Shown here: positions 1-64,000 of the stretch, in pieces | How the letters are laid out: each line of letters starts with the position of its first letter | Position numbering within the stretch: the stretch's first letter is position 1 | From: Kaistia algarum | GTDB lineage: Bacteria; Pseudomonadota; Alphaproteobacteria; Rhizobiales; Kaistiaceae | NCBI RefSeq assembly: GCF_026343945.1 | Contig: NZ_JAPKNJ010000001.1 | Coordinates: 372,001-436,000, forward strand | Direction of reading: 5' to 3' | Length of the DNA stretch: 64,000 bases | The notes under the pieces: generated by a model | The model's input: only the letters and a program-made list of their open reading frames with translations | What the model was told of the DNA's origin: nothing | Database searches by the model: none | Program-made: the position numbers and the translations under genes

Positions 1-641
1 AGGATGGATCGAAGCGCCACACCATCCGAGCCGATCGCGCCCGGCACGCGCGAGCCGGCGAACCGGTCCAGCTCTACGAAGGCATGCGCACCCGCACCTG
101 CCGGCTGATTGGCGCGCCACAATGTCTGCTCGTCGGGCCGATCCGGATCTTCGTCCATCTGGATCGGATCGAGTGCGGGCCGTGGACGTATCGGACGGCC
201 GGCGAACTTGACCTCTTTGCCGAGCGCGACGGCTTCGAGGATTGGGCCGACATGTGCGATTTCTGGATGGATGAACACCCCAGCACCGCCGTATTCTCGG
301 GGCAGATCATCTTTTGGGATCATGAGTATTTCGCCCAGCCGGGTGTCAGCACGGGTGGCGACGGTGATCTCTTTCGCCTGATCGATGTCGTCACAACGGG
401 GCTGGTAACTCTGCCGTCGTGGGGACCCGGAGACTATGAAGGTCTCCGCGCGTATCACCGCGCGGGCAATGCGATCCTCGACCAACTGGCGCACTCGGAG
501 GGTGCCAAGATCAGCCGTCGAGGCGACGCCTGGACGCTCGCCATGGCAGGCGTCCGCGCCTCCAGCACCGGCGGCGCCGCCACCCTGCTTCGCAACTGGC
601 GCGCTGGCGCTCAGAAGCGGTTTGCGGGAGGTGCTGCATGA
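1..641 (+). CDS. ASCH-like phage protein, 5' partial
   Basis: The frame is open from position 3 with no stop, so the gene starts left of the window. The first ATG at 84 lies inside the likely domain. Residues before it read KRHTIRADR, and then GEPVQLYEGMRTRTC follows. This pattern (K-x-x-TIR, then G-x-x-x-x-LY-x-G-x-R) is typical of ASCH-fold proteins, small RNA- or nucleotide-binding domains common in phages. The C-terminal 150 residues I do not recognise. It leads a run of early/middle phage genes that overlap by 4 bases. The ASCH call rests on motif appearance only. Confidence 0.6.
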   Translation, partial: DGSKRHTIRADRARHARAGEPVQLYEGMRTRTCRLIGAPQCLLVGPIRIFVHLDRIECGPWTYRTAGELDLFAERDGFEDWADMCDFWMDEHPSTAVFSGQIIFWDHEYFAQPGVSTGGDGDLFRLIDVVTTGLVTLPSWGPGDYEGLRAYHRAGNAILDQLAHSEGAKISRRGDAWTLAMAGVRASSTGGAATLLRNWRAGAQKRFAGGAA

Positions 642-886
642 GCGTCCCCGGCCTCTATTGGCGGCCCAGCGAGGCGCGCCTGAAATCTTTCTCGATCGCA
701 TCGGCCAAGGTCGGCTCCGTCCTCAAGATCGAGCTGCATGTCACGGATGCGCTGCGGCTCGGCATGCTGCTGCAGGACCTCGCCGAGACCCAGCGCGACC
801 AGGACGCGCCTGCTCGGTCGGCACCGAAGAGGCCGGCAGGGCCACTGTTGCTGACGGATAGGAGGGATCATGACCGATCTTTCTAA
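638..886 (+). CDS. small hypothetical phage protein
   Basis: An 82-residue protein whose ATG overlaps the previous stop (ATGA) and whose tail overlaps the next gene by 17 bases. It has no membrane segment and no motif I recognise. The middle (VLKIELHVTDALRLGMLLQDLAE) looks like one strand and one helix. Its only support as a gene is position and spacing within the operon. Confidence 0.55.
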   Translation: MSVPGLYWRPSEARLKSFSIASAKVGSVLKIELHVTDALRLGMLLQDLAETQRDQDAPARSAPKRPAGPLLLTDRRDHDRSF

Positions 887-1598
887 ACTTCGCGCCAAGC
901 TTGGCGCCTTGCGGGCGAAGACCACCGCCAATGGCTGCACCGAGGCCGAGGCGATGGCGGCTGCCGAAAAGGCAGCCTCCCTGATGGAAGAACATGGGAT
1001 CAGCGAGGCCGATCTGGATCGCGGCGCGTTTGAGGAGATCGCCGTTGAACTCGGCGCGCGCCGCTCGCCGCTTGATGCGGTCTGGAAGACCGTTGCGAAA
1101 TTCGCGGACTGCTACGGGTATCTGCTCCGCGATGGCGGGCGCTGGCGCTACGTGTATTTCGGCCGGGAAGCCGACGTGCTCATCGCGGAGTATGTCCACG
1201 AGGTCGTTCGCCGCGCAGCCGGAACCGCCGTGACCCGGTTCAAGACATCGCCGGCGTACCAGTCGCGGCGGAAGCCAAAGACGCGCGCCCAGGCGTTGAA
1301 GGCGTTTCTAGAAGGCTTTTCGATATCGATCCAGGCGAAGCTCATTGCCGGGCTTTGGAAGCGCAAGGGTGGCGAGGCCGGCGGAGCGCGTGATCTCGTT
1401 GCCGACCAGCAGGCGACGCTGAAAGCCGAGCTGGAGCGCCGCGGTATCACCTTTGACAATCTGCCAGCCGTCGCATCGGCATCGGGGAAGTTCCGCGACA
1501 GCGTGCGCGCCTCCGGCTTTGGAGCCGCGCAGAAAATCGCGATCGAGGCCGGTGTATCCGGTCCCGGACCATCGCCAGTCGGAAGGCTGCTATCGTGA
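870..1598 (+). CDS. DUF2786 family phage protein
   Basis: A 242-residue protein whose first 50 residues carry the DUF2786 pattern: a helix ending LRAKT, then T-EAEAMAAAEKAASLMEEHGIS. A good ribosome site (GGAGGG at 861-866) precedes the ATG. DUF2786 proteins are frequent in the early region of transposable phages and their function is unknown. The C-terminal half has a basic stretch (SRRKPKTRAQALKAF) and may bind nucleic acid, which is inference. The stop overlaps the GTG start of the next gene. Confidence 0.75.
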   Translation: MTDLSKLRAKLGALRAKTTANGCTEAEAMAAAEKAASLMEEHGISEADLDRGAFEEIAVELGARRSPLDAVWKTVAKFADCYGYLLRDGGRWRYVYFGREADVLIAEYVHEVVRRAAGTAVTRFKTSPAYQSRRKPKTRAQALKAFLEGFSISIQAKLIAGLWKRKGGEAGGARDLVADQQATLKAELERRGITFDNLPAVASASGKFRDSVRASGFGAAQKIAIEAGVSGPGPSPVGRLLS

Positions 1599-1897
1599 CT
1601 CGCCCTCGCATTGTCTCTGAGCTGATCAGCGACGAAGTCGTGCCGTGCTGCCCGCACTGCCAATCCACCGGAATTGGCGCCGCCCGGATCTCCGTCGTCG
1701 ACCTTGTCGACGCCTGGAAGGATCTCGCCGAGCGCGTGCCGGTCGACGCCGACGGCTACGCCTGGACGCACGGTCTCACGATCGACTGCCCCGACTGCAG
1801 ACATCCCTGCGTGGTGCAGATCGCATGGCCGAAGATCTCGCTCGTTGCCGCGCGCACCGACGCCGATCACCGCCTGCTGGAAAGAGCGCAAGCATGA
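1595..1897 (+). CDS. small zinc-ribbon phage protein
   Basis: A 100-residue protein starting at GTG inside the previous stop (GTGA). Two cysteine pairs, CPHC near residue 18 and CPDC near residue 67, are spaced as in a treble-clef or zinc-ribbon fold. No catalytic motif is visible. Role unknown; in this operon it could be a nucleic-acid-binding accessory protein. Confidence 0.6.
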   Translation: MTRPRIVSELISDEVVPCCPHCQSTGIGAARISVVDLVDAWKDLAERVPVDADGYAWTHGLTIDCPDCRHPCVVQIAWPKISLVAARTDADHRLLERAQA

Positions 1898-2127
1898 CCG
1901 ACGACGTCCTGAAGATGTTCGAATATGCCGATCTCCGGCCGGCCAGGACGACAGATGTCCCGGCTGTTCACGACCTCGTCGAGTTCACGCTGTTCGATGG
2001 CGTGGCGAGCGCGACGGGCCGCGTCGCGACGGTGCTGCCCGGCGATTTCATCGTCGTCAGCATCTCCGGCATCGGCAATTTCATCGTGCCGCCCGGCCGC
2101 GCCACCGTCATTGCGAGGGCCAACTGA
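1894..2127 (+). CDS. small hypothetical phage protein
   Basis: A 77-residue protein starting at ATG overlapping the previous stop (ATGA) and ending in a TGATG overlap with the next gene. The second half (VEFTLFDGVASATGRVATVLPGD) is a run of beta strands like a small barrel. It also occurs in a shifted frame inside longer open frames, but operon spacing favours this one. Function unknown. Confidence 0.55.
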   Translation: MTDDVLKMFEYADLRPARTTDVPAVHDLVEFTLFDGVASATGRVATVLPGDFIVVSISGIGNFIVPPGRATVIARAN

Positions 2128-2438
2128 TGGCCGGCGCCTCGATCCGCCTCCCATCGGCAAGCTTTGGTGAGTTCGCCGCGATCCTGGTCGCGCTGGCGTC
2201 TCAGGAGGCCATGGGGATCGAGGCGCTCGAAGTCCTTCACGCGCGCCTGGAGATCGCGGCATCGCATGATCCCGATGCCCGCATCACGGCCGGCGTCATC
2301 GGCCGCTCGCTCGTCGATTCGCGACGCACCGCTGACGTGCTGGCTTCCTGGCAAGCCGCCCTTCGCGATCTCGCGCCGCACGAACTGGCGATCCGCACCT
2401 TCTTCTCCCGGCTCGGCGAGGAGGCGGACGCAGCATGA
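2127..2438 (+). CDS. hypothetical helical phage protein
   Basis: A 103-residue protein starting at the ATG in the TGATG junction at 2125-2129. It is predicted mostly helical (FAAILVALASQEAMGIEALEVLHARLEIA) with no recognised motif. It sits between two overlapping small genes in the early/middle operon and its stop overlaps the next ATG. Confidence 0.55.
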   Translation: MAGASIRLPSASFGEFAAILVALASQEAMGIEALEVLHARLEIAASHDPDARITAGVIGRSLVDSRRTADVLASWQAALRDLAPHELAIRTFFSRLGEEADAA

Positions 2439-2683
2439 CCAAGCCCGGCCGCATCGCCTGCGAGATCCCGTTCTGCTGCCGCACCGCGCCGGCCGAGAAG
2501 CACGGCGATGACGCCCAGATCATCTGCGGCAAGTGCTGGAGGCTCGCAGACCCTGCGACGCGCCGCGAGAACCGCCGGCTCTATCGACTTGCCGACCCCA
2601 GCGCGGCCGAGATCGAGACCTTCTACGCAAGCTGGGAAGCGATCAAGGCCCAAATCACCGAAGCCAAAGGAGGCATCGCATGA
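2435..2683 (+). CDS. small cysteine-rich phage protein
   Basis: An 82-residue protein with cysteines in the order C-x4-CC (IACEIPFCCRTAP) and C-x2-C (ICGKCWRLA), consistent with a zinc ribbon. The rest is charged helix. It overlaps both neighbours by 4 bases. No function can be assigned; similar small zinc-finger proteins are common just before gemA in Mu-like prophages. Confidence 0.6.
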   Translation: MTKPGRIACEIPFCCRTAPAEKHGDDAQIICGKCWRLADPATRRENRRLYRLADPSAAEIETFYASWEAIKAQITEAKGGIA

Positions 2684-3315
2684 ACCCGAACGCGGCGATC
2701 CATGTCGCCAAGAAGCAGCTGGGTCTCGACGACGAGACCTATCGGGCGGTGCTGCACCGCGTCACCGGTGTCAGTTCGTCGAAGGACATGACGCCGGCCC
2801 AGCATAGCGCCGTGCTCGCCGAATTCCGGCGCCTCGGCTTCGAGCCGACGCCGCCGGCCTCGCGGACCGTCACCAGTCCTTATCGGCCTCAGGAGAAGAC
2901 CGCCGAAGAACGCAGCGAGCGGCGCCAACGCGGCGCGGTGCATCTGGACGGGCCGTTCGTCCCGAAGATCCGCGCGCTGTGGATCGCCGGCTGGAACCTC
3001 GGCGTGGTCAAGGATCGGCACGACACGGCGCTGATCGCCTTCGTCCGCCGTCAAACGGGCATCGACCACGTGTCGTGGGTCCGCGATCCGAAGGACGGCA
3101 ACAAGGTGATTGAGGCTATCAAGGCCTGGCTGGCGCGCGAGGCCGGGGTGCAATGGCCCGGTCGCGGTGCACTGCCGCACTCGACCAAGAAGGCGGTCGT
3201 CGCGGCCCAGCTCCAGATCATCTTCGGCCTGCCGACCGAACTGGACGGCACGATCTATGACCTGGACACGTATAGCGCCGATCTCGGCGCCCAGATCCGG
3301 GCCATGAAATCATGA
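2680..3315 (+). CDS. gemA: GemA family regulatory protein (Mu gp16-like)
   Basis: A 211-residue protein. The N-terminus (IHVAKKQLGLDDETYRA, then a KDMT-x-AQ segment and LAEFRRLGF) is the signature of the GemA/gp16 family of Mu-like phages. In Mu, GemA alters host gene expression and DNA supercoiling early in growth. The C-terminal part (KIRALWIAGWNLGVV, LQIIFGLP) also matches the family layout. Its presence is a main reason for calling the whole element Mu-like rather than merely contractile-tailed. Confidence 0.85.
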   Translation: MNPNAAIHVAKKQLGLDDETYRAVLHRVTGVSSSKDMTPAQHSAVLAEFRRLGFEPTPPASRTVTSPYRPQEKTAEERSERRQRGAVHLDGPFVPKIRALWIAGWNLGVVKDRHDTALIAFVRRQTGIDHVSWVRDPKDGNKVIEAIKAWLAREAGVQWPGRGALPHSTKKAVVAAQLQIIFGLPTELDGTIYDLDTYSADLGAQIRAMKS

Positions 3316-3740
3316 AGTCATGCTTTCAGGGTTTCTGGCTTTCTGGCTTTCTGGCTGCCGCCTTGGCTCTTCAGCCGACACCGGCGCATCCGGCCAGCGA
3401 GGATCGCTTGCAGGTTGGCGAGTCGCTTCGCGTCGTCGATGGCGACACCGTCCGGCTCGGCGCCGAGCGCATCCGCCTGATCGGGCTCGACGCGCCGGAG
3501 CTGCACGGAAAGTGCCGGGAAGAAAAGCGTCTCGCCATGAGGGCGCGGGATCGGCTGGCCGAATTGCTGGCGACCGATGATGTCGAGATCATCCGCTCGG
3601 TCCGCCTCGACAAGTACCGGCGAACGCTGGCGATCGTCCGCGCCGACGGCGTCGATGTCGCCCGCGTGCTGATTTCGGAAGGCCTCGCCCGGCCGTATCA
3701 CGGCGAGCGGCGGCGGAGCTGGTGCGAGGGCCGATCGTGA
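3312..3740 (+). CDS. secreted thermonuclease-like (SNase) protein
   Basis: A 142-residue protein with a signal peptide (hydrophobic stretch at residues 8-20, then PTPAHPAS) followed by an SNase OB-fold: VVDGDTVRLG, then RIRLIGLDAPEL, then DKYRRTLAIV. The DGDT aspartate, the LDAPE acidic pair and the Arg residues correspond to staphylococcal nuclease active-site positions. It would act in the periplasm or outside. It is unusual among early phage genes and may be a cargo gene that stays expressed. It overlaps gemA and the next gene. Confidence 0.8.
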   Translation: MKSCFQGFWLSGFLAAALALQPTPAHPASEDRLQVGESLRVVDGDTVRLGAERIRLIGLDAPELHGKCREEKRLAMRARDRLAELLATDDVEIIRSVRLDKYRRTLAIVRADGVDVARVLISEGLARPYHGERRRSWCEGRS

Positions 3741-3967
3741 ACCAGCCGATCGGGGTCACGGATCATGCCGTGGTGCGCTGGATCGAGCGGGCGCACGGGA
3801 TCGATGTCGCGGCGATCCGCCGCCAGATCGTCGGCAAGGTTACCCGCTCGGTAGGCCTCGCCGAGCGCTTGGACGAGCGCGGCAACGTCACGGTCGTGCT
3901 CGACGGCGTCCGCTATGTCGTCCGCGACCATCGCGTCGTCACCATCCTGCCGATACTGGGGAGGTGA
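3737..3967 (+). CDS. small hypothetical phage protein
   Basis: A 76-residue protein. I chose the GTG at 3737, which overlaps the previous stop (GTGA); a GTG at 3722 would add five residues. The pattern VTDHAVVRWIERAHGIDVAAIR, ending YVVRDHRVVTILP, recurs in small phage and plasmid proteins of unknown role. The H-A-x-x-R-W-x-E-R segment recalls small RelE/HigB-like folds, but that is not enough to call one. Confidence 0.55.
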   Translation: MNQPIGVTDHAVVRWIERAHGIDVAAIRRQIVGKVTRSVGLAERLDERGNVTVVLDGVRYVVRDHRVVTILPILGR

Positions 3968-3968
3968 G

Positions 3969-4364
3969 GTGCCCGACGATCTCTATGTCACCCTCGATGA
4001 GCTCGCAGGCGTCATCGGCGACGCGGCGGCCGCGAGGCTGGTCGCCGCTTGCGGCGGTGAGCGGCTATATGTGCCGCGCCGGTTCCGGGCGACATCGCGC
4101 GTCGTGCAGGCGATCGGAGCGGACGCGGCCGACCAGTTGTCCCGCCATATCTGCACCGGGCGCGGAGGCCTTTGGCTGGAGCTGCCACGCGGCGCGGATG
4201 GCGCCGTCATCCAGTTGCGGCGGCGCGTGGCGCGAATCTGCGACCGGCCGGACCTCTCCATCCGCCTCGCCGCGCGCGAGGCCGGCGTCACGATGCGGGC
4301 CGTCCGCATGCGGCGAGCCAAGACCCGCGCCAAACGCAACGGATCGCAGGGGACGCTGCTCTAG
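3969..4364 (+). CDS. Mor/C-like transcription activator of phage late genes
   Basis: A 131-residue protein from GTG at 3969, two bases after the previous stop. An N-terminal LDELAGVIGDAAAARLVAACGG is followed by RLYVPR, matching the G-x-x-x-YIPR turn of the Mor/C family. The C-terminus (LSIRLAAREAGVTMRAVRMRR) is a helix-turn-helix like that of Mor. In Mu, Mor activates the middle promoter and C the late promoters. As the last gene before the first of three conserved late elements, it is the best candidate for the protein that binds them. The central segment diverges from Mu Mor, so the family call is moderate. Confidence 0.6.
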   Translation: MPDDLYVTLDELAGVIGDAAAARLVAACGGERLYVPRRFRATSRVVQAIGADAADQLSRHICTGRGGLWLELPRGADGAVIQLRRRVARICDRPDLSIRLAAREAGVTMRAVRMRRAKTRAKRNGSQGTLL

Positions 4365-4422
4365 CGTTTCGCGCGATCCGCGCTAGGATCGGACATCGAT
4401 CCTCCCACCTCCCAGGCCGGCA

Positions 4423-4475
4423 GGGGGGGGGAATTACTTCCCGGCCATTTTCCCACCCTCGTTCGACCAGTCTGG
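4423..4475 (+). promoter_or_regulatory. late-promoter element, copy 1 (upstream of lysis genes)
   Basis: A G-run leads into the dyad GGGAATTACTTCCC (4429-4442), then CGGCCATT, 17 bases, and CCAGTCTGG (4467-4475). The same layout recurs at 12305 and 26447. This copy has nine Gs where the others have six. The endolysin ATG follows 28 bases downstream with its own GGAG site. Inferred to be the binding site for the Mor/C-like activator. Confidence 0.65.
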
Positions 4476-4503
4476 ACGGCACCGAAGCGCTCGGAGCCCG
4501 TCC

Positions 4504-5289
4504 ATGCCGACCCCCAAATTCGCCGCCTGCCTCGCGGTCACCCTCGCTTATGAGGGCGGCTATTCGACCGTCCGCGCCGATCCGGGCAATTGGACCGGCG
4601 GGAAGGTCGGAAAGGGGACGCTCAAGGGCACCATGAAGGGGATCGCCGCTTCGGCCTATCCCGACCTCGACATTGCCCGCCTCACCGATGACGAGATCGC
4701 CGCGATCTACGAGCGCGACTATTGGCGGCCGATCCGGGGCGACAGTCTCGCCGCCGGCCCTGATCTCGCGACGTTCGATTATGGCGTGAACTCCGGCGTG
4801 TCGCGCGCGGCGAAGGCGCTGCAGAAGGCGGTCGGCGCGAAGGTCGACGGCAAGATCGGTGCCGCCACGATCTATGCGGCGTCGGCTTCCGAGCCGAAGG
4901 CGGTCGTGAATGCGATCTGCGGCGCGCGTCTGTCGTTCCTGCGTAGCCTCACCAGCTGGAAGACATTCGGCAAGGGCTGGGGCCGGCGCGTCGGCGAGGT
5001 CAAGGCGCGGGCGCTGCTGATGGCCGGCGCGACCGCCGAGGCCGTGCTCACCAGCGCCGCGGACGAGACCCGCAAGGCCGCGAACGACAACAAGGCGTCG
5101 AATGCCTCGGTCGCGGGCGGCGCGGTCACGGGCGGCACCGCCACGGTCCAGGCCGGCGGCCTCGACTGGCTGGCGCTCGGCGCCCTGGCCGTCGCGGCCG
5201 TCGTGCTGATCGGCTGCGGCATCATCCTTTATCGCCGGGCGAACGCCCGCCGCGAAATGGCGGCGGCGATGGTCGCCGTCGCGAAGTAG
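4504..5289 (+). CDS. endolysin, glycoside hydrolase 108 family, with C-terminal membrane anchor
   Basis: A 261-residue lytic enzyme. Residues 1-90 form a GH108 muramidase-like domain with the EGGY motif, where Glu17 is the presumed catalytic residue. Residues 90-165 match the associated peptidoglycan-binding domain (FDYGVNSGVSRAAKALQKAVG, VDGKIGAAT). A linker rich in Ala/Gly/Thr leads to a membrane segment near residue 225 (LALGALAVAAVVLIGCGIIL) and a basic tail. Gram-negative GH108 endolysins often carry such anchors. The gene opens the lysis module, directly behind late element 1, with GGAG at 4493. Confidence 0.85.
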   Translation: MPTPKFAACLAVTLAYEGGYSTVRADPGNWTGGKVGKGTLKGTMKGIAASAYPDLDIARLTDDEIAAIYERDYWRPIRGDSLAAGPDLATFDYGVNSGVSRAAKALQKAVGAKVDGKIGAATIYAASASEPKAVVNAICGARLSFLRSLTSWKTFGKGWGRRVGEVKARALLMAGATAEAVLTSAADETRKAANDNKASNASVAGGAVTGGTATVQAGGLDWLALGALAVAAVVLIGCGIILYRRANARREMAAAMVAVAK

Positions 5290-5299
5290 GGGCAGGACC

Positions 5300-5815
5300 A
5301 TGGATCTCGACTGGAAGCAGATCGCAGGCCCGCTGGCGCAGATCGGCGCCAAGACGCTCGGTGGGATCATCGGCGGGCCGCTCGGCGCCGCTGTCGGCGG
5401 CGTCGTCGGCGAGACCATCGCCCAGACGCTCGGCGTCGAGCCGACGCCGGCGGCCGTCGCCCGCCAGATCGAGAAAGACCCGGACGAAGCAACGATTCGG
5501 CTGAACGACCTGGAGGCCGAGCGGGCGCCGGAATGGGCGGCGCTGGAGCAGGCGGGGCTCCAGCTCATGGGCCAGCTCGCGGCGAAGGAATCGTCCGAGG
5601 GCTGGATCTCGTGGGGCTGGCGCCCGGCGCTGTCGTGGCTGATCGCGGCGATCATCCTGCAGAGCTTCATCGTCGGGCCGTGGATGCAGGCGCTGTTCGG
5701 CCTCTCGGTCGCGGTCCCCTATGACAACGTCATCGGAATTTCGGCGATCTGGCTCACGATCTATGGCGGCGGCCATACGGCCAAGGCCATCTTCGGCCGA
5801 CGTCTGGAGGCGTGA
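5300..5815 (+). CDS. holin-like protein (3TM, GTA-release type)
   Basis: A 171-residue protein. Its N-terminus is glycine-rich (LGGIIGGPLGAAVGGVVGETIA), the middle is charged, and two hydrophobic segments lie in the C-terminal half (ALSWLIAAIILQSFIVGPW and VIGISAIWLTIYGGGHTAKAIF). The W-x-SWGWRP motif before the first membrane helix is typical of the three-transmembrane holin family known from gene transfer agents. It follows the endolysin by 10 bases and would form the membrane lesion for lysis. Confidence 0.75.
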   Translation: MDLDWKQIAGPLAQIGAKTLGGIIGGPLGAAVGGVVGETIAQTLGVEPTPAAVARQIEKDPDEATIRLNDLEAERAPEWAALEQAGLQLMGQLAAKESSEGWISWGWRPALSWLIAAIILQSFIVGPWMQALFGLSVAVPYDNVIGISAIWLTIYGGGHTAKAIFGRRLEA

Positions 5816-6189
5816 TGCCGGAATGGCTGAGGGATTGGTGGCCGCTGATCGCGCTCGCCTACACGACGGTTCTCATGCCAGCCGCTGGCTGGATCATCCG
5901 GACCGGTCTCGTGCCGCGCGCCGAGTTTGAGCAGGCCAAGGCGACGGAGGCGTCCTCGCGGGCCGCCGCGGACCAGCAACTTGCCGACCGCATCGCCGAC
6001 GGCGCGCGTCGTCTCGACCGGGTTGAGACGGACATGCGTCACTTGCCCGACAAGGAGGTGACGCACCGGATGGAGCTGACTCTGGCTGCCCTCAAGATGG
6101 AAATCTCGGTTCTGTCGGAGCGACTGCACCCGGTCGCGGCGATCTCGGATCGCCTGCAGGAATTCATGTTGGAGAAGGGGGCGCGGTGA
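5815..6189 (+). CDS. DUF2730-like phage membrane protein
   Basis: A 124-residue protein starting at ATG in the TGATG junction with the holin gene; the GTG three bases earlier is possible. One membrane helix (WPLIALAYTTVLMPAAGWII) is followed by an amphipathic coiled-coil-like region to the end. Mu-like phages carry a DUF2730 protein at this point between lysis and terminase genes. It may be an accessory lysis component. The function is not established. Confidence 0.65.
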   Translation: MPEWLRDWWPLIALAYTTVLMPAAGWIIRTGLVPRAEFEQAKATEASSRAAADQQLADRIADGARRLDRVETDMRHLPDKEVTHRMELTLAALKMEISVLSERLHPVAAISDRLQEFMLEKGAR

Positions 6190-6515
6190 TGTCGGACATT
6201 GAGCAGCAGCGCGCTGATACGCTGCGCCGGAAGATGCGGGAGGAGGCCCGGCTGATCATGCTGCGGGCGCTCGCCGACGAGATCAACGAGACGCTGACCT
6301 CGTCGCGGCTGGTCGATGTCCTCGACATGTTCGGGATCTACAAGGAACGCTCCTGGGTACATGACGAGCTGGCATGGATGGCTGAGGCCGGCGCGGTCAC
6401 GCTCACCGATGCCGGCACCGTCAAGATCGCGCGACTGACGGAGAAAGGTAGCCGTCACCTCGATCGGCGCATTGCGATCGAGGGCATCCGGCGGCCGTCG
6501 CGGCCGGAGGTGTGA
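6189..6515 (+). CDS. winged-helix-like phage protein (Mu gp26-region homologue)
   Basis: A 108-residue protein starting at ATG in a TGATG junction. The arrangement of helices ending in a turn (TLTSSRLVDVLDMFGIYKERSWVHDELAWMAEAGAVTL) followed by two short strands (GTVKIARLTEKG) resembles a winged helix, as in the VpaChn25-type phage family found before the small terminase in Mu-like phages. Exact role unknown; a terminase accessory or regulator is plausible. Confidence 0.65.
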   Translation: MSDIEQQRADTLRRKMREEARLIMLRALADEINETLTSSRLVDVLDMFGIYKERSWVHDELAWMAEAGAVTLTDAGTVKIARLTEKGSRHLDRRIAIEGIRRPSRPEV

Positions 6516-6516
6516 C

Positions 6517-7101
6517 ATGGCCGATCGGCCGGAGCGCGAGGGCCGCGGACGTCTATCGTCGATCGAGCAGTTGCCGGAGGAAGCCGCCGACGACGTGATC
6601 TGGGCGATGCAGGAGCTGGCCGCTCGAAAGCGGACACAGACGGATATCCTGTTCGAATTCAACGATAGGCTCGAAGCCAAAGGGCTCGATCCGATCTCGC
6701 GCTCGGCCTTCAACCGGCGTTCCATGCGCATGGCCAGCAGCCAGCGTCGCCAGAGCGAGCGCGACGCCGTTTTGCAGGCGATCGGCGCGAAGCTGTCGCC
6801 GAAGGACATCAACGAGAGCACCCTGATCCTCGGCGAGATGCTGAAAACGCTGATCTTCGAACTGGCAGAGGAGCAGCCGGAAAACCGGACGACGAAGGAA
6901 TCCATGGAGCTGTCGCGGGCTTACCTGGCCACCGTCTCAGGTCAAAAGATTTCGGCCGATCGCCTCAAGCTCATGGATGAGTACGAAAAGAAGACGGCTG
7001 CGGTCATCGACAAGATTGCCGAGGAGAAAGGCCTCTCGGAAGAGGCCGTGGCGCAGCTGCGCCGCGACTTCCTGGGCGTGCGGCCGAAGGAGGCAGCATG
7101 A
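6517..7101 (+). CDS. small terminase subunit, DUF3486 (Mu gp27-like)
   Basis: A 194-residue protein. The start is the ATG two bases after the previous stop. The opening SSIEQLPEEAADDVIWAMQEL and the later S-x-SAFNRR segment are the DUF3486 pattern of Mu gp27, proposed to be the DNA-recognition subunit of the packaging motor. It overlaps the large terminase gene by 4 bases, as expected. The second half is long charged helix, suitable for oligomerisation. Confidence 0.8.
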   Translation: MADRPEREGRGRLSSIEQLPEEAADDVIWAMQELAARKRTQTDILFEFNDRLEAKGLDPISRSAFNRRSMRMASSQRRQSERDAVLQAIGAKLSPKDINESTLILGEMLKTLIFELAEEQPENRTTKESMELSRAYLATVSGQKISADRLKLMDEYEKKTAAVIDKIAEEKGLSEEAVAQLRRDFLGVRPKEAA

Positions 7102-8708
7102 CCGATCCGGTTCTCGGCCGCTCTCCGGACGCGCTCCTCGAGGAGCTGCCGCGCGGTGCCGACATCCCCGAGAACCTCGACCCGCTGGCGGATGGCGTGC
7201 TCATGCGCCACCAGGCCGAGTGGATCGAGGACGACTCGGATCTGAAGCTCGGTGAGAAGGGGCGTCGTACCGGCATCACCTTTGCCGAGGCGCTGGACGC
7301 GACGCTGATCTCCGCCGCGAAGCGCTCGGCCGGCGGGCAGAACTATTTCTACATCGGCGATACGAAGGACAAGGGCCGCGAGTTCATCGGCTATGTCGCG
7401 CATTTTGCCAAGGTGGTGGTGAAGCAGCTCGCGCAGGTCGAGGAGTTCCTGTTCGAAGATCAGCAGGCCGACGGCAGCACGAAGCTGATCGCTGCCTTCC
7501 GCGTTCGCTTCGGCTCCGGCTTCCGCGTCGAGGCGCTGTCGTCACGGCCAGAGAACATCCGCGGCCTGCAGGGTACGGTCTGCATTGACGAGGCGGCGTT
7601 CCATCGCGATGTCCGCGAGGTGCTGGACGCCGTGAACGCTCTCCTGATTTGGGGAGGCCGCATCCGCGTCATCTCCACCCATAACGGCGTGCTCAACCCA
7701 TTCAACGAACTGATCCGCGAGGCGAAGGCCGGGAAGGTTCCCTTCAGCCTCCACTTCATTCCCTTCTCGAAGGCCGTTCAAAACGGGCTTTTCCGACGCG
7801 TCTGCCTGATGAAGGGCGTCCCTTGGACGGCCCAGGGCGAGGCGGAATGGGAAGCGAAGATCCGCGGGGCATACGGCCCGCGCACGGCGGCAATGCAGCA
7901 GGAACTCGACTGTGTTCCGGCCGAGGCAGAGGGATCGGCGCTGACGCGCATCCAGATCGAGGCTTGCATGATCGAGGCGCCGATCGTGCGTTGGGCGCGG
8001 GACGACGCCTTCAAAAACGCTCCCGAACATATCCGGAAGGCCGAGGCGCGGGACTTCTGCGAGCGCGAGTTGGCCCCCGTGCTGGCGAGCCTCGATCCGC
8101 ACCTCCAGCATGTCTTCGGCGAGGATTTTGCGCGGTCCGGCGATGTCACCGACATCAAGGTCTTCGCGATCGAGCCGTCGCTGGTTCGTCGATGCGCTCT
8201 CCTGGTCGAACTTCGCAACGTCCCCTTCGACCAGCAGCGCGAGATCTTCTTCTATGTCGTCGATCGCCTACCGCGAATGGCTGGCGGCATGATGGATGCC
8301 ACTGGCAACGGCGCGTATCTCGCGGAAGTGGCGGCCCAACGCTACGGCTCGCTTGTCGTCGAGGTGAAGCTCTCGGTGGAATGGTACCGGCTGAACGCTC
8401 CGCCCTATGTCGAGGCGTTCGTCGACCGAACGGTCCTGATCCCGCGCCATGAGGACGTGCTTCGCGACCACCAGGCGCTCTCCTATGTCGGCGGCGTGAT
8501 CAAGGTTCCCGACGACATGCGCTTCAAGGGCTCGGACGGCTTCGACCGTCACGGCGATTCCTCGATCGCCGGCATGCTCGGCTATGCCGCCTCGCGCGCC
8601 AATCTGCCGACCTACGGCTACGAGCCGATCTCCGACCTTATCCAGGAAGACTGGCTCGAACAGGTCGTGCCCGAGAACCGTTCGACCGGGAGGCGCGCGC
8701 TATGGTGA
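7098..8708 (+). CDS. large terminase subunit (Mu gp28-like)
   Basis: A 536-residue packaging motor. The ATPase half has a modified Walker A at residues 53-61 (EKGRRTGIT) and a Walker B at 161-168 (VCIDEAAF, with Asp164 and Glu165). ISTHNG near residue 195 is the coupling motif. The nuclease half contains GEDFARSGDVTD, MMDATGNG and RHGDS, the acidic metal-binding positions of the RNase H-like fold. The length matches Mu gp28. It cuts host-flanked phage DNA during headful packaging in this phage class. Confidence 0.92.
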   Translation: MTDPVLGRSPDALLEELPRGADIPENLDPLADGVLMRHQAEWIEDDSDLKLGEKGRRTGITFAEALDATLISAAKRSAGGQNYFYIGDTKDKGREFIGYVAHFAKVVVKQLAQVEEFLFEDQQADGSTKLIAAFRVRFGSGFRVEALSSRPENIRGLQGTVCIDEAAFHRDVREVLDAVNALLIWGGRIRVISTHNGVLNPFNELIREAKAGKVPFSLHFIPFSKAVQNGLFRRVCLMKGVPWTAQGEAEWEAKIRGAYGPRTAAMQQELDCVPAEAEGSALTRIQIEACMIEAPIVRWARDDAFKNAPEHIRKAEARDFCERELAPVLASLDPHLQHVFGEDFARSGDVTDIKVFAIEPSLVRRCALLVELRNVPFDQQREIFFYVVDRLPRMAGGMMDATGNGAYLAEVAAQRYGSLVVEVKLSVEWYRLNAPPYVEAFVDRTVLIPRHEDVLRDHQALSYVGGVIKVPDDMRFKGSDGFDRHGDSSIAGMLGYAASRANLPTYGYEPISDLIQEDWLEQVVPENRSTGRRALW

Positions 8709-10360
8709 GTTCCATCCTCGGGCCGGATGGCCGCCCGATCGAGCGCGCTACGCTCGGCCAGGAGATCGCGACGCCGACGGTGATGGGCGTGCGACACACG
8801 CTGTCCGACGGTGTCGCCTCCGGCCTGACGCCGGAGCGGCTGGCGGCGATCCTGAAAAGCGCCAGCATGGGCAACATGCGCGACTATCTCACCCTCGCGG
8901 AGGAGATGGAGGAGCGCTACCTGCACTATGCCAGCCAGGTGCAGACCCGGCGCCTCGCCATTGAGGGCGTCGAGATCTCCGTCGACGCCCTGCCAAGCGT
9001 CGCACCGAAGATCACGGATGCGGTGCGCGCCCTGGTCGAGAAGCCCGGCCTGCTCGATGCGGTCGGCGCGATGACGGATGGCATCGCCAAGGGCCTCTCC
9101 GTCGTCGAGCTGATATGGGAGTACCAGGACGGCCTGCTGCAGCCGGTCGAATATAAATGGCGCGATCCACGCTATTTCCAGTTCGACCGCGCCTCCATGA
9201 CCGAATTGCGCCTCGCCGTCGACGGGCAGTTCGACGGCGTGCCGCTGCCGGTGGGCAAGTTCCTGCGGCATCTGCCGCGCACCAAGATGGGCATCCCGAT
9301 TCGCCGCGGCTTCGCGCGCGCCGCCGCATGGGGGTTCCTGATCCAGTCGTTGGGCCTGAAGGACTGGGCGGCCTTTGCCGAGGTTTACGGCATGCCGTTC
9401 CGGATCGGCAAATATCATCCGAGCGCTTCGGAGAAGGACAAGCGGACGCTTCTACGGGCCGTCGCCTCGATCGCCAATGACGCGGCCGCCATCATTCCGG
9501 CCGGCATGGAGATCGTGTTCCAGGAGGTGAAGGGCAGCCAGGGGGAGGCTGTGTTCGGCGGGCTCACCGGCTATATCGACAAGTCGATTTCCAAGCTCGT
9601 CGTCGGCCAGACCATGACCTCGGACGACGGCGCCTCCCTCGGGCAGGCAAAAATCCACAACGAGGTGCGCCTCGACATCCAGCGCGCCGATTGCCGCCAG
9701 ATCTGCAACACGCTCAATCGCGACCTGATCCCATTCTTCGTCGCGCTGAATTTCGGGCCGCAGGCCAATTATCCCAATGTCGACATGCCGGTTGCCGAGC
9801 CGGAGGATGTTGTGGCGCTAACGACGGCGGTGAAGAGCCTCGTGCCGCTCGGCCTCAAGGTGTCGCAGCGGGAAATGCGCGAGCGCATCGGCCTCTCGGA
9901 GCCCGGAACCGATGACGAACTTCTGGCGCCGCCCAGCTCCGTCGTACCGCTGCCCGATGACATCACCGATGACGGCGAGCCCGATCCGGCCGCAGCCAAG
10001 AGGGGCACGGTCAAGAACGGCAAAGGCAAGGGCGGCGGCAAGGCCGATCCGACGGCCGAACTCGCCGGCCATGTCGGCGGCTGCCGCTGCGGATCGTGCC
10101 TGCGCACAGCGCGTCTGGCCGCCGATCGGCCAACCGAGGCGGTGGACGATGTCCAGGACTATCTCGACGAAGTCATGGAAGGGTGGCAGCCGCTGCTCGC
10201 ACCGATGATCGAGAAGCTGTTGGCAACGGCCGATAGTGCCGCGTCGTTCGACGATCTGCTCGATACGCTCCACGGGCTCGAGCTGGACGGCCGGCCGCTT
10301 GCCGAGAAGCTCGCCATCGCGACCTCGATCGCGCGCGGGCTCGGCGACATCAAGGATTGA
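8702..10360 (+). CDS. portal protein, DUF935 (Mu gp29-like)
   Basis: A 552-residue portal that overlaps the terminase gene by 7 bases. Typical DUF935 features are the N-terminal LTPERLAAILKSASMGNMRDY, the SQVQTRRLAI segment, and FAEVYGMPFRIGKY near residue 230. The C-terminus has a lysine/glycine linker followed by a GGCRCGSC cluster that could hold a metal ion, then a helical domain. The portal forms the dodecameric DNA channel at the head vertex. Confidence 0.92.
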   Translation: MVSSILGPDGRPIERATLGQEIATPTVMGVRHTLSDGVASGLTPERLAAILKSASMGNMRDYLTLAEEMEERYLHYASQVQTRRLAIEGVEISVDALPSVAPKITDAVRALVEKPGLLDAVGAMTDGIAKGLSVVELIWEYQDGLLQPVEYKWRDPRYFQFDRASMTELRLAVDGQFDGVPLPVGKFLRHLPRTKMGIPIRRGFARAAAWGFLIQSLGLKDWAAFAEVYGMPFRIGKYHPSASEKDKRTLLRAVASIANDAAAIIPAGMEIVFQEVKGSQGEAVFGGLTGYIDKSISKLVVGQTMTSDDGASLGQAKIHNEVRLDIQRADCRQICNTLNRDLIPFFVALNFGPQANYPNVDMPVAEPEDVVALTTAVKSLVPLGLKVSQREMRERIGLSEPGTDDELLAPPSSVVPLPDDITDDGEPDPAAAKRGTVKNGKGKGGGKADPTAELAGHVGGCRCGSCLRTARLAADRPTEAVDDVQDYLDEVMEGWQPLLAPMIEKLLATADSAASFDDLLDTLHGLELDGRPLAEKLAIATSIARGLGDIKD

Positions 10361-10363
10361 GCC

Positions 10364-11728
10364 ATGGCCGGGCTTGAGGAGGCCCAGCCGAAGCGAGGTT
10401 TCGGGCCGGCGCCGGAGGTGCTTTCCTATTTCGAGGGGAAGCAGCTCGCGCCGCGCTTCTCCTGGCTGGACGTCTGGGGCGAGGAACACGCTTCGGCCTT
10501 CACCGTGGCGAAGGCGACCGAACTTGAACTGCTGACCGCCTTCCGCGATTCGATCCGCGCCGCGCTCGAAAAGGGCCAGGGCCTGGAGACCTGGAAGGCC
10601 GGCATCGAGCCCGAGCTGCGGCGTCTCGGCTGGTGGGGCAGGCGCCCGGTCATCGATCCCACCGGGCAGGACAAGCCGCGGATGGTCGACTTCTCGTCGC
10701 CGCGCCGGCTCAAGAACCTGTTCTGGTCGAACATGAATTCCGCGCGCGCAGCCGGGCAGTGGGACCGCATCCAGCGGACCAAGCGGGCGCTGCCCTATCT
10801 CCTCTATGTCCGCACCACGGCAGCGGAGCCCCGGCAGGAGCACCTGACATGGGTCGGCGTCATCCTCCCGGCGGATGACCCGTTCTGGCGGACGCATTTT
10901 CCGCCCAACGGCTGGGGCTGCAAATGCACCGTGCGTCAGATCACGCGCCGCGAGCGGGAACGGCTGCTCTCCTCTGCGAGCGAGGCGAAATTCTATTCGC
11001 CCGATCGGCCGGTGATCGAAATGAAGCCGTTTGTCAATCGGCGGACCGGCGAGGTGACTTACGTCCCGGAGGGCATCGATCCGGGTTGGCATACCAACCC
11101 CGGCATGCCGGCCCGCCGCCGCCTCTTGGACGAGACGCTTGCCGGCCGGGTGGAAACGACGGCCGCCGATCCGACCCTGCACAATTCCGCGCGAAAGGCA
11201 GTCGCCGAGATCGTCGAGGGCGCCGCATTCGTGGATCACCGCGACGGGGCTATCGCGCTCGATGCCCGCCGGAAGGCCGTCCAGGCCGATGCTCTGGCGC
11301 GAGGACAGAGCGAGGCCGAGGCCAAACGCCTGGTCGAGACAGAGGCGCCATGGAGCCATGCACCCCTGCCGATCGCCGTTCTGCCGCCGCGCGTTTCCGA
11401 TCGACTTGGCCCCGCACCGCTCGTTGTCACGGTCACCGACAACGCGATTGCGCACTCTGTGGCCGCGCACCCGATCGAGATCGCCGCGTGGCGGCGCGTT
11501 CAGGATGTGCTCGACAGGGGCGAAGTCCATCTCGACGATACGGGGGAAAAGCTGTGGGCCTTCCTGCGGGAGGAGGCGGTCGACTGGATGCTTGTGCTCG
11601 TCAACAAGGCTGGCGGCTGGCGGCTCCTGACATACTACAAGCCATCGAGCGCGTCCTATCGAGACAGGCAACGGCAACGTCCGGGGCGCCAGGTCATCTT
11701 GAATGAAAACGCGGGTGGAGGGCCGTAA
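10364..11728 (+). CDS. head morphogenesis protein (Mu F-like) with C-terminal PBECR-type nuclease-like domain
   Basis: A 454-residue protein. Residues 80-200 are the Mu F / SPP1 gp7 domain: FWSNMNSARAAGQW, the conserved R-x-E-H block, and HFPPNGWGCKCTV with its Cys pair. Residues 330-430 (DNAIAHSVAAHPIEIAAWRRVQ, then DWMLVLVNKAGGWRLLTYY) match the PBECR group, a family related to barnase, EndoU, colicin E5/D and RelE that is often fused to phage head proteins. Such a domain could be injected with the DNA and cut RNA, which is inference. Confidence 0.85.
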   Translation: MAGLEEAQPKRGFGPAPEVLSYFEGKQLAPRFSWLDVWGEEHASAFTVAKATELELLTAFRDSIRAALEKGQGLETWKAGIEPELRRLGWWGRRPVIDPTGQDKPRMVDFSSPRRLKNLFWSNMNSARAAGQWDRIQRTKRALPYLLYVRTTAAEPRQEHLTWVGVILPADDPFWRTHFPPNGWGCKCTVRQITRRERERLLSSASEAKFYSPDRPVIEMKPFVNRRTGEVTYVPEGIDPGWHTNPGMPARRRLLDETLAGRVETTAADPTLHNSARKAVAEIVEGAAFVDHRDGAIALDARRKAVQADALARGQSEAEAKRLVETEAPWSHAPLPIAVLPPRVSDRLGPAPLVVTVTDNAIAHSVAAHPIEIAAWRRVQDVLDRGEVHLDDTGEKLWAFLREEAVDWMLVLVNKAGGWRLLTYYKPSSASYRDRQRQRPGRQVILNENAGGGP

Positions 11729-11881
11729 CCTCCTCGCGGCGCCCGAAGGCGACGGCGAACGAAATGTCTCACCCGCATAGCCAACATAGGATCAATCCCC
11801 CGGCCTCGCAATCCCGTCGCTTTCCTTCGCGCCCGTCCCGCGCTAGCTCCTCCTCGATGAGCAAAACGAGGATCCGGCGCG

Positions 11882-12121
11882 ATGACGGCTCTTACGACGG
11901 TCGGGGGGTTCCTGCAGAGTCGATACGAGATCCATGCGCATTGCCTGGCCTGCGGCCATCATGCCGTTCTCGACCTCGAGACGATTGCCGCCACGCATGG
12001 CCGCGATCTCGGTGTCATCGGCGAGCACAGCCCGCTCCGGCGCATGCTTCGATGTCGCTGCGGCACCCGAAATGCCACCATCCGGATCCACCCGCCCACG
12101 AATTCACGACGATCCGCTTAG
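11882..12121 (+). CDS. small zinc-ribbon phage protein
   Basis: A 79-residue protein. The pattern HCLACGHHA near residue 20 and RCRCGTRNA near residue 57 gives a C-x2-C...C-x-C zinc site, followed by a strand (TIRIHPP). It lies alone between the head protein and protease genes. Overlapping frames in this stretch are shadows of it. Zinc ribbons of this form are common small phage proteins; function unknown. Confidence 0.6.
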   Translation: MTALTTVGGFLQSRYEIHAHCLACGHHAVLDLETIAATHGRDLGVIGEHSPLRRMLRCRCGTRNATIRIHPPTNSRRSA

Positions 12122-12182
12122 ATGTGCGGCCAGAGGCCTCGGCCGCGCCGCCGCGCCGAACCCCCGTCCGAGGCGGACAGAT

Positions 12183-12211
12183 GGCTTTGACGGGCTTTGA
12201 AGAGGCTTTGA
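12183..12211 (+). repeat. three phased GGCTTTGA repeats
   Basis: GGCTTTGA occurs at 12183-12190, 12193-12200 and 12204-12211, offset by 10 and 11 bases, i.e. about one helical turn. They lie about 100 bases before late element 2 in a stretch without a convincing gene. An ATG at 12181 would read a 40-residue peptide through them, so they could also be coding. They may be an activator site. Confidence 0.35.
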
Positions 12212-12304
12212 ACGCGCCGCCGCGAGGGCGGAGTGTGCTACGATCGGATGCGGGGTGTCTCGGCTGCCGATCGCCGGGCCGGCCGCAGCATGGCCCAGGC
12301 TGAC

Positions 12305-12354
12305 GGGGGGAAATACTTCCCGGCCATTTGATCAGCGCCTACCGGCCAATCTGG
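12305..12354 (+). promoter_or_regulatory. late-promoter element, copy 2 (upstream of protease/head genes)
   Basis: G6 is followed by the dyad GGGAAATACTTCCC (12308-12321), CGGCCATT, 17 bases and CCAATCTGG (12346-12354). It is the same composite as at 4423, with one base change in the dyad centre. The protease ATG lies only 4 bases after the element, so the transcript must either start upstream of it or be nearly leaderless. It corresponds in place to PI of Mu. Confidence 0.65.
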
Positions 12355-12358
12355 CCGC

Positions 12359-13333
12359 ATGACGAACCGCGGCGCAACCCCTTCGATCGGATATTTCGCG
12401 ACCCTGTCGGCCTTGCCGGTAGTGGGCGACGTTGCTCCCGAATGGGTGCAGCTCTTCCCTGCGTCGCCGGCATTCGAGACCCGCGACGGGCGCCACTTCC
12501 GGATCGATGATCCCGCACAGCTGGCCTCTGTGTTCACGAGCGAAGCCACCGAGATTCCGGTCGACATCAATCATGCCACCGAGATCCGCGCACCGAAGGG
12601 CGAAGAGGCGGAGCCGGTCGGCTGGATCAAGGAAATCGCCATCCGGGCGGGGCTCCTGTGTGGCCGTGTCGAATGGACCGACAAGGGCAAGGCGGCCGCG
12701 AAGGCCTATCGCTACGTCTCGCCCAGCTTCAACCACGACAAGTCCGGCCTGGTGACGCGCATCCGCTCGCTTGCCCTGGTCGCCGTGCCGGCGCTCGCCG
12801 AAATGCCGGCGCTCGCCGCCGCTCACAACGCTGAACCTTCGGAGCTTCCCATGAAATCCATCGCGCTCGCGCTCGGCCTGACCGAGGCGGCGGACGAGGC
12901 AAGCTGCCTCTCCGCGCTCACGACGCTGAAGACCGCAACGGTCGCCAAGACGATCCACGACGAGACCGTCGCGACGCTTTCGGCAACGAAGACGACGCTG
13001 GAAACCCTTCAGGCGAGCGTTCGCAAGGGCAAGGTCGACGCCCTGATCGAGGGTGCCCTGAAGGCCAAGAAGATCCTTCCGGCGCAGAAGGACCATTATG
13101 TCGGGCTCTGCTCGACCGATGCCGGCCTCGCCCAGGTCGAGCAGCTGATCGCCGCCAGCCCGGCGCAGCTCGCTGCCTCAGGCCTCGACGATCGCAGCGC
13201 TGAGGATGGCGACCATTCCGATCCCGTAGCGCTCGCCGCCGCGGCGACCACCTACCAGCAGAAGCTCGCGGCCGGTGGGCGTCAGGTCTCGTATTCCGAA
13301 GCGGTCCTGGCCGTCTCCCGCGGCGCGAAATAG
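12359..13333 (+). CDS. prohead protease with scaffold region (Mu gpI-like)
   Basis: A 324-residue protein. Residues 25-160 match the Mu I-type protease: WVQLFPA, then EIPVDINHATE (probable catalytic His), GWIKEIAIR, and a YVSPSFNHD segment. The second half is a long helical Ala/Lys-rich region typical of a scaffold. No ribosome site is visible before the ATG at 12359, and there is no in-frame alternative close by. In Mu the protease matures the head and a shorter nested product is the scaffold; see 12851. Confidence 0.87.
   Translation: MTNRGATPSIGYFATLSALPVVGDVAPEWVQLFPASPAFETRDGRHFRIDDPAQLASVFTSEATEIPVDINHATEIRAPKGEEAEPVGWIKEIAIRAGLLCGRVEWTDKGKAAAKAYRYVSPSFNHDKSGLVTRIRSLALVAVPALAEMPALAAAHNAEPSELPMKSIALALGLTEAADEASCLSALTTLKTATVAKTIHDETVATLSATKTTLETLQASVRKGKVDALIEGALKAKKILPAQKDHYVGLCSTDAGLAQVEQLIAASPAQLAASGLDDRSAEDGDHSDPVALAAAATTYQQKLAAGGRQVSYSEAVLAVSRGAK
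12851..13333 (+). CDS. nested scaffold protein (Mu gpZ-like), internal in-frame start
   Basis: An in-frame ATG at 12851 is preceded by GGAG at 12841-12844 with a 6-base gap, a better ribosome site than that of the full-length gene. The product would be 160 residues, starting MKSIALALGLTEAADEA and consisting of the helical scaffold region only. Mu makes gpZ from the 3' half of gene I in just this way. The sequence supports the start; use in vivo is inferred from Mu. Confidence 0.5.
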   Translation: MKSIALALGLTEAADEASCLSALTTLKTATVAKTIHDETVATLSATKTTLETLQASVRKGKVDALIEGALKAKKILPAQKDHYVGLCSTDAGLAQVEQLIAASPAQLAASGLDDRSAEDGDHSDPVALAAAATTYQQKLAAGGRQVSYSEAVLAVSRGAK

Positions 13334-13373
13334 CCGCCCGTCCCGTCGCCCGGCCTTCCAGAGGAGCCCACCC

Positions 13374-13757
13374 GTGAATCCGCAGATCATCAAATCCTAC
13401 AAGGCTGCCGCGGCGATTGCCGGGCTCCTGATCGTCAAATGGTCGGCGCCGACCACGGCGACGACCGTGACCACGGCCGCCGCCGCCACAGATCCGCTCG
13501 CCGGCATCATCGACAGCCAGGGCGCGGCGTCGGGCGGCATGGCGGACCTGACGATCGCCGGCCTTGCCGACGTGCTGCTCGGCGGCACTGTCGCCGCCGG
13601 CGATCCGCTGACCTCGGATGCGAACGGCAAGGCCGTGAAGTGCAATCCCGCGGCCGGCGCCAAGGCCGCCTATGTCGCCTTCGCGCTGTCGGCCGGCGTC
13701 TCCGGCGACATCATCCCGGTCAATGTCTCTCCCGGCTATCTGACCACGCCGGTCTAG
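13374..13757 (+). CDS. head decoration (capsid cement) protein
   Basis: A 127-residue protein starting at GTG with a strong GAGGAG site seven bases upstream. The composition is Ala/Gly/Thr-rich. The segment GGTVAAGDPLTSDANGKAVKC followed by VAFALSAGVSGDIIPVNV is typical of small beta-barrel decoration proteins (DUF2190-like) that stabilise phage heads. Position between protease and major capsid protein agrees. Residues 11-22 are hydrophobic, but I do not read them as a true signal peptide. Confidence 0.7.
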   Translation: MNPQIIKSYKAAAAIAGLLIVKWSAPTTATTVTTAAAATDPLAGIIDSQGAASGGMADLTIAGLADVLLGGTVAAGDPLTSDANGKAVKCNPAAGAKAAYVAFALSAGVSGDIIPVNVSPGYLTTPV

Positions 13758-13800
13758 ACCGGCTCGCCCGTCACCCGCTCATCCAGAGGACCGAGTTTCC

Positions 13801-14772
13801 ATGGCTCCGAACCGTCCCTTCGTCGTCGACCCGGTCCTGACCGCGATCGCCATCGGCTACACCAATCCGGCGCATACGCTGATCGCCGACCAGGTGCTGC
13901 CGCGCGTTCCCGTGCTGCAGGAGCAGTTTAAGTACACCGAATATCCGCTCGCCGAGGGCTTCACCTATCCGGAGACCGAGGTCGGCCGGAAAGGCCGCGT
14001 CAACACCGTCGAGTTCTCGGGTACCGAGAAGACCGGCTCGACGACCGACCACGGCCTCGACGCGCCGGTCCCGAACTCCGACATCAAGGTCGCGGCGGCG
14101 GCACGGGCGCAGGGGCGTTCGGTCTATGATCCGGAAGCGCGGGCGGCCGAAGGCGTCGCCAACCTCATCCAGCTTGCCCGCGAAGTTCGCGTCGCCGGCA
14201 TCGTCCACAATCTGAACAGCTATGCGGCGGCGCGCCGGGTGACGCTGGCCGGCACCGCCCAGTTCTCCGACTACGCGAATTCCGACCCGATCGCCGTGCT
14301 GCGCGCCGGCTTCGACGGCACGCTGGTCTATCGCCCGAACACGATGGTGATGGGCCGCTCGGTCTGGGGCAAGATTTCCAGCCATCCCGATCTCGTCAAC
14401 GCGGTTCGCGGCAATCTGACGAACAAGGGCATCCTGACGCCTGAGGAATTCGTCAGCCTGTTCTCGGGCGATGGTCTCAAGAAACTGCTGATCGGCGAGC
14501 CCATGGTCAATGTTGCCAAGAAGGGACAGGCGGCGCAGCTCGCGCAGGTCTGGGGCAAGCATATCGCGATGCTCCATATCGACCCCGCCGCCAACACCGA
14601 CCAGGGCATCACCTTCGGCATGACGGCGCAGTTCGGCGAGAAGATCGCGGGCCGGATCGAGGACGAGGATATCGGCCTCGAAGGCGGCACGCGCATCCGC
14701 GTCGGCGAGAAGGTGCGCGAGGTCGTGATCGCCCAGGACGTCGGCTACTTCGTCCAGAATGCGGTCGCCTGA
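13801..14772 (+). CDS. major capsid protein
   Basis: A 323-residue protein of the HK97-like group used by Mu-like phages. Family features visible are the N-terminal PFVVDPVLTAIAIGYTNP and LIADQVLPRVPV, then an E-loop-like region (GRKGRVNTVEFSGTEKTGSTTDHG). The C-terminal segment GMTAQFGEKIAGRIEDEDIGLEGG is also typical. Position right after the decoration protein is canonical. It builds the icosahedral head shell. Confidence 0.88.
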   Translation: MAPNRPFVVDPVLTAIAIGYTNPAHTLIADQVLPRVPVLQEQFKYTEYPLAEGFTYPETEVGRKGRVNTVEFSGTEKTGSTTDHGLDAPVPNSDIKVAAAARAQGRSVYDPEARAAEGVANLIQLAREVRVAGIVHNLNSYAAARRVTLAGTAQFSDYANSDPIAVLRAGFDGTLVYRPNTMVMGRSVWGKISSHPDLVNAVRGNLTNKGILTPEEFVSLFSGDGLKKLLIGEPMVNVAKKGQAAQLAQVWGKHIAMLHIDPAANTDQGITFGMTAQFGEKIAGRIEDEDIGLEGGTRIRVGEKVREVVIAQDVGYFVQNAVA

Positions 14773-14774
14773 TT

Positions 14775-15284
14775 ATGGCGGCGCGCGCCAAGTCCAAGAA
14801 TACCGAGGGCCTCCCGGCGGCGAAAGCCGAGGCCGATGGACGCGCACAGCCGGAGCCCGTTGGGGCCGCGCCGGCCGGGGAAACCGGGGGCGCCGTTGCG
14901 GCGATTTCGGGTGACACTTCCGCGGCCGATACCGGTCAGGCTTCGTCGGCCGATCCGGGTAAGGCCGCCGATACCGTCCTCCCGCCGCTTCCGCCCGGCG
15001 TCACCGTCGCCGGCCAGTTCAACCATGACGATCCCGCGACCGTCGCGGCGATCGGCGCGCTGGTGAAGGCGGCGCTGGCGCAGGGTGCATTGCCACCCGG
15101 CGAGGCGACCATCATCAAGGGCGAGCGGCTTGCCGCCTTCGAAGCCGTCTCGAACGTGCTTGGAAGCCACGGCTTCGTGCCGGCCGGCGCCACCGTCATC
15201 GTCAACCGGGCTGATTTCGAGGCCTTGAAGACGGCCGGCGCGGTCGCGGGCGATTGGCCCGAACAAGAGGTTTCTGCGGGGTAG
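14775..15284 (+). CDS. hypothetical structural phage protein
   Basis: A 169-residue protein two bases after the capsid gene. The first 65 residues are a low-complexity Ala/Gly/Pro/Asp linker; residues 75-150 form a compact region (PATVAAIGALVKAALAQGALPPGEATII). It occupies the slot of a head-completion or capsid accessory protein but matches none I know. Its last ten bases, including the stop, overlap the phage tRNA gene. Confidence 0.6.
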   Translation: MAARAKSKNTEGLPAAKAEADGRAQPEPVGAAPAGETGGAVAAISGDTSAADTGQASSADPGKAADTVLPPLPPGVTVAGQFNHDDPATVAAIGALVKAALAQGALPPGEATIIKGERLAAFEAVSNVLGSHGFVPAGATVIVNRADFEALKTAGAVAGDWPEQEVSAG

Positions 15285-15351
15285 AGCAGCCCGGTAGCTC
15301 GCCAGGTTCATACCCTGGAGGTCGGTGGATCGAAGCCACCCCCCGCAACCA
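15275..15351 (+). tRNA. phage-encoded tRNA-Met (CAT), initiator-like
   Basis: It folds completely: acceptor TGCGGGG/CCCCGCA, D stem GAGC/GCTC, anticodon stem CCAGG/CCTGG with loop TTCATAC (anticodon CAT), variable AGGTC, T stem GGTGG/CCACC, discriminator A and encoded CCA. It is 77 bases like bacterial tRNA-fMet. It shares the initiator hallmark A11:T24 and two G:C pairs next to the anticodon loop. Oddities: bases 1 and 72 pair (T:A) instead of mismatching, and the T loop is ATCGAAG, with A at 54 and G at 60. It overlaps the end of the preceding gene by ten bases. Confidence 0.85.
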
Positions 15352-15372
15352 CTGTCACGAGGAGAGGCCCCG

Positions 15373-15702
15373 ATGAACGGGCGAGACGGCGGAGTGCCGG
15401 CCGACGAGTCGGCGGTTGAACAGCAGATACAAGCGCAGGGCCTCGCGGCGCCGCGCCTGACGCCGGCAGATATCGACGGCGCCATCGTCGCCGAGGACTA
15501 TCACGTCTTCCCCGGCACGACGCTCACCGTGTGCTGCCTGCATCTGCGCAACGGTTTCACAGTCACCGGCGAGAGCGCGTCGGCGAGCCCCCAGAACTTC
15601 GACGCGGCAATCGGTCGCCAGATCGCGCGCCGCAATGCCCGCGACAAGATCTGGAGCCTTGAGGGCTATCTGCTCCGTGAACGCCCGTTCTGGGCGGACT
15701 GA
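15373..15702 (+). CDS. Gp49-like phage protein
   Basis: A 109-residue protein. The core LTVCCLHLRNGFTVTGESASASPQNFD followed by IGRQIARRNARDKIWSLEGYLLRE is the signature of a widespread phage family (Gp49/66). Its function is not known, although it is found in many head-to-tail regions. It starts 21 bases after the tRNA. The end (RERPFWAD) is intact. Confidence 0.8.
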   Translation: MNGRDGGVPADESAVEQQIQAQGLAAPRLTPADIDGAIVAEDYHVFPGTTLTVCCLHLRNGFTVTGESASASPQNFDAAIGRQIARRNARDKIWSLEGYLLRERPFWAD

Positions 15703-15704
15703 GC

Positions 15705-15869
15705 ATGCGCTGGGGCGGGCTCCTTCTTGCCGTTCCGGCCATCCTGGCTGCGCTGTCCGCGCCGCCCATGCCGGTGTTGAGCGGGCTCGGACCGGCCATC
15801 GTCCATCGCTCGCCCGGAGGCTGCGCCCATCGGCGCTGGCGCCGCCGACGGGCTGCCGGCCGGGGATAG
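15705..15869 (+). CDS. possible small secreted or membrane phage peptide
   Basis: A 54-residue open frame two bases after the previous stop. The N-terminus MRWGGLLLAVPAILAALSAPP looks like a signal peptide or single membrane helix. The tail is very basic (HRRWRRRRAAGRG). It could be a spanin-like or lysis accessory peptide, but there is no lipobox and the lysis genes are elsewhere. Weak support beyond spacing. Confidence 0.3.
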   Translation: MRWGGLLLAVPAILAALSAPPMPVLSGLGPAIVHRSPGGCAHRRWRRRRAAGRG

Positions 15870-15982
15870 CTCCGGCCGATCGGGTTCCCGGCAACCTCCT
15901 CCCTGCCGGCCGGCCGCGCGCGGCCCTCGCTTCCGGCGTACGCGCCGGAGGCCATGTCCAGGCCAAACCAGAGAAGAGAGCC

Positions 15983-16450
15983 GTGTCCGCTTTCGCCACG
16001 CTTGATCAGGTCGTCACCCGCTACCCGTCCGAGGCCACGATCCTCGCGGCCGACGAGGTGACGCGCGTTCGCGACGATGCGCGCATCGCGGCTGCGCTCT
16101 CCGATGCCTCGTCCGAGATCCGCGGCATTCTCTATGCCCGCTATACCGAGGCGGAGCTTGGCCGCGCGACGAGCGAATCGGCCGCTGTGCTCCAGCTCTA
16201 TTGCATCGACATCGCGCTCTACCGCGTCGCCCTTTCGATGGGCCGGTCGAACGAGCGCATCAAGGAGCGCTATGACGCGGCCATTGCTCGCCTGACGGCC
16301 ATCGCCCAGGGCAAGGGCGCGCTCGCCATAGAGGGTGCCGGTGGCGTCGATCCCGAGACGGGCGCCGGCGAAGGCGACGCGTCGCCGAACGAAGTGCTGA
16401 TCGTCGGCCCCGAGCGCATGTTCACGCGCGAGCGGATGCGGGGGATCTGA
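15983..16450 (+). CDS. DUF1320 head-completion protein (Mu gp36-like)
   Basis: A 155-residue protein, GTG start at 15983 with AGAAGAGAG upstream. FATLDQVVTRYPSEATILAADE at the N-terminus, then ALSDASSEIRGILYARY and LYCIDIALYRV, define DUF1320. In Mu, gp36 sits between capsid and tail genes and is taken to be a head-tail connector. The next gene starts on the last base of its stop. Confidence 0.82.
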   Translation: MSAFATLDQVVTRYPSEATILAADEVTRVRDDARIAAALSDASSEIRGILYARYTEAELGRATSESAAVLQLYCIDIALYRVALSMGRSNERIKERYDAAIARLTAIAQGKGALAIEGAGGVDPETGAGEGDASPNEVLIVGPERMFTRERMRGI

Positions 16451-16953
16451 TGGACGGCATCGGCCTCGTTATCGACACCGGCGCGCTCGAGTATGCGACG
16501 CGGCTCGTCTCCGGCCTCGGCGATTTCGAACGTCGCGACCTGCTGTCGTCGATCGGCGCGCTTGGCGAGAGCCAGACGCGCCGGCGCATCGTCGACGAGA
16601 AGACGGGACCGGATGGCACGCCCTGGCCGCCGAACCGCGAGGGGACGCCGATCCTGGTTCGCTCCGGCCAGCACCTCCTCGCCTCCGTCTCCTGGATCGC
16701 CGGCAGCGACGAGGTGCAATGGGGCGCCGGCTGGGAATATGCGCATGTCCACCAGGACGGCATGACGATCGTGCCGAAGACGGCGCAGCGGCTCGTCTTC
16801 ACCTCCGGCGGCAAGAAGGTGCACGCCAAGAAAGTGACGATCCCGCCGCGGCCCTTCGTCGGACTGTCGTCCGACAACATCGCCGAGATCGAGGAGCTGG
16901 TTTCCGACGTCTTCGGCGGCGCCTTCGACGCGCCCGTGCCGGTGGCGCCATGA
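16450..16953 (+). CDS. virion morphogenesis protein (gpG / tail completion family)
   Basis: A 167-residue protein. The block LLSSIGALGESQTRRRIVDEKTGPDG, then PWPPN and LVRSGQHLLASVSW, is characteristic of the phage virion morphogenesis family (P2 gpS, Mu gpG), which completes the tail-neck connection. IPPRPFVGLS near the C-terminus is also conserved. It overlaps both neighbours. Confidence 0.85.
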   Translation: MDGIGLVIDTGALEYATRLVSGLGDFERRDLLSSIGALGESQTRRRIVDEKTGPDGTPWPPNREGTPILVRSGQHLLASVSWIAGSDEVQWGAGWEYAHVHQDGMTIVPKTAQRLVFTSGGKKVHAKKVTIPPRPFVGLSSDNIAEIEELVSDVFGGAFDAPVPVAP

Positions 16954-17564
16954 CGATTGTGCCGATGACCCTGGCGGCCCGCATCGCGGCATCCCGCCTG
17001 GCGCCGCTTCCGACGGCGATAGCGACAACGCTGCGACCGCTCTTTCTCGGCGTCCAGGTGAAGACGCATCCTGGCCGGATCGATGTCGCCGACGTGCTCG
17101 CCGGCGATGTGTTCCTCCCGCCGATGATTGCGATCAGCGTCGTGGCGGCCGACCCGTCCGTCGAGATTGCGGGCGACTGTTCCGTCCTCGCCGAGTGCTG
17201 CGCCTATGTGGTCTCCGAGGACATGGCGATCGGCAATCGTTCGACGGGCCGCGACCAGGTCGCGCTCGCCATGTGCCAGGGCGTCGCCGACGTGCTCACC
17301 GATTTCGATGCGCCGCGCTGGGGTCTCGCCTCGATCACGTCGCCGGCCGAGATCCGCATCCGGCCCCTGTTCACGCAATTGTCGTTCGAGAAGGGCATCG
17401 CCTTCTACGCCACGACGTGGCGCCAGCGCCTGTTCGAACTCGGATCGCCCATGCCGCTGCCGATGGCGACGGAACGGCTGTACACGATCGAGGACGCTGC
17501 CGAGGTTACGCTCTGGCCGACCGAAGGCGTCGATGACGGTGACGATGGCGAGGATGGGCCATGA
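16950..17564 (+). CDS. Gp37-like tail terminator-region protein
   Basis: A 204-residue protein in the slot of Mu gp37, between gpG and the baseplate genes. A beta-rich core (EIAGDCSVLAECCAYVVSEDMA, RWGLASITSPAEIRIRPLFT) and an acidic C-terminal tail (EGVDDGDDGEDGP) are visible. The family call rests mostly on position, with loose similarity. Likely role: tail terminator or connector. Confidence 0.6.
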   Translation: MTIVPMTLAARIAASRLAPLPTAIATTLRPLFLGVQVKTHPGRIDVADVLAGDVFLPPMIAISVVAADPSVEIAGDCSVLAECCAYVVSEDMAIGNRSTGRDQVALAMCQGVADVLTDFDAPRWGLASITSPAEIRIRPLFTQLSFEKGIAFYATTWRQRLFELGSPMPLPMATERLYTIEDAAEVTLWPTEGVDDGDDGEDGP

Positions 17565-18172
17565 ACCTCCGCCAGCTCGCCGACCGGCTGATCCGGATCG
17601 AGAAGCGTCTCGTCGAGACCGACCAGCGCGTCGCCAGAATGATGATTCCGGGGAAGGTCAAAGCCGTCGATCCGGAAAAGTATCGGCTGCGCCTGGTGCT
17701 CGCCACCGATGCGGAGTCCGGCGCCGAGATCCTCTCGCCCTGGGTCAAATGGCAGTCCGGCTCGGCCGGCAAGGTGCGCGACTGGTCGCCGCCCGAGGAG
17801 GGCGAGGAGATGTTGCTCCTCTCGCCGTCCGGCGTCATCGGTTCCGGGTCCCGAGCCATGTTCGGCACCTTCGACGACGAGCATCAGCCGCCGACCGACA
17901 AGGGCGACGAGCGGGTGTGGGCGTTCGGTTCGATGCGCATGGTTCTCAAGGCCGATGGTCTGACGATCACGGTCGGTGATGCCGAGATCGCGCTGACCGA
18001 AGGCACAATCGCGCTCGGCGTCGGCGGCAAGGGCTTCACGATCGACGGCTCCGAGCTCGCCATGTCGACGCTGTTTCGCGGCAAGGACGGCTCGCGCCCG
18101 GCGCATTACCAGGGCGGCAAGGACTCGGACGGCGACACGTCGACGGACGGCAACGACCAGGTGCTCGTATGA
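17561..18172 (+). CDS. baseplate assembly protein V (spike)
   Basis: A 203-residue protein. The N-terminal helix (LADRLIRIEKRLVETDQRVARMM) is followed by a gpV OB-fold (GKVKAVDPEKYRLRL, PWVKWQSGSAGKVRDWSPPEEGEEMLLL, PSGVIGSG). A repetitive beta region after residue 125 (MVLKADGLTITVGDAEIALTEG) forms the spike needle. It pierces the outer membrane after sheath contraction. It overlaps the preceding gene by 4 bases. Confidence 0.88.
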   Translation: MNLRQLADRLIRIEKRLVETDQRVARMMIPGKVKAVDPEKYRLRLVLATDAESGAEILSPWVKWQSGSAGKVRDWSPPEEGEEMLLLSPSGVIGSGSRAMFGTFDDEHQPPTDKGDERVWAFGSMRMVLKADGLTITVGDAEIALTEGTIALGVGGKGFTIDGSELAMSTLFRGKDGSRPAHYQGGKDSDGDTSTDGNDQVLV

Positions 18173-18354
18173 CCGCCGCGCCGAAGAAATGGTTCACCGC
18201 CACCAGGGACGCGCCCGTCGCCGGCCGCTGGCGCAAGAAGGGCGCGACCTTCCAGCTGACCGAGCGCGAGGCCTCGGCCGAGCGGATCTGGGGCGTCATC
18301 GAGGAGGTGACGAGCAAGCGCACACGCCGGCGCAAAGCGAGGGCCGATGACTGA
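18169..18354 (+). CDS. small hypothetical baseplate-region protein
   Basis: A 61-residue protein between V and W, overlapping both. WFTATRDAPVAGRWRKKGATFQLTEREA resembles a small SH3-like fold. A similar short protein occurs in this position in many phages. The C-terminus is very basic (KRTRRRKARADD). Possibly a structural connector; not characterised. Confidence 0.6.
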   Translation: MTAAPKKWFTATRDAPVAGRWRKKGATFQLTEREASAERIWGVIEEVTSKRTRRRKARADD

Positions 18355-18748
18355 GCGTCGCCTCCGCTCCGGTGTCGATCGCCGAACCGGTAAGGTTCTG
18401 CGCGGGCTTGCCCACGCGGACCAGTCCGTGCGCATCATCCTCTCGACGCGGCGCAATAGCCGCGTCATGCGCCTTGCCTTCGGCTCGGATCTCCGCGCGC
18501 TCCGGGGCGAGAACCTGACGGCGGCCAATGTGCTGCGGGCCTATGCCGAAATGGTGGAGGCGGTGCACTCGCAGGAGCCGAACATCCGCATCGTCGAGGT
18601 CCAGCCGTGGACGCTCGATGGGCGCGCCGGCGTGATCGGCTTCCTGCTGGCCTGCACGCATTACCCGTTCGGGCATCTGGGCGATTATTCGGTCGCCGAG
18701 CCGGCCTCGCTCACCCTGCCGATCGCGTCGCTCGCGAGGTCGGCATGA
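18347..18748 (+). CDS. baseplate wedge protein W (gp25-like)
   Basis: A 133-residue member of the GPW/gp25 family. Residues 20-50 hold the conserved H-x-x-QSVRIILSTRRNSRVMRLAFGSDL. NIRIVEVQPWT near residue 82 is the family's second strand pair. Family members form the core wedge of contractile baseplates with J and I. Start overlaps the previous gene by 8 bases. Confidence 0.88.
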   Translation: MTERRLRSGVDRRTGKVLRGLAHADQSVRIILSTRRNSRVMRLAFGSDLRALRGENLTAANVLRAYAEMVEAVHSQEPNIRIVEVQPWTLDGRAGVIGFLLACTHYPFGHLGDYSVAEPASLTLPIASLARSA

Positions 18749-19644
18749 CGACGATCGACCTTTCCCGGCTGGCCGCTCCGGACGCGATCGAGGCCCTCGA
18801 TTTCGAGACGCTGTTCGCGGCGTTCAAGGCGCGGTTCCAGACGAGCTGGGATGCCAAGCGCGCGGCCGACCCGACCTTGCCGGCCTATGATGTCGGCGCG
18901 CTGGAGACCGACCCCGTCGTCATCGTCGGCGAGGCCTGGTCGTATCTGCGCCTGCTCGACCGCGCCCGCGTCAATGACGGCATCCGCTCGGTGCTGGCGC
19001 CGCTCGCCAGGGGCACGAACCTCGACAACGTCGTGGCGCGGCTCGGCGTCGAACGTCTGATCGTCACGCCCGCGACCGACACGGCGTCAGCCGTGATGGA
19101 GAGCGATGCGCGGCTTTTGATGCGCTACCTGCTCGCCTTCTCGCGGCCATCCGCGGGCTCGGCCGAGGGCTATCTATATGCCGCCTATACGGCCTGGCCG
19201 GGGCTGCTGCATGCGGCCGTCAACGGCCGCGCGGTCCATGGAAGGCGCGGCGATGTCGATCTCGTCCTCGCCGGACCCGGCGGCCGCGACGCGACGAATG
19301 GGGAAATGACGCTCGTTCGCGACGCTGCGCAACTGATCAAGCCCGAGGCGCATGGCCTCACCGTGATGCGCGCCACGCGGCGCACCTATGAAGTCGCCGG
19401 CACGGTGAGCGTCGCGGCTGGCCCGGACGCCGAGACGGTGCGCGCCGAGGCGCAAAGCCGGATCACGGAAGCGGCGACCGATCGCCTGCGCATCGGCGCC
19501 GAAGTGCCGGTCGCGCTCCTGGAAGGCGCCGCCTATGGCCTCTCGATCATCCGCGCCGACCTGTCCTCGCCCTCGGCCGACATCCCGGCCGACCGTTACA
19601 CGATCCCCGTCATGGCCTCGATCGCGCTTCAGGTGACGCAATGA
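18745..19644 (+). CDS. baseplate assembly protein J
   Basis: A 299-residue gpJ homologue. Visible features are FAAFKARFQTSWDAKRAADPTLPAYDVGALETDP, the long N-terminal helix SYLRLLDRARVNDGIRSVLAPLARGTNLDNVVARLGVER with its G-TNLD motif, and the GYLYAAYTAWPG segment. It forms the outer wedge of the baseplate. The gene overlaps W and I by 4 bases each. Confidence 0.9.
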   Translation: MTTIDLSRLAAPDAIEALDFETLFAAFKARFQTSWDAKRAADPTLPAYDVGALETDPVVIVGEAWSYLRLLDRARVNDGIRSVLAPLARGTNLDNVVARLGVERLIVTPATDTASAVMESDARLLMRYLLAFSRPSAGSAEGYLYAAYTAWPGLLHAAVNGRAVHGRRGDVDLVLAGPGGRDATNGEMTLVRDAAQLIKPEAHGLTVMRATRRTYEVAGTVSVAAGPDAETVRAEAQSRITEAATDRLRIGAEVPVALLEGAAYGLSIIRADLSSPSADIPADRYTIPVMASIALQVTQ

Positions 19645-20276
19645 GCGCGGCCGGCGCCATCCTCCCGACCTCGGCCGGACCGTTCGAGCGCGCTTTGGCT
19701 GACGCGATGTCGGACACGCTGCCGGTGCCGATCGCGGCGGTGTTCGACCCGGCGCAGACGCCGTCCGCCTTCATCCCCTGGCTCGCCGTTCATGACGGCG
19801 TCCGGCTGTGGTTCTCGGACTGGCCGGAGGAACTGAAGCGGCTGGTTATCGAGGACGCGCCGGTCCTCGCCGGCAAGGTCGGCCTCCGGACGGCCAGCGT
19901 GCGGATGCTGTTCTATGTCGACGGCTCGCTGCTCGATGTCGTCAGCTATCCGACGCCGTTCGTCCAGGGCCGCGCTGTCATCGGCCGGACGCCGATCGGC
20001 CATCCCGCCTTCGTCGCCCGCCATCTGGTGAAGGTCGAAACGGCTGCGCCGGCCGGCGCCTTCGTCATGGGCCGCGCCGCGATCGGCAGTGCCCGCTATC
20101 GCACGCCGAGCCGCGAGAAGATCCGCCGCGCGCTGATCGCGCTTGCCACCGCCAAGTCGCCCGAAAGCGAGTATCGCGCCGATTTCGGCCACAAGCGGCC
20201 GTTGCTGCTCGCGGACGCACCGTCGCTCGACGGCAGCCATCACCTCGGCGAATTCGTCGCCCGCAACAAGCTCTGA
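19641..20276 (+). CDS. tail protein I (baseplate)
   Basis: A 211-residue gpI homologue. ILPTSAGPFERALADAMSD at the N-terminus, PSAFIPWLAVHDGVRLWFSDWPE near residue 45, and RRLVIEDAP just after are family-specific. It completes the V-W-J-I baseplate set in canonical order. Its C-terminal 90 residues (AFVMGRAAIGSARYRTPSREK) are less conserved and may contact the fibre proteins that follow. Confidence 0.87.
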   Translation: MSAAGAILPTSAGPFERALADAMSDTLPVPIAAVFDPAQTPSAFIPWLAVHDGVRLWFSDWPEELKRLVIEDAPVLAGKVGLRTASVRMLFYVDGSLLDVVSYPTPFVQGRAVIGRTPIGHPAFVARHLVKVETAAPAGAFVMGRAAIGSARYRTPSREKIRRALIALATAKSPESEYRADFGHKRPLLLADAPSLDGSHHLGEFVARNKL

Positions 20277-20283
20277 GGCCCGC

Positions 20284-22551
20284 ATGACCAAAATTGTCCG
20301 CTTTACCGAGGCCGAGATCTCCGAGCCCGCCGATTTCGAGGCGATCGGCGAGCATGCGCGCGAGGGCGACGAATTCATCACCGGCGGCGCCGTCGACTAT
20401 CCGCACCATTGGGCCGACTTCACCATCGCGCAGACGAGCGCGATCGAGCTGACGATCTCCAAGGGTCGGCTCTTCGCGGTCGACGCGATCTTCGCGGCCG
20501 ACGCGCCGATCGAGCTCAATCTGCAGGTCCATCTTCCGCTCGTCACCGGCGACCACCGCTACATCGCGCTGCTGGTGCGCGGGGAAAGCGAGACCGTCAC
20601 CAATCTGCGCATGATCGAGACGGACGCCGAAACACACGAGACCGTGCAGCAGGCCGTGCCCAAGACCGATCGGCGCACGGTCAGCATCGTCATCCAGCAG
20701 GGGCTTTCGTCGCCGACGCCGCTGAAGCCGACCATCGCGGCCGACCAGTGCTGCCTTGCCTTCGTCGAGCTCTCGACCACCGGCATCGTCGCGGTCGAGA
20801 TGGACAATGCCTCGCGCGTCAAGTCGCTCTATGAGGTCGACGGCCGTCTCACCCAGGTCGAGGGCGACATGGCGAACACCATCCGTCGCACCACGACGAT
20901 GGAGACCGACATCGCCAATATCGCCTCGCGGCTTGGCGATATTCCGCACCCGACGATCATGCGGCAGTTGAAGCGCGATGTCGGGCTGCTGCGTCGCCAG
21001 CTCGCGCTCCCGGACGAGGCGCGCGCCTATTGGTACGATGCCGGCCTGCTTCAAGACGGGTGGGACAAGGTGCACGCGACCTGGCTTGCCCGGGTTCGCG
21101 AGGGCATCCGCTTCGCCTGGGCGCAGGAGCGCGACATGCAGCTCTCGCTGATCGACCCGTCCTCCGCGTCGATCCGGATGAGCGACACGCTGCTGCTGCC
21201 GGCCTGGACCGAGAAGACCCGCATCAGCGTCGAGCCCGATGGTGGCTCGAAGAACATTTCGCAGCTCGTCCACACCGTCACCACGGCGGTCAAGAAGTCG
21301 ATCTCCCGGCAAGTGACCGAATATGGCGAGACCGTCACGGTCTGCGAGAACCAGGCCGAATGGTCGATGCTGATGAACCAGTCGGTCGGCGAGCTGTTCA
21401 AGAGGGACGGCGAGACCTTCCAGGTGGTGGCGATCGTCGGCAACCAGGATTGGGCCGGCCACCGGATCTATGCCGTGCGCAAGGTCATCGTCCGTACCGT
21501 GACACAGGTCTATTGGGACTATGTGACCGAGACGATGGGCGTCAACGGCTCGGTCTATGGCAACACCTGGCTGTGCTCGCAGCCCATGATCCTGACCTCG
21601 ATCGACTTGAATTTCACCCGCATCGGGTCGACCGGCGACGTCCACGTCTTCGTCTGCGAATGCGACGATTCCGGCCAGCCGCAATTCGGCGCCGTCATCG
21701 TCGAGAAGACGATTTCCGCGGCGGGTCTCCATGCCGGGTGGGTCAATTTCGCGTTGCGGCCGTCGCTTTTGGAGAGCGGCAAGCGCTACGCCTGGTTCAC
21801 GGTCACCACCGGCAACCACGCGCTGGGCACCGCCTCCGGCAACAAATATGCGCAGGGGTCGCTCTTCTCCTGCTCCGACGGCGCTTGGGCGATGGGCGAT
21901 CCGCTGACCGACTTCGCCATGCGCATCAACGCGGCGAGCTTTGCGGCGACCCGCACCGTGATCGAGTTCCAGCCGCTCACCCTGACGGACGGAATGACCG
22001 AGCTGCGCCTCCTCCATGGTGGCTGGGCGCCGGGCGGCACGTCGCTGGTCTGGTATGTGCAGAACAGCGACGATCCGGACGAGGAATGGGTGCCGCTCAC
22101 GCTCGCGGCCGAGGGCTCGGACGCGCTCGCCGGCCGGCCGGCGCTGGTGCGCCTGCGTCTGGCGCTCACCGGCACCACGGATCTACAGGCGGCGATCGTG
22201 CTCGACGCCAATGCTCGCGGCATGACCTTCCGGCCGCGCGGCGACTGCCAAGCCGTCAGCAAGGAACAGGCCTTCGGGCTTTCGACCTCGACGGTGCAGC
22301 TTGAGATCGTGCTCGACGAGTTCAACCCGACCTATCACACAGTCGCGCCGAAGCTGGTCATCGGCGCCTCGATCCTGACGCCCTCGGCGACGGCCACGAC
22401 ACTCGACATGGTCAATCCGCGGAAGCGGACCTTGCTCGCCACTTTCACCCTCGGTTCGGCGACCACCTCCGCCCGCGCGCGCGTCGACATGACGACGAGC
22501 GACGTGACCGTCTGCCCCTTCATCCAGAACATCGCGATGTACGCGCTTTGA
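20284..22551 (+). CDS. large tail fibre/baseplate-attached protein
   Basis: A 755-residue protein 7 bases after gpI. Residues 1-170 form a beta-rich domain (FITGGAVDYPHHWADFTIAQT). Residues 190-280 are helical (VDGRLTQVEGDMANTIRRTT). The remainder is strands with jelly-roll character (VFVCECDDSGQPQFGAVIVEKT, WFTVTTGNHALG). It resembles the DUF4815-type tail proteins that link baseplate and receptor fibre, but I would not fix the family. It likely takes part in host attachment. Confidence 0.65.
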   Translation: MTKIVRFTEAEISEPADFEAIGEHAREGDEFITGGAVDYPHHWADFTIAQTSAIELTISKGRLFAVDAIFAADAPIELNLQVHLPLVTGDHRYIALLVRGESETVTNLRMIETDAETHETVQQAVPKTDRRTVSIVIQQGLSSPTPLKPTIAADQCCLAFVELSTTGIVAVEMDNASRVKSLYEVDGRLTQVEGDMANTIRRTTTMETDIANIASRLGDIPHPTIMRQLKRDVGLLRRQLALPDEARAYWYDAGLLQDGWDKVHATWLARVREGIRFAWAQERDMQLSLIDPSSASIRMSDTLLLPAWTEKTRISVEPDGGSKNISQLVHTVTTAVKKSISRQVTEYGETVTVCENQAEWSMLMNQSVGELFKRDGETFQVVAIVGNQDWAGHRIYAVRKVIVRTVTQVYWDYVTETMGVNGSVYGNTWLCSQPMILTSIDLNFTRIGSTGDVHVFVCECDDSGQPQFGAVIVEKTISAAGLHAGWVNFALRPSLLESGKRYAWFTVTTGNHALGTASGNKYAQGSLFSCSDGAWAMGDPLTDFAMRINAASFAATRTVIEFQPLTLTDGMTELRLLHGGWAPGGTSLVWYVQNSDDPDEEWVPLTLAAEGSDALAGRPALVRLRLALTGTTDLQAAIVLDANARGMTFRPRGDCQAVSKEQAFGLSTSTVQLEIVLDEFNPTYHTVAPKLVIGASILTPSATATTLDMVNPRKRTLLATFTLGSATTSARARVDMTTSDVTVCPFIQNIAMYAL

Positions 22552-22558
22552 GGTCCCG

Positions 22559-22738
22559 ATGAGCGAACCGATACCCCCATTTGAACCCGGCCGGACCTAT
22601 CGCGTCACCCTGATGCGTGCGGTCCGCGTCGGCGGCGTCCCGTTCCGCCCGCTCGGCGAACTCAAGATGGACGGCGCCTATCTGACGCGACTGATCGAGG
22701 AGAATGGCGCCGATGCCGTCGCTGCCGTCACCGACTGA
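22559..22738 (+). CDS. small tail-fibre-region protein
   Basis: A 59-residue protein from ATG at 22559, 7 bases after the large fibre gene. The sequence FEPGRTYRVTLMRAVRVGGVPFRPLGELKMDGAYLTRLIEENGADAV is one strand pair and a helix. Short proteins of this look sit among fibre genes in many rhizobial prophages. The function is unknown. Its end overlaps the next gene. Confidence 0.6.
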   Translation: MSEPIPPFEPGRTYRVTLMRAVRVGGVPFRPLGELKMDGAYLTRLIEENGADAVAAVTD

Positions 22739-23951
22739 CGATTACAAGGCTCCGTCCGACATGGCGCTCAGCCGGGCCGCATGGGACGCCGCCCTGGTGT
22801 CGATCGGCACGCGCCTGCGCGGCCTTGAGGCGGTGCAGGCCGATTTCGACGCACTGATCGCGCTCGGCACGAGCCAGGCGCTCGACGTCATCGCGACCAA
22901 TGTCGAGCCGCAGCTCACCGCCATGAGCGCGGCCGTCGCGGCGCTGCAGGCCGATGTCGCCGAGGCCGAGGACGTTATAACGGCGCTCATCACCGGGTCC
23001 GTTCCGGCCTCGGCCGTCGCCGAGACCGCCGATCGGATCTGGCTGACGCCGGCACTCTTCGCCGCCTGGAACGCAAAGCAGTCCGGCGATCCGACCCTGA
23101 CCGCGCTCGCCGCACTGACGGTCGCCGCCAACAAGATGATCTATGCGACCGGCGCTGACGCCTTTGCCTTGACGGACATCACGCCCTTTGCGCGCCAGTT
23201 GCTCGATGACGGGGACGCAGCGACGATGCGCGGAACGATCGGCGCGGCCGATGCGGGCCGCCAGATCGACGTAGGTGGTCTCGCGACCGGGGGAGGCGAC
23301 CTCTCGGCGAACCGCACGATCACCGTCACGAAGGCCAGCCAAGCGCAGGCCGAGGCCGGAACCGACGATGCGACGGCGATGACGCCGCTGAAGGGCGCGC
23401 AGCAGCTCGCCGTCCTTGGCCTCTTGGCGAGCAACGCCAATATCGGCCGGCGGCTCGCGACAGGAACGGTGGCGAATGCCGGATCGCTGGCCATCGTCCT
23501 GTCGAGCCATCTCGCCGCCGGCTTCAGCAAGTTTCGCCTTCACTTCCACGCCTACCGTCCAGCGACGGACGGGGCTGGGATGGTGATGAAGGTCTCCACG
23601 AACGGGGGCGTGAACTATCTCGGGACGAACGTCTATCTCTGCGCCGCGCTCACTGCCTACGGAACCACGACTGTGGCAGCAGGCGATGGAACGACGGCGC
23701 AAGCACAGATTCCCCTGCTAGGCGGACTCAGCAACGGCGGGCCGAACATCAGCTCGGCTATCCTTGAATTCGAGTGCGGGGCTGACTTCTTCGATCTGAT
23801 CTACCGGGCTTGCCCATATTTCTACAGTGGCGGGGGCGTCGGCATCTCTCACGGTTCCGCCAAGGGGCCGGCAAGCGTGAACGCGATCCGTTTCGAGACC
23901 TACAACGGCAACATCGCGGCCGCTGCGTGGTCGCTCTATGGAGCTTCGTGA
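22713..23951 (+). CDS. tail fibre protein
   Basis: A 412-residue protein. I chose ATG 22713, ten bases after GAGGAG; ATG 22704 sits too close to it. Residues 1-110 contain helical coiled-coil character (LRGLEAVQADFDALIALG, LTAMSAAVAALQADVAEAEDV). A phage fibre repeat-like region follows (GLATGGGDLSANRTITVTKASQAQAEAGTDDATAMTPLKG), which is a very common tail-fibre motif. The C-terminus is beta-rich and probably binds the receptor. Confidence 0.82.
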   Translation: MPSLPSPTDDYKAPSDMALSRAAWDAALVSIGTRLRGLEAVQADFDALIALGTSQALDVIATNVEPQLTAMSAAVAALQADVAEAEDVITALITGSVPASAVAETADRIWLTPALFAAWNAKQSGDPTLTALAALTVAANKMIYATGADAFALTDITPFARQLLDDGDAATMRGTIGAADAGRQIDVGGLATGGGDLSANRTITVTKASQAQAEAGTDDATAMTPLKGAQQLAVLGLLASNANIGRRLATGTVANAGSLAIVLSSHLAAGFSKFRLHFHAYRPATDGAGMVMKVSTNGGVNYLGTNVYLCAALTAYGTTTVAAGDGTTAQAQIPLLGGLSNGGPNISSAILEFECGADFFDLIYRACPYFYSGGGVGISHGSAKGPASVNAIRFETYNGNIAAAAWSLYGAS

Positions 23952-24421
23952 TGCCGATCATTGATGTGGTGGTCGACGCCGACGGCGTCATGCAGGAAGT
24001 TGCCCTCACCGCCGAGCAGGAAACGGCGCGCCGCGCCGAATGGGCGGTCAACGCGGCGCCCCGGCCGTCGCAGATCGACGCCGAATGTGATCGGCGCACC
24101 GTCACGGGCTTCCGATTCGGCGGCAAGGCCTACCGGCTCGACGAAAAGTCCATCGCACGGATTACGGCCATGGGCGCCGATGCCCGCTTCGCGCTGCTGG
24201 CCGGCGCCGGGATTGGTAACCTCCGTTGGGCCGATCCCGAGGCTGATTTCGGCTGGATCGCCACCGACAATACAGTCACGCCGATGGACGCGCCGACCAT
24301 GACGGCTTTCGCCGATGCCGCCAAGCTATGGGTCAGCAAAAACACTTTTGCGGCCCGGAACATCAAGAACATGAGCCCGATCCCGGCCGATTTCGCCGAC
24401 GATTCGCGCTGGCCCAGCTGA
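23951..24421 (+). CDS. DUF4376-like tail fibre assembly/structural protein
   Basis: A 156-residue protein starting at ATG in a TGATG junction. Residues 45-150 (IDAECDRRTVTGFRFGGKAYRLDEKSIARI, then WIATDNTVTPMDAPTMTAFADAA) match the DUF4376 layout found at the C-terminus of tail-fibre-associated proteins. The role is probably fibre assembly, or a fibre-attached structural part. Confidence 0.7.
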   Translation: MPIIDVVVDADGVMQEVALTAEQETARRAEWAVNAAPRPSQIDAECDRRTVTGFRFGGKAYRLDEKSIARITAMGADARFALLAGAGIGNLRWADPEADFGWIATDNTVTPMDAPTMTAFADAAKLWVSKNTFAARNIKNMSPIPADFADDSRWPS

Positions 24422-24437
24422 ACAGGAGACTTTCACC

Positions 24438-24788
24438 ATGCCCGCGAAGGATCGCATCCTTTCCATGGTCGACGCGCCGGCTGTCCCGCTCGGGCACCAG
24501 ACCGTCACCGTGACGAACGCGGCCCAAACGCTGGCCCAGCTCCTTACGGCCGCCGCCGGCGCCATCGCCGCGATCCCGGCAAACACCAAGCTCATCTATC
24601 TTCAACCTCGCGGCGACGGCATCCGCTACGCCCATGGCGCCACGACGCCGACCACCGCCGCCGACGCTACCGGCATCGGCACGGCGCTCTATGAGGGCGC
24701 TCAATATCCGCTCCGGCTCGACGACTTCGCGACGCTGAAACTCATCGCGCCGTCGAACGTCGTGCTGTCGATCGAATTCCGGGGCTGA
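24438..24788 (+). CDS. hypothetical tail-fibre-region protein
   Basis: A 116-residue protein with GGAG upstream at about 24425. The sequence is beta-strand-rich and Ala/Thr-rich (VTVTNAAQTLAQLLTAAAGAIAAIPANTKLIYLQPRG, RYAHGATTPTT), resembling small trimeric structural caps in fibre operons. No specific family recognised. Confidence 0.6.
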   Translation: MPAKDRILSMVDAPAVPLGHQTVTVTNAAQTLAQLLTAAAGAIAAIPANTKLIYLQPRGDGIRYAHGATTPTTAADATGIGTALYEGAQYPLRLDDFATLKLIAPSNVVLSIEFRG

Positions 24789-24790
24789 TC

Positions 24791-26191
24791 ATGGCAGACC
24801 CGATCATCCTGCCGCCCACGCGGCTCGCTGAAACCCTCGGCGCCAAGATGCGCCGTCTGGCGCGCGCGGCCGAAATCAGTAACCCGCTGATCCGCAATCC
24901 ATGGCTAGTTCCGCCGGCATGGGCACAGAGCACCGTTCAGCTCGTCTCCGACACGTGCGTGGCGAACGGCAACTGGTATGTCTGCGCCACGCCAGGAACC
25001 ACGGCGGCGAGCGGCACCGGCCCCAGCCACGTCAACGGGCAGGCCGTTCAAGACGGTACCGCATATTGGACCTATCTCGGCGCCGCGCCGATAACCGTAA
25101 ATGAGCCCGGTGCGCCGACGCTCACAGCCTCCACCGTGGCACCGACGTCCCCCAACAACGTTCAGATCTTCCCCGTCGGGCACGCAGCGCTGTTCCGATA
25201 CTATGGGGGACAGGGCGAGGTCGTTTCGGCCAACTATCACTACCCCTATGTGGGAGATAACAAGGCCGGAAGCCGCCAATACGGGAACAGCGTCCGCGTT
25301 GGCTTCGAGACGGACAGCCCGGTTCTAACCTTCATGGTTCCGGCAGGATCGCCAGCTCCCCGCATCCTGATCGATGGTCGCTATCTGACGATCGGCGCGC
25401 TTCGGCGCGCTTCGACGCTGACCTACTACACGCTGGCTTTTCCGGGGCTCCGCACCTGGCGATCGGTTGAGGTCGAAGGCGCGAAGGATCTGTGGGCGTG
25501 GTACGGCGTCCTCATCAGCACGTCAGCGCATATTCGCCCACCGTCGAACGAACACGACATCACGGCCTATTTCATCTGGGACAGCCTCGGCGCCGGATCC
25601 TCATATGGTCCCTGGCTCTCGGGTAACAATATCCCGCAACGCATCGGCCGGCGCCTCGGCTGGACCAACGTCTACAACATGTCGCGAGGTGGCACGGGGC
25701 CTATCAACACAGGCGGCGGCTACTACACGTTCGGCGAGCGCGTGCCTCAGCTTCTGGCCGCCAACCCTGATATCGCGTGCTTCGGCCCTCCCACGAACGA
25801 TACGGGCCAGTCGGCCGCGTCGGTGACGGCGGCGACTAAGGCCTATCTGCAGGCGGTGCGCGCCGGCTCGAAGTGCCCGATTGTTCAAATGGGTGTCTGG
25901 CCTCGCAACGATGCCAATGTCGCAACGACGGAGGCGGCTGTTCTGGCGGCGGTGCAGCAGGCGTCCGATCCGCTAGGGCTCACCTTCTTCATCCCGCTCT
26001 ACGACGCCCCGATGATGCCCATCGTGACGGGCGCCTACAACGTCGCGAAAAACCTCGTGAACGCGGCTCTCGACAACTCGTCGTACATGATCGGCGGCGA
26101 CGGTACTCACCCTGCCGAACTCGGCATCGACGGCCTTGCCACCTATACCGCCCGCGAGATCAAGCGGACGGTTCTTCCTTACATTCGATAG
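24791..26191 (+). CDS. tail-associated SGNH/GDSL hydrolase
   Basis: A 466-residue protein. Residues 1-110 look like a virion-attachment domain; 120-250 a beta domain. From about 257 an SGNH esterase follows: block I IWDSLGAG with Ser265 (Trp replaces the usual Gly), block II Gly in SRGGTG, block III PTND with Asn336, and block V DGTH with Asp437 and His440. Such tail enzymes remove acetyl groups from surface polysaccharide. That substrate here is inferred from context (between fibre genes), not shown. Confidence 0.8.
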   Translation: MADPIILPPTRLAETLGAKMRRLARAAEISNPLIRNPWLVPPAWAQSTVQLVSDTCVANGNWYVCATPGTTAASGTGPSHVNGQAVQDGTAYWTYLGAAPITVNEPGAPTLTASTVAPTSPNNVQIFPVGHAALFRYYGGQGEVVSANYHYPYVGDNKAGSRQYGNSVRVGFETDSPVLTFMVPAGSPAPRILIDGRYLTIGALRRASTLTYYTLAFPGLRTWRSVEVEGAKDLWAWYGVLISTSAHIRPPSNEHDITAYFIWDSLGAGSSYGPWLSGNNIPQRIGRRLGWTNVYNMSRGGTGPINTGGGYYTFGERVPQLLAANPDIACFGPPTNDTGQSAASVTAATKAYLQAVRAGSKCPIVQMGVWPRNDANVATTEAAVLAAVQQASDPLGLTFFIPLYDAPMMPIVTGAYNVAKNLVNAALDNSSYMIGGDGTHPAELGIDGLATYTAREIKRTVLPYIR

Positions 26192-26199
26192 GAGTTTCC

Positions 26200-26379
26200 A
26201 TGCCCGACATTGGTCTGATCAAGGCGATCCTGGCCGGCGAAGTCGCAGCCTTCAATCTCTCCTCCGCGCTCGATTTCGGGTCGATGCCGGAGGGGTGGGG
26301 CTACTGGGAGGAGCGCGCCCGGGACGGCCTTGATGCCGAGGCGCGGGCGAAGCTGGAGGCTATGCTGGCCTCCGAATAG
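26200..26379 (+). CDS. small hypothetical phage protein
   Basis: A 59-residue protein with GGAG at 26191-26194 before the ATG at 26200. IGLIKAILAGEVAAFNLSSALDF is a hydrophobic-faced helix; the rest is acidic helix. It closes the fibre operon before late element 3. No family recognised. Confidence 0.55.
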   Translation: MPDIGLIKAILAGEVAAFNLSSALDFGSMPEGWGYWEERARDGLDAEARAKLEAMLASE

Positions 26380-26446
26380 CGTTCGGACCGGCTGGACAAA
26401 CGCCGCTCGAAGCCTCCTCATAGCCGCCTGATCGGCCCGCGATGCC

Positions 26447-26496
26447 GGGGGGAATTACTTCCCGGCCATTGTCTCGGGTCCCGCCCGCCATGCTGT
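26447..26496 (+). promoter_or_regulatory. late-promoter element, copy 3 (upstream of tail sheath operon)
   Basis: G6, the dyad GGGAATTACTTCCC (26450-26463), CGGCCATT, 17 bases, then CCATGCTGT (26488-26496). The upstream half is identical to copy 1 and the second half agrees at CCA and CTG. The sheath ATG follows 32 bases later. It lies in the gap after the fibre operon, consistent with a separate late transcript. Confidence 0.65.
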
Positions 26497-26528
26497 TCGC
26501 GACCCTCTGACCACCGGGACGCAAGCGC

Positions 26529-27989
26529 ATGGCCGCACTCACGCCTAATCATGGTGTCCGATTCCTCGACGCGGGCGAGGATGCGCGCACCGTCATCGTT
26601 CCGGACTTTTCGACCATCGCCCTGGTCGGCACCGCCGACGACGCCGATGACGATCTCTTTCCTCTCGATACGCCGGTGCAGATCTTCGCCGACGAGGCCG
26701 ACAAGATCGCTGCGCTCGGCCTCGTCGGCGAGCTGCCGCCGGCGATCGACGCGATCATCGCCGAGGGCATCAACCCCTCCATGATCATCCTGCGGGTCGG
26801 CAAGGAAGTCTCTGCAAATGCGCAGATGGCGGCCGTCATCGGCGATCCCTCGGCGCGGACCGGGGTATGGGCCTTGCTCAATGCCAAGGCGCTGACCGGG
26901 GTCGACCCCGGCCTGATCGTCGCGCCGGGCTTCACCGGCGCCAGCCCGATCGGCCTCGCCACCCTCGTCCCGAACGTACAGGGCTCCGGCTACACCCACG
27001 CGACCGTCACCATCACGGCGATCGGCGCGGTTGTGCAGCCGAAGGCGGAAGCGATCGTCGCGGACGGCAAGGTGTCGGGCTATACCATCAAGGATGCCGG
27101 CTACGGCATCACCGGCGCCATCACGATCGTCGTCACCGGTGACGGTACCCTGGCCACGGCCAACGCCACGGCCGCCGCGGTGGCGAACCCCGTCGCGCTG
27201 GCCATCGCCGCGGTCGCCAAGCGCCTGCTCGGCATCGGCATCGTCGATGGCCCGAACACTACCCGCGCCGACGCGCTTGCCTGGGCGACCAAGCTCAAGA
27301 GCGATATCGGCCGCTACCTCTACCCGATCGACCCGGCCATCCGCCGCTTCGAAGAGGATGAGGCCGGCGTCGCCTCACTTCTCACCCGGCCGTCCTCGGT
27401 CTCGGTCGCGGCCTTGTTCGCCAAGCGGGACCGGGAGCGTGGAGGCCCCTATTGGTCGCCGGAAAACCAGACATTCGCCGGCATTGTCGGCACGGCTCGG
27501 CCGATCTCCTACTACGATGGCGAGGTCGACCATGAGGCGAACCTCCTCGTCACCGGCAAGGTCAACACGATCATCGAAGGCAAGGAGCTGTTCGGCTCCG
27601 AGACGCTCTCGAACGACACGAACTGGCGCTTCGTCAACAAGGTCCGCACCGAGAACGCGATCCGCAAGGCGCTGCCCGCCGCGGTCCGCAAGTGGCGCGG
27701 CGAGAACTTCACGGCGCACAACGCGCTGATGATCGTCAAGACGCTGGAGACCTTCCTGGACGAACTCGTCGCTCTCGGCGTCGTCGTCGGATACACGCGC
27801 TATTTCGACCGCGGGCTCAATCCAAACGCCAACATGCGCCAGGGCATTCTGCGCATCGAGCTGCCGCACGAGAACACCCCCATCATTTCCGATCTTCAGA
27901 TCGGCATGCGGCCCTATCTCGCGGCCTTCGATGTCCTCGCCGCCGACATCCAGCAGGCGCTCGGCTCGCTCACCGCCGTCGCCGCGTAA
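26529..27989 (+). CDS. contractile tail sheath protein with inserted beta domain
   Basis: A 486-residue sheath of the P2 FI class. Family features: HGVRFLDAGEDARTV near the start, ALLNAKALTGVDPGLIVAPGF near residue 120, and the C-terminal RTENAIRKALPAAVRKWRGEN and INxxMRQGILRIELPHE-like block. Between about residues 140 and 225 an extra beta-rich, Gly/Thr-rich insert (GSGYTHATVTITAIG, VSGYTIKDAGYGITGAI) makes it longer than the roughly 400 residues usual for P2. The insert probably decorates the tail surface. Confidence 0.9.
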   Translation: MAALTPNHGVRFLDAGEDARTVIVPDFSTIALVGTADDADDDLFPLDTPVQIFADEADKIAALGLVGELPPAIDAIIAEGINPSMIILRVGKEVSANAQMAAVIGDPSARTGVWALLNAKALTGVDPGLIVAPGFTGASPIGLATLVPNVQGSGYTHATVTITAIGAVVQPKAEAIVADGKVSGYTIKDAGYGITGAITIVVTGDGTLATANATAAAVANPVALAIAAVAKRLLGIGIVDGPNTTRADALAWATKLKSDIGRYLYPIDPAIRRFEEDEAGVASLLTRPSSVSVAALFAKRDRERGGPYWSPENQTFAGIVGTARPISYYDGEVDHEANLLVTGKVNTIIEGKELFGSETLSNDTNWRFVNKVRTENAIRKALPAAVRKWRGENFTAHNALMIVKTLETFLDELVALGVVVGYTRYFDRGLNPNANMRQGILRIELPHENTPIISDLQIGMRPYLAAFDVLAADIQQALGSLTAVAA

Positions 27990-28001
27990 GGAGCACCTGA
28001 C

Positions 28002-28520
28002 ATGGAATTCGTCCGCAAGGCCGGCAATCTCTACTGCGAGGGCACCAATCTCTGGCTCCAGCTTTCGAGCTATCGCCTGCCGTCGCCGAAGGTGAAGACC
28101 GAGAACCATACGCCGGGCGGCGGCCGGATGGAGCTGGCCGTGCCGGTCGGTTCGATCGAAGCGCTGACGCTCGCGTTCAACACGATCTCGGCCAATCCGA
28201 ACCTCCATGGCGGCATGGGGCTCGCGCTTGCGCAGGCAAAGCTCTGGACGATCTACGAACTGCTGGTCGATGAGCGCTCGAACACGAAGCGCGAGCGCAT
28301 CGTCACCATGCGCGGCATCTACCAGTCGGCCGAGGCCGACGAAATGAAGGGCCGCGGCCTCAAGGGCTATCAGCACACGATCACGTCGATCACCGACTAT
28401 GAGGACGTGATCGAGGGCTATGGCATCGTCGCGCGCTTCAATTTCTGGCGCAACGAATGGGCCGGCTACGGCATCGAAGCCGACAACCAGGACAACAGCA
28501 TCCTGCGGATCGCGGGCTGA
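28002..28520 (+). CDS. tail tube protein (FII-like)
   Basis: A 172-residue tube protein. The opening FVRKAGNLYCEGTNLWLQLSSYRLPSPKVKTENHTPGG, with the later ELAVPVGSIEALTLAF and RGLKGYQHTITSI, follows the P2 FII pattern. It stacks in rings inside the sheath. It follows the sheath gene by 12 bases, the standard order in contractile phages. Confidence 0.9.
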   Translation: MEFVRKAGNLYCEGTNLWLQLSSYRLPSPKVKTENHTPGGGRMELAVPVGSIEALTLAFNTISANPNLHGGMGLALAQAKLWTIYELLVDERSNTKRERIVTMRGIYQSAEADEMKGRGLKGYQHTITSITDYEDVIEGYGIVARFNFWRNEWAGYGIEADNQDNSILRIAG

Positions 28521-28530
28521 AGGCATCGCC

Positions 28531-28989
28531 ATGGAAACCCTTCCCCCGCCGATCGCCGGCGAACCGACGCTGAAGCCCGTTCCGCGGTCCGATCGCGACG
28601 CCGCCGCCGCCGGCGGTCCTGCCGGCCCGATCGTGCCGGCGGCCCATGTTGCCGTGCTCGACTTCCTCGATCCGGAGCGGCTGGCCGTCGACATTCCTCT
28701 CGACCATCCCTTCCGGCTGGGCGGAAGCGAGATCCGCAGCGTCCATGTCCGCCGGCCGCTCACGGCCGAGGTCGGCGAGTGGAACACGCGCGTTCAAGCC
28801 GGCACGGCGGACACCTATGATCTCTACGCGATCATGACCGGTCTGCCGGCGCCGGTGCTGCGCGGCATGGTGGCGGATGATGGCGCCTTGGTGAACAAGG
28901 CGGCGTTCGATTTTTTGCCCCGCTGGCTGCGGACGGCGAGCGAATCGCCGGCGAACCCCGGCTCTGGCGACGCTACGCAGCGGCTGTAG
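28531..28989 (+). CDS. tail assembly chaperone, zero-frame product (gpE-like)
   Basis: A 152-residue protein between tube and tape measure genes, the place of P2 gpE / Mu gp41. The family-like segment DIPLDHPFRLGGSEIRSVHVRRPLTAEVGEW is followed by the helix YDLYAIMTGLPAPVLRGM. Codons GAT TTT TTG at 28909-28917 contain a canonical slippery heptamer; ribosomes that do not slip make this form, ending at 28989. It is expected to chaperone the tape measure. Confidence 0.85.
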   Translation: METLPPPIAGEPTLKPVPRSDRDAAAAGGPAGPIVPAAHVAVLDFLDPERLAVDIPLDHPFRLGGSEIRSVHVRRPLTAEVGEWNTRVQAGTADTYDLYAIMTGLPAPVLRGMVADDGALVNKAAFDFLPRWLRTASESPANPGSGDATQRL

Positions 28990-29099
28990 CGCGCCGGCTC
29001 GCCACGCCCTGGCGAGAAGTCCTTGGGCTACCCTGGGACGAGGTGATCCTGCTCTATCGCGAGGCGCGCGCGCTGGTCGCGGAGGAAATCGGTGGCTGA
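28531..29099 (+). CDS. tail assembly chaperone, -1 frameshift product (E+E'-like)
   Basis: If ribosomes slip one base back on T TTT TTG (28911-28917), reading continues in the -1 frame for 60 codons to the TGA at 29097. This gives a 189-residue fusion. The -1 extension (EPRLWRRYAAAVARRLATPWREVLGLPWDEVILLYREARALVAEE) has the W-x-E-V / LYREA composition of P2 E' and lacks its own start or ribosome site. The stop lies just inside the tape measure start. The same heptamer serves in P2. Confidence 0.75.
28911..28917 (+). other. programmed -1 frameshift site TTTTTTG
   Basis: The sequence T TTT TTG fits the X XXY YYZ rule in the frame of the chaperone gene (GAT TTT TTG CCC). It is followed by GC-rich sequence that could fold, though I did not find one clear hairpin. 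The open -1 frame downstream and the position in the tail operon make random occurrence unlikely. Confidence 0.75.
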
Positions 29100-31215
29100 A
29101 CTCGACGTCGCCCTTCGCCTGCGGCTTATCGACAACGTCACCGGGCCGGCCCAGCAGGCCGCCCAGGCGCTTCGGGATCTCGAAGCGACGGCCGCCGGGG
29201 TCCGCGGCCGAGGTTCGGCCGCTCCGCCATCAGTCAATCCGGCCGGCGCGCCGGCTGCCGTCAATCCGCCGGGCGCCCGCGTATCTCCGGTCGTAGGGGT
29301 TCCGCCTCCCGCGCCGGTCCGTCCCACGCCCGCCATTGTTCCCTCCGTTTCCGTACCGTCGGCGGCGCCACGTCCCGTCATGGTTCCGCCGGCAGCGGCA
29401 TCGGCGCCGAGGGGCGCGACAGTGCCTTCGGTCGGCGGCACCGCCGCGGCCGAGGCGGCTGAAGCCGTCGATGCCGTTGCGGTCGGAGGGACGATGCGGG
29501 CGGTCGGGCTCGGCGTCGCGATGGGCTTCGTCGCCGGCGCCGCCGGGGCGGCGGTCGGCGCGCTGATGGAGTTCGCCAATCCAGCCAAGATCATTGCCGG
29601 GCTCTCCCAGCTCGAGGCGAAGGTGACGAGCCTCGAAAAGCGCCTGGCCGCGACGGCGGTGACCGCCGGCATGCTCGACCAGGGTGCGATCGACCGCATG
29701 CGCACCGAGAACACTCAGGTCGGCCTCGCTGTCGGCAAGGCACCGGAAGAGGTCCAGCCGCTTCGCGACGTCTTCTCGGCCGGCGGCTACACGCTCGACC
29801 AGCAGGGGCGCATCCTGCTACCGGCTGCCAAGGCCATGGTGGCGATGAATGCCTCGCCCGAGGATGTCGGGCAGATGACGATCGCGGGCCTCGGCAACCT
29901 CGGGGTCGGCGCCGACAGGCTGGGGAGCTATCTCGACATCATGGCCGCCGGCGGCAATTCCGGACGGTTCGAGGGCAAGGATCTCGCGAAGTTCATGCCG
30001 GGCTACTCAGCATCCTACAAGGTGCTGGGCTATGGCGGCCTCGACGCCGCCGCCGAAATTGCCGCGATGGCGGAAATGGTGCGGGAGGCGGCCGGCTCCT
30101 CGGATATCGCCGGCAATAATCTGCAGAACTTTCTGCTCAAGCTGTCGTCGCCCGACGCCGCGAAGAACTTTGCCGAGTACGGCGTCGACATCGAGGCCGT
30201 GAAGAGCCAGGCAATCGCCGATGGCAAAAGCCCGGTCATGGCCGTGCTCCAGCAGATCAAGGACATCACGGGCGGCGACGCGGCCAAGATGGCCACCCTG
30301 TTTCAGGACCAGCAGGTGCTCGGCGCCCTCTACGGGCTGATTCCCGAGCTCGAAAAACTGCAGCCGCTCATTGATCAGCTTCGCACCGGCTCGGCCGGCA
30401 CGGTCGAGAAGGGCGCGCAATTTGTCGGCACGCGCGAGGGCGGGAAGCAGGACCAGTACGACGCGATCGCGGCCGCCGGCCAGGCTGAATGGGGCAAGTG
30501 GTTCCAGCCGTTCGTGACCGAGTGGAAGCGCTTCCAAGCGGTCCTGTGGAATCCAGGCGATCTGCGGGTCCAGGAAGGCGTGACCGCGGCCGGCGGCATC
30601 GACAAGCGGATCGCAGAGATCGAGGCGACGCTCAAAGTGCTCGCCGAACTTCGGACCGGCACGGCCAAGGATCTCGATCACGCCCGTTTCGAGGGCGACG
30701 CGACCGAGCGCTCTACGATCCCGAGCCTTGAAGGCAAGTTGGGGGCTCTCGACAACGAGATCGCCCAGATGCAGGCGGACCTCGTGGTTCTGAAGCAGAC
30801 AGCCGGCGACGGCGGCAACGCTGCCGGCCAAGCGGTCGGCAAGGGCCTCGACGACGGCCTCAAGGCCGCCGGTCCCTCGGCCGAGGCAACCATGCAGGGC
30901 ATCGTCGACAAGCTGAAATCGATCGGGAACGTCACGATCACGCCCTCGATCGTTCCTCAGATGGGCGTGCCGGCCCCGACGCCGTCCGCGCCCGCACCGG
31001 CCGGTTCGCCCAAGGTCGAGCCGATGTCGTTCCGCCCGGAGGGCCGGCCGGAGACCGTCAAGCGCAGTGCCGATGCCGGCGGCGCGCGCACCTTCGCGCA
31101 GACGAACACGATCCACGTCAACGGCGTTTCTGACCCCGATGCGACGGCCCGCGCCATCGAGCGGCGCCTCGCGCGGCTCGGCAATTCGTCCAACCTCTTG
31201 CTGGACACCGCCTGA
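29092..31215 (+). CDS. tail tape measure protein
   Basis: A 707-residue protein starting at GTG within the end of the frameshifted chaperone. The N-terminus (LDVALRLRLIDNVTGPAQQAAQALRDLEATA) is typical of the TP901-type tape measure family. A Pro/Ala-rich linker follows at 50-125, then a membrane-like segment near 135-165 (VGLGVAMGFVAGAAGAAVGALM), and a long helical body. It sets tail length and may help DNA cross the inner membrane. At 707 residues it implies a tail of moderate length. Confidence 0.9.
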   Translation: MAELDVALRLRLIDNVTGPAQQAAQALRDLEATAAGVRGRGSAAPPSVNPAGAPAAVNPPGARVSPVVGVPPPAPVRPTPAIVPSVSVPSAAPRPVMVPPAAASAPRGATVPSVGGTAAAEAAEAVDAVAVGGTMRAVGLGVAMGFVAGAAGAAVGALMEFANPAKIIAGLSQLEAKVTSLEKRLAATAVTAGMLDQGAIDRMRTENTQVGLAVGKAPEEVQPLRDVFSAGGYTLDQQGRILLPAAKAMVAMNASPEDVGQMTIAGLGNLGVGADRLGSYLDIMAAGGNSGRFEGKDLAKFMPGYSASYKVLGYGGLDAAAEIAAMAEMVREAAGSSDIAGNNLQNFLLKLSSPDAAKNFAEYGVDIEAVKSQAIADGKSPVMAVLQQIKDITGGDAAKMATLFQDQQVLGALYGLIPELEKLQPLIDQLRTGSAGTVEKGAQFVGTREGGKQDQYDAIAAAGQAEWGKWFQPFVTEWKRFQAVLWNPGDLRVQEGVTAAGGIDKRIAEIEATLKVLAELRTGTAKDLDHARFEGDATERSTIPSLEGKLGALDNEIAQMQADLVVLKQTAGDGGNAAGQAVGKGLDDGLKAAGPSAEATMQGIVDKLKSIGNVTITPSIVPQMGVPAPTPSAPAPAGSPKVEPMSFRPEGRPETVKRSADAGGARTFAQTNTIHVNGVSDPDATARAIERRLARLGNSSNLLLDTA

Positions 31216-31616
31216 TGCAGTCGCTCGCCTCTCTCGGTCCGCATGTGTTCCAGGTCATCGGCCTCAATTTTCACGAGGTCGAGACGGTGACCGAGGCCGC
31301 CTGGGCCGAGTTCGCCCGCTTCGGCATGGCGGATGGCGCGCAATTCACCGGCATGCGCCGGGCGCAGCAGACGCTCCGCGGCGTGCTGTTTCCGGACGCG
31401 ATCGGCGGACTGGCCGACTATGACGCCATCCGCTCGACGCAGGGCGGCGGCCAGGCCGTACCTCTGATCCGTATGGGCCGCGGCTTCGCCGCCCGCGTGC
31501 TCGGCACCGTGACGATCGAGCAGGTGTCCGACCTGGAGGACCATATCCTCGCCGGTGGCGTGCCCGCCCGCGTCGCCTTCACCGTCACGCTCAAGAGCTA
31601 TGAGGGCGGCCGGTGA
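31215..31616 (+). CDS. tail protein U (gpU-like tail terminator)
   Basis: A 133-residue P2 gpU homologue. LGPHVFQVIGLNFHEVETVTEAAWAEFARFG at the start and the TLRGVLFPDAIGGLADYDAIRSTQ block are diagnostic. The C-terminus VAFTVTLKSYEG is the conserved end. The ATG overlaps the tape measure stop. It is associated with tail sheath and tube completion. Confidence 0.88.
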   Translation: MQSLASLGPHVFQVIGLNFHEVETVTEAAWAEFARFGMADGAQFTGMRRAQQTLRGVLFPDAIGGLADYDAIRSTQGGGQAVPLIRMGRGFAARVLGTVTIEQVSDLEDHILAGGVPARVAFTVTLKSYEGGR

Positions 31617-31840
31617 GCGACATCTACACCGTGAAGCGCGACGGGATGCGGCTCGACCAGGTCGCGCGCGAAACGCTCGGCACGTGGACGGACGGCATCG
31701 TCGAGACGATCCTCGGCCTCAATCCGGGGCTCGCCGATTGGCCGGCCGTCCTGCCCGTCGGTACGCGGATCGTCCTGCCACCGCGGCCGGCGACCGCGCC
31801 GGCGCGCCGGACCGTCGCCAGGATCTGGGGCGACGCATGA
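31613..31840 (+). CDS. tail protein X (LysM-like)
   Basis: A 75-residue gpX homologue from GTG at 31613 (GTGA overlap). DIYTVKRDGMRLDQVARETLG and the ILGLNPGLADWPAVLPVGTRIVLP block form a LysM-like fold. It is thought to join the baseplate and gpD. In canonical U-X-D order. Confidence 0.88.
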   Translation: MSDIYTVKRDGMRLDQVARETLGTWTDGIVETILGLNPGLADWPAVLPVGTRIVLPPRPATAPARRTVARIWGDA

Positions 31841-32823
31841 GGCCCGTGATCCAGATCCTCAAAGGCGGCACGGACCTGATGCCGGGGCTCGCGCCCTATT
31901 TCATCCGGGCGTCGATCAGCGACGCTGTCGGAATCGAGAACGACGCTCTGGAGATCGAGCTCGACGACATCGGCCGGCAGATCCCGCTGCCAGTCGAGGG
32001 CGACGAGTTGACGGTGCTCGCCGGCTATGCCGAAACCGGCGTGTCGGTCGCCGGCATCTATGTCGTCCAAGGTTGGGGCAGTGGATGGCAGGGCGGCCCG
32101 GAGACGATGGTCATGCAGGCGCGGGCCGCATCGCTTTCCACGGCCACCAAGGCAGGCGGCCGCAAGCACTATGACGAACGGACGCTGAAGGCGATCTTCG
32201 CGGACATCGCGAAGGAGATGGGCCTGTCGCTGGTCATCGACGCGGCCCTTTCCTCGGTCAAGCTCGACTGGCTGGCGCGCTGGGAGGCGAGCCCGCAGGA
32301 TTTCGCGACCCGCCTCGCCGAGGAGCACGGCGCCGTCGCCAAGCCGGGCGGTGGCAAGCTGTCCGTCACAAAGCGGGGATCAGGCAAGGCCGCCTCGGGC
32401 GAGGATCTGCCGATCATCCGCGTTCAGCGGCGCGGGTCCCTAGGCTGGTCGATCAATGGCGAGCCACGGCCGCGCGTCGGCAAGGTCACGGCGTCCTGGC
32501 ACGACGCGAAGACCGGCCGGAGCAAGACGGTAGAGGCTTCGACGGGCAAGGACGGCCCGGCGCATTCGATCATCCATCCGCGCGCCTCTGAGGCCGAGGC
32601 GAAGGCGGCGGCGGAGGCCAAGGCGCGCGAGCTGACGATGCTCACGGGCTCGGGGCATTTCATCGAGACCTATGACCCGACGCGGTCGGCCGGCGCGAAG
32701 GTCATCGCGACCGGCTTTGGTGACGGCGTCGACGGGGAGTGGGTCTCGGAGACGATCGAGGCGACGTTCGACAAGGACGGCGGCGCGATTCAGGTCATCA
32801 ACGTGAAGGCGCCGCCGGAATGA
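31837..32823 (+). CDS. tail protein D (phage late control D / baseplate hub)
   Basis: A 328-residue gpD homologue. IRASISDAVGIENDALEIELDDIGRQIPLP near the start and the TLKAIFADIAKEMGLSLVIDAAL block are typical. ASPQDFATRLAEEHGAVAKPGGGKL marks the second tudor-like domain. It is the hub protein that carries the spike V. It is the last tail gene before a reversed small gene. Confidence 0.88.
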   Translation: MRPVIQILKGGTDLMPGLAPYFIRASISDAVGIENDALEIELDDIGRQIPLPVEGDELTVLAGYAETGVSVAGIYVVQGWGSGWQGGPETMVMQARAASLSTATKAGGRKHYDERTLKAIFADIAKEMGLSLVIDAALSSVKLDWLARWEASPQDFATRLAEEHGAVAKPGGGKLSVTKRGSGKAASGEDLPIIRVQRRGSLGWSINGEPRPRVGKVTASWHDAKTGRSKTVEASTGKDGPAHSIIHPRASEAEAKAAAEAKARELTMLTGSGHFIETYDPTRSAGAKVIATGFGDGVDGEWVSETIEATFDKDGGAIQVINVKAPPE

Positions 32824-32825
32824 GG

Positions 32826-33170
32826 TCAGTACAGTCCGAGGATCCGGCTTTTGTCGGTCGGCGTGGCCTCGTCGAGTGCTTTACCAAAGCGCTCAACCGC
32901 GTCGACCGCCTTGGAACGCGCGAAGGCCACTTGGGCAGAATGCTCCGTGTACGAAGCTCTCTGTGGCTCGGCGTCGATCTGGGCCGCCAGTTCCTTTGTG
33001 GTGATATCCACCAAGGCCGCGGCCTCGCGAAGTTCGAAGGTCACCTGCATCAGCTCGAGCGTGACTGTCAGATTGAACCTGACCGCGTCGAGCTGGCGAC
33101 GAAAGGTCGACCTATCCATCGTTGCGACGATCATTGCCAGCGCGTCGACATGTTCGGTATGGGTGGCCAT
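32826..33170 (-). CDS. small helical protein on the opposite strand
   Basis: A 114-residue protein reading against all other phage genes, ending 3 bases past gpD's stop. I chose the ATG at 33170; a longer frame begins further upstream without a good site. The sequence is almost entirely helical (LDAVRFNLTVTLELMQVTFELREAAALVDITTKELAAQIDAE) and has no motif I know. Opposite orientation at the end of a late operon is usual for a moron gene expressed from its own promoter in the lysogen. Confidence 0.55.
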   Translation of the reverse strand: MATHTEHVDALAMIVATMDRSTFRRQLDAVRFNLTVTLELMQVTFELREAAALVDITTKELAAQIDAEPQRASYTEHSAQVAFARSKAVDAVERFGKALDEATPTDKSRILGLY

Positions 33171-33360
33171 TTGAAGCGTTCTTTCGTGCTGGGGCAGAGA
33201 GGCCCGCCTCGTTAGGGGAGCGGGCGGCCCGGAGCTTGAGCCTCCGGACGACGGGACCAGGCGCCAACCAAGAACCCGTCCGACGCCAAGAAGCTCAACG
33301 CCGCGCCCGCCGCTGCTGTGCACAGCCCGCCGAGCGTGGTCGATTCGATCGGTTTTACCA

Positions 33361-34176
33361 ATGGAGATGGAAGAGTTTCGCACCGTTGATCCGGTGCGCA
33401 CGCCCGCAGGCTATGTCGGCGGCAAGAAGCAGCTCGCCCGGCGGCTGATAGCCGACATCGAGCGGACGCCGCATCGCCTCTATGCCGAGCCCTTCGTTGG
33501 GATGGGCGGCGTCTTCCTGCGCCGGCGTCTGGCACCGCCCGTCGAGGCCATCAACGATGCGTCGCAGGATGTCGCATGCCTGTTCCGCATCCTGCAGCGT
33601 CACTATCAGGCGTTCATGGACATGCTGAAGTGGCAGGTGACGAGCCGCGCCGAATTCGAGCGCCTGCTCGCGATGGAGCCAGCATCTCTGACCGACCTTG
33701 AGCGGGCAGCACGCTTCCTATACCTCCAGCGCCTCTCCTTCGGCGGGAAGGTCGTCGGCCGGACTTTCGGGATTGATACGAACGGCCCCGCCCGGTTCGA
33801 CGTGACGAAACTTACCGGGTTGCTTGAGGCCGTCCACGAGCGGCTCGCGGGCGTCTGGATCGAGTGCCTTCCCTGGGAGGCATTCCTCGCCCGCTGGGAT
33901 CGGCCGAAGACGCTCTTTTTCGTCGACCCGCCCTATGTCGGGACGGAGCACTACTACGGCAGGGCGCTGTTCTCGCCTGCCGACCACGAGCGGCTCGCAG
34001 CGGCTTTGAAAGCCCTTCAAGGCCGGTTCATACTGACTTTGAACGATCATCCCAAGGTTCGGGAGCTTTACGGCTGGGCGGAGATCCGGACCGAGGACCT
34101 AAGCTACACTGCGGCCGGAGGCCAGAACATCCGGCCAGCGCGGGAACTGGTCATCACTGGCGGGAGGGGACTATGA
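33361..34176 (+). CDS. DNA adenine methyltransferase (Dam/D12 family)
   Basis: A 271-residue N6-adenine methylase. Motif X is GYVGGKKQLA (residues 18-27), motif I is EPFVGMGGVF (43-52, the SAM-binding FxGxG), and motif IV is DPPY (189-192). The start is ATG 33361; ATG 33367 is also possible. It lies alone at the right end of the phage, where Mu has its mom modification gene, and would protect phage DNA from restriction or alter regulation. Target sequence cannot be told. Confidence 0.88.
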   Translation: MEMEEFRTVDPVRTPAGYVGGKKQLARRLIADIERTPHRLYAEPFVGMGGVFLRRRLAPPVEAINDASQDVACLFRILQRHYQAFMDMLKWQVTSRAEFERLLAMEPASLTDLERAARFLYLQRLSFGGKVVGRTFGIDTNGPARFDVTKLTGLLEAVHERLAGVWIECLPWEAFLARWDRPKTLFFVDPPYVGTEHYYGRALFSPADHERLAAALKALQGRFILTLNDHPKVRELYGWAEIRTEDLSYTAAGGQNIRPARELVITGGRGL

Positions 34177-34193
34177 TCGCCGAATGCAAATTG

Positions 34194-34242
34194 CTGCCAT
34201 TTCAAGTGTCCCGCACTGCCATTTCAAATGGCGCGCTACACA
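34194..34242 (+). repeat. candidate prophage right end with two tandem 22-bp sites
   Basis: CTGCCATTTCAAGTG at 34194 recurs as CTGCCATTTCAAATG at 34216, a period of exactly 22 bases. The second copy holds the palindrome GCCATTTCAAATGGC (34218-34232). MuA transposase sites at Mu ends are 22 bases long and contain TTTCA. The pair begins 18 bases after the methylase stop, and the sequence reaches CTACACA at 34236-34242. Plausible right-end transposase sites; the left end is not in the window. Confidence 0.4.
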
Positions 34243-34520
34243 GAGGGAACACCTGGCCCCGGAGGGGTGAACCTCCCGCCCTCCATCCTGACCCCGAAAG
34301 AATGACTCAGGGAGTCCGTACAGCGCGTTTCTCAGGGTGCCCGCTAGGGCAGTAGCCTGACGGCGCGGAGTCTCTGTACGAGGCTCCTATGAGCTATCGG
34401 AAGTTGGTGTTGGTCCACACCTCATGGGGGATCTCATCGAGAACCATGTGGCGACCGTTCCAGAGCGTCCGGCCAATCACTCGCAGCGATAATCAGATCG
34501 GAGAAGCCGGGCGACGGATT

Positions 34521-34826
34521 CTGTCGAGTGGCGGCGCATGCAGGTGGAGGATGTTGCTAGGCTGACTGGCCTGTGGCGATCGAGAAGGGAACTGAACCCG
34601 CTGGCGACTTAGCGTTCGTCGTCTCGGTTCGCCTCAGGAGGGGATGATATCCCCGTCTCTGATGAGTTGCAGACACAAGCGGCGGAAGGAAAACGAGGCG
34701 TGTATTTATGGTATATCACACAGGGGCAGATGGAGGCAAAAACTAAATGATCGCCAAAAGCGATGCAAAAACAACCAGTTGAAAAATCAATACTAAGTCG
34801 GCCTTACGGATATCGAATTGCGCGTA
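34521..34826 (+). repeat. diverged 0.3-kb direct repeat, copy A
   Basis: It starts at CTGTCGAGTGGCGGCGCATG and ends at AATTGCGCGTA. Copy B at 35012-35316 matches over nearly the whole length with many substitutions and small gaps. The best conserved block is TTCGCCTCAGGAGGGGATGA and the hairpin GGGGATGATATCCCC (34640-34654). Neither strand gives a continuous reading frame here. Confidence 0.65.
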
Positions 34827-35011
34827 ATGATTGCATTATGGAGTAGGAGCATCCGGAGGATCAGCGCGGACGAAATTTCCACGCGGAGCATCTGCAGCGT
34901 ATCTCACCGATTGACGTGCACACCACTCAAAGGCCTTGCCGACATGGCGTAGTCGGTCTTGGCCAGATCAGCCGGGGCGATATTCACATAGCAGAAGCGA
35001 GGGAACGTCCT

Positions 35012-35316
35012 CTGTCAATCGGCGGCGCATCTGGTGGGATGTTGCTCTGCCGACTGGCCTTTGGAGAACGAGACGGGGAACTTAAGCTCGCTAGGACAGG
35101 GCGTTTGTCGTCTCGTTTCGCCTCAGGAGGGGATGATATCCCCGTATCTGATTGAGTTGCAGACTTAGGTGATCGAAGGCTCACGAGGGGTGAACCTATA
35201 GTGGATCACACGGGGGCAGATGGTCGTAAGAACAAAATGGCCATCAAAAGCGCTGCGAAAACAATGAGTTGCAAAACCAACACTAAGGCGGCCTTACGAG
35301 TGCCAAATTGCGCGTA
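35012..35316 (+). repeat. diverged 0.3-kb direct repeat, copy B
   Basis: Partner of 34521-34826, about 490 bases downstream. The hairpin GGGGATGATATCCCC recurs at 35129-35143 and GGCCTTACG followed by AATTGCGCGTA recurs at the end. On the minus strand this copy has a 66-codon open frame whose middle (TGISSPPEAKRDD) is also readable in copy A, where a stop follows. Confidence 0.65.
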
Positions 35317-35817
35317 TCGGTTGTGTCCGAGCTTCTTCGGGCGGCAGAGATTTGCGATCACGATATCCGCTCGAGGCATCGACATCGAACCTCATCTGAC
35401 ACGGACGCGATTTGAAAGCCTTACTGCGGGGGGCTGAGGTAGCAAGTCCTTTGGGACATCAGGAAAGCCATAGGCCGGCATTTGGCTAGAAAGCTGCACA
35501 TGCTGATGGAACCACAGGCCGCGTGTCCAACTCGATCGTTCTGCCACAAGGCCAGGAGTTGGGTTCTTCTAAGAGGGCCTCTAGCCCAGCTCTTCTATCA
35601 AGCATTTTCGCGGAGCGTGGTTAGGGCGGGCCGGCAATCGACGCCAAGCTCCGACAAGACACAAACCGTGCTGTCAGCCTTCCGCGCTGCATAGCTAGGC
35701 GATCAAGTATCCGGGGTCTCCCCGCCTATTCCAAAGTCGCTTTTAGGGGCGGAAGGGTCGCACGGGTGCGAGTCAAGGAACCCCCGATGACGGCTTGGCG
35801 AACTGTGAGTCCGTTTT

Positions 35818-37266
35818 CTATTCGCCTAGCGAGAGCAGTTCGACAAGATCACGTTTTTGGCCGATTTCGAGGCCGTTCGGCGAATACACGCCATAGGTCA
35901 TCCCGGTCTTCTTATGCCCAAGGATTTGAGCAGCTTCGGATTCGGGGATACGGCTCCGTTCGAAAGTTTGTGCGACGTTCTTGCGAAATGCGTGGAAAGT
36001 CGATCCGCCCGCGATGCTCTTGAAGCGACGCCCAAGCACTTTGCCGATGGCTGCCCCTCGTTTGCCGTCAAGCTTGCTGGGCTTCAGATCGGGAAACAGG
36101 TAACCGTCTGCTGGTGCGAGTTCGAGAAGTGGTTGCAATGCGTGATGAATCGGGACCACGCGGACGCTGCTATCGGTCTTTCCTGCAGTGATGTCGAAAT
36201 AGCGGACGCCGTCGACCTCGCATAAGTTGACAGCTTCCAACGCGCATATCTCGTTGAGCCGCAGTCCTGACAACAATGCTATGCGAGGCAACCAATACAG
36301 CGGGTCAGGCCTTCCCTTTATTCCGGCGCTAACTTCGCTAGCCAGCAATTTGCGAAGGGCGGCGTTTGACCAAGGGGCGTTGGCACCCTTTCGGGTCTTG
36401 CTTTCTACCCGGTGCCCTGAAAACGGGTTGGCGCCGATCACCTCGCCTTGCTTGACTGCCCAGTCCCACAGCGCCCCAAGATCAGAGGCAAAACGGGTGA
36501 CCGTACGACCAGAGATTCGCTCTCCCTCCATCGTTTCGGACAGAGCAAGGATATAAGCGAAAGAACGAGACTTCGTCTGCGGAGAACGTCCCCAATGGGG
36601 ATGAAGTCGCTTCACCTTATCGAAGAAGTCCGCTGACTTCCTTGCGTCGACCGTGGCAAGCGGAGCATCATTGATGTGGTCTCGAAATAGTCGATAAACA
36701 GCCTCTCGCTGGCTGATGGTTTGATCTGACAGCTTTGCGCGGCTATCGCGCTGACGGTCCAAATTGAAGCGGGCCGAAATCTCTGAGAACGGTATCTTGA
36801 ATCGGCTTGGCATCGGCGTGCCCTCGCGAGCATTCTTGATTGCCGTGAGTGCAGCATCGACTGCGGGAACAACTTCGTCCCCTGTCGCCTCGCTAATGTC
36901 GACAAGCCCCAATCGTCTTGCCTCTGGATTGGCCACAGAATCCCAAAGCAGATCGAGGTGCATATCGCGATCGTCCTTGTCGCGATAGTTCTCGCTGATC
37001 CATTCGACCTGTCTCAGGGTCTCCTGATAGACAGCTCGTGGCGTCGAAGCCGAGTCCTTCCCGCTCCACAAACGAAACTCCCGCTTCCAATGAACTTTGC
37101 GCTCGTCGGCAAGATGCGCTGCCACGTACCTGTCGGAGGTACGGAGATTCTCCTGAATGGACACCTTGCCATAGTGGGCTTGGAGAGCGATCGGGACGCC
37201 GATCTGAAACCAAAAAACGTTGCCACGGAGCTTTGCATAAGGGGGAGCCTTCACGGCACCATCCAC
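35818..37266 (-). CDS. tyrosine recombinase / site-specific integrase
   Basis: A 482-residue integrase. The N-terminal 300 residues contain an arm-binding region and a SAM-like core-binding domain. The catalytic domain has GLRLNEICAL (first Arg), AGKTDSSVRVVPI (Lys), HAFRKN (His425, Arg428), GHKK (His451) and TYGVYS (Tyr461, or less likely Tyr458). The gene is complete. Its start lies about 80 bases from the 3' end of tRNA-Gln, the usual arrangement for an element integrated into a tRNA gene. It is less GC-rich than the phage and host genes. Confidence 0.92.
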   Translation of the reverse strand: MDGAVKAPPYAKLRGNVFWFQIGVPIALQAHYGKVSIQENLRTSDRYVAAHLADERKVHWKREFRLWSGKDSASTPRAVYQETLRQVEWISENYRDKDDRDMHLDLLWDSVANPEARRLGLVDISEATGDEVVPAVDAALTAIKNAREGTPMPSRFKIPFSEISARFNLDRQRDSRAKLSDQTISQREAVYRLFRDHINDAPLATVDARKSADFFDKVKRLHPHWGRSPQTKSRSFAYILALSETMEGERISGRTVTRFASDLGALWDWAVKQGEVIGANPFSGHRVESKTRKGANAPWSNAALRKLLASEVSAGIKGRPDPLYWLPRIALLSGLRLNEICALEAVNLCEVDGVRYFDITAGKTDSSVRVVPIHHALQPLLELAPADGYLFPDLKPSKLDGKRGAAIGKVLGRRFKSIAGGSTFHAFRKNVAQTFERSRIPESEAAQILGHKKTGMTYGVYSPNGLEIGQKRDLVELLSLGE

Positions 37267-37347
37267 AATCGTTGAGTACAGATCCTGAGTAAAATACAGG
37301 ATGTCTAAGAGCGCAAGCCCTTGAAAAGCATGACACTCTTGACACGA

Positions 37348-37422
37348 TGGCTGGGGCGGGAGGATTCGAACCTCCGGTTGGCGGTACCAAAAACCGCTGC
37401 CTTACCGCTTGGCTACGCCCCA
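37348..37422 (-). tRNA. tRNA-Gln (TTG)
   Basis: On the minus strand it folds as acceptor TGGGGCG/CGCCCCA, D arm GCC-AAGCGGTAAG-GC, anticodon stem GCGGT/ACCGC with loop TTTTGGT (anticodon TTG), T stem GGAGG/CCTCC with TTCGAAT, and 3' GCCA. The 3' half faces the integrase gene and is the likely attachment site. The gene is intact, so the element restored it on integration or the crossover lies at its very end. Confidence 0.95.
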
Positions 37423-37568
37423 GCAGGCGGCGCGAGGAGTTCTCGGCCGGCGTCCGTCCTATACCGGTTCAACTTTTCCCCTGCAATCGCCTTGCGCGTC
37501 GTCCACAGGCCCATTCGGTGCTTGCGGGCGGAAAGGACGGCAGCTATATACCGGCTCGCCGCTGGTCA

Positions 37569-37645
37569 CGGAGTGTAGCGCAGCCTGGTAGCGCACATCG
37601 TTCGGGACGATGGGGTCGCAGGTTCAAATCCTGCCACTCCGACCA
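37569..37645 (+). tRNA. tRNA-Pro (CGG)
   Basis: Acceptor CGGAGTG/CACTCCG, D-stem GCGC/GCGC, anticodon stem CATCG/CGATG with loop TTCGGGA (anticodon CGG), T stem GCAGG/CCTGC with TTCAAAT, discriminator A and encoded CCA. It is an intact chromosomal tRNA, about 150 bases from tRNA-Gln on the opposite strand. Confidence 0.95.
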
Positions 37646-37740
37646 ACGCGCCTTTCCCGATCCCTATCCGACGCATAGACGACCCCCTAGGGGCCCCCAA
37701 TTAATTTTTCCTTGCCTGCGCCGGACCGCGTTGAATCGCG

Positions 37741-38460
37741 TCAGCTGCCGAGCTTGTCGAGCGCCGCGTCCAGCCCTTCCGACGTGAAGTCGAAGGTTAC
37801 CGTCCGCCCGCCGCGCATGATGATTTCCGTCCTCGCCGTGCCGGATTTCCGCAGGAGCGCGATGAAATCGCCGGCCAGCTTGGCGCGCACCTCGCAGGAA
37901 TGACGGCCGCAGGACTGGAACGGCACGATCTTCGGCGCCCCGCTGCCGAGGACGAGCGACATGCCGCGATTGATCTGGACATCCGTCGGGGTCGTCCAGA
38001 CGGCGAAGAGACCATCCTTGCCCTTCTCGATCGTCCACGATGTCTCCAGCGAGGGATCATCCGGCATGGCGAGGCTCTGCGAGGCCGTGCAGAATCGCGG
38101 CGTCGCATCGTCGCAGGCGGCCTGCCAGCCCATGGGCCGGGATGGCGCCAGGGCAGCCTCCTCCGCGGCCATGCGGAGCGGCGGCGCAGCGGATATCGAT
38201 CCGGTCGGCGCCGGATCGAGGCCGGCAGCGTCTACGGGATGCACAGGCGGCGCCACGGGACCCGCGACCTGCAATATCGGCTCGACCGGACCCCCGCCCA
38301 GCCCCCATCCGGCCAGGAGATTGCGGGCGGCGTTCAGCGTCCCGTCGGATTGCCAGAGGATGACGGCAGCAACGAACGCGACGACGCATGCCCCTTCGAT
38401 CAATCGGGGGAGGATGGGTCGACCGTCGGGCGGTCCCTCGTCGTTGAACGAATCAGCCAT
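37741..38460 (-). CDS. IalB-family protein with N-terminal membrane anchor
   Basis: A 239-residue protein. I took the ATG at 38460; a TTG at 38496 would add 12 residues. One membrane helix lies near residues 22-38 (LIEGACVVAFVAAVILW), then a Pro/Gly linker, then an IalB-type domain (GWQAACD, TPRFCTASQSLA, TWTIEKG-like, RGMSLVLGSGAPKIVPFQSCGRHSCEVRAKLAGDF). The paired cysteines fit the family's disulfides. IalB-like proteins are periplasmic or envelope proteins of Rhizobiales. It is in tandem with a second copy. Confidence 0.78.
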   Translation of the reverse strand: MADSFNDEGPPDGRPILPRLIEGACVVAFVAAVILWQSDGTLNAARNLLAGWGLGGGPVEPILQVAGPVAPPVHPVDAAGLDPAPTGSISAAPPLRMAAEEAALAPSRPMGWQAACDDATPRFCTASQSLAMPDDPSLETSWTIEKGKDGLFAVWTTPTDVQINRGMSLVLGSGAPKIVPFQSCGRHSCEVRAKLAGDFIALLRKSGTARTEIIMRGGRTVTFDFTSEGLDAALDKLGS

Positions 38461-38515
38461 GGGCGAATCATGCCTTCCAGCGATTCGCGCGGTCAATCGA
38501 TCGGCAGCAATTCGC

Positions 38516-39058
38516 TCAATGGATCCTGGAATAGGCGTCCGAAAAGCCCGCGAGCGGCATTTGCAGCTTGATCGGCGCCTTGTCGAGATTCTGGAAGATC
38601 AGGTCGAGCGTGTTGCCCTTCTGGAGGGCGGCGAGGAAATCGGCTGGCAGCGGCGAGCCGGCATAGCAGCCGCCCGCATCGCAGGTCTGCAGCGGCAGGC
38701 TGCGGCCCTTGGCGCCGTCGACGTCGAGCGTCACGCCCGCTTCAAGCGAGAGACCGAGGGGCACGCGGACGAGCAATACCGGCTTCTTGGTATCGGCCGG
38801 CACGCGGATCGTCACCGAGGCGACGAGTTGCCCCGTCTGCTTGAGCACGGCGCGCTGCTCCATGCGGCATTCGAGCGGCCCATCGCGCGAGGGCGCCGAG
38901 CAGGCGCTGACCCAGCCTGGCGGCGGGCTTGCCGCGTCGGCGCCGCCCAGCGTTGGCACAGCGCCGTCCTCGGCGAGCGCAGCACCCGCGCCGATCGCCA
39001 ATGATGCCACCAGCATGGCGATTGCCGCGCCTGTTCTGAAAACCGTCTTGCGTGCCAT
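38516..39058 (-). CDS. IalB-family secreted protein
   Basis: A 180-residue protein from ATG at 39058. The signal peptide is RTGAAIAMLVASLAIGAGAALA. The mature part follows the IalB layout: GWVSACSA, CRMEQRAVLKQTGQLVASVTIRVP, VRVPLGLSLEAGVTLDVDG, LQTCDAGGCYAGSPLPADFLAALQKG. The four cysteines fit two disulfides. In Bartonella IalB aids erythrocyte entry; in free-living relatives the role is unknown. It lies upstream of the anchored paralogue on the same strand. Confidence 0.82.
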   Translation of the reverse strand: MARKTVFRTGAAIAMLVASLAIGAGAALAEDGAVPTLGGADAASPPPGWVSACSAPSRDGPLECRMEQRAVLKQTGQLVASVTIRVPADTKKPVLLVRVPLGLSLEAGVTLDVDGAKGRSLPLQTCDAGGCYAGSPLPADFLAALQKGNTLDLIFQNLDKAPIKLQMPLAGFSDAYSRIH

Positions 39059-39941
39059 AAACCGAATCCCCCGTTGCAGCCGCAACACATTGCCGGGCGG
39101 CACGCATCGCGCAAGCACCCGGTGCGGAAGAATCGCCCATGGACCTTCGGCCCTCCCCACCGCAGCACAGGGATCGCGACCAGAAAGCACACCGTGCAGG
39201 GGTCAGCACCGATCTCCCCGCCGGCCGGTGGCCGCGAGGCTTGAGGCAATCGAAGAGGTCGCGCGGGGCGGCCGGGCGTCGGCGCAGGAGCGTCGCGCCG
39301 GCGTAAGATTGATGGTGGTGGTTTGCTCCGACCGCCCTTGTGCGACGGTCCGGCGCCCCGCGCGCGGCAGGTGTTCCAGCCTCGCGCGATGGACCCTGGG
39401 CGTTGCTTTCGCTTCGGCCGCCCGGCGACGAAGTCCACGCTTCCGCTCGAACGAGGGAAGCACCGCCGCTGTTCCGGTATCACGGGACAGGCGCATCACG
39501 CTTCGGCCGCCGGAAGGCCAAGGCTCGTTACGCCCGCGCCAGCCGGCCCGCCACATCCCCGCCCGCGTCTCGGAATGACCGGTTCGCCCTCTTCGTTGAG
39601 CGGAGACAACCAGACTATACTACAGGTTGTATGTAGCGGGGATAGATTTCTTTTCGGGGGCAACGGGGCGCACCAGCGTATTGACGCATCCCCGCCCCCA
39701 AAGAGCGGGTTGCGAACGCTCGTGCCTTTTCGGGCGGCTGGCAGCTTGCTTCGCCGCGCCGAGCATCCGGCAGAGACTCTTGCTTCCTTCGGAGGAAGAT
39801 CTGCTGCTTGCGCTTCATCCACGAGCGCCTCATCAGCGGGATGCTATCCGGGGCGACGCCGTATCGATGAACAAGCCCCGAAGCCAATGGCCGGAGCATT
39901 GCTTCGTTTGGAAGACAGACTATTGCAGTGCCCGAAATCCT
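39059..39941 (+). other. intergenic stretch without a supported gene
   Basis: Roughly 0.9 kb between the IalB gene and the NlpC/P60-like gene. Open frames overlap on both strands but none has a ribosome site together with recognisable sequence. The left two thirds are very GC-rich; the part after about 39600 is less so (for example CAGACTATACTACAGGTTG), which suggests acquired DNA. I see no RNA gene. Confidence 0.5.
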
Positions 39942-39969
39942 CATACATGATGCAACCATCAGATGTATG
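39942..39969 (+). promoter_or_regulatory. inverted repeat in front of NlpC/P60-like gene
   Basis: CATACAT (39942-39948) and ATGTATG (39963-39969) are a perfect 7-base inverted repeat with a 14-base gap. The right arm abuts the ribosome site GGAGGT at 39969-39974. Such placement suits an operator that blocks transcription or translation. No binding protein can be named. Confidence 0.35.
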
Positions 39970-39978
39970 GAGGTGACT

Positions 39979-40446
39979 ATGCAGGTTGAAGCTGTATTGG
40001 CACGTGCCCGGGTCGCTACTGGGCAAGGCATTCGCTACGGGCTTGGCAAAGGCGGGATGAACCCCGGGTCTCCGACGCCCGGCTCGGGCGGACGTTGCGA
40101 CTGCACCGGATTTGCAGCTTGGAGTCTCGGGTTCAGCCGCAAGCTAGACGAATCCTTCTACAGACATTTCAACGGCGGCTGGTTCGAAACCACTGCTGTT
40201 TGGACGGACATCGGTGCCAATGTCGGCATCCTGGAGAGCATCGAAGGTCCTCGACCGGGTGCGATCGTCGTCTATCCCGACCATGATGGGCATGAGGGCC
40301 ACATTGGCATCATGCTCAACGCCAACCATGTCGTGCATTGCTCGATGGGCAATGATCGGAAATTTGGCAATGCCATTCAAATTACCGATCCGGGTGTCTT
40401 TCAGACTCCGGCTACACGATTTGGATGGCTGCACGGTCTTGTCTGA
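39979..40446 (+). CDS. NlpC/P60- or CHAP-like cysteine hydrolase without signal peptide
   Basis: A 155-residue protein. I chose ATG 39979, behind GGAGGT; the frame itself is open from 39928. GRCDCTGFAAWSLG provides the presumed nucleophile cysteine in the D/N-C-T/S-GF pattern, and GHEGHIGIML provides the histidine. These are the core of NlpC/P60 and CHAP peptidoglycan amidases. There is no signal peptide or targeting domain, so export would need another route. A tail-lysin relic, effector or household hydrolase are all possible. Confidence 0.65.
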   Translation: MQVEAVLARARVATGQGIRYGLGKGGMNPGSPTPGSGGRCDCTGFAAWSLGFSRKLDESFYRHFNGGWFETTAVWTDIGANVGILESIEGPRPGAIVVYPDHDGHEGHIGIMLNANHVVHCSMGNDRKFGNAIQITDPGVFQTPATRFGWLHGLV

Positions 40447-40463
40447 TACGCGCGTCAGTCGCG

Positions 40464-40497
40464 ACTGAGCGCCCGATGCCAATATCGGGCGCTCAGT
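40464..40497 (+). terminator. 14-bp perfect hairpin between convergent genes
   Basis: ACTGAGCGCCCGAT (40464-40477) pairs perfectly with ATCGGGCGCTCAGT (40484-40497) around the loop GCCAAT. It lies between the convergent NlpC/P60-like and SMP-30 genes. There is no T-run on either side, so a classic intrinsic terminator is not certain, but it could act in both directions with Rho or as an RNA 3' end. Confidence 0.6.
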
Positions 40498-40511
40498 GAC
40501 GTCGGTGCCGC

Positions 40512-41435
40512 TCAGACCTTCGGCCGGAGCGCGCCCTGCGTGTTGAGATAGACCGAATAGAGGCTCGTCGTGCCGCAGATGTAGAGCCGGTTGCGCTTGC
40601 GGCCGCCGAAGGTGACGTTGGCGACGACTTCGGGGATGAGGATCTTGCCGATCAGCTTGCCGTCCGGCGCGAAGCAGTGGACGCCGTCGGCTGCCGAACT
40701 CCAGACATTGCCATGCACATCGACGCGGAAGCCGTCGAAAAGCCCGGCGTCGCAGGTGGCGAACTTCCGCCCCTGGCCAACGCCGCGGCCGTCCGAATTG
40801 ACCGGATAGGCGCGTATGTCGGGCGAGCAGTCGGGTTTGTGGGTCAGCCCGGTATCGGCGACGTAGAGGGTCTTCTCGTCCGGAGTGAATGCCAGGCCGT
40901 TGGGGCGTACCATATCGGTGATGACCGCCGTGACGCCGCCATTCACCGGATCGATCCGGTAGACATTGCAGGCGCCGAGTTCGGAAACCGCGTAATCGCC
41001 CTCATATTCGCCGTCGATGCCGTAGCTGGGGTCGGTGAACCAGACGGATCCGTCGGACTTCACGACCACGTCATTGGGCGAATTGAGCTTCTTGCCCTCG
41101 AAGCGATCGGCGAGGATTTTGCGCGAGCCATCATGCTCGATGCGGGTCACGGCGCGGCCGCGATGCTCGCAGGAGACGAGCCGTCCCTCGAGATCGACCG
41201 TGTGGCCATTATGGTTGTTGCATGGGGTGAGGAACACCGAAACCGAGCCGTCGGTCTCGTCGTAGCGCAGGAGGCGGTCGTTCGGGATGTCGGACCAGAT
41301 CAGGTATTTGCCAGCGGCGAAATAGGCCGGGCCCTCGGCCCAGCGGCTGCCGGTCCACAGCTTCTCGATGTGGACATTGCCCATCGCGTAGCGACGGAAC
41401 CGGTCGTCGAAAACGACGAAATCCTTGTCGAGCAT
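40512..41435 (-). CDS. SMP-30/gluconolactonase family hydrolase
   Basis: A 307-residue six-bladed propeller protein. I chose the ATG at 41435, behind GGAAGAG, not the longer frame. Metal ligands are visible: Glu in WAEGPAYF, Asn in NSPNDVVV, Asn in VRPNGLAF, Asp in GLFDGFRVD. These proteins open sugar lactones such as gluconolactone or related aldonolactones, or act as calcium-binding hydrolases. The neighbours do not reveal the sugar. Confidence 0.88.
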   Translation of the reverse strand: MLDKDFVVFDDRFRRYAMGNVHIEKLWTGSRWAEGPAYFAAGKYLIWSDIPNDRLLRYDETDGSVSVFLTPCNNHNGHTVDLEGRLVSCEHRGRAVTRIEHDGSRKILADRFEGKKLNSPNDVVVKSDGSVWFTDPSYGIDGEYEGDYAVSELGACNVYRIDPVNGGVTAVITDMVRPNGLAFTPDEKTLYVADTGLTHKPDCSPDIRAYPVNSDGRGVGQGRKFATCDAGLFDGFRVDVHGNVWSSAADGVHCFAPDGKLIGKILIPEVVANVTFGGRKRNRLYICGTTSLYSVYLNTQGALRPKV

Positions 41436-41618
41436 GTCTCTTCCCTTTGTACTTTTCTTGAACCGCCGCGAGCATAGGACAAAGCCCATGCGGCGCAAGG
41501 GAGAGTGGATCGGTTCTCCTCCCTGATCGTTCCCCTAACAGACTGTTCACCGATGCGCGGCTTTCCATGCCGGCCGCGGCACGCCATGTAGGGCTCACCA
41601 ACCATGAAGGAGACAATG

Positions 41619-42236
41619 ATGACCAAGGTTCTGGTGCTTTATTATTCGGCCTATGGCCACATCGAGAAGATGGCCGAGGCCGTCGCCGAGGGCGCCCGTT
41701 CGGCCGGCGCGACCGTCGACATCAAGCGCGTTCCGGAACTGGTCTCCGAAGAGGTCGCCAAGGCTTCCTACTACAAGCTCGACCAGGCGGCGCCGATCGC
41801 CACGCCGGCCGAACTCGAGAATTATGACGCCATCATCGTCGGCTCGGGCACGCGCTACGGCACGGTCACCTCCCAGATGCGCAATTTCTGGGACCAGACC
41901 GGCGGCCTCTGGGCGCAGGGCAAGCTGGTCGGCAAGGTCGGCTCGATGTTCACCTCCTCGGCGACGCAGCATGGCGGCCAGGAATCGACCATTCTCGGCT
42001 TCATCCCGACCTTCCTGCACCACGGCCTTGCCTATGTCGGCCTGCCCTACGCCTTCCAGGGCCAGATGGGCCTCGAGGAAGTGAAGGGCGGCTCGCCTTA
42101 TGGCGCCTCGACGATCACGGGCGGCGACGGCAGCCGCCAGCCTTCGGCCATCGAGCTGGAAGCCGCGCGCTACCAGGGCGCCCATGTCGCCAAGATCGCC
42201 GCCAAGGTCGCCGGCAAGACACTCGCCAACGCCTGA
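41619..42236 (+). CDS. wrbA: NAD(P)H:quinone oxidoreductase WrbA
   Basis: A 205-residue flavodoxin-like protein. [23 protein letters not shown] is the FMN phosphate loop; [24 protein letters not shown] and [13 protein letters not shown] are WrbA-specific. AAGGAG lies upstream; starts at 41604, 41616 and 41619 are possible and I took the one matching other WrbA proteins. It reduces quinones by two electrons to limit oxidative stress. A strong terminator follows. Confidence 0.93.
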
Positions 42237-42281
42237 CGACTTCGCGCCGCCGCGCTCCTCCTTCAGACGCGGCGCGCACCC

Positions 42282-42316
42282 GACGCCCCGGCCCCTGGCC
42301 GGGGCGTCGTCTTTTT
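42282..42316 (+). terminator. Rho-independent terminator after wrbA
   Basis: GACGCCCCGGCC pairs with GGCCGGGGCGTC around a CCT loop (42282-42308), followed by GTCTTTTT. A long GC stem and a T-run make a textbook terminator. Confidence 0.9.
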
Positions 42317-42361
42317 CGAGGGCGGGTTGCCATCGCGCCCATTCCTTCCCAGTTTGTGCGC

Positions 42362-43282
42362 ATGAGCGACGACATCTCCTTCGAGCGCAACTTCGACCCT
42401 CACTATGGCACCGCGATCGAGATCATCCCGGGCGTGCGCCGGCTGACGGCCCCCAATGGCGGCCCGTTCACCTTCCGTGGCACCAACAGCTACATTATCG
42501 GCACGGGTGAGGTGGCAATCCTCGATCCGGGACCCGACGATGCCGGCCATATCGACGCCCTGCTCCGGGCAACGACGGGCGAAACCATCCGCCACATCGT
42601 CGTCACCCACACCCACCGCGATCATTCGACGGGCGTCGCCCGGCTGAGGGCGGCCACCGGGGCGGAGATCGTCGGCGAGGGCCCGCATCGCCTCTCCCGG
42701 CCACATTTCCCCGGCGAATCCGGCGTGATGGATGCGGCGGGCGACACTGATTTTCTGCCGGATCGCCGGATTGTCGACGGCGAGACGATCGCTGGAGCCG
42801 GCTACAGCCTGACCGCGATCGCGACACCCGGCCATGCCGCCAATCATATGGCGTTCGGCATCGACGGCAGCGATTGCCTCCTTTCCGGCGATCACGTCAT
42901 GGGCTGGTCGACCACGGTCGTCGCGCCGCCGGACGGCTCCATGGCCGAGTATATGGATTCGCTCGATATCCTGGCGCAGCGGCCGGAGACCATCTACCTG
43001 CCCGGCCATGGCGCCCCGATCGCCAATGCGCCAGTCTATGTCAGGGCGCTTCGGGCCCACCGGCGCCTGCGCGAGGCGGCTATCGCCGAGCGGATTGCAC
43101 GCGGCGATCGGTACATCGCCGACATCGTTAGGGTGCTTTACCGCGAAACGCCGAAGGCCCTGCACGGCGCCGCCGCGCTCTCCGTCCTCGCCCATGTCGA
43201 GGATCTCGTCGCCCGCGGGAGGCTGCGGCTCACCTCCGGCAGCGGGCTCGACGGCAGCTACGAAACGCTCAACGCCCGTTGA
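42362..43282 (+). CDS. MBL-fold metallo-hydrolase (LACTB2-like)
   Basis: A 306-residue metallo-beta-lactamase-fold protein. THTHRDHSTG is the zinc motif HxHxDH; ATPGHAANH, SGDHVMGWST and LPGHG supply the further His and Asp ligands. A C-terminal winged-helix-like domain (RIARGDRYIADIVRVLYRETPKALHGAAALSVLAHVEDLVARGRL) is typical of LACTB2-type hydrolases, some of which are ribonucleases. I took ATG 42362; GTG 42356 is also open. The 3' end overlaps the convergent DUF1499 gene. Confidence 0.88.
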   Translation: MSDDISFERNFDPHYGTAIEIIPGVRRLTAPNGGPFTFRGTNSYIIGTGEVAILDPGPDDAGHIDALLRATTGETIRHIVVTHTHRDHSTGVARLRAATGAEIVGEGPHRLSRPHFPGESGVMDAAGDTDFLPDRRIVDGETIAGAGYSLTAIATPGHAANHMAFGIDGSDCLLSGDHVMGWSTTVVAPPDGSMAEYMDSLDILAQRPETIYLPGHGAPIANAPVYVRALRAHRRLREAAIAERIARGDRYIADIVRVLYRETPKALHGAAALSVLAHVEDLVARGRLRLTSGSGLDGSYETLNAR

Positions 43283-44123
43283 CGGGCGCGGGAACGGGCA
43301 GCGGCGGCAGATCGGACGGCGCGGGCGTGTCCGAATCAGTATCGTCGCCCGCCATGTCGTCGTCGGTCACCCCCTGCAGCGCGGCATCGAGGCTGGCGAA
43401 GAAATCGCGGATGCGGGCAGCATTGTCGCCGAGATCATGGGCACCGATCCGGGACGCGGAGCGAATGTCGATCAGCGTGCCGTCCTCGTCGCCGATCACT
43501 CGGATGACGATGTCGACGGGAAGCACGAAGACAAGCGTCGAGGCTTCAGCCTCGATCCAGCCGACTTCGTTGTCGGTGTCCGGCGCCCGGCTGTCGGTCA
43601 CGCGCCAGCCCTTCTGCGCGACGATCGACGAAACCGACTGGAACACGCGCTCCGGCGAGAGCGGATAATGGCGCGGGACAATATCGGGATAGGCCGCGCC
43701 CTGCGCCATCTTCGCCGCGGCGCCGGGCAGCGGTCGCATCGTCACCGTCTCCGGTGCGACCGTGAACAGAGGCGGATCGGTACCGTCGGTCGAGACATCG
43801 GCAAGGCGCGGCAGGCGGAACATGTCGAAGACGATGGCCGCCGGCAGCGCCAGCACGACCAGCGCCATGAAGACCGCGACCAGCGCATCGCGCAAACCGG
43901 CATCGCCGTTCACCCAGATCGAGCGGAAGGCCAGCGCCGACAGAACGAGGGCCGCGCCGGCGAGCGCCCAGGCCAGCGCCAGGGTGACGAAGAACGGCGA
44001 AAGCTCGATCAGGCCAAGATGGCGCAGCAGTGCCGCCAGGACGACCAGAGGAATCGGGAGCGAGGCGAAGCGCAGCGCCCATGGCGCCGAACGGGTCAGC
44101 CTCTGCGATGGGCGAGCGCTCAT
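43269..44123 (-). CDS. DUF1499 membrane protein
   Basis: A 284-residue protein. Three hydrophobic segments lie in the first 110 residues (LRFASLPIPLVVLAALLRHLGLIEL; FVTLALAWALAGAALVLSALAF; ALVAVFMALVVLALPAAIVFDMF). Residues 120-245 form the DUF1499 domain (YPDIVPRHYPLSPERVFQSVSSIVAQKGWRV, EAEASTLVFVLPVDIVIRVI, IDIRSASRIGAHDLGDNAARIRDFF). The C-terminal tail is acidic and Pro-rich. Function unknown. It overlaps the MBL gene tail to tail by 14 bases. Confidence 0.85.
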   Translation of the reverse strand: MSARPSQRLTRSAPWALRFASLPIPLVVLAALLRHLGLIELSPFFVTLALAWALAGAALVLSALAFRSIWVNGDAGLRDALVAVFMALVVLALPAAIVFDMFRLPRLADVSTDGTDPPLFTVAPETVTMRPLPGAAAKMAQGAAYPDIVPRHYPLSPERVFQSVSSIVAQKGWRVTDSRAPDTDNEVGWIEAEASTLVFVLPVDIVIRVIGDEDGTLIDIRSASRIGAHDLGDNAARIRDFFASLDAALQGVTDDDMAGDDTDSDTPAPSDLPPLPVPAPVNGR

Positions 44124-44406
44124 CCGTCTACTCCGCCGCCAGATGGCACCGTCCTACCACGCGGCCCGGGAGCCGCCCAGCCTTCCGGATGCGCTGCATG
44201 GCACGGGTCTCGCAAGATATATACCGCAGTGCACGCTCACGATTCGCAAGAATTCGTTGCATGTTTTGACCAACCAAACGCGGCGTTAACCCATTTCTAA
44301 AACACGAATCTGCCATATTGCAGCTTCATACGCGCCGACCCACAGGCCAGTCGGCGCGAGACCGGCAGGCAGTGGGTTGGAAAACGTTCAGGACTATTGG
44401 CGTATC

Positions 44407-44589
44407 ATGACTACGAAAGAACATCCGCAGTTTCGCACGCGCGCTCAACGAGAGCAGGAAAGCGATCTTCGTTCGAAATACGGAGAGCTCGGCAACCCTG
44501 ACCTCGTCGAGGCCATCAAGCAGCAGAAGAAGGCTGCTCCCCGGCCAACGCAGATGCAGATGTCGACTGTCAAACCGGACAGTGACTGA
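44407..44589 (+). CDS. small conserved-looking hypothetical protein
   Basis: A 60-residue, highly charged protein from ATG 44407 (HPQFRTRAQREQESDLRSKYGELGNPDLVEAIKQQKK). No cysteine, signal or membrane segment. It is predicted helical and probably cytoplasmic. A TTG at 44377 would lengthen it by ten residues. No family known to me. Confidence 0.5.
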   Translation: MTTKEHPQFRTRAQREQESDLRSKYGELGNPDLVEAIKQQKKAAPRPTQMQMSTVKPDSD

Positions 44590-44656
44590 TATTTCCGGCC
44601 ACCTGCGCTCGCGGGTGGCTTGAAGGCGCGGACATCGGTCCCATCTAGCAGAGCGG

Positions 44657-44703
44657 ACGAGGACGACCTCGTTCGATCCAGACTGTCGCGGGGACGGCCC
44701 TGC
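44657..44703 (+). promoter_or_regulatory. guanidine-II (mini-ykkC) riboswitch
   Basis: Two hairpins with ACGR loops in tandem. P1: ACGAGG-ACGA-CCTCGT (44657-44672), perfect. P2: GCGGGG-ACGG-CCCTGC (44688-44703), six pairs including one G:T. Paired stem-loops with terminal ACGR are the defining feature of the guanidine-II class. It ends 20 bases before the ATG of a SugE-type guanidinium exporter, so binding guanidine should raise that gene's expression by freeing its ribosome site. Confidence 0.9.
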
Positions 44704-44723
44704 CGAGCGAACGAGGTTTCGCC

Positions 44724-45044
44724 ATGGCATGGTTTCTTCTGTTTGTCGCCGGTCTGCTTGAAATCGGTTGGGCCGTGGGCCTTCGCGCCACGGACGGTTT
44801 CAGTCGGCCCTTGCCGACGCTTCTCACCATCGCCGCCATGATCGCCAGCATCGGTGCGCTCGGCCTTGCGCTGCGGACACTGCCGCTCGGCACGGCCTAC
44901 GCGATCTGGACCGGCATCGGCACGGTCGGCACGGTCATCTTCGGCATCGCCTTTGCCGGCGAATCGGCCAGCCCGATGCGGCTCGGCGCCATCGCGATGA
45001 TCGTGCTCGGCATCGCCGCCTTGAAGCTCACCGCGCCTACGTAA
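44724..45044 (+). CDS. sugE: SMR-family guanidinium exporter (SugE/Gdx)
   Basis: A 106-residue protein with four membrane helices. AWFLLFVAGLLEIGWAVGLR holds the conserved Glu13 of SMR exporters; the G-W-A-V-G-L-R pattern and LPLGTAYAIWTGIGTVGT and ESASPMRLGAIAMIVLGI match the SugE/Gdx subgroup, not EmrE. That subgroup exports guanidinium in exchange for protons. The guanidine-II riboswitch directly upstream supports the assignment. Its ribosome site is the ACGAGG at 44710-44716. Confidence 0.93.
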   Translation: MAWFLLFVAGLLEIGWAVGLRATDGFSRPLPTLLTIAAMIASIGALGLALRTLPLGTAYAIWTGIGTVGTVIFGIAFAGESASPMRLGAIAMIVLGIAALKLTAPT

Positions 45045-45051
45045 GCCAGCT

Positions 45052-45660
45052 TTAGAAAAGCTGCACCAGCAGCGAGATGGCGATCGAGGCCATGATGACC
45101 GCGATCGCCCCGTCCAGAATGCGCCAGGCGGCCGGGCGGGCGAAGAGCGGCGCCGCCAGCCGCGCCCCGAAGCCGAGGCCATAGAACCAGAGCGCCGAGG
45201 CGAGCGCGGCCCCGGCGCCGAAGGCAATTCGGGCGGCCCCGGCGTGGCGCGCCGAAAGCGACCCCAGCAGCACGATCGTATCCAGATAGACATGCGGATT
45301 GAGGAAGGTGAGCGCGGCAGCGGTCGCCAGCGCCGAACCCAGCGTCGACCGGGCGGCATCGGCGGCGGAGAGATTTCCCGGATGCAGCGCCCGGCGCAGC
45401 GCCATGACGCCATAGGCGAAGAGGAAAGCCGAGCCCGCCAACGTCACGGCAAAGAGAATTCCCGGTGACGACTGGACGAGCGAGCCGACGCCGGCGACGC
45501 CGAGCGCAATCAGCAAGGCATCGGCGAGGAAACAGAAGGTCGTGACCGCGAACACCTGCCGCCGCGCCAGGCCCTGCCGCAGGACGAAGGCGTTCTGCGC
45601 GCCGATCGCGACGATGAGGCTCGCGCCGAGGAGGAAGCCCTGGATCGCGGCGGCGAGCAT
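45052..45660 (-). CDS. LysE/ArgO family amino-acid exporter
   Basis: A 202-residue membrane protein. GASLIVAIGAQNAFVLRQGL is the LysE/ArgO signature, followed by six hydrophobic segments with TFLNPHVYLDTIVLLGSL as the second family motif. It probably exports arginine or lysine. Convergent to sugE with only 7 bases between stops. I chose the ATG at 45660. Confidence 0.9.
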   Translation of the reverse strand: MLAAAIQGFLLGASLIVAIGAQNAFVLRQGLARRQVFAVTTFCFLADALLIALGVAGVGSLVQSSPGILFAVTLAGSAFLFAYGVMALRRALHPGNLSAADAARSTLGSALATAAALTFLNPHVYLDTIVLLGSLSARHAGAARIAFGAGAALASALWFYGLGFGARLAAPLFARPAAWRILDGAIAVIMASIAISLLVQLF

Positions 45661-45753
45661 GGGTGGTATCCGATTGGCCGATGAAAGGGGCGTCTCATAG
45701 TCGCCGCGGCCGGGAATGGCAACGCGCGTAGCCGGCACCCTGGCTTTGAAGCG

Positions 45754-46485
45754 TCAGAACAGCTTCAGCTGGGTCGCCGCCGATTTTGCCGCGGGCTCCG
45801 CTGGCCCGATCGGCTCGATCAGGCGGGCATCGTCGGAGCGGGCGCTGTTGACGCGCGGATCGACAGGGACGGCGGTGAAGGTTCCCGCCGGCGCCGGGCG
45901 CAGGATCGAGCCGACATCGCCATCGCCTTCCAGTCCCAGCCAGCGGTCATAGTCCTGCGGCTCGACGACGACCGGCATGCGGTCATGCAGCGCGGCGACA
46001 TCGTCATTGGCCGAGGTGGTCAGGATGGTGGCGCTGTCCAGCAGATTGCCATTGGCATCGCCCCACTCGTCCCAAAGTCCGGCAAAGGCGACGAGGGGCC
46101 GCTTCGGCGTCAGATAATAGGGCTTTCGGACGATCGTGGCCTTGCCGCTCCGGCCGATCGCCGGCTCCTTCAGCCATTCATAGAAGCCGGAGGCCGGAAT
46201 GAGGCAGCGGCGATGGCGGAACGCACCGCGAAAGGCCGGCTTCACCGCCGCCGTCTCGGCGCGGGCATTGAAGAAAAGCGGCAGCGCCTGGATATCCTTG
46301 GCCCAGGACGGCACCAGCCCCCAGCGCACCAGCGCCGCCTCGCGCCCTGCCCTCCCTGCCCGCACGACAAGGATGGGCTGTGTCGGCGCGATATTGTAGC
46401 GCGGCGGAAACCACTCGATCCGGATCATCGAGAATTCCTGTTCGACATCCTCCGGTGTCACCGCGAGGGCATAGCGACCGCACAT
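45754..46485 (-). CDS. SOS response-associated peptidase (SRAP, YedK/HMCES)
   Basis: A 243-residue SRAP protein. MCGRYA puts Cys at position 2, the residue that forms a thiazolidine link with abasic DNA. RYNIAPTQ, ALVRWGLVPSWA, NARAET (Asn, Arg, Glu) and HDRMPVV complete the active site. It protects abasic sites in single-stranded DNA. I chose the ATG giving the Cys2, as the family requires. Confidence 0.95.
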   Translation of the reverse strand: MCGRYALAVTPEDVEQEFSMIRIEWFPPRYNIAPTQPILVVRAGRAGREAALVRWGLVPSWAKDIQALPLFFNARAETAAVKPAFRGAFRHRRCLIPASGFYEWLKEPAIGRSGKATIVRKPYYLTPKRPLVAFAGLWDEWGDANGNLLDSATILTTSANDDVAALHDRMPVVVEPQDYDRWLGLEGDGDVGSILRPAPAGTFTAVPVDPRVNSARSDDARLIEPIGPAEPAAKSAATQLKLF

Positions 46486-46661
46486 GAGACCTTCGATCCC
46501 GATCCTGCTGGAGGGTCCAATATAGGCGCGCCTCTGCGCGGGGTCGACAGCCCCGCCTCCCCGATCGAGCCCTGTGATGCCCGTCATAGTGGCACCCCGC
46601 CAACCACTCTAGATAGGCGCCACCGACGCAGCCGCGGCGGACAAGAATAAAGGAAGACATC

Positions 46662-46877
46662 ATGAACACCCTGCTGAAGACCGCCCTGTTCGCTTCGATC
46701 CTCGCCATCTCGGCCGGCAACGCCCATGCCGCACTGTCAAACAACGGCGTTGGCCTGAACGGTGCCAACGAGAATGGCTCCAGCCAGAACGGCACCCAGA
46801 CGAGCGGCACCGCGGATCGCACCGTCGTGATCCATACGATCACGCTCTCGGACGGCACCATCCTGACGGTCAAGTAA
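46662..46877 (+). CDS. small secreted protein, Asn/Gly-rich
   Basis: A 71-residue protein with GGAAG upstream. Signal peptide LLKTALFASILAISAGNAHA is followed by an Asn/Gly/Ser-rich middle (NGVGLNGANENGSSQNG) and a strand pair (VVIHTITLSDGTILTVK). Its end resembles the N-terminal strands of the next gene product. It lies 4 bases from that gene, so both are likely co-transcribed. Exported, function unknown. Confidence 0.6.
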   Translation: MNTLLKTALFASILAISAGNAHAALSNNGVGLNGANENGSSQNGTQTSGTADRTVVIHTITLSDGTILTVK

Positions 46878-46881
46878 GACC

Positions 46882-47715
46882 ATGATGAAAGCCGCGCCCA
46901 GCTTCATTGCCGCCGCGGCTATCGGATTGACTCTGGGCTGCCTGTCGGTTGCGCCTCTTCGTGCCGAGCCGACCATCCGCTCCGTCGGGATCGAGGGGAC
47001 GAAATTCGTCGTTACCCTCTCCGACGGAAGAACGCTCGGCAGCCCCGACCTGGTCGGCGCGGTTCTCTCCGTCGACAATGGCGCGGCCGGCGCCGAGCGC
47101 ATCCGCATCGCATCGGTCGCCGAGATCGCCACGCCATCAGGTCCCATCCTGCTTCACGACCTCGAAATCGAGAAAAATGGCAGTTGGCAGCCGGCCTGCG
47201 AGCCTGACCCGAGGGGCCGCCGCCTCGGCTTTCCGATATCCGGGCGCTCGACAGGCAAGGGCTCGTTCGATCCCGCCGCGTCCGGCTTCGAAATCGCCTG
47301 CACTAGCGGCGCCTTCGGAAAATGCCTGCTGTTCGGCTATCATCCCTGGAAGAACAGCGCGAGCGTTCCGATGGAACGGCTCTACCGATCCTGCATCCGG
47401 ATGGTACGGGCGGATTATTGCGGCGATGGCCGGTCGTGGACGCGCAACGGCATGACGATCGACATATTCGACCGCTTCGGCGTTCAGAAAGCGGACAACC
47501 CGCCTAATATGACACTGGAGGCGGCCTGGTCGCCGAACGGCGCGGTCTGCATCCACCATGCCCGAGTCCCGAGCGTCGGGACGCTGGACGCGATACTCGA
47601 GGCCTGCCCGAGGCTTGCGGCGCGCGCCGCGACGCCGTGCGACGTAAACGCCGAAGCCGATCTCTTCGACAATTCGGTCGATACGCCCGACGCCGCGCCC
47701 TCGCCCGCCCCCTGA
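46882..47715 (+). CDS. secreted ADYC-domain protein
   Basis: A 277-residue protein. Signal peptide FIAAAAIGLTLGCLSVAPLRA; a small strand region (KFVVTLSDGRTL); then the ADYC domain with FEIACTSGAFGKCLLFGYHPW, LYRSCIRMVRADYCGDG and DIFDRFGVQ. The ADYC motif and the paired cysteines are diagnostic. These domains are found in secreted bacterial proteins of unknown role. ATG 46885 is an alternative start. Confidence 0.75.
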   Translation: MMKAAPSFIAAAAIGLTLGCLSVAPLRAEPTIRSVGIEGTKFVVTLSDGRTLGSPDLVGAVLSVDNGAAGAERIRIASVAEIATPSGPILLHDLEIEKNGSWQPACEPDPRGRRLGFPISGRSTGKGSFDPAASGFEIACTSGAFGKCLLFGYHPWKNSASVPMERLYRSCIRMVRADYCGDGRSWTRNGMTIDIFDRFGVQKADNPPNMTLEAAWSPNGAVCIHHARVPSVGTLDAILEACPRLAARAATPCDVNAEADLFDNSVDTPDAAPSPAP

Positions 47716-47808
47716 CGATCGCGAGCCGCCCAGCGGACGGCTCTTGCCCTGGCGATGCGGCTGTGGGCCAAATGATGCCCCCGCTCCAGGCTGGATGGAT
47801 TTCCCTTG

Positions 47809-48216
47809 ATGAACGAGACGATGAGACCGGTCCTTGGCGTCAGCGTCGCCATCTGGCGCGGCGGACGCGTGCTGCTCGTGCGGCGGGGACGCGAGCCGTT
47901 CAAGGATCACTGGTCGCTGCCCGGCGGGCGGGTCGAATGGGGCGAGAGCCTTCAGGACGCGGTGCGTCGGGAGGCGGCTGAGGAGACCGGCCTATCGCTG
48001 CACACGCCGCATCTGGTCGACACACTGGACATGATCGGCGCGGGCGAACCGCCCGCAAGCCATTTCGTCATCGTCGTCTTTACCGCCGATGCCACTGGCG
48101 AGCCGGTTGCCGGCGACGATGCGGCGGAGATCGGCTGGTTCGAGCCGGAGGCCATCGCCGCCCTGCCGACGACGCCGGACCTGGCGCGGATCGTCGCCCT
48201 TTCGCAGCGATCCTGA
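47809..48216 (+). CDS. NUDIX hydrolase
   Basis: A 135-residue protein. The Nudix box is intact: [20 protein letters not shown] then ETGL, with the REAAEE acidic residues. It starts with [24 protein letters not shown] and has WSLPGGR. Subfamily resembles ADP-ribose pyrophosphatase/MutT-type enzymes; substrate cannot be told. I took ATG 47809 over TTG 47806. Confidence 0.92.
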
Positions 48217-48317
48217 GCCACGCCGGTTTTCTCCGCCGGAAAATTGCGCTACGCCCACCTACGGCGAACGGCGCCGAAGGATCGTGCGCGGCGAGCGCCG
48301 AAGAACGGGCGAGGGCC

Positions 48318-48710
48318 ATGCGCCTCGAATATTCTCTTCTTCCCCGGCTGCTCGCCATCGGACTTCTAGGGCTTGCCTGCGCCCTGCCCGCTCGCGCGGC
48401 CGATGGCGACCCGCCTTACGAGGCGTCGCTGCTGCGTCTTTCCGAGATTCTCGGCGCGCTGCATTATCTGCGACCGCTTTGCGGCGCCGATGAACCGACC
48501 CTCTGGCGCGACCAGATGGACGCACTGGTCGCCGCCGAAGCGCCCAGCCCGGAGCGACGGGCGCGGCTGGTGACCGAGTTCAACCGCAGCTATTCGAGCT
48601 TTGCCGCGCTCTATCGAAGCTGCACGCCGGCGGCGACGACCGCGATCGAACGCTATGTTTCGGAAGGCTCCCGCCTCACGCGCGACATCGCGACGCGCTA
48701 CGGGCGATAA
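48318..48710 (+). CDS. TIGR02301 family secreted protein
   Basis: A 130-residue protein with signal peptide (LLPRLLAIGLLGLACALPARAA). The mature part YEASLLRLSEILGALHYLRPLCG and WRDQMDALVAAEAPSPERRARLVTEFNRSYSSFA is the TIGR02301 pattern, a Rhizobiales-restricted periplasmic family with two cysteines. The function is unknown. It follows the NUDIX gene, as often in Rhizobiales. Confidence 0.85.
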   Translation: MRLEYSLLPRLLAIGLLGLACALPARAADGDPPYEASLLRLSEILGALHYLRPLCGADEPTLWRDQMDALVAAEAPSPERRARLVTEFNRSYSSFAALYRSCTPAATTAIERYVSEGSRLTRDIATRYGR

Positions 48711-48883
48711 CGGCTCCGTCCTCTGGTCCGCGTCCAACGCGTTAACCAAATTAACCAGATTCTTAGGAACGCATTAACCCCTCCTTCAGGATAATGCCTG
48801 TGCGCGAGTCGGTGCGTGCTAGTTTTGCCGGGTGGGCGATTCGTTTTCCGTCCAGCGGTTCCCAATGGAGGCCAACCGACGCC

Positions 48884-49132
48884 ATGGAAGCAGACAACGA
48901 CGCCATCGAGATCGCCGAGCAGAAGCGGGCTGCGCTCGCCTATCTGACCGAAGCCTGGGACGAGGCGATCGCCGAGGGTATCGAGCCGGACATCCTGGCC
49001 CATGCTGCGCTGTTCACGGCGCTGGCCGATCTGATCGACACCTATGGCGAAGATGCCGTCGCGGATCTGACCGAATCGCTTCCGGGCCGCGTGAAGCGCG
49101 GCGAGTTTACCCTGCAGCGCACCATCCAGTAG
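48884..49132 (+). CDS. conserved Rhizobiales hypothetical protein
   Basis: An 82-residue acidic, all-helical protein (EIAEQKRAALAYLTEAWDEAIAEGIEPDILAHAALFTALADLIDTYGEDAVADLTESL). ATG 48884 is the start that gives a complete compact protein; the longer frame from 48794 adds sequence without character. I recall near-identical short proteins in Rhizobiales genomes, unnamed. Function unknown. Confidence 0.75.
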   Translation: MEADNDAIEIAEQKRAALAYLTEAWDEAIAEGIEPDILAHAALFTALADLIDTYGEDAVADLTESLPGRVKRGEFTLQRTIQ

Positions 49133-49253
49133 TCGCCTTTCGGCGGCGCACATTCCTGCCACAGCGCATGACCATCGGTGCGTTGTCCCGCGGGTCTGCT
49201 TTTCCCTTGCGGCGCGCTCCTGTAGAAAGGAGCCGAAGAGCGAGGAGACGAGG

Positions 49254-49934
49254 ATGTTCGCACGCTGCGCCATGCTGCTGGTCGCGGGGGTCGCTTTGGT
49301 CGGCGCTTCGATGGCGTTCGCCGCGGCTCCGGCCGATGCCAAGCAGGTTCCGACGCTGACCGTCCCCCTCGCGCCCGACCCCAGCGACGACATGGGCGAC
49401 AGCGACACGCCTGCGGGTCCGACGCCGGATGCGCCAGCGACCGCGGCGGACGCGAACGAGCCGGTGCCGATCGTCGAATACGACCTCTCCAAACTGCCCG
49501 CGCCCGTGAAGGCGCTGCGCGAGCGCATTCTCGCGGCGGCGAAGACCGGCGACATCAACCAGCTGAAGCCCATCATCGACAGCGGCGCCCATCCGCCCAA
49601 TCTCGGCGCCGACGAGAGCCAGGACAAGGACCCGATTGCGTTCCTCAAGTCGATTTCCGGCGATCCGGACGGACGCGAAATCCTCGCCATCCTCTCCGAC
49701 GTTCTCGACGCCGGCTATGTCCATGTCGAAGCCGGCACGCCGCAGGAGCAGTATGTCTGGCCCTATTTTGCGCGCTACCCGATCGACAAGCTGACGCCGC
49801 CGCAGATGGTCGAATTGTTCCGGATCGTGACCGCGTCCGATTTCGACGAGATGAAGGGCTCCGGCGCCTATCTCTTCTACCATGTCGGCATCACGCCGGA
49901 CGGCCAGTGGAGCGAGTTCCAGGCCGGAGACTGA
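49254..49934 (+). CDS. secreted hypothetical protein of Rhizobiales type
   Basis: A 226-residue protein with CGAGGAGACGAGG before the ATG. Signal peptide MLLVAGVALVGASMAFAAAPADA, then an acidic Pro/Ala linker (40-70), then a compact domain (PAPVKALRERILAAAKTGDINQLKPIIDSG, PYFARYPIDKLTPPQMVELFRIVTASDF, SGAYLFYHVGITPDGQW). No catalytic motif. Probably periplasmic. Confidence 0.78.
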   Translation: MFARCAMLLVAGVALVGASMAFAAAPADAKQVPTLTVPLAPDPSDDMGDSDTPAGPTPDAPATAADANEPVPIVEYDLSKLPAPVKALRERILAAAKTGDINQLKPIIDSGAHPPNLGADESQDKDPIAFLKSISGDPDGREILAILSDVLDAGYVHVEAGTPQEQYVWPYFARYPIDKLTPPQMVELFRIVTASDFDEMKGSGAYLFYHVGITPDGQWSEFQAGD

Positions 49935-49990
49935 CGGCTTGACGGCCTTCTTCGTTCATGGTTTGTTCTCATGGAAACGGGAGAGCAACC

Positions 49991-50395
49991 ATGCAGCTTC
50001 ATCGTGGCCGTCTGATCGATCATGTTCAGCTAGTCGTCGTCGATATCGAGCGCAGCCGCCAGTTCTATGAGGCGGTGCTGAAGGTCATCGGCGTGCCGGT
50101 CGTGTCTGCAGGACCCTATTTCTATGCCGACGAGCTGTTCGTCTCGGCTGGCGAGCCGCGTACCGGGCGCTGCCATCTGGCCTTCCAGGCAAAGGACAGG
50201 GCCACTGTCGAGGCGTTTTATGAGGCTGGGCTCGCGGCAGGCGGTGCCGACAATGGCGGGCCGGGCGTTCGCGACTATCACGCCGATTATTACGCTGCCT
50301 TCCTGCTCGATCCCGACGGCAACAACATCGAGGCGGTCTATCACGGCCCCGCCACCTATTCGGCGCCTTCGGTCGTCATCGAATTTCCGGACTGA
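49991..50395 (+). CDS. VOC family (glyoxalase-fold) protein
   Basis: A 134-residue protein from ATG 49991. DHVQLVVVDIERSRQFYEAVLKVIGVP opens the fold; CHLAFQAKDRATVEAFYEAGLAAGG and YAAFLLDPDGNNIEAVYHG are the second half with the metal-binding Glu. Likely a small dioxygenase or lyase-like enzyme of unknown substrate. The upstream frame from 49958 lacks a site. Confidence 0.87.
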   Translation: MQLHRGRLIDHVQLVVVDIERSRQFYEAVLKVIGVPVVSAGPYFYADELFVSAGEPRTGRCHLAFQAKDRATVEAFYEAGLAAGGADNGGPGVRDYHADYYAAFLLDPDGNNIEAVYHGPATYSAPSVVIEFPD

Positions 50396-50413
50396 AGCGC
50401 TCGCGGCAGCGTT

Positions 50414-51748
50414 TCATCCGCGAGGAAGCGCCTCCTGGAACAGCACCGGTTCGCCGGTCGACGGACCGACGATCTCGCCGTCCCAAACCACCTTGCGGCC
50501 ACGGATGATCGTGCCGACCGGCCAGCCGAAGACGCGCTTGCCGTCATAGGGGGTCCAGCCGGCGCGGGAGGCGATCCAGCGATTGGTGATGGTTTCGCGG
50601 CGCTTCATGTCGACGATCGTCAAATCGGCGTCATAGCCAACCGCGATGCGGCCCTTGCGGGCGATGCCGAATATGCGGGCCGGCCCGGCGGAGGTCAGAT
50701 CAACGAAATGCTCCAGCGTCAGCTTCCCGGCATTCACATGGTCGAGCATGATCGGCACCAGCGTCTGGACGCCGGTCATGCCGGAGGGAGAGGCCGGATA
50801 GGGCTTGGCCTTTTCTTCCAGCGTATGTGGCGCGTGATCGGAGCCGAGCACGTCTATGACGCCGCCGGTGACGCCCTTCCAGATACCGGCGCGATGATGG
50901 GGCGCCCGCACCGGCGGGTTCATCTGGATGAGCGTGCCGAGCCTCGCATAGTCGTCGGCAGAGAGCGTCAGATGATGCGGCGTTGCCTCGCAGGTGACGA
51001 TGTCCTTGTGGGCTGCGAGGAATTCGATCTCCTCGGCCGTCGAAATATGGAGAATGTGGATGCGGGCGCCGTGCTTGCGGGCGATGGCGACGAGCCGCTC
51101 CGTCGCCATCATGGCCGCAATCTCGTCGCGCCAGACGGGATGCGAGGACGGATCGCCCTCGATGCGCAGCGATTTCCGCGACTCCAGCCGCATCTCATCC
51201 TCAGAATGAAAGGCGGCGCGGCGGCGCGTGCGCGACAGGATCTCGGATATTCCGGCATCGTCCTCGACGAGCAGGTCGCCCGTCGACGAGCCGATGAACA
51301 CCTTGATGCCGGCGGCGCCGGGAAGGCGCTCGAGTTCGGGGATGTCGCGCGCATTGTCGCGCGTGCCGCCGACCCAGAAGGCGAAGTCGCAATGCATGCG
51401 GTGACGGGCGCGCAGGATCTTGTCGGCCAGCGTCGCGGCGTTGGTCGTCGTCGGCTTGGTGTTCGGCATCTCGAAGACGGTGGTGACGCCGCCCAGAACC
51501 GCGGCGCGCGATCCCGTCTCCAGATCTTCCTTGTGCTCGGCGCCGGGCTCGCGAAAATGCACCTGGCTGTCGATCACCCCCGGCAATATATGGAGCCCGG
51601 TGCAATCGACGACGCGGCCGGCACGTCTGGGGTCAATATCGCCGATCGCGACGATCCGCCCGCCGGCGACGGCGATGTCGCGCGTCCCCGTGCCGTCCTG
51701 GTTGACGACGGTGCCGTTGCGAAACAGGAGTTCGAATTTGTCGCTCAT
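50414..51748 (-). CDS. pyrC: dihydroorotase
   Basis: A 444-residue amidohydrolase. Visible: VIDSQVHFREPG (HxH zinc site), GIKVFIGSS (Lys expected to be carboxylated), AFHSEDE, IHILHIST (His), and LGSDHAPHT (Asp). The class I dihydroorotase layout fits pyrimidine synthesis (dihydroorotate to carbamoyl aspartate). GGGAGG precedes ATG 51748. A related cyclic amidohydrolase cannot be excluded without comparison. Confidence 0.88.
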   Translation of the reverse strand: MSDKFELLFRNGTVVNQDGTGTRDIAVAGGRIVAIGDIDPRRAGRVVDCTGLHILPGVIDSQVHFREPGAEHKEDLETGSRAAVLGGVTTVFEMPNTKPTTTNAATLADKILRARHRMHCDFAFWVGGTRDNARDIPELERLPGAAGIKVFIGSSTGDLLVEDDAGISEILSRTRRRAAFHSEDEMRLESRKSLRIEGDPSSHPVWRDEIAAMMATERLVAIARKHGARIHILHISTAEEIEFLAAHKDIVTCEATPHHLTLSADDYARLGTLIQMNPPVRAPHHRAGIWKGVTGGVIDVLGSDHAPHTLEEKAKPYPASPSGMTGVQTLVPIMLDHVNAGKLTLEHFVDLTSAGPARIFGIARKGRIAVGYDADLTIVDMKRRETITNRWIASRAGWTPYDGKRVFGWPVGTIIRGRKVVWDGEIVGPSTGEPVLFQEALPRG

Positions 51749-51840
51749 GGTAGACCTCCCCACCATCCGCTCTTCTCCCCCGGCGGATCTGCTTATTCGG
51801 CTTAAGGAAGGTGGGGAGCCGGCACAACCCCGCCCGGCGC

Positions 51841-52728
51841 ATGGGAACCATGCCGATGCGTAATGGGTGCAGCGCACAACTTCCCGACCGCGCCGTGGTG
51901 CGCATTACCGGCGCGGATGCCGAGGGGTTTCTGCAGAATATCGTCACGCCCGACATGGCGCCGATCCAGCCCGGTCGCGCCGGCTTCGGCGCCCTGCTCT
52001 CGCCGCAGGGCAAGATCCTCTGCGACTTCATCCTCTTTCCGATCGAAGGCGGCTATCGGCTCGACTTGCCGGCCTCGCAGCGCGCCGATTTTCTGAAGCG
52101 CATGACCCTCTATCGGCTTCGCGCCAAGATCGACATCGCCGACGAGAGCGAGACGCACCAGGTCGTCGCCTTCTGGGGCGGCGAGGCGCCAGCGGTTCCG
52201 GGCGCCCTCCCCGATCCGCGCCTCGCCGCCCTCGGCTGGCGGGCGATCGCCACGAAGGACGCGGATTTCATCGGATCGGACGGCGAGGCGGCCTATCACG
52301 CCCATCGGATCGCGCTCGGCGTTCCCGAGGGCGGGCGCGACTTCGCCTATGGCGACGCCTTTCCCCATGACGCCGACATGGACGATCTCGGCGGGCTCGA
52401 TTTCCGCAAGGGCTGCTATGTCGGCCAGGAGATCGTGTCGCGCATGCAGCATCGTGGCACGGCCCGGCGGCGGGCGGTGAAGGTGACGGCGGGGGCGCCG
52501 CTGCCGCCGGCGGGAACATCAATCGAGGCTGGTGGAAAGCCGATCGGTACGCTCGGAAGTTCGGCCGGGGGCGACGGCATCGCTCTTCTACGCCTTGACC
52601 GGGCGCGACGCGCGCTCGACGACGGGCTCGCGCTCACCGCCGACGGCGTCGAACTGATGCCCACTCTGCCGGTCTTCGCACGCTTCACCTGGCCGACCTC
52701 CGGCTCGGAGGATGAGGGCGCGGCATGA
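51841..52728 (+). CDS. ygfZ: folate-binding YgfZ/CAF17-type protein
   Basis: A 295-residue tetrahydrofolate-binding protein. LPDRAVVRITGADAEGFLQNIVTPDM at the N-terminus and KGCYVGQEIVSRMQHRGTARRR at residues about 200-220 (K-G-C-Y-x-G-Q-E motif) are diagnostic. It assists assembly or repair of Fe-S enzymes. The start is one of ATG 51841, 51850 or 51856. Divergent from pyrC, overlaps the HD gene by 4 bases. Confidence 0.92.
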   Translation: MGTMPMRNGCSAQLPDRAVVRITGADAEGFLQNIVTPDMAPIQPGRAGFGALLSPQGKILCDFILFPIEGGYRLDLPASQRADFLKRMTLYRLRAKIDIADESETHQVVAFWGGEAPAVPGALPDPRLAALGWRAIATKDADFIGSDGEAAYHAHRIALGVPEGGRDFAYGDAFPHDADMDDLGGLDFRKGCYVGQEIVSRMQHRGTARRRAVKVTAGAPLPPAGTSIEAGGKPIGTLGSSAGGDGIALLRLDRARRALDDGLALTADGVELMPTLPVFARFTWPTSGSEDEGAA

Positions 52729-53327
52729 AGGGTCCGGCGGGTCGTCCTCGCGTCTGGCAACGCATGCTTTCCGGTCGGCGGCTCGATCTCGCCGATCCCT
52801 CGCCGCTTGATGTCGAGATCGAGGATATCGCCCATGGCCTCGCCCGCGTCGCCCGATGGAATGGACAGACGCATGGCGACCACGCCTTCTCGGTCGCGCA
52901 GCATTCCGTGCTCGTGGAGGCAATCGCCGGGCGCATGACGCCGTCGCTCGGTGCGGGGGAACGGCTCGCCGTGCTGCTGCATGATGCGCCGGAATATGTC
53001 ATCGGCGACATGATCTCGCCGTTCAAGGCGGTGGTCGGCGGCGAGTACAAGGCGGTCGAATCGCGGCTGTTGGCGGCGATCCATATCCGCTTCGGACTGC
53101 CGGCGGAGCGGCGGCCGGGGCTCGTCGACGCGATCAAGGCGGCCGACCGCGTCGCCGCCTTCTTCGAGGCCACGGAGCTCGCCGGCTTCGCCGACGCGGA
53201 GGCGGCGCAGTTCTTCGGCCGTCCGCGTGGGATCCTCGCCGCCGATCTCGCGCTGGGTCCCTGGCCGACGGCAAGGGCCGAGCGGCAATTCCTGGAGCGG
53301 TTTGCCGCGCTTCATCCAGGGATATGA
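52725..53327 (+). CDS. HD-domain phosphohydrolase (YfbR-like)
   Basis: A 200-residue protein. GQTHGDHAFSVAQHSVLVEAI and AVLLHDAPEYVIGDMISPFK give the metal-binding H...HD...D set. The family includes 5'-deoxynucleotidase YfbR and related hydrolases; a deoxynucleotide substrate is likely but not proven. A trailing region (AVESRLLAAIHIRFGL, DAIKAADRVAAFFEATELAG) matches. It overlaps ygfZ. Confidence 0.88.
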   Translation: MKGPAGRPRVWQRMLSGRRLDLADPSPLDVEIEDIAHGLARVARWNGQTHGDHAFSVAQHSVLVEAIAGRMTPSLGAGERLAVLLHDAPEYVIGDMISPFKAVVGGEYKAVESRLLAAIHIRFGLPAERRPGLVDAIKAADRVAAFFEATELAGFADAEAAQFFGRPRGILAADLALGPWPTARAERQFLERFAALHPGI

Positions 53328-53405
53328 AGCGGGGAGGCGCCGGCCGTCGATTTCGGGATGACCGGAGGCGGCGCCCGCACTAGATAGACGGCAAGGAGAA
53401 ACGCC

Positions 53406-53939
53406 ATGCCTCGTGTTCATGTCTGCTCGCTGCAGCGCATCGGTTCGACCGTCGCCCAGACCGGCGCCAGCCATCTCGTCACCCTGATCAATCAGGGAAC
53501 GCCAGTCGAACGCCCATCATCGATTCCGGCCGATCGCCACCTCTTTCTCGGCTTCAACGACATTCTGGAGCCGATGGAGGGGATGACTGCGCCGGCCGAG
53601 GAGCATGTGCTAGCCCTGCTCGATTTTCTCGATGACTGGGACGAGAAGAAGCCGATCGTCGTCCATTGCTTCGCCGGCATCAGCCGCTCGACCGCCGCCG
53701 CCTTCATCACGGTCTGTGCGCTTCGGCCCGAGCGCGACGAAGCGGAGATCGCCGCGCTGATCCGCGCCGGCTCGCCGTCGGCGACGCCGAACCTGCGGCT
53801 GGTCGGTTTCGCCGACGAGATTCTGGGGCGGCGCGGCCGCATGGTCAGCGCCGTCGAGGCGATCGGACGGGGCCGCGACGCCTTTGAGGGCCACCCCTTC
53901 TCGCTCGATCTCGACAAATCTCCGGTCCGGCAAGCCTGA
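53406..53939 (+). CDS. tyrosine phosphatase family protein
   Basis: A 177-residue protein with AAGGAG upstream. HCFAGISRS at residues 87-95 is the CX5R loop, with nucleophile Cys88 and Arg94; the Asp acid would come from the FNDI segment near residue 58. Family members are dual-specificity-like phosphatases common in Rhizobiales. Substrate unknown; the gene sits after ygfZ-HD in a run of same-strand genes. Confidence 0.87.
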   Translation: MPRVHVCSLQRIGSTVAQTGASHLVTLINQGTPVERPSSIPADRHLFLGFNDILEPMEGMTAPAEEHVLALLDFLDDWDEKKPIVVHCFAGISRSTAAAFITVCALRPERDEAEIAALIRAGSPSATPNLRLVGFADEILGRRGRMVSAVEAIGRGRDAFEGHPFSLDLDKSPVRQA

Positions 53940-53965
53940 AACGGTTTGGCGCGAGGGCGACGCCC

Positions 53966-54325
53966 ATGAAGCGCGTCACCTTCCTCGCCGCCGGCTGGGT
54001 CTTGGTGGCGCTCGGCGTCGTCGGCATCTTCCTGCCGGTGATGCCGACGACGGTCTTTCTGATCGCCGCCGCCTGGTTCTTCGCCCGCTCCTCGCCGCGC
54101 TTCGAGGCTTGGCTGCTCCATCACCCCGTCTTCGGCCCATCGGTCAGCCGTTGGCGCGAGAACGGCGCGATCGGCGGGAGGGCCAAGGCGCTGGCGACGA
54201 TTTCGATGGCGGTCGGCTATGCCTTGTTCTGGTTCGCCCTCTCGCCCTCTCCGACGCTCGCCGCGATCGTCGCGGTCCCGCTGGTGCTTTCGGCTGGATT
54301 CGTGTTGACGCGGCCGACGGGCTAG
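53966..54325 (+). CDS. DUF454 (YbaN-like) inner-membrane protein
   Basis: A 119-residue protein. FLAAGWVLVALGVVGIFLPVMPTTVFLIAAAWFFARSSPRFEAWLLHHPVFGP is the strongly conserved DUF454 N-terminus with LPxxPTT. Two further hydrophobic segments follow. Function unknown; expected to be an integral inner-membrane protein. Confidence 0.92.
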   Translation: MKRVTFLAAGWVLVALGVVGIFLPVMPTTVFLIAAAWFFARSSPRFEAWLLHHPVFGPSVSRWRENGAIGGRAKALATISMAVGYALFWFALSPSPTLAAIVAVPLVLSAGFVLTRPTG

Positions 54326-54462
54326 AGCCTTCCGGGCGCTTCGGTCGCACCCCATCGCCATGATATGGACATTGCTGGCGAATTAATTCGTGTTGCAGCG
54401 CGGCAAGCGCTTGAATTAGCTAGGCGCCGGACGCGAGCCGCGTCCAGGTGGGAGCGCTGGCA

Positions 54463-57147
54463 ATGGCAAAGTGGGTCTACACGTTCGGCGGCGGCCTGGC
54501 CGAAGGTGGGATCGCGCTGAAGGAACGGCTCGGATCGAAGGGCGCGGGCCTCGCCGAAATGAGCGCCCTCGGCCTGCCGGTGCCGCCCGGCTTCACGCTT
54601 TCGACGGCGATCGGCCAGCAATATCTCGCCAATGGCAGCCATTTTCCGCCGGAACTGGCCGCCGAAGTCGACGCCGCGCTCGCTGGCATCGGCGCCATTG
54701 CCGGCCGGCATTTTGGCGATTCCGAAGATCCGCTGCTCGTCTCCGTCCGCTCCGGCGCGGCGGTCTCCATGCCGGGCATGATGGACACGGTGCTCAATCT
54801 CGGCCTCAACGACCAGACGGTGGAGGGGCTCGCCCGCGTCTCTGGCGACCGGCGCTTTGCCTTCGACAGCTACCGGCGCTTTATCCAGATGTATGGCGAC
54901 GTGGTGCTCGGGCTCGACCTGACCTTGTTCGAGGAGCGGCTCGAAGACTACAAGCTCAGCCTCGGGCTGATGCTCGACGAGGAACTGGCCGCCGAAAATT
55001 GGCAGGTCGTCTGCGACATCTACAAGGGCCTCGTGCTCGAAGAGCTGGACAAGGCCTTTCCGCAGTCGCCGTCCGAACAGCTCTGGGGCGCGATCCGGGC
55101 GGTCATCGCCTCGTGGAACAACCCGCGCGCCGCCGTCTATCGGCGGATCAATTCCATTCCGCCTTCGGGCGGCACCGCCGTGACCGTGCAGGCCATGGTG
55201 TTCGGCAATCTCGGCGCCACCTCGGCGACAGGCGTCGCCTTCACGCGCCATCCCTCGACCGGCGAGAAGGTGCTCTGGGGCGAGTTCCTGCCCAATGCGC
55301 AGGGCGAGGACGTCGTCGCCGGCACGCGCACCCCGCAGGATCTGACCGAGCGGGCGCGGCAGGAGACCGGCTCCGACCTGCCCTCGCTCGAGACGATGAT
55401 GCCGGAGACCTTCGCCGAATTCCGCCACGTCTGCGAGGCGCTGGAGCGGCATAACCGCGACGTGCTCGACCTCGAATTCACCATCGAGCGCGGCCGGCTC
55501 TGGATGCTGCAGGCCCGGCCTGCCAAGCGGACCGCTCATGCGGCGCTCAAGACGGCTGTCGACATGGTGCATGAGGGCCTCATCACCAAGGCCGAGGCGA
55601 TCTCGCGGATCGAGCCGCGCTCGCTCGACCAATTGCTGCATCCGACGATCGATCCCGAGGCCGGCGGCGACATCTTCGCGCGCGGCCTTCCCGCCTCGCC
55701 GGGCGCCGCATCCGGCGCCGTCGTCTTCACTTCCGAAGAGGCGGAGCTGGCCCGGGCCCAGGGCCGCAAGGTCATCCTGGTGCGCGTCGAGACCAGCCCC
55801 GAGGATGTGCACGGCATGCATGCGGCGCGCGGCATATTGACGACGCGCGGCGGCATGACGAGCCACGCCGCCGTGGTGGCGCGCGGCATGGGCAAGCCCT
55901 GCGTCTCCGGCGCCGGCACGGTGCGGGTCGATTTCCTGGCGGGCACCATGACGGCCGGCGGACGGACGGTGCGGCGCGGCGACATGATCACGCTCGACGG
56001 CGGCACGGGACAGGTACTGATCGGCGCCGTTCCGTTGCGCGAGCCCGAGCTGTCGCGCGATTTCGCCGAACTCATGAGCTGGGCCGACGAGATCCGCCGG
56101 CTGAAGATCCGCACCAATGTCGATACGCCCGCCGATGCGCGCGCGGCACGCAATTTCGGCGCCGAAGGCATCGGCCTCTGCCGCACGGAGCACATGTTCT
56201 TCGATGTCCGCCGCATCCAGGTCGTGCGCGAGATGATCCTCGCCGAAACGCCGGCCGAGCGCGCCGATGCGCTCGCCCGGCTGCTGCCGATGCAGAAGAC
56301 CGACTTCGCCTCGCTGTTCGAGATCATGAGCGGCCTGCCGGTGACGATCCGCCTGCTCGATCCGCCTTTGCACGAATTCCTGCCGCGCGGCGATGCCGAG
56401 ATCGAGGAACTGGCGACGATCATGAAGATCTCGCCGGCCCGTATCCGTGCCCGCACACAGACGCTGGCCGAGGCCAACCCGATGCTCGGCCATCGCGGCG
56501 TGCGCCTTGCCATCTCGTTTCCCGAGATCGTCGAGATGCAGGTGCGCGCCATTCTGGAGGCGGCGCTGGAGGTCGGTGACCAGGCGGGAACGCCGGTCGA
56601 ACTGGAGATCATGGTGCCGCTGGTCGCGACCAAGGCCGAGCTCGACCTCATCTATGCGCGCATCCATGATTCCGAAGCACAGGTGAAGAAGCTCCATGGC
56701 CGCGCGCCGCCCTTCAAGCTCGGCACGATGATCGAGCTGCCGCGCGCCGCGCTCGCCGCCGGCCAGCTCGCGCTCAGCGCGACCTTCTTCTCCTTCGGCA
56801 CCAACGATTTGACGCAGACGACCTTCGGCATATCGCGCGACGACGCCGCGACCTTCCTCAACACCTATCTGTCCATGGGCCTGCTGCCGCACGACCCCTT
56901 CGCCAGCCTCGACCGCGAGGGCGTGGGCGAATTGATCCGCATCGCCTGCGAACGCGGCCGGGCGACGCGGCCGGAACTGCAGATCGGCGTCTGCGGCGAA
57001 CATGGCGGCGATCCGGCCTCAATCCATTTCTTCGCCGAGACCGGCTTCGACTATGTCTCCTGCTCGCCCTTCCGCGTGCCGATCGCCCGCCTCGCCGCCG
57101 CGCAGGCGGAGATCGAGGCAAGACAGAAGGACGACATCGACGGTTAG
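54463..57147 (+). CDS. ppdK: pyruvate, phosphate dikinase
   Basis: An 894-residue enzyme of usual length, GGGAG upstream. N-terminal ATP-grasp domain: KERLGSKGAGLAEM, VSVRSGAAVSMPGMMDT. Central phospho-His domain: TRGGMTSHAAVVARGMGKPCVSG with His468. C-terminal PEP/pyruvate barrel: GIGLCRTEHMF, SFGTNDLTQTTFG, GVCGEHGGDP (Cys). It converts pyruvate, ATP and phosphate to PEP, AMP and pyrophosphate. Standing alone between membrane and glyQ/glyS genes. A 7-base hairpin (57152-57170) follows. Confidence 0.96.
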   Translation: MAKWVYTFGGGLAEGGIALKERLGSKGAGLAEMSALGLPVPPGFTLSTAIGQQYLANGSHFPPELAAEVDAALAGIGAIAGRHFGDSEDPLLVSVRSGAAVSMPGMMDTVLNLGLNDQTVEGLARVSGDRRFAFDSYRRFIQMYGDVVLGLDLTLFEERLEDYKLSLGLMLDEELAAENWQVVCDIYKGLVLEELDKAFPQSPSEQLWGAIRAVIASWNNPRAAVYRRINSIPPSGGTAVTVQAMVFGNLGATSATGVAFTRHPSTGEKVLWGEFLPNAQGEDVVAGTRTPQDLTERARQETGSDLPSLETMMPETFAEFRHVCEALERHNRDVLDLEFTIERGRLWMLQARPAKRTAHAALKTAVDMVHEGLITKAEAISRIEPRSLDQLLHPTIDPEAGGDIFARGLPASPGAASGAVVFTSEEAELARAQGRKVILVRVETSPEDVHGMHAARGILTTRGGMTSHAAVVARGMGKPCVSGAGTVRVDFLAGTMTAGGRTVRRGDMITLDGGTGQVLIGAVPLREPELSRDFAELMSWADEIRRLKIRTNVDTPADARAARNFGAEGIGLCRTEHMFFDVRRIQVVREMILAETPAERADALARLLPMQKTDFASLFEIMSGLPVTIRLLDPPLHEFLPRGDAEIEELATIMKISPARIRARTQTLAEANPMLGHRGVRLAISFPEIVEMQVRAILEAALEVGDQAGTPVELEIMVPLVATKAELDLIYARIHDSEAQVKKLHGRAPPFKLGTMIELPRAALAAGQLALSATFFSFGTNDLTQTTFGISRDDAATFLNTYLSMGLLPHDPFASLDREGVGELIRIACERGRATRPELQIGVCGEHGGDPASIHFFAETGFDYVSCSPFRVPIARLAAAQAEIEARQKDDIDG

Positions 57148-57249
57148 GACTCTTCGCTTCGTGAGCGAAGCAAGGACAGCGAACCAACGCCGCCCAGCGG
57201 TCGGATCAACCGTGCATCCATCCAGCGGTGAAGGGCTCCAGCGAGAGCC

Positions 57250-59421
57250 CTACCCACCGACTTTCGAGAAATCCGCCACAGCGAGGGTCGCGTCGCGGAT
57301 GGCGGTGAGCAGCTTCAGCCGGTTGGCGCGGATCGCGGCGTCCTCGGCATTGACGAGCACCTTGTCGAAGAAGGCGTCGACCGGCGCGCGCAGACGGGCG
57401 AGCGCGCCCATGGCCGCGGCGAAATCCTCGCGCGCCACGGCAGCCTTCGCCTCGGCGAGGGCAAAGCGCGCCGCGACATGCAGCGCCTTCTCCTCTTCCG
57501 CCGCCAGCAGCAACGTATCGACCTCGCCTTCGAAGCTCTCGCCCTTCTTCTCCTCGGCCTTCAAGATGTTGGCGGCGCGGCTATAGCCGGCGAGAAGATT
57601 GGCGCCGTCATCCGTCTCGAGGAATTTGCCGAGCGCCTCGACGCGGCGAACGATGAGGAGAAGGTCGTCGTTGGCGACGCCTTCTCCCGCCGACAGAACG
57701 GCGTCGACCAGATCATGACGCGCGCCGGAATCGCGGAGCTGGACTTTCAGGCGGTCGATGAGGAAGGCGAGGAGATTTGTGGCCAAGGCACTCTCGGACA
57801 TCTCGCGAATGTAGGCGAACCGATCGCTGCGTGACTGTCCGGCGACGCTCAGCGGAATATCGACGAGCGGCGCGAACACAACACCGTAGAGATCATCACT
57901 GAGTGCAATCCGGATAAGGTTCTGAAGGTGCACCCTCAGCCCATTCTCCAGCACAATCCGAATAACCCCCAACGCCGCCCTTCGCAGCGCATAGGGGTCT
58001 TTGCTGCCCGTCGGCTTCTCGTCGATCGCCCAGAAACCGGTGAGCGTATCGAGCTTGTCGGCCAGCGCGACGGCGATCGCGACCGGGTCAGTCGGGACGC
58101 GGTCACTCGGGCCCTGCGGCTTGTAGTGATCCTCGATCGCGGTCGCGACCGAGGGCGCCTCGCCCTGTGCGGTCGCGTAGTAGCGGCCCATCAGGCCCTG
58201 AAGCTCGGGGAACTCGCCGACCATTTCGGTGACCAGATCCATCTTGGCGAGCCGCGCCGCGCGCTTCGTCAGTTCGACATCGGCGCCGACGAGCGGCGCG
58301 AGTTCGGCCGCCAGCCGCTCAATCCGATCGATCCGCTCCGCCTGCGTGCCGAGCTTCTCGTGGAAGACGATCTGCGAGAATTTGTCGATGCGGCTATCGA
58401 GCGGCGACTTCAGATCCTGCTCGTAGAAGAACTTCGCGTCCGACAGGCGCGCGCGGATGACGCGGCCGTTGCCCGCCGTGATCGCGTCGCCGCCGTCGAT
58501 CGCCTCGATGTTGGAAACCAGCACGAAGCGATTGGCGAGCGCGGTGGAATCCGCCTTGCGCACGACAAAGCATTTCTGGTTGGCGCGGATCGTCGCGCGG
58601 ATCACCTCGGCAGGGATTTCGAGGAATTCCTCCTCGAAGGTGCCGACCAGCACGACCGGCCATTCGACCAGCCCGGCGACTTCTTCGAGCAGTCCCTCAT
58701 CCTCGACCAGGTCGAGCCCGATCGCCGAGGCGCCGGTCTTCGCATCGGCGAGGATGATGTCCTTGCGCCGGTCTGCGTCGAGAATGACCTTCGCCTTCTC
58801 CAGCTTGTCGACATAATCCTCGAAGCGCCGCACAGTGATTTCGCCGGGCGCGAGGAAGCGGTGGCCGCGCGTCACATTGCCCGAGCGGATGCCGTCGACC
58901 TCGAAATCGACGATTTCCGGTTCCTCGGTCTCCGGCCCGAAGGTGCAGACGATCGATTGCAGCGGCCGCACCCAGTTGAGCGTGCCGGTCCCCCAATGCA
59001 TGGATTTGGGCCAGGGGAACGAGCGGATGATGGCGGGCAGCGCCTCGGCCAACACATCCTCGGCATGGCGACCGTGCTTTTCGATCACCGCGACGTAGAA
59101 ATCGCCCTTCTTCGGGTCGGACTGGATCGTCGCTTCCTCGATCGAGGCAAGCCCTGCGCTGCGCAGGAAGCCCTGGATCGCCGCGTCCGGCGCGCCGACC
59201 TTCGGCCCCTTGCGCTCCTCGCGGGTCGCGGCCGAATGCGCCGGCACGCCGTTGACGACGAGCGCCAGCCGCCGCGGCGTCGCAAACGCCTTGGCGCCTT
59301 CGTAAGGCAGCCCGGCATCGACCAATGCATTGGTCACAAGCCGCTTCAGATCCTCCCCGGCCTTCCGCTGCATGCGGGCCGGAATTTCCTCGGAGAAGAG
59401 TTCGAGCAGGAGATCAGGCAT
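57250..59421 (-). CDS. glyS: glycine--tRNA ligase beta subunit
   Basis: A 723-residue subunit. [15 protein letters not shown] at the N-terminus, [20 protein letters not shown] and [23 protein letters not shown] are diagnostic for GlyS. The C-terminal helical anticodon-binding region follows. It pairs with GlyQ to form the alpha2beta2 enzyme. ATG 59421 overlaps the GlyQ stop (TAATG), so the two are translationally coupled. Confidence 0.97.
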
Positions 59422-60371
59422 TAGTTCTTCCCTCCGGCGTCCGTCAGGAGCCAGGCGGCACCGCAGGCCTTGGCGAGTTCGCGCACGCGCAGGATGTAGC
59501 TCTGGCGCTCGGTCACGGAGATGACGCCGCGCGCGTCGAGCAGGTTGAAGCGGTGGCTCGCCTTGATGCACTGGTCATAGGCGGGGAGCACCATCTTGTG
59601 GCGCTGGTCGTTGGCGTCAGGCTGGGGCGTGCCGGCCTCCAGCAGCATGCGGCATTCACGCTCCGCATCATCGAAGTGCCGCTTCAGCATCTCGGTATCG
59701 GCATGCTCGAAATTGTGCCGCGAATATTCTTCCTCGGCCTGCTTGAACACGTCGCCATAGGTCACCTTCTCGGCGCCCTCGCGGCCGTTGAAATTCAGCT
59801 CATAGCCATTGTCGACGCCCTGCAGATACATGGCGAGGCGTTCGAGACCATAGGTCAATTCGCCGGAGACGGGGCGGCATTCGATGCCGGCGACATACTG
59901 AAAATAGGTGAACTGCGAGACTTCCATCCCGTCGCACCAGCACTCCCAGCCAAGTCCCGAGGCGCCGAGCGTCGGGCTTTCCCAATCGTCCTCGACGAAG
60001 CGGATGTCGTGCAGGCGCGTATCGATGCCGATCGCCTTCAGGCTCTCCAGATAGAGTTCCTGCAAATTGGGCGGGTTCGGCTTCAGGATGACCTGGAACT
60101 GGTAATAATGCTGGAAGCGATTGGGGTTTTCGCCATAGCGCCCGTCCTTCGGCCGGCGTGACGGCTGGACATAGGCGGCGCGCCACGGCTTGGGACCGAG
60201 CGCGCGCAGCGTCGTCGCCGGATGGAACGTACCGGCGCCGACTTCCATGTCGTAGGGCTGCAGGATGACGCAGCCATAATCGGCCCAGAAGCGCTGCAGC
60301 ACCAGGATAAGGCCCTGGAAGGACCGGTCGGGCCGCATATGGGGAGGCAGGGTCTCGGACACGGGCAACAT
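59421..60371 (-). CDS. glyQ: glycine--tRNA ligase alpha subunit
   Basis: A 316-residue catalytic subunit. [44 protein letters not shown] is the highly conserved start; [36 protein letters not shown] and YFQYVAGIE follow. A downstream ATG (codon 12) would shorten it to the core. It heads the glyQ-glyS operon. Confidence 0.97.
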
Positions 60372-60529
60372 CTCGAAGAACGGCGCGGCAAGGCCGCTGG
60401 AAGGCGGCGCACCCTAATCGCGCGGTGCGCGCAAGGTCAAGAAAGCCGCGCCCGATTGCGGCGCTGCCCTTAACCTCGGCCGGCGGCGTGCCTATCATCG
60501 GTTCAGGGCGACGAAGCATGGAGGACGAG

Positions 60530-61519
60530 ATGTCAGCATTCAGGGCCGTCAGGATCGACCGCGACGCGGCGGGCGGGCAGCAGGTCGCCTTCGGCACGCT
60601 GACAGACGACGAGCTGATGGAAGGTGACGTCACGGTCCGCGTCGAGCGCTCCACGGTCAACTACAAGGACGGCCTCGCCATCACCGGCAAGGCGCCGGTG
60701 GTGCGGCGCTTCCCGATGGTGCCGGGCGTCGACGGGGTCGGAATCGTCGAGGCCTCGGATAGCGATCTCTTCGCCGTCGGCGACCGCGTCTTCATCAATG
60801 GCTGGGGCATCGGCGAAACCCATCTCGGGGCCTGGGCCGAGCGCGCCCGCTGGAGCAGCGACTGGCTGCTGCCGCTGCCCTCCAGCTTCTCGGCCGACGA
60901 GGCCATGGCGATCGGCACGGCCGGCTATACGGCGATGCGTGCCGTACTGGCGCTGGAGCGCCACGACATCCATCCCGCCGCGGGCCCCGTGCTCGTCACC
61001 GGCGCCTCGGGCGGCCTCGGCTCGATCGCCGTCGCGCTGCTGGCCGACCTCGGCTACCACGTCGTCGCCTCGACCGGCCGGCCGGAACAGGCGGATTATC
61101 TGAAGGGCCTCGGCGCCAAGGAGATCATCGACAGGGCCGAGCTTTCCGCGCCGGGTAAGATGCTCGCCAAGGAGCGCTGGATCGGCGCCATCGATGCGGT
61201 CGGCGGGCAGACGCTCGCCAACGTGCTTTCCATGATCCGCTATGACGGCGCGGTCGCCTCCTGCGGCAATGCCGGCGGCCTCGACCTGCCGGCAAGCGTC
61301 GCGCCCTTCATCCTGCGCGGCGTCACCCTCTATGGTATCGATTCGGTCTATGTGCCGAAGGCGATCCGCCTCATCGCCTGGGACCGGCTCGACCGCGACC
61401 TCGACCGCAAGAAGCTCGCAGACGCGACGAAGCACATCGCTTTCACCGACGTGATCGACGCGGCGCGGGAGATCGTCGAGGGCAAGGTGCGCGGCCGGCT
61501 GGTGGTCGAGATCGGGTAA
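60530..61519 (+). CDS. acuI: acrylyl-CoA reductase AcuI/YhdH family
   Basis: A 329-residue zinc-free MDR oxidoreductase. FRAVRIDRDAAGGQQVAFG, STVNYKDGLAITGKAPVVRRFPMVPGVDGVG and VTGASGGLGSIAVALLADLGYHVVASTGR (Rossmann) are the YhdH/AcuI signature. It reduces acrylyl-CoA with NADPH and protects against acrylate. GAGG at 60521 sits 5 bases before the ATG. It could equally be called YhdH. Confidence 0.9.
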   Translation: MSAFRAVRIDRDAAGGQQVAFGTLTDDELMEGDVTVRVERSTVNYKDGLAITGKAPVVRRFPMVPGVDGVGIVEASDSDLFAVGDRVFINGWGIGETHLGAWAERARWSSDWLLPLPSSFSADEAMAIGTAGYTAMRAVLALERHDIHPAAGPVLVTGASGGLGSIAVALLADLGYHVVASTGRPEQADYLKGLGAKEIIDRAELSAPGKMLAKERWIGAIDAVGGQTLANVLSMIRYDGAVASCGNAGGLDLPASVAPFILRGVTLYGIDSVYVPKAIRLIAWDRLDRDLDRKKLADATKHIAFTDVIDAAREIVEGKVRGRLVVEIG

Positions 61520-61531
61520 GGGGCCACAGCA

Positions 61532-64000
61532 TCAGAACTCGATCTTGAGATTGGCGTTGAAGCCGTTCTGGGTGACGCCGTCGCCGAACTGGCCGGCATA
61601 GGCGACGCCGAGCGTGGTGGCTTGACCCAGCTTGACGTCCAGGCCCGCCTGCAGGACGGCCGCGTTCTGCGCGATCGGCACGCCCGCCACGGTGAAGGCG
61701 TCCGAGCCGACGAAGGTCTGCGTGGCCATCGGCGTGATATCGCCGAAGGCGTAGCGCCAGCCGATCTCGCCGCGCAGCGTGGCGTCGAGCGCCGCCAAGG
61801 TCGCCTTTCGCGAGACGCGGAGACCAAGCGTGCTGAAGCCCGTGTCCATGCTAGAACTCGGCGCCGAAAGCGCCGCCAAGCCGCCATCCTCGGTGTAGCC
61901 GCCATCATCCAGATGGACATAAGCGAGGTTCGCGAAGGGCTCGAGCGCTGCCACCGCCGTGTCGAGCCGCCAGCCGAGTTCGCCGAAGGCCTGCAGCGTG
62001 CCGGCATTGTAGCTGGCCGCCAGCTGGTCGGCATAGCCACTGAAGGCGACCGAGCGGTTCGCCTCGACATTCTGCCACGTATAGGCAAGCCCGGTACGGA
62101 GCGCGATGTCGCCCGCCGGGAGGCCGCTCCACGTCCTTCCGCCGTAGATACCGAGATGCCAGTTCTCGCTGTCCCCCGACGCGTTGCGGTCGATCAGGTT
62201 GAAGTTCGTGTAGCTGTAGCCGCCGGCGAGGCCGACGCGCCAGCTATCGCCGAGCGCCGTGTCGGCGCCGATCAGGAAGCCGCCGGTCGATCCCGAGATT
62301 CCCGCCGCATTGTCGTCGCCGGCCATCTCGCCCCAGGAGCCGAATCCGGTCGTCCACACCGCGAGGCCGTCTGTGGTGGCGGGAGCAGCCGCCAGATTGT
62401 CTGCGCCGCCGTCCAAAGCATAGCCGACCACCGGCGCGGCCGATGCGGCGACGCCGCCCTGAGCCGCCCGCAGACGCCCGTCGAGCGCGCCGCGGATCAG
62501 ACCGCTCTGCTCCACCAGCAGTCCCTTCACCGAGGCGTTCACGTAGCCGGGAAGCTGATCGAAGGCCCAGCGCGCGTCCGCGGCATTGAGGACGACAAGC
62601 TGGGCGTTGAGACCCACGGCGGCCGAATCGAGCGCAGTGGCGGCCGCCGTCTGGTTGGCGGTCTCGGTCACCGAGGCGAAGGCGATGCCGCTCCGGACGA
62701 TGTCGAGCTGGAGGCCATCGCTGTCGGCGGTCGTGTCGACGTCGAGGAAAGGATACGGGGCATCGATCGCGCCGAAGCTGGGCGCGACCACGTCGAAATT
62801 GCCGACGACGCCCCCAGCGGCGCTGATGATCTGATAGCTCGCAAAGCCGGGTTTCCATTCGGCCGTCGGCGCCACATAGAGCGTTGCATTGTCGACGAAC
62901 ACCTGGCCACCCGACTGGACAAGGTCGCTGGTGCCGCCGGCACCGAGTTCCGCCACATAGTAGGATCCTGGCTGGAAGGCGACGTTTCCCTGTACCGATG
63001 TCATTCCGACCGAATGGCCGGGCGAGACGCCGCCGCCCGTCGTCAGATCGCCGGTGATCGTGCCGTTGCCGCTGAGCACACCCGTATTGGCGAAATTGCC
63101 ATCGACCGTCCCGTCATTGGCGAAGGTTCCCGCATTCGTCACATTGCCGACGATCGTGCCGAGATTGGAAACGCTGGCGCCGGCATCGACGGCAAGCGGC
63201 GCGGCTACCGTCGCCTGGAATGTCGCGGAGCCTGCCGATACGGTAATCCCGGCCGGCAACGTCATATTCGCCTGGAAAATGATGCCGCCGGGACCATCGA
63301 GCGTCAGCCCGCCGATGCCCGTAAACGCGCTGGCGAAGGTCGCGTTATCGGGCGTGGAGAACACCGAATCTCCCGCGATATAGACCGGGAGATTGGTGGC
63401 GAAGCTCGACGGCATGTCGAAATCGCCGATAGCGGACAGATAGGGTGAGAAAGTGATCCCCGAGCCCTGCGGATCGTTTGCCAAATAGCCGACGAACCCG
63501 CCAACGGCATCGAAGACATAGGTGAACGAGGCGAGGACATTGATGCCCGTGTTGACGCCGCCGCCGGCGAGACGAGCGAATTCAGGGGTCGCGGGCGGGT
63601 TGTCGGTGCCGCCGACGACGAAGCTGTAGCCGACACCCTCTGTCCCGCCGAAATAAACGGAGACCTGCGTTCCGTCGGGTGCGCAATTGAACGAGGCGTT
63701 GCTGGCGCACGGCACGGACTGCCCTGCGATGCTGCTGCCGAGATCGGCCCACATATATTGCAGGCCCGTATCCACCAGGATCGGCGACGACGACGACGTT
63801 CCGTTGACGACCACCGAACCCGCCGTCGTCTGCCAGTTGGGCGCCGTCGCGCCGGTTGTGGGCTGGAGCTGGACATAGGCGAAGCCGGTACCGGCATTCG
63901 CGCTGGTGAGGCCGGCCTGTATGCCATCCGCCGTGATGACATAGCCCGCCCGAACGGTGCCCTCGTCCATCCCGGTGAGGTGGAGCAGCGGGTTGTTGTT
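61532..64000 (-). CDS. autotransporter, 5' partial (runs off the right edge)
   Basis: At least 822 codons, open to the window end, so start and signal peptide are missing. The passenger is a Gly/Thr/Ser-rich beta-helix (NLGTIVGNVTNAGTFANDG, then NTGVLSGNGTITGDL and GGGVSPGHSVG). The last 270 residues (DGLAVWTTGFGSWGEMAGDDNAAG to NANLKIEF) are a beta-barrel with terminal Phe, as the BAM complex needs. It is a type V surface protein. The first ATG seen at 63970 is internal. Confidence 0.88.
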   Translation of the reverse strand, partial: NNNPLLHLTGMDEGTVRAGYVITADGIQAGLTSANAGTGFAYVQLQPTTGATAPNWQTTAGSVVVNGTSSSSPILVDTGLQYMWADLGSSIAGQSVPCASNASFNCAPDGTQVSVYFGGTEGVGYSFVVGGTDNPPATPEFARLAGGGVNTGINVLASFTYVFDAVGGFVGYLANDPQGSGITFSPYLSAIGDFDMPSSFATNLPVYIAGDSVFSTPDNATFASAFTGIGGLTLDGPGGIIFQANMTLPAGITVSAGSATFQATVAAPLAVDAGASVSNLGTIVGNVTNAGTFANDGTVDGNFANTGVLSGNGTITGDLTTGGGVSPGHSVGMTSVQGNVAFQPGSYYVAELGAGGTSDLVQSGGQVFVDNATLYVAPTAEWKPGFASYQIISAAGGVVGNFDVVAPSFGAIDAPYPFLDVDTTADSDGLQLDIVRSGIAFASVTETANQTAAATALDSAAVGLNAQLVVLNAADARWAFDQLPGYVNASVKGLLVEQSGLIRGALDGRLRAAQGGVAASAAPVVGYALDGGADNLAAAPATTDGLAVWTTGFGSWGEMAGDDNAAGISGSTGGFLIGADTALGDSWRVGLAGGYSYTNFNLIDRNASGDSENWHLGIYGGRTWSGLPAGDIALRTGLAYTWQNVEANRSVAFSGYADQLAASYNAGTLQAFGELGWRLDTAVAALEPFANLAYVHLDDGGYTEDGGLAALSAPSSSMDTGFSTLGLRVSRKATLAALDATLRGEIGWRYAFGDITPMATQTFVGSDAFTVAGVPIAQNAAVLQAGLDVKLGQATTLGVAYAGQFGDGVTQNGFNANLKIEF

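Follow-up and report, generated by a model that had tools for sequence, protein, structure and literature searches.

Within a 64,000-nucleotide stretch of the Kaistia algarum genome (the window, from the first base of which all positions are counted), a Mu-like prophage carries the same composite element at three places, which raises the question of whether these copies are late promoters and, if so, which protein fires them. As argued below, the three elements are very probably the late promoters of the lysis, head, and sheath blocks, fired by the product of the regulator gene at 3969–4364, where we infer dimer binding, activation, and the transcript starts from comparison of sequences.

Three composite elements in a Mu-like prophage

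Direct reading of the forward strand of the prophage finds GGGAATTACTTCCC at 4429 and at 26450, and GGGAAATACTTCCC at 12308 as the second copy of the element. In all three copies, the dyad, in which six of the seven positions pair, runs into CGGCCATT, whose first C is also the last base of the dyad, and this is followed after exactly 17 bases by CCA-N2-CTG, so that the spacing given in the original prediction proved exact. The element positions, with the dyads resting on sequence, rarity, and shuffles, are as follows.

4429..4442, forward strand, putative activator dyad of copy 1, before the lysis block
4442..4449, forward strand, CGGCCATT of copy 1
12308..12321, forward strand, putative activator dyad of copy 2, before the protease/capsid block
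12321..12328, forward strand, CGGCCATT of copy 2
26450..26463, forward strand, putative activator dyad of copy 3, before the sheath block
26463..26470, forward strand, CGGCCATT of copy 3

In the whole 5,259,198-base genome, GGGAAWTACTTCCC occurs three times, each time inside the Mu-like prophage, while its reversed-pattern control gave no occurrence, and this count together with the direct reading establishes the three elements as real. Moreover, the only mismatch-free GGGA-N6-TCCC in the 64 kb are the three element sites, and these arms combined with an A at +27 and a T at +31 after the dyad are found three times in the first 34.3 kb (mean of 0.045 and maximum of 1 in 200 dinucleotide-preserving shuffles). 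No fourth copy with intact arms is present in the window, as for instance before the methyltransferase gene at 33361. A search of viral_contigs with a 21-base element pattern returned 0 matches, and a 16-base pattern matched exactly only the Kaistia algarum genome itself among 397 genomes of the host's order; one-mismatch matches in 38 other genomes of the order were taken as probably due to chance.

The genes next to the elements match families that bear out the view that each copy heads a functional block.

3969..4364, forward strand, gene for a 131-aa Mor/C-like late activator, beginning with GTG (phrog_836, E 1.8e-18; Pfam Mor)
4504..5289, forward strand, endolysin gene, first in the lysis block (phrog_315, E 7.5e-47)
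12359..13333, forward strand, head maturation protease gene (phrog_328, E 2.2e-63), predicted leaderless, with GCA as codon 6 (12374–12376)
26529..27989, forward strand, tail sheath gene, first in the third block (phrog_23, E 8.5e-54)

Transposition genes lie upstream (phrog_310 transposase, E 5e-152; phrog_296, E 2.9e-68), and with GemA and Mu-type head and contractile tail genes also present, the gene content of MuA/MuB-type transposition, GemA, and head and tail assigns the prophage to the Mu-like transposable phages.

The adjacent regulator

Besides its match to phrog_836 (‘late transcriptional activator’), the 3969–4364 product matches Pfam Mor with an E-value of 3.6e-5 and 24.1 bits, slightly below the cut-off of 24.9, and Pfam Mor is matched by 20 of 27 aligned relatives at E<=0.01. 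A profile of the regulator gave 93% and E 3.5e-7 over 76 columns against Mu C/Mor, and such kinship places the product in the Mor/C activator family (PF08765, phrog_836), with helix-turn-helix helices predicted at residues 98–105 and 109–125. A single Mor/C-type gene turned up in the genome, two scans of genome_contigs gave no close relatives of the regulator, and a protein search at E<=0.001 returned only P0001 (98%) and P0002 (67%). With phmmer, the regulator had 0 matches among PDB chains; PDB entries are listed for Mu C (9l0x, 9vw8) and Mor (1rr7, 9l0y). The regulator had been placed 60 bases before the first copy, and although the two are indeed adjacent, the distance is 64 bases from the stop codon, which ends at 4364, to the dyad.

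Geometry of the probable promoters and the Mu precedent

Downstream of each dyad, we noticed a candidate -10 box of the form xAxxxT, with A27 and T31 shared by all three copies.

4468..4473, forward strand, CAGTCT as the -10 box of copy 1, with a start predicted near 4480
12347..12352, forward strand, CAATCT as the -10 box of copy 2, with a start predicted at 12359, on the A of the ATG that opens the protease gene
26489..26494, forward strand, CATGCT as the -10 box of copy 3, with a start predicted near 26501

These boxes are weak matches to TATAAT, and no sigma-70-type promoter match was found at the three elements. The dyad centre lies 35 bp upstream of the -10 centre, which corresponds to -44.5 if transcription starts 7 bases after the box. 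The Mu Pm promoter of Mor is reported to have a -10 but no -35 box and a dyad centred at -43.5 (PMC4287176), and the Mor site as 5-bp repeats with a 6-nt spacer in place of the -35 (PMC4390567). The geometry of dyad, -10 box, and absent -35 box in the prophage elements is that of Mor and Pm; as in Mu-type C/Mor promoters, a -10 box lacking a -35 partner is present, and with the predicted starts assumed, the 6-nt-spacer dyad is centred near -43.5.

The same dyad layout recurs in Mu Pmom, where the 4-N6-4 dyad TTATGCCCCAATAA is followed by TAAGAT with 34 rather than 35 bp between the centres, though the arms recognized by Mu C are TTAT and those of the prophage GGGA. Mu C, kin of the prophage regulator by the profile comparison, likewise has its gene just before a lysis gene. 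Since both the 4-N6-4 dyad and the place where it stands agree with what is reported for Mu Mor and with Pmom, we regard the prophage as having a C-type system with changed letters rather than a separate one, and the ‘alternative late-activation system’ of the original prediction as overstated. There are differences, nonetheless. Of the Mu C late promoters (Plys, PI, PP, and Pmom), the promoter names place one before protease gene I, as in the prophage (PMC4287176, PMC4461284), whereas the third putative prophage promoter precedes the sheath gene and not P. Moreover, the protease message of the prophage is predicted to be leaderless, while the Mu I start has no recognized C site close by, and Mu has two such activators in cascade compared with the one Mor/C-type gene found here.

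A parallel in layout is the Ochrobactrum phage POA1180, whose regulator is 29% identical to that of the prophage. Its dyad CTGACANTGTCAG stands behind the regulator and ahead of both the protease and the sheath genes, at each place accompanied by a -10 box, but with CTGA/TCAG arms and an inter-arm gap one base shorter. The word ‘promoter’ did not turn up in a word search of the main text of the POA1180 paper (PMC5492332), and none of the open-licence literature matches listed deals with the late promoters of such phages.

Dyads and -10 boxes among relatives

Dyads with CTGA or CCGA arms precede the same lysis, protease, and sheath blocks in five prophages of four genomes and in POA1180, and the first copy stands behind the regulator gene in relative after relative. 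A clean dyad lies behind 65 of 94 non-redundant regulators, whereas the other 29 lack one with a score of at least 6 at that place. A27 and T31 accompany 33 of the 65 dyads against 45 of 1,098 control dyads, and are missing from 32 of the 65 best dyads; every other offset between 5 and 45 stays at 8/65 or lower. No such three-place dyad set occurs in G099, G142, and G020b, and a dyad with a -10 box is missing at 17 of another 24 protease loci, counted with their duplicates. A lack of conservation of the element where prophages carry a homologous regulator had been named as a refuting outcome, and here the letters are not kept, while the architecture is kept in most, though not all, relatives. 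With the dyad at the same three places and at the same distance to the -10 box in relatives, comparison gives good support to the reading that the elements are late promoters controlled by the Mor/C-like regulator next to them.

Twelve weak or fragmentary loci from search_genomes (L009, L013, L015–L017, L019, L020, L024, L025, and L157–L159) were left out of the regulator-dyad set. From 58 loci added later, 50 were analysed, the omitted eight being seven already in the set and L224 (internal stop); three of the 50 (L232, L233, L252) did not pass the frame check. As a repeat of L261, L262 was omitted from the last new-pair set; L011, L014, and L095 were dropped from one analysis of the first set, a cut not applied in the 45-pair analysis.

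Co-variation of the dyad with the predicted recognition helix

Over the 65 pairs, the residues that co-vary most strongly with the letters of the dyad are 113 and 114, located in the predicted recognition helix. In the first 45 pairs, arm base 2 is C with glutamate at residue 113 (9/9), A with glutamine (2/2), T with tyrosine, phenylalanine, tryptophan, or histidine (22/23), and G with arginine (6/8), and the observed value was reached in 0 of 2,000 simulations of a null on the tree at each of 8 rates. On new pairs, this base-2 code was right for 8/15 (5/8 and 3/7) against 7/15 for always T, and base 2 was C in all three new pairs with glutamine at 113; being hardly better than a constant guess, the one-residue code was rejected as a predictor. 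For arm base 5, the rule of C with Arg114 and A otherwise was right in 17 of 20 new pairs, where a constant answer of C would have been right in 13 of the 20 (Fisher p 0.007), and the predicted link of residue 114 to base 5 thereby withstood the new data. Taken by itself, the held-out set ranks neither column 113 nor column 114 first, and the lead of column 114 for base 5 in the first set is small (0.36 against 0.32 for the next). Spurious-looking picks were kept in the counts (L236, L254, and L275 held out; L008, L011, and L014 in the first set), and the independent-pairs test had few starred branches (7/42).

Competing explanations and proposed mechanism

As dyads lying between gene blocks, in which GGGAA-TTAC-TTCCC could fold into a short hairpin, the elements might be transcription terminators or attenuators, but there is no T-run behind them, a terminator scan lists none of the three, and a terminator would not account for A27 and T31 lying at a constant distance, making this very unlikely. 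Somewhat less improbable, though still unlikely, are operators of a CI-like repressor or host factor that silence the late blocks, given that repressor sites are typically dyads too and that a CI-like repressor gene lies upstream. Against such operators, in a comparison that covered the activator genes, the dyad letters co-vary with the predicted recognition helix of the late activator, and the first copy follows the activator gene across relatives. Shared linkers are frequent at phage module borders, and the copies could accordingly be functionless border sequence duplicated by recombination. Yet between the copies identity is limited to the dyad, CGGCCATT, and CCA-N2-CTG, with a 17-base spacer varying in letters but constant in length, and in relatives the places are kept and the letters are not; we consider this the most improbable reading of all.

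In the favoured reading, that of activator-dependent late promoters, the regulator gene follows the early genes, and its product, once made, would act on the late blocks. A regulator dimer would bind GGGA-N6-TCCC centred about -44.5, substitute for the -35 box, and recruit the RNA polymerase of the host to the -10 box (xAxxxT), by which the lysis, head, and tail blocks would be switched on.

Possible activator specificity and the protease message

Mu C is known as the single well-studied case. Because related viruses have the same switch layout with different letters, the late-gene activators seem to be of one common kind, with a separate lock in every virus. More tentatively, and with the odds somewhat against the proposal as a whole, phages of this kind may form a large set of mutually exclusive activator/promoter pairs, in which the geometry is fixed and the dyad letters are rewritten with the recognition helix (residue 114 reading base 5 and residue 113, in context, base 2), such that specificity could be read from sequence and an incoming relative would not fire the resident late genes, with a leaderless head-block message on which the role of the Shine-Dalgarno would fall to the AUG together with a GCAA box fixed at +16. 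A family of fixed layout and many dyad specificities would offer natural pairs for testing how activator DNA specificity evolves, would make it testable whether co-resident prophages keep late-gene control separate, and would supply a simple rule for locating late promoters in Mu-like prophages, along with gene starts that are in doubt.

As to the protease message, no GCAA box stands, as read by eye, at sites 1 and 3 at the distance that it has at the protease site, and for this reason it was not taken as part of the promoter. Among the open-licence literature matches listed, there was no paper that treats late messages of Mu-like phages as leaderless. The protease start codon coincides with the predicted transcription start in all 20 second copies, for which a leaderless mRNA is predicted, and these starts offer what may be a conserved class of phage messages without leaders. 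Here, the rare codon GCA is codon 6 of the protease in 16 of the 20.

Gene content of the prophage and its three probable late promoters

Located 5′ of the window are a CI-like repressor gene, a ParB-like gene, and genes for a MuA-like transposase and a MuB-like protein. Within it, the order begins with GemA, the regulator (a Mor/C-like late activator, 3969..4364), endolysin, terminase, portal, minor head protein, protease, and major head protein, and continues later with neck and baseplate genes, fibre, sheath, tape measure, and methyltransferase. From this gene content, the prophage is therefore a Mu-like transposable phage. Profile comparison relates the window regulator to both Mu C and Mor, and the whole genome holds one Mor/C-type gene at E ≤ 0.001. 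In contrast to Mu's annotated order, baseplate and fibre genes lie ahead of those for sheath, tube, and tape measure (15635-32823); the third promoter sits at the joint between these two groups. Further along, an imperfect direct repeat (34560-34720 and 35020-35200, copies ~475 bases apart) lies immediately to the right of the methyltransferase gene and to the left of a long minus-strand frame (35818-37266), a putative integrase gene by guess.

The original prediction held that a composite element, a dyad motif followed by 17 bases and then CCA-N2-CTG, recurs at 4429, 12308, and 26450, and direct reading of the sequence bore out its letters, coordinates, and 17-base spacing. The dyad arms of each copy read GGGA-N6-TCCC. 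A whole-genome pattern count gave three occurrences of the dyad in 5.26 Mb, while dyad plus −10 positions (A at +27 and T at +31 after the dyad) occur three times in the window's first 34.3 kb versus 0.045 per shuffle. The three elements are real and most likely serve as late promoters belonging to a known type, though with operator letters peculiar to them.

Comparison with Mu promoters

According to the accessible text of PMC4287176, Mu Pm has a −10 and lacks a −35, with its Mor dyad centred at −43.5, and the four Mu late promoters carry a related dyad bound by C. The Mor site, in the accessible part of PMC4390567, consists of 5-bp repeats with a 6-nt spacer and substitutes for the −35. In the window sites, the dyad centre is 35 bp above the −10 centre, or at −44.5 assuming a start 7 bases past the box. 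Mu Pmom reads TTATGCCCCAATAA, then TAAGAT, a candidate −10 hexamer one base nearer than in the window sites. In the literature searched, there was no trace of the fixed layout with changing letters, the helix co-variation, or the predicted leaderless protease message described below.

Promoter geometry and dyads in relatives

From 127 regulators, 94 were kept after dropping those at least 90% identical, and the best dyad within 150 bases 3′ of each gene was picked blind to the −10. A dyad scoring at least 6 was found behind 65 of the 94. Plainly, the A27/T31 pair peaks at a single offset, being present in 33 of these 65 dyads (8/65 for the next-best offset in the range 5-45). Among control dyads, taken after the remaining reading frames at those loci, 45 of 1,098 had the pair (Fisher p 1e-24). 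That value is too small, as the rows are mutually related; the control also contains a few genuine second and third copies.

Apart from P0001 and P0002, the closest regulator proteins, the aligned regulator relatives show 25-41% identity. Their dyad 3′ of the regulator gene differs, being CTGACA-N2-TGTCAG or CCGAC-N3-TGTCGG, with variants, and in those listed below each one's own dyad recurs ahead of protease and sheath, matching the places in the window.

Dyad copies in relatives (regulator, protease, sheath; G-handles are prophage stretches, with positions in joined stretches)
G150a: 3800, 13949, 28439
G150b: 2461, 12186, 25672
G020a: 2372, 10731, 25697 (third placed by position only; no tblastn match to the window's sheath)
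G111: 2324, 10500, 25108
G165: 2473, 12683, 26341
POA1180, an annotated Ochrobactrum phage: three copies, 38972, 5410, 19464

Two copies, at lysis and sheath, were found in G131, where head genes are absent from the stretch examined, and one in the short stretch of G086; the dyad set was not found in the examined stretches of G099, G142, and G020b. Of 21 sites (three own and 18 of relatives, the latter selected through a GAC...GTC motif), all 21 have the core GA-N6-TC, 19 have A at +27, and 16 have T at +31.

A predicted leaderless protease message

Second copies were taken as the 20 that precede a protease reading frame (that of locus L091 is cut short by the contig end).

Examples of second copies
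12347-12376: window, −10 through codon 6
18460: dyad, locus L089
18412: dyad, locus L104
9060: dyad, locus L108

The protease ATG lies 38-40 bases past the dyad in 20/20 (searched span 34-46), so a leaderless message is predicted from its position. This ATG begins 7-9 bases beyond where the −10 position ends, and a C precedes it in all 20. The A/T pair of the −10 is missing from its expected place in four (G111, L091, L125, and L127). At window sites 1 and 3, the ATG is 31 and 35 bases past the −10, as in ordinary leaders. Moreover, protease codon 6 is GCA in 16/20, or 16 of the 17 where it encodes alanine, although GCA is rare in these sequences, accounting for 8.1% of the 14,700 alanine codons in their long frames. 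Among 24 rows of further loci, duplicates included, 17 lacked dyad plus −10; of the other seven, one repeats L089, two have unlikely dyads, and four remain, with the ATG at +38 in three and +41 in one. GCAA stands at +16 in two of these four, and also in both loci with unlikely dyads. In POA1180 (L078 5452-5463), the annotated protease TTG start at 5452 falls within the predicted −10 region; translation more probably begins at an in-frame ATG at 5461.

Regulator–dyad specificity

Co-variation was scored over 65 regulator–dyad pairs (45 first and 20 held out) and 114 columns. For arm base 2, column 113 ranked best, with an excess information of 0.72 against 0.37 for the runner-up; for arm base 5 it was column 114 (0.32 against 0.20). 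Both residues lie inside the predicted recognition helix (109-125). With base-2 C goes E113 (10/10), with T go Y/F/W/H113 (28/31) and L113 (5/5), and with G goes R113 (7/11), while Q113 is divided (2 A, 3 C). R114 is paired with base-5 C in 50/55, and other residues with not-C in 9/10. On the held-out pairs, the base-5 rule was right in 17/20 versus 13/20 for always-C; the base-2 rule did not do well as a predictor there (8/15 versus 7/15 for always-T). A telling case is a sister pair on a starred branch of the tree, L010 (R114, CTGACA) versus L081 (Y114, CTGAAC). The window regulator (R113 and M114, dyad GGGAA) agrees with the pattern, though as a member of the first set it is not independent. 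Mu C and Mor have tyrosine at the aligned recognition-helix residue, which would fit the T of TTAT, the alignment being weak here.

The leucine-113 regulators (L212, L214, L222, L226, and L280) have GTAACA or GTGACA dyads and may form a further specificity class. Two Mor/C-like matches ~1 kb apart occur in each of three genomes (G256:C64, G302:C90, and G375:C18), one of the G302:C90 pair having an internal stop; such pairs are perhaps a Mor-then-C cascade.
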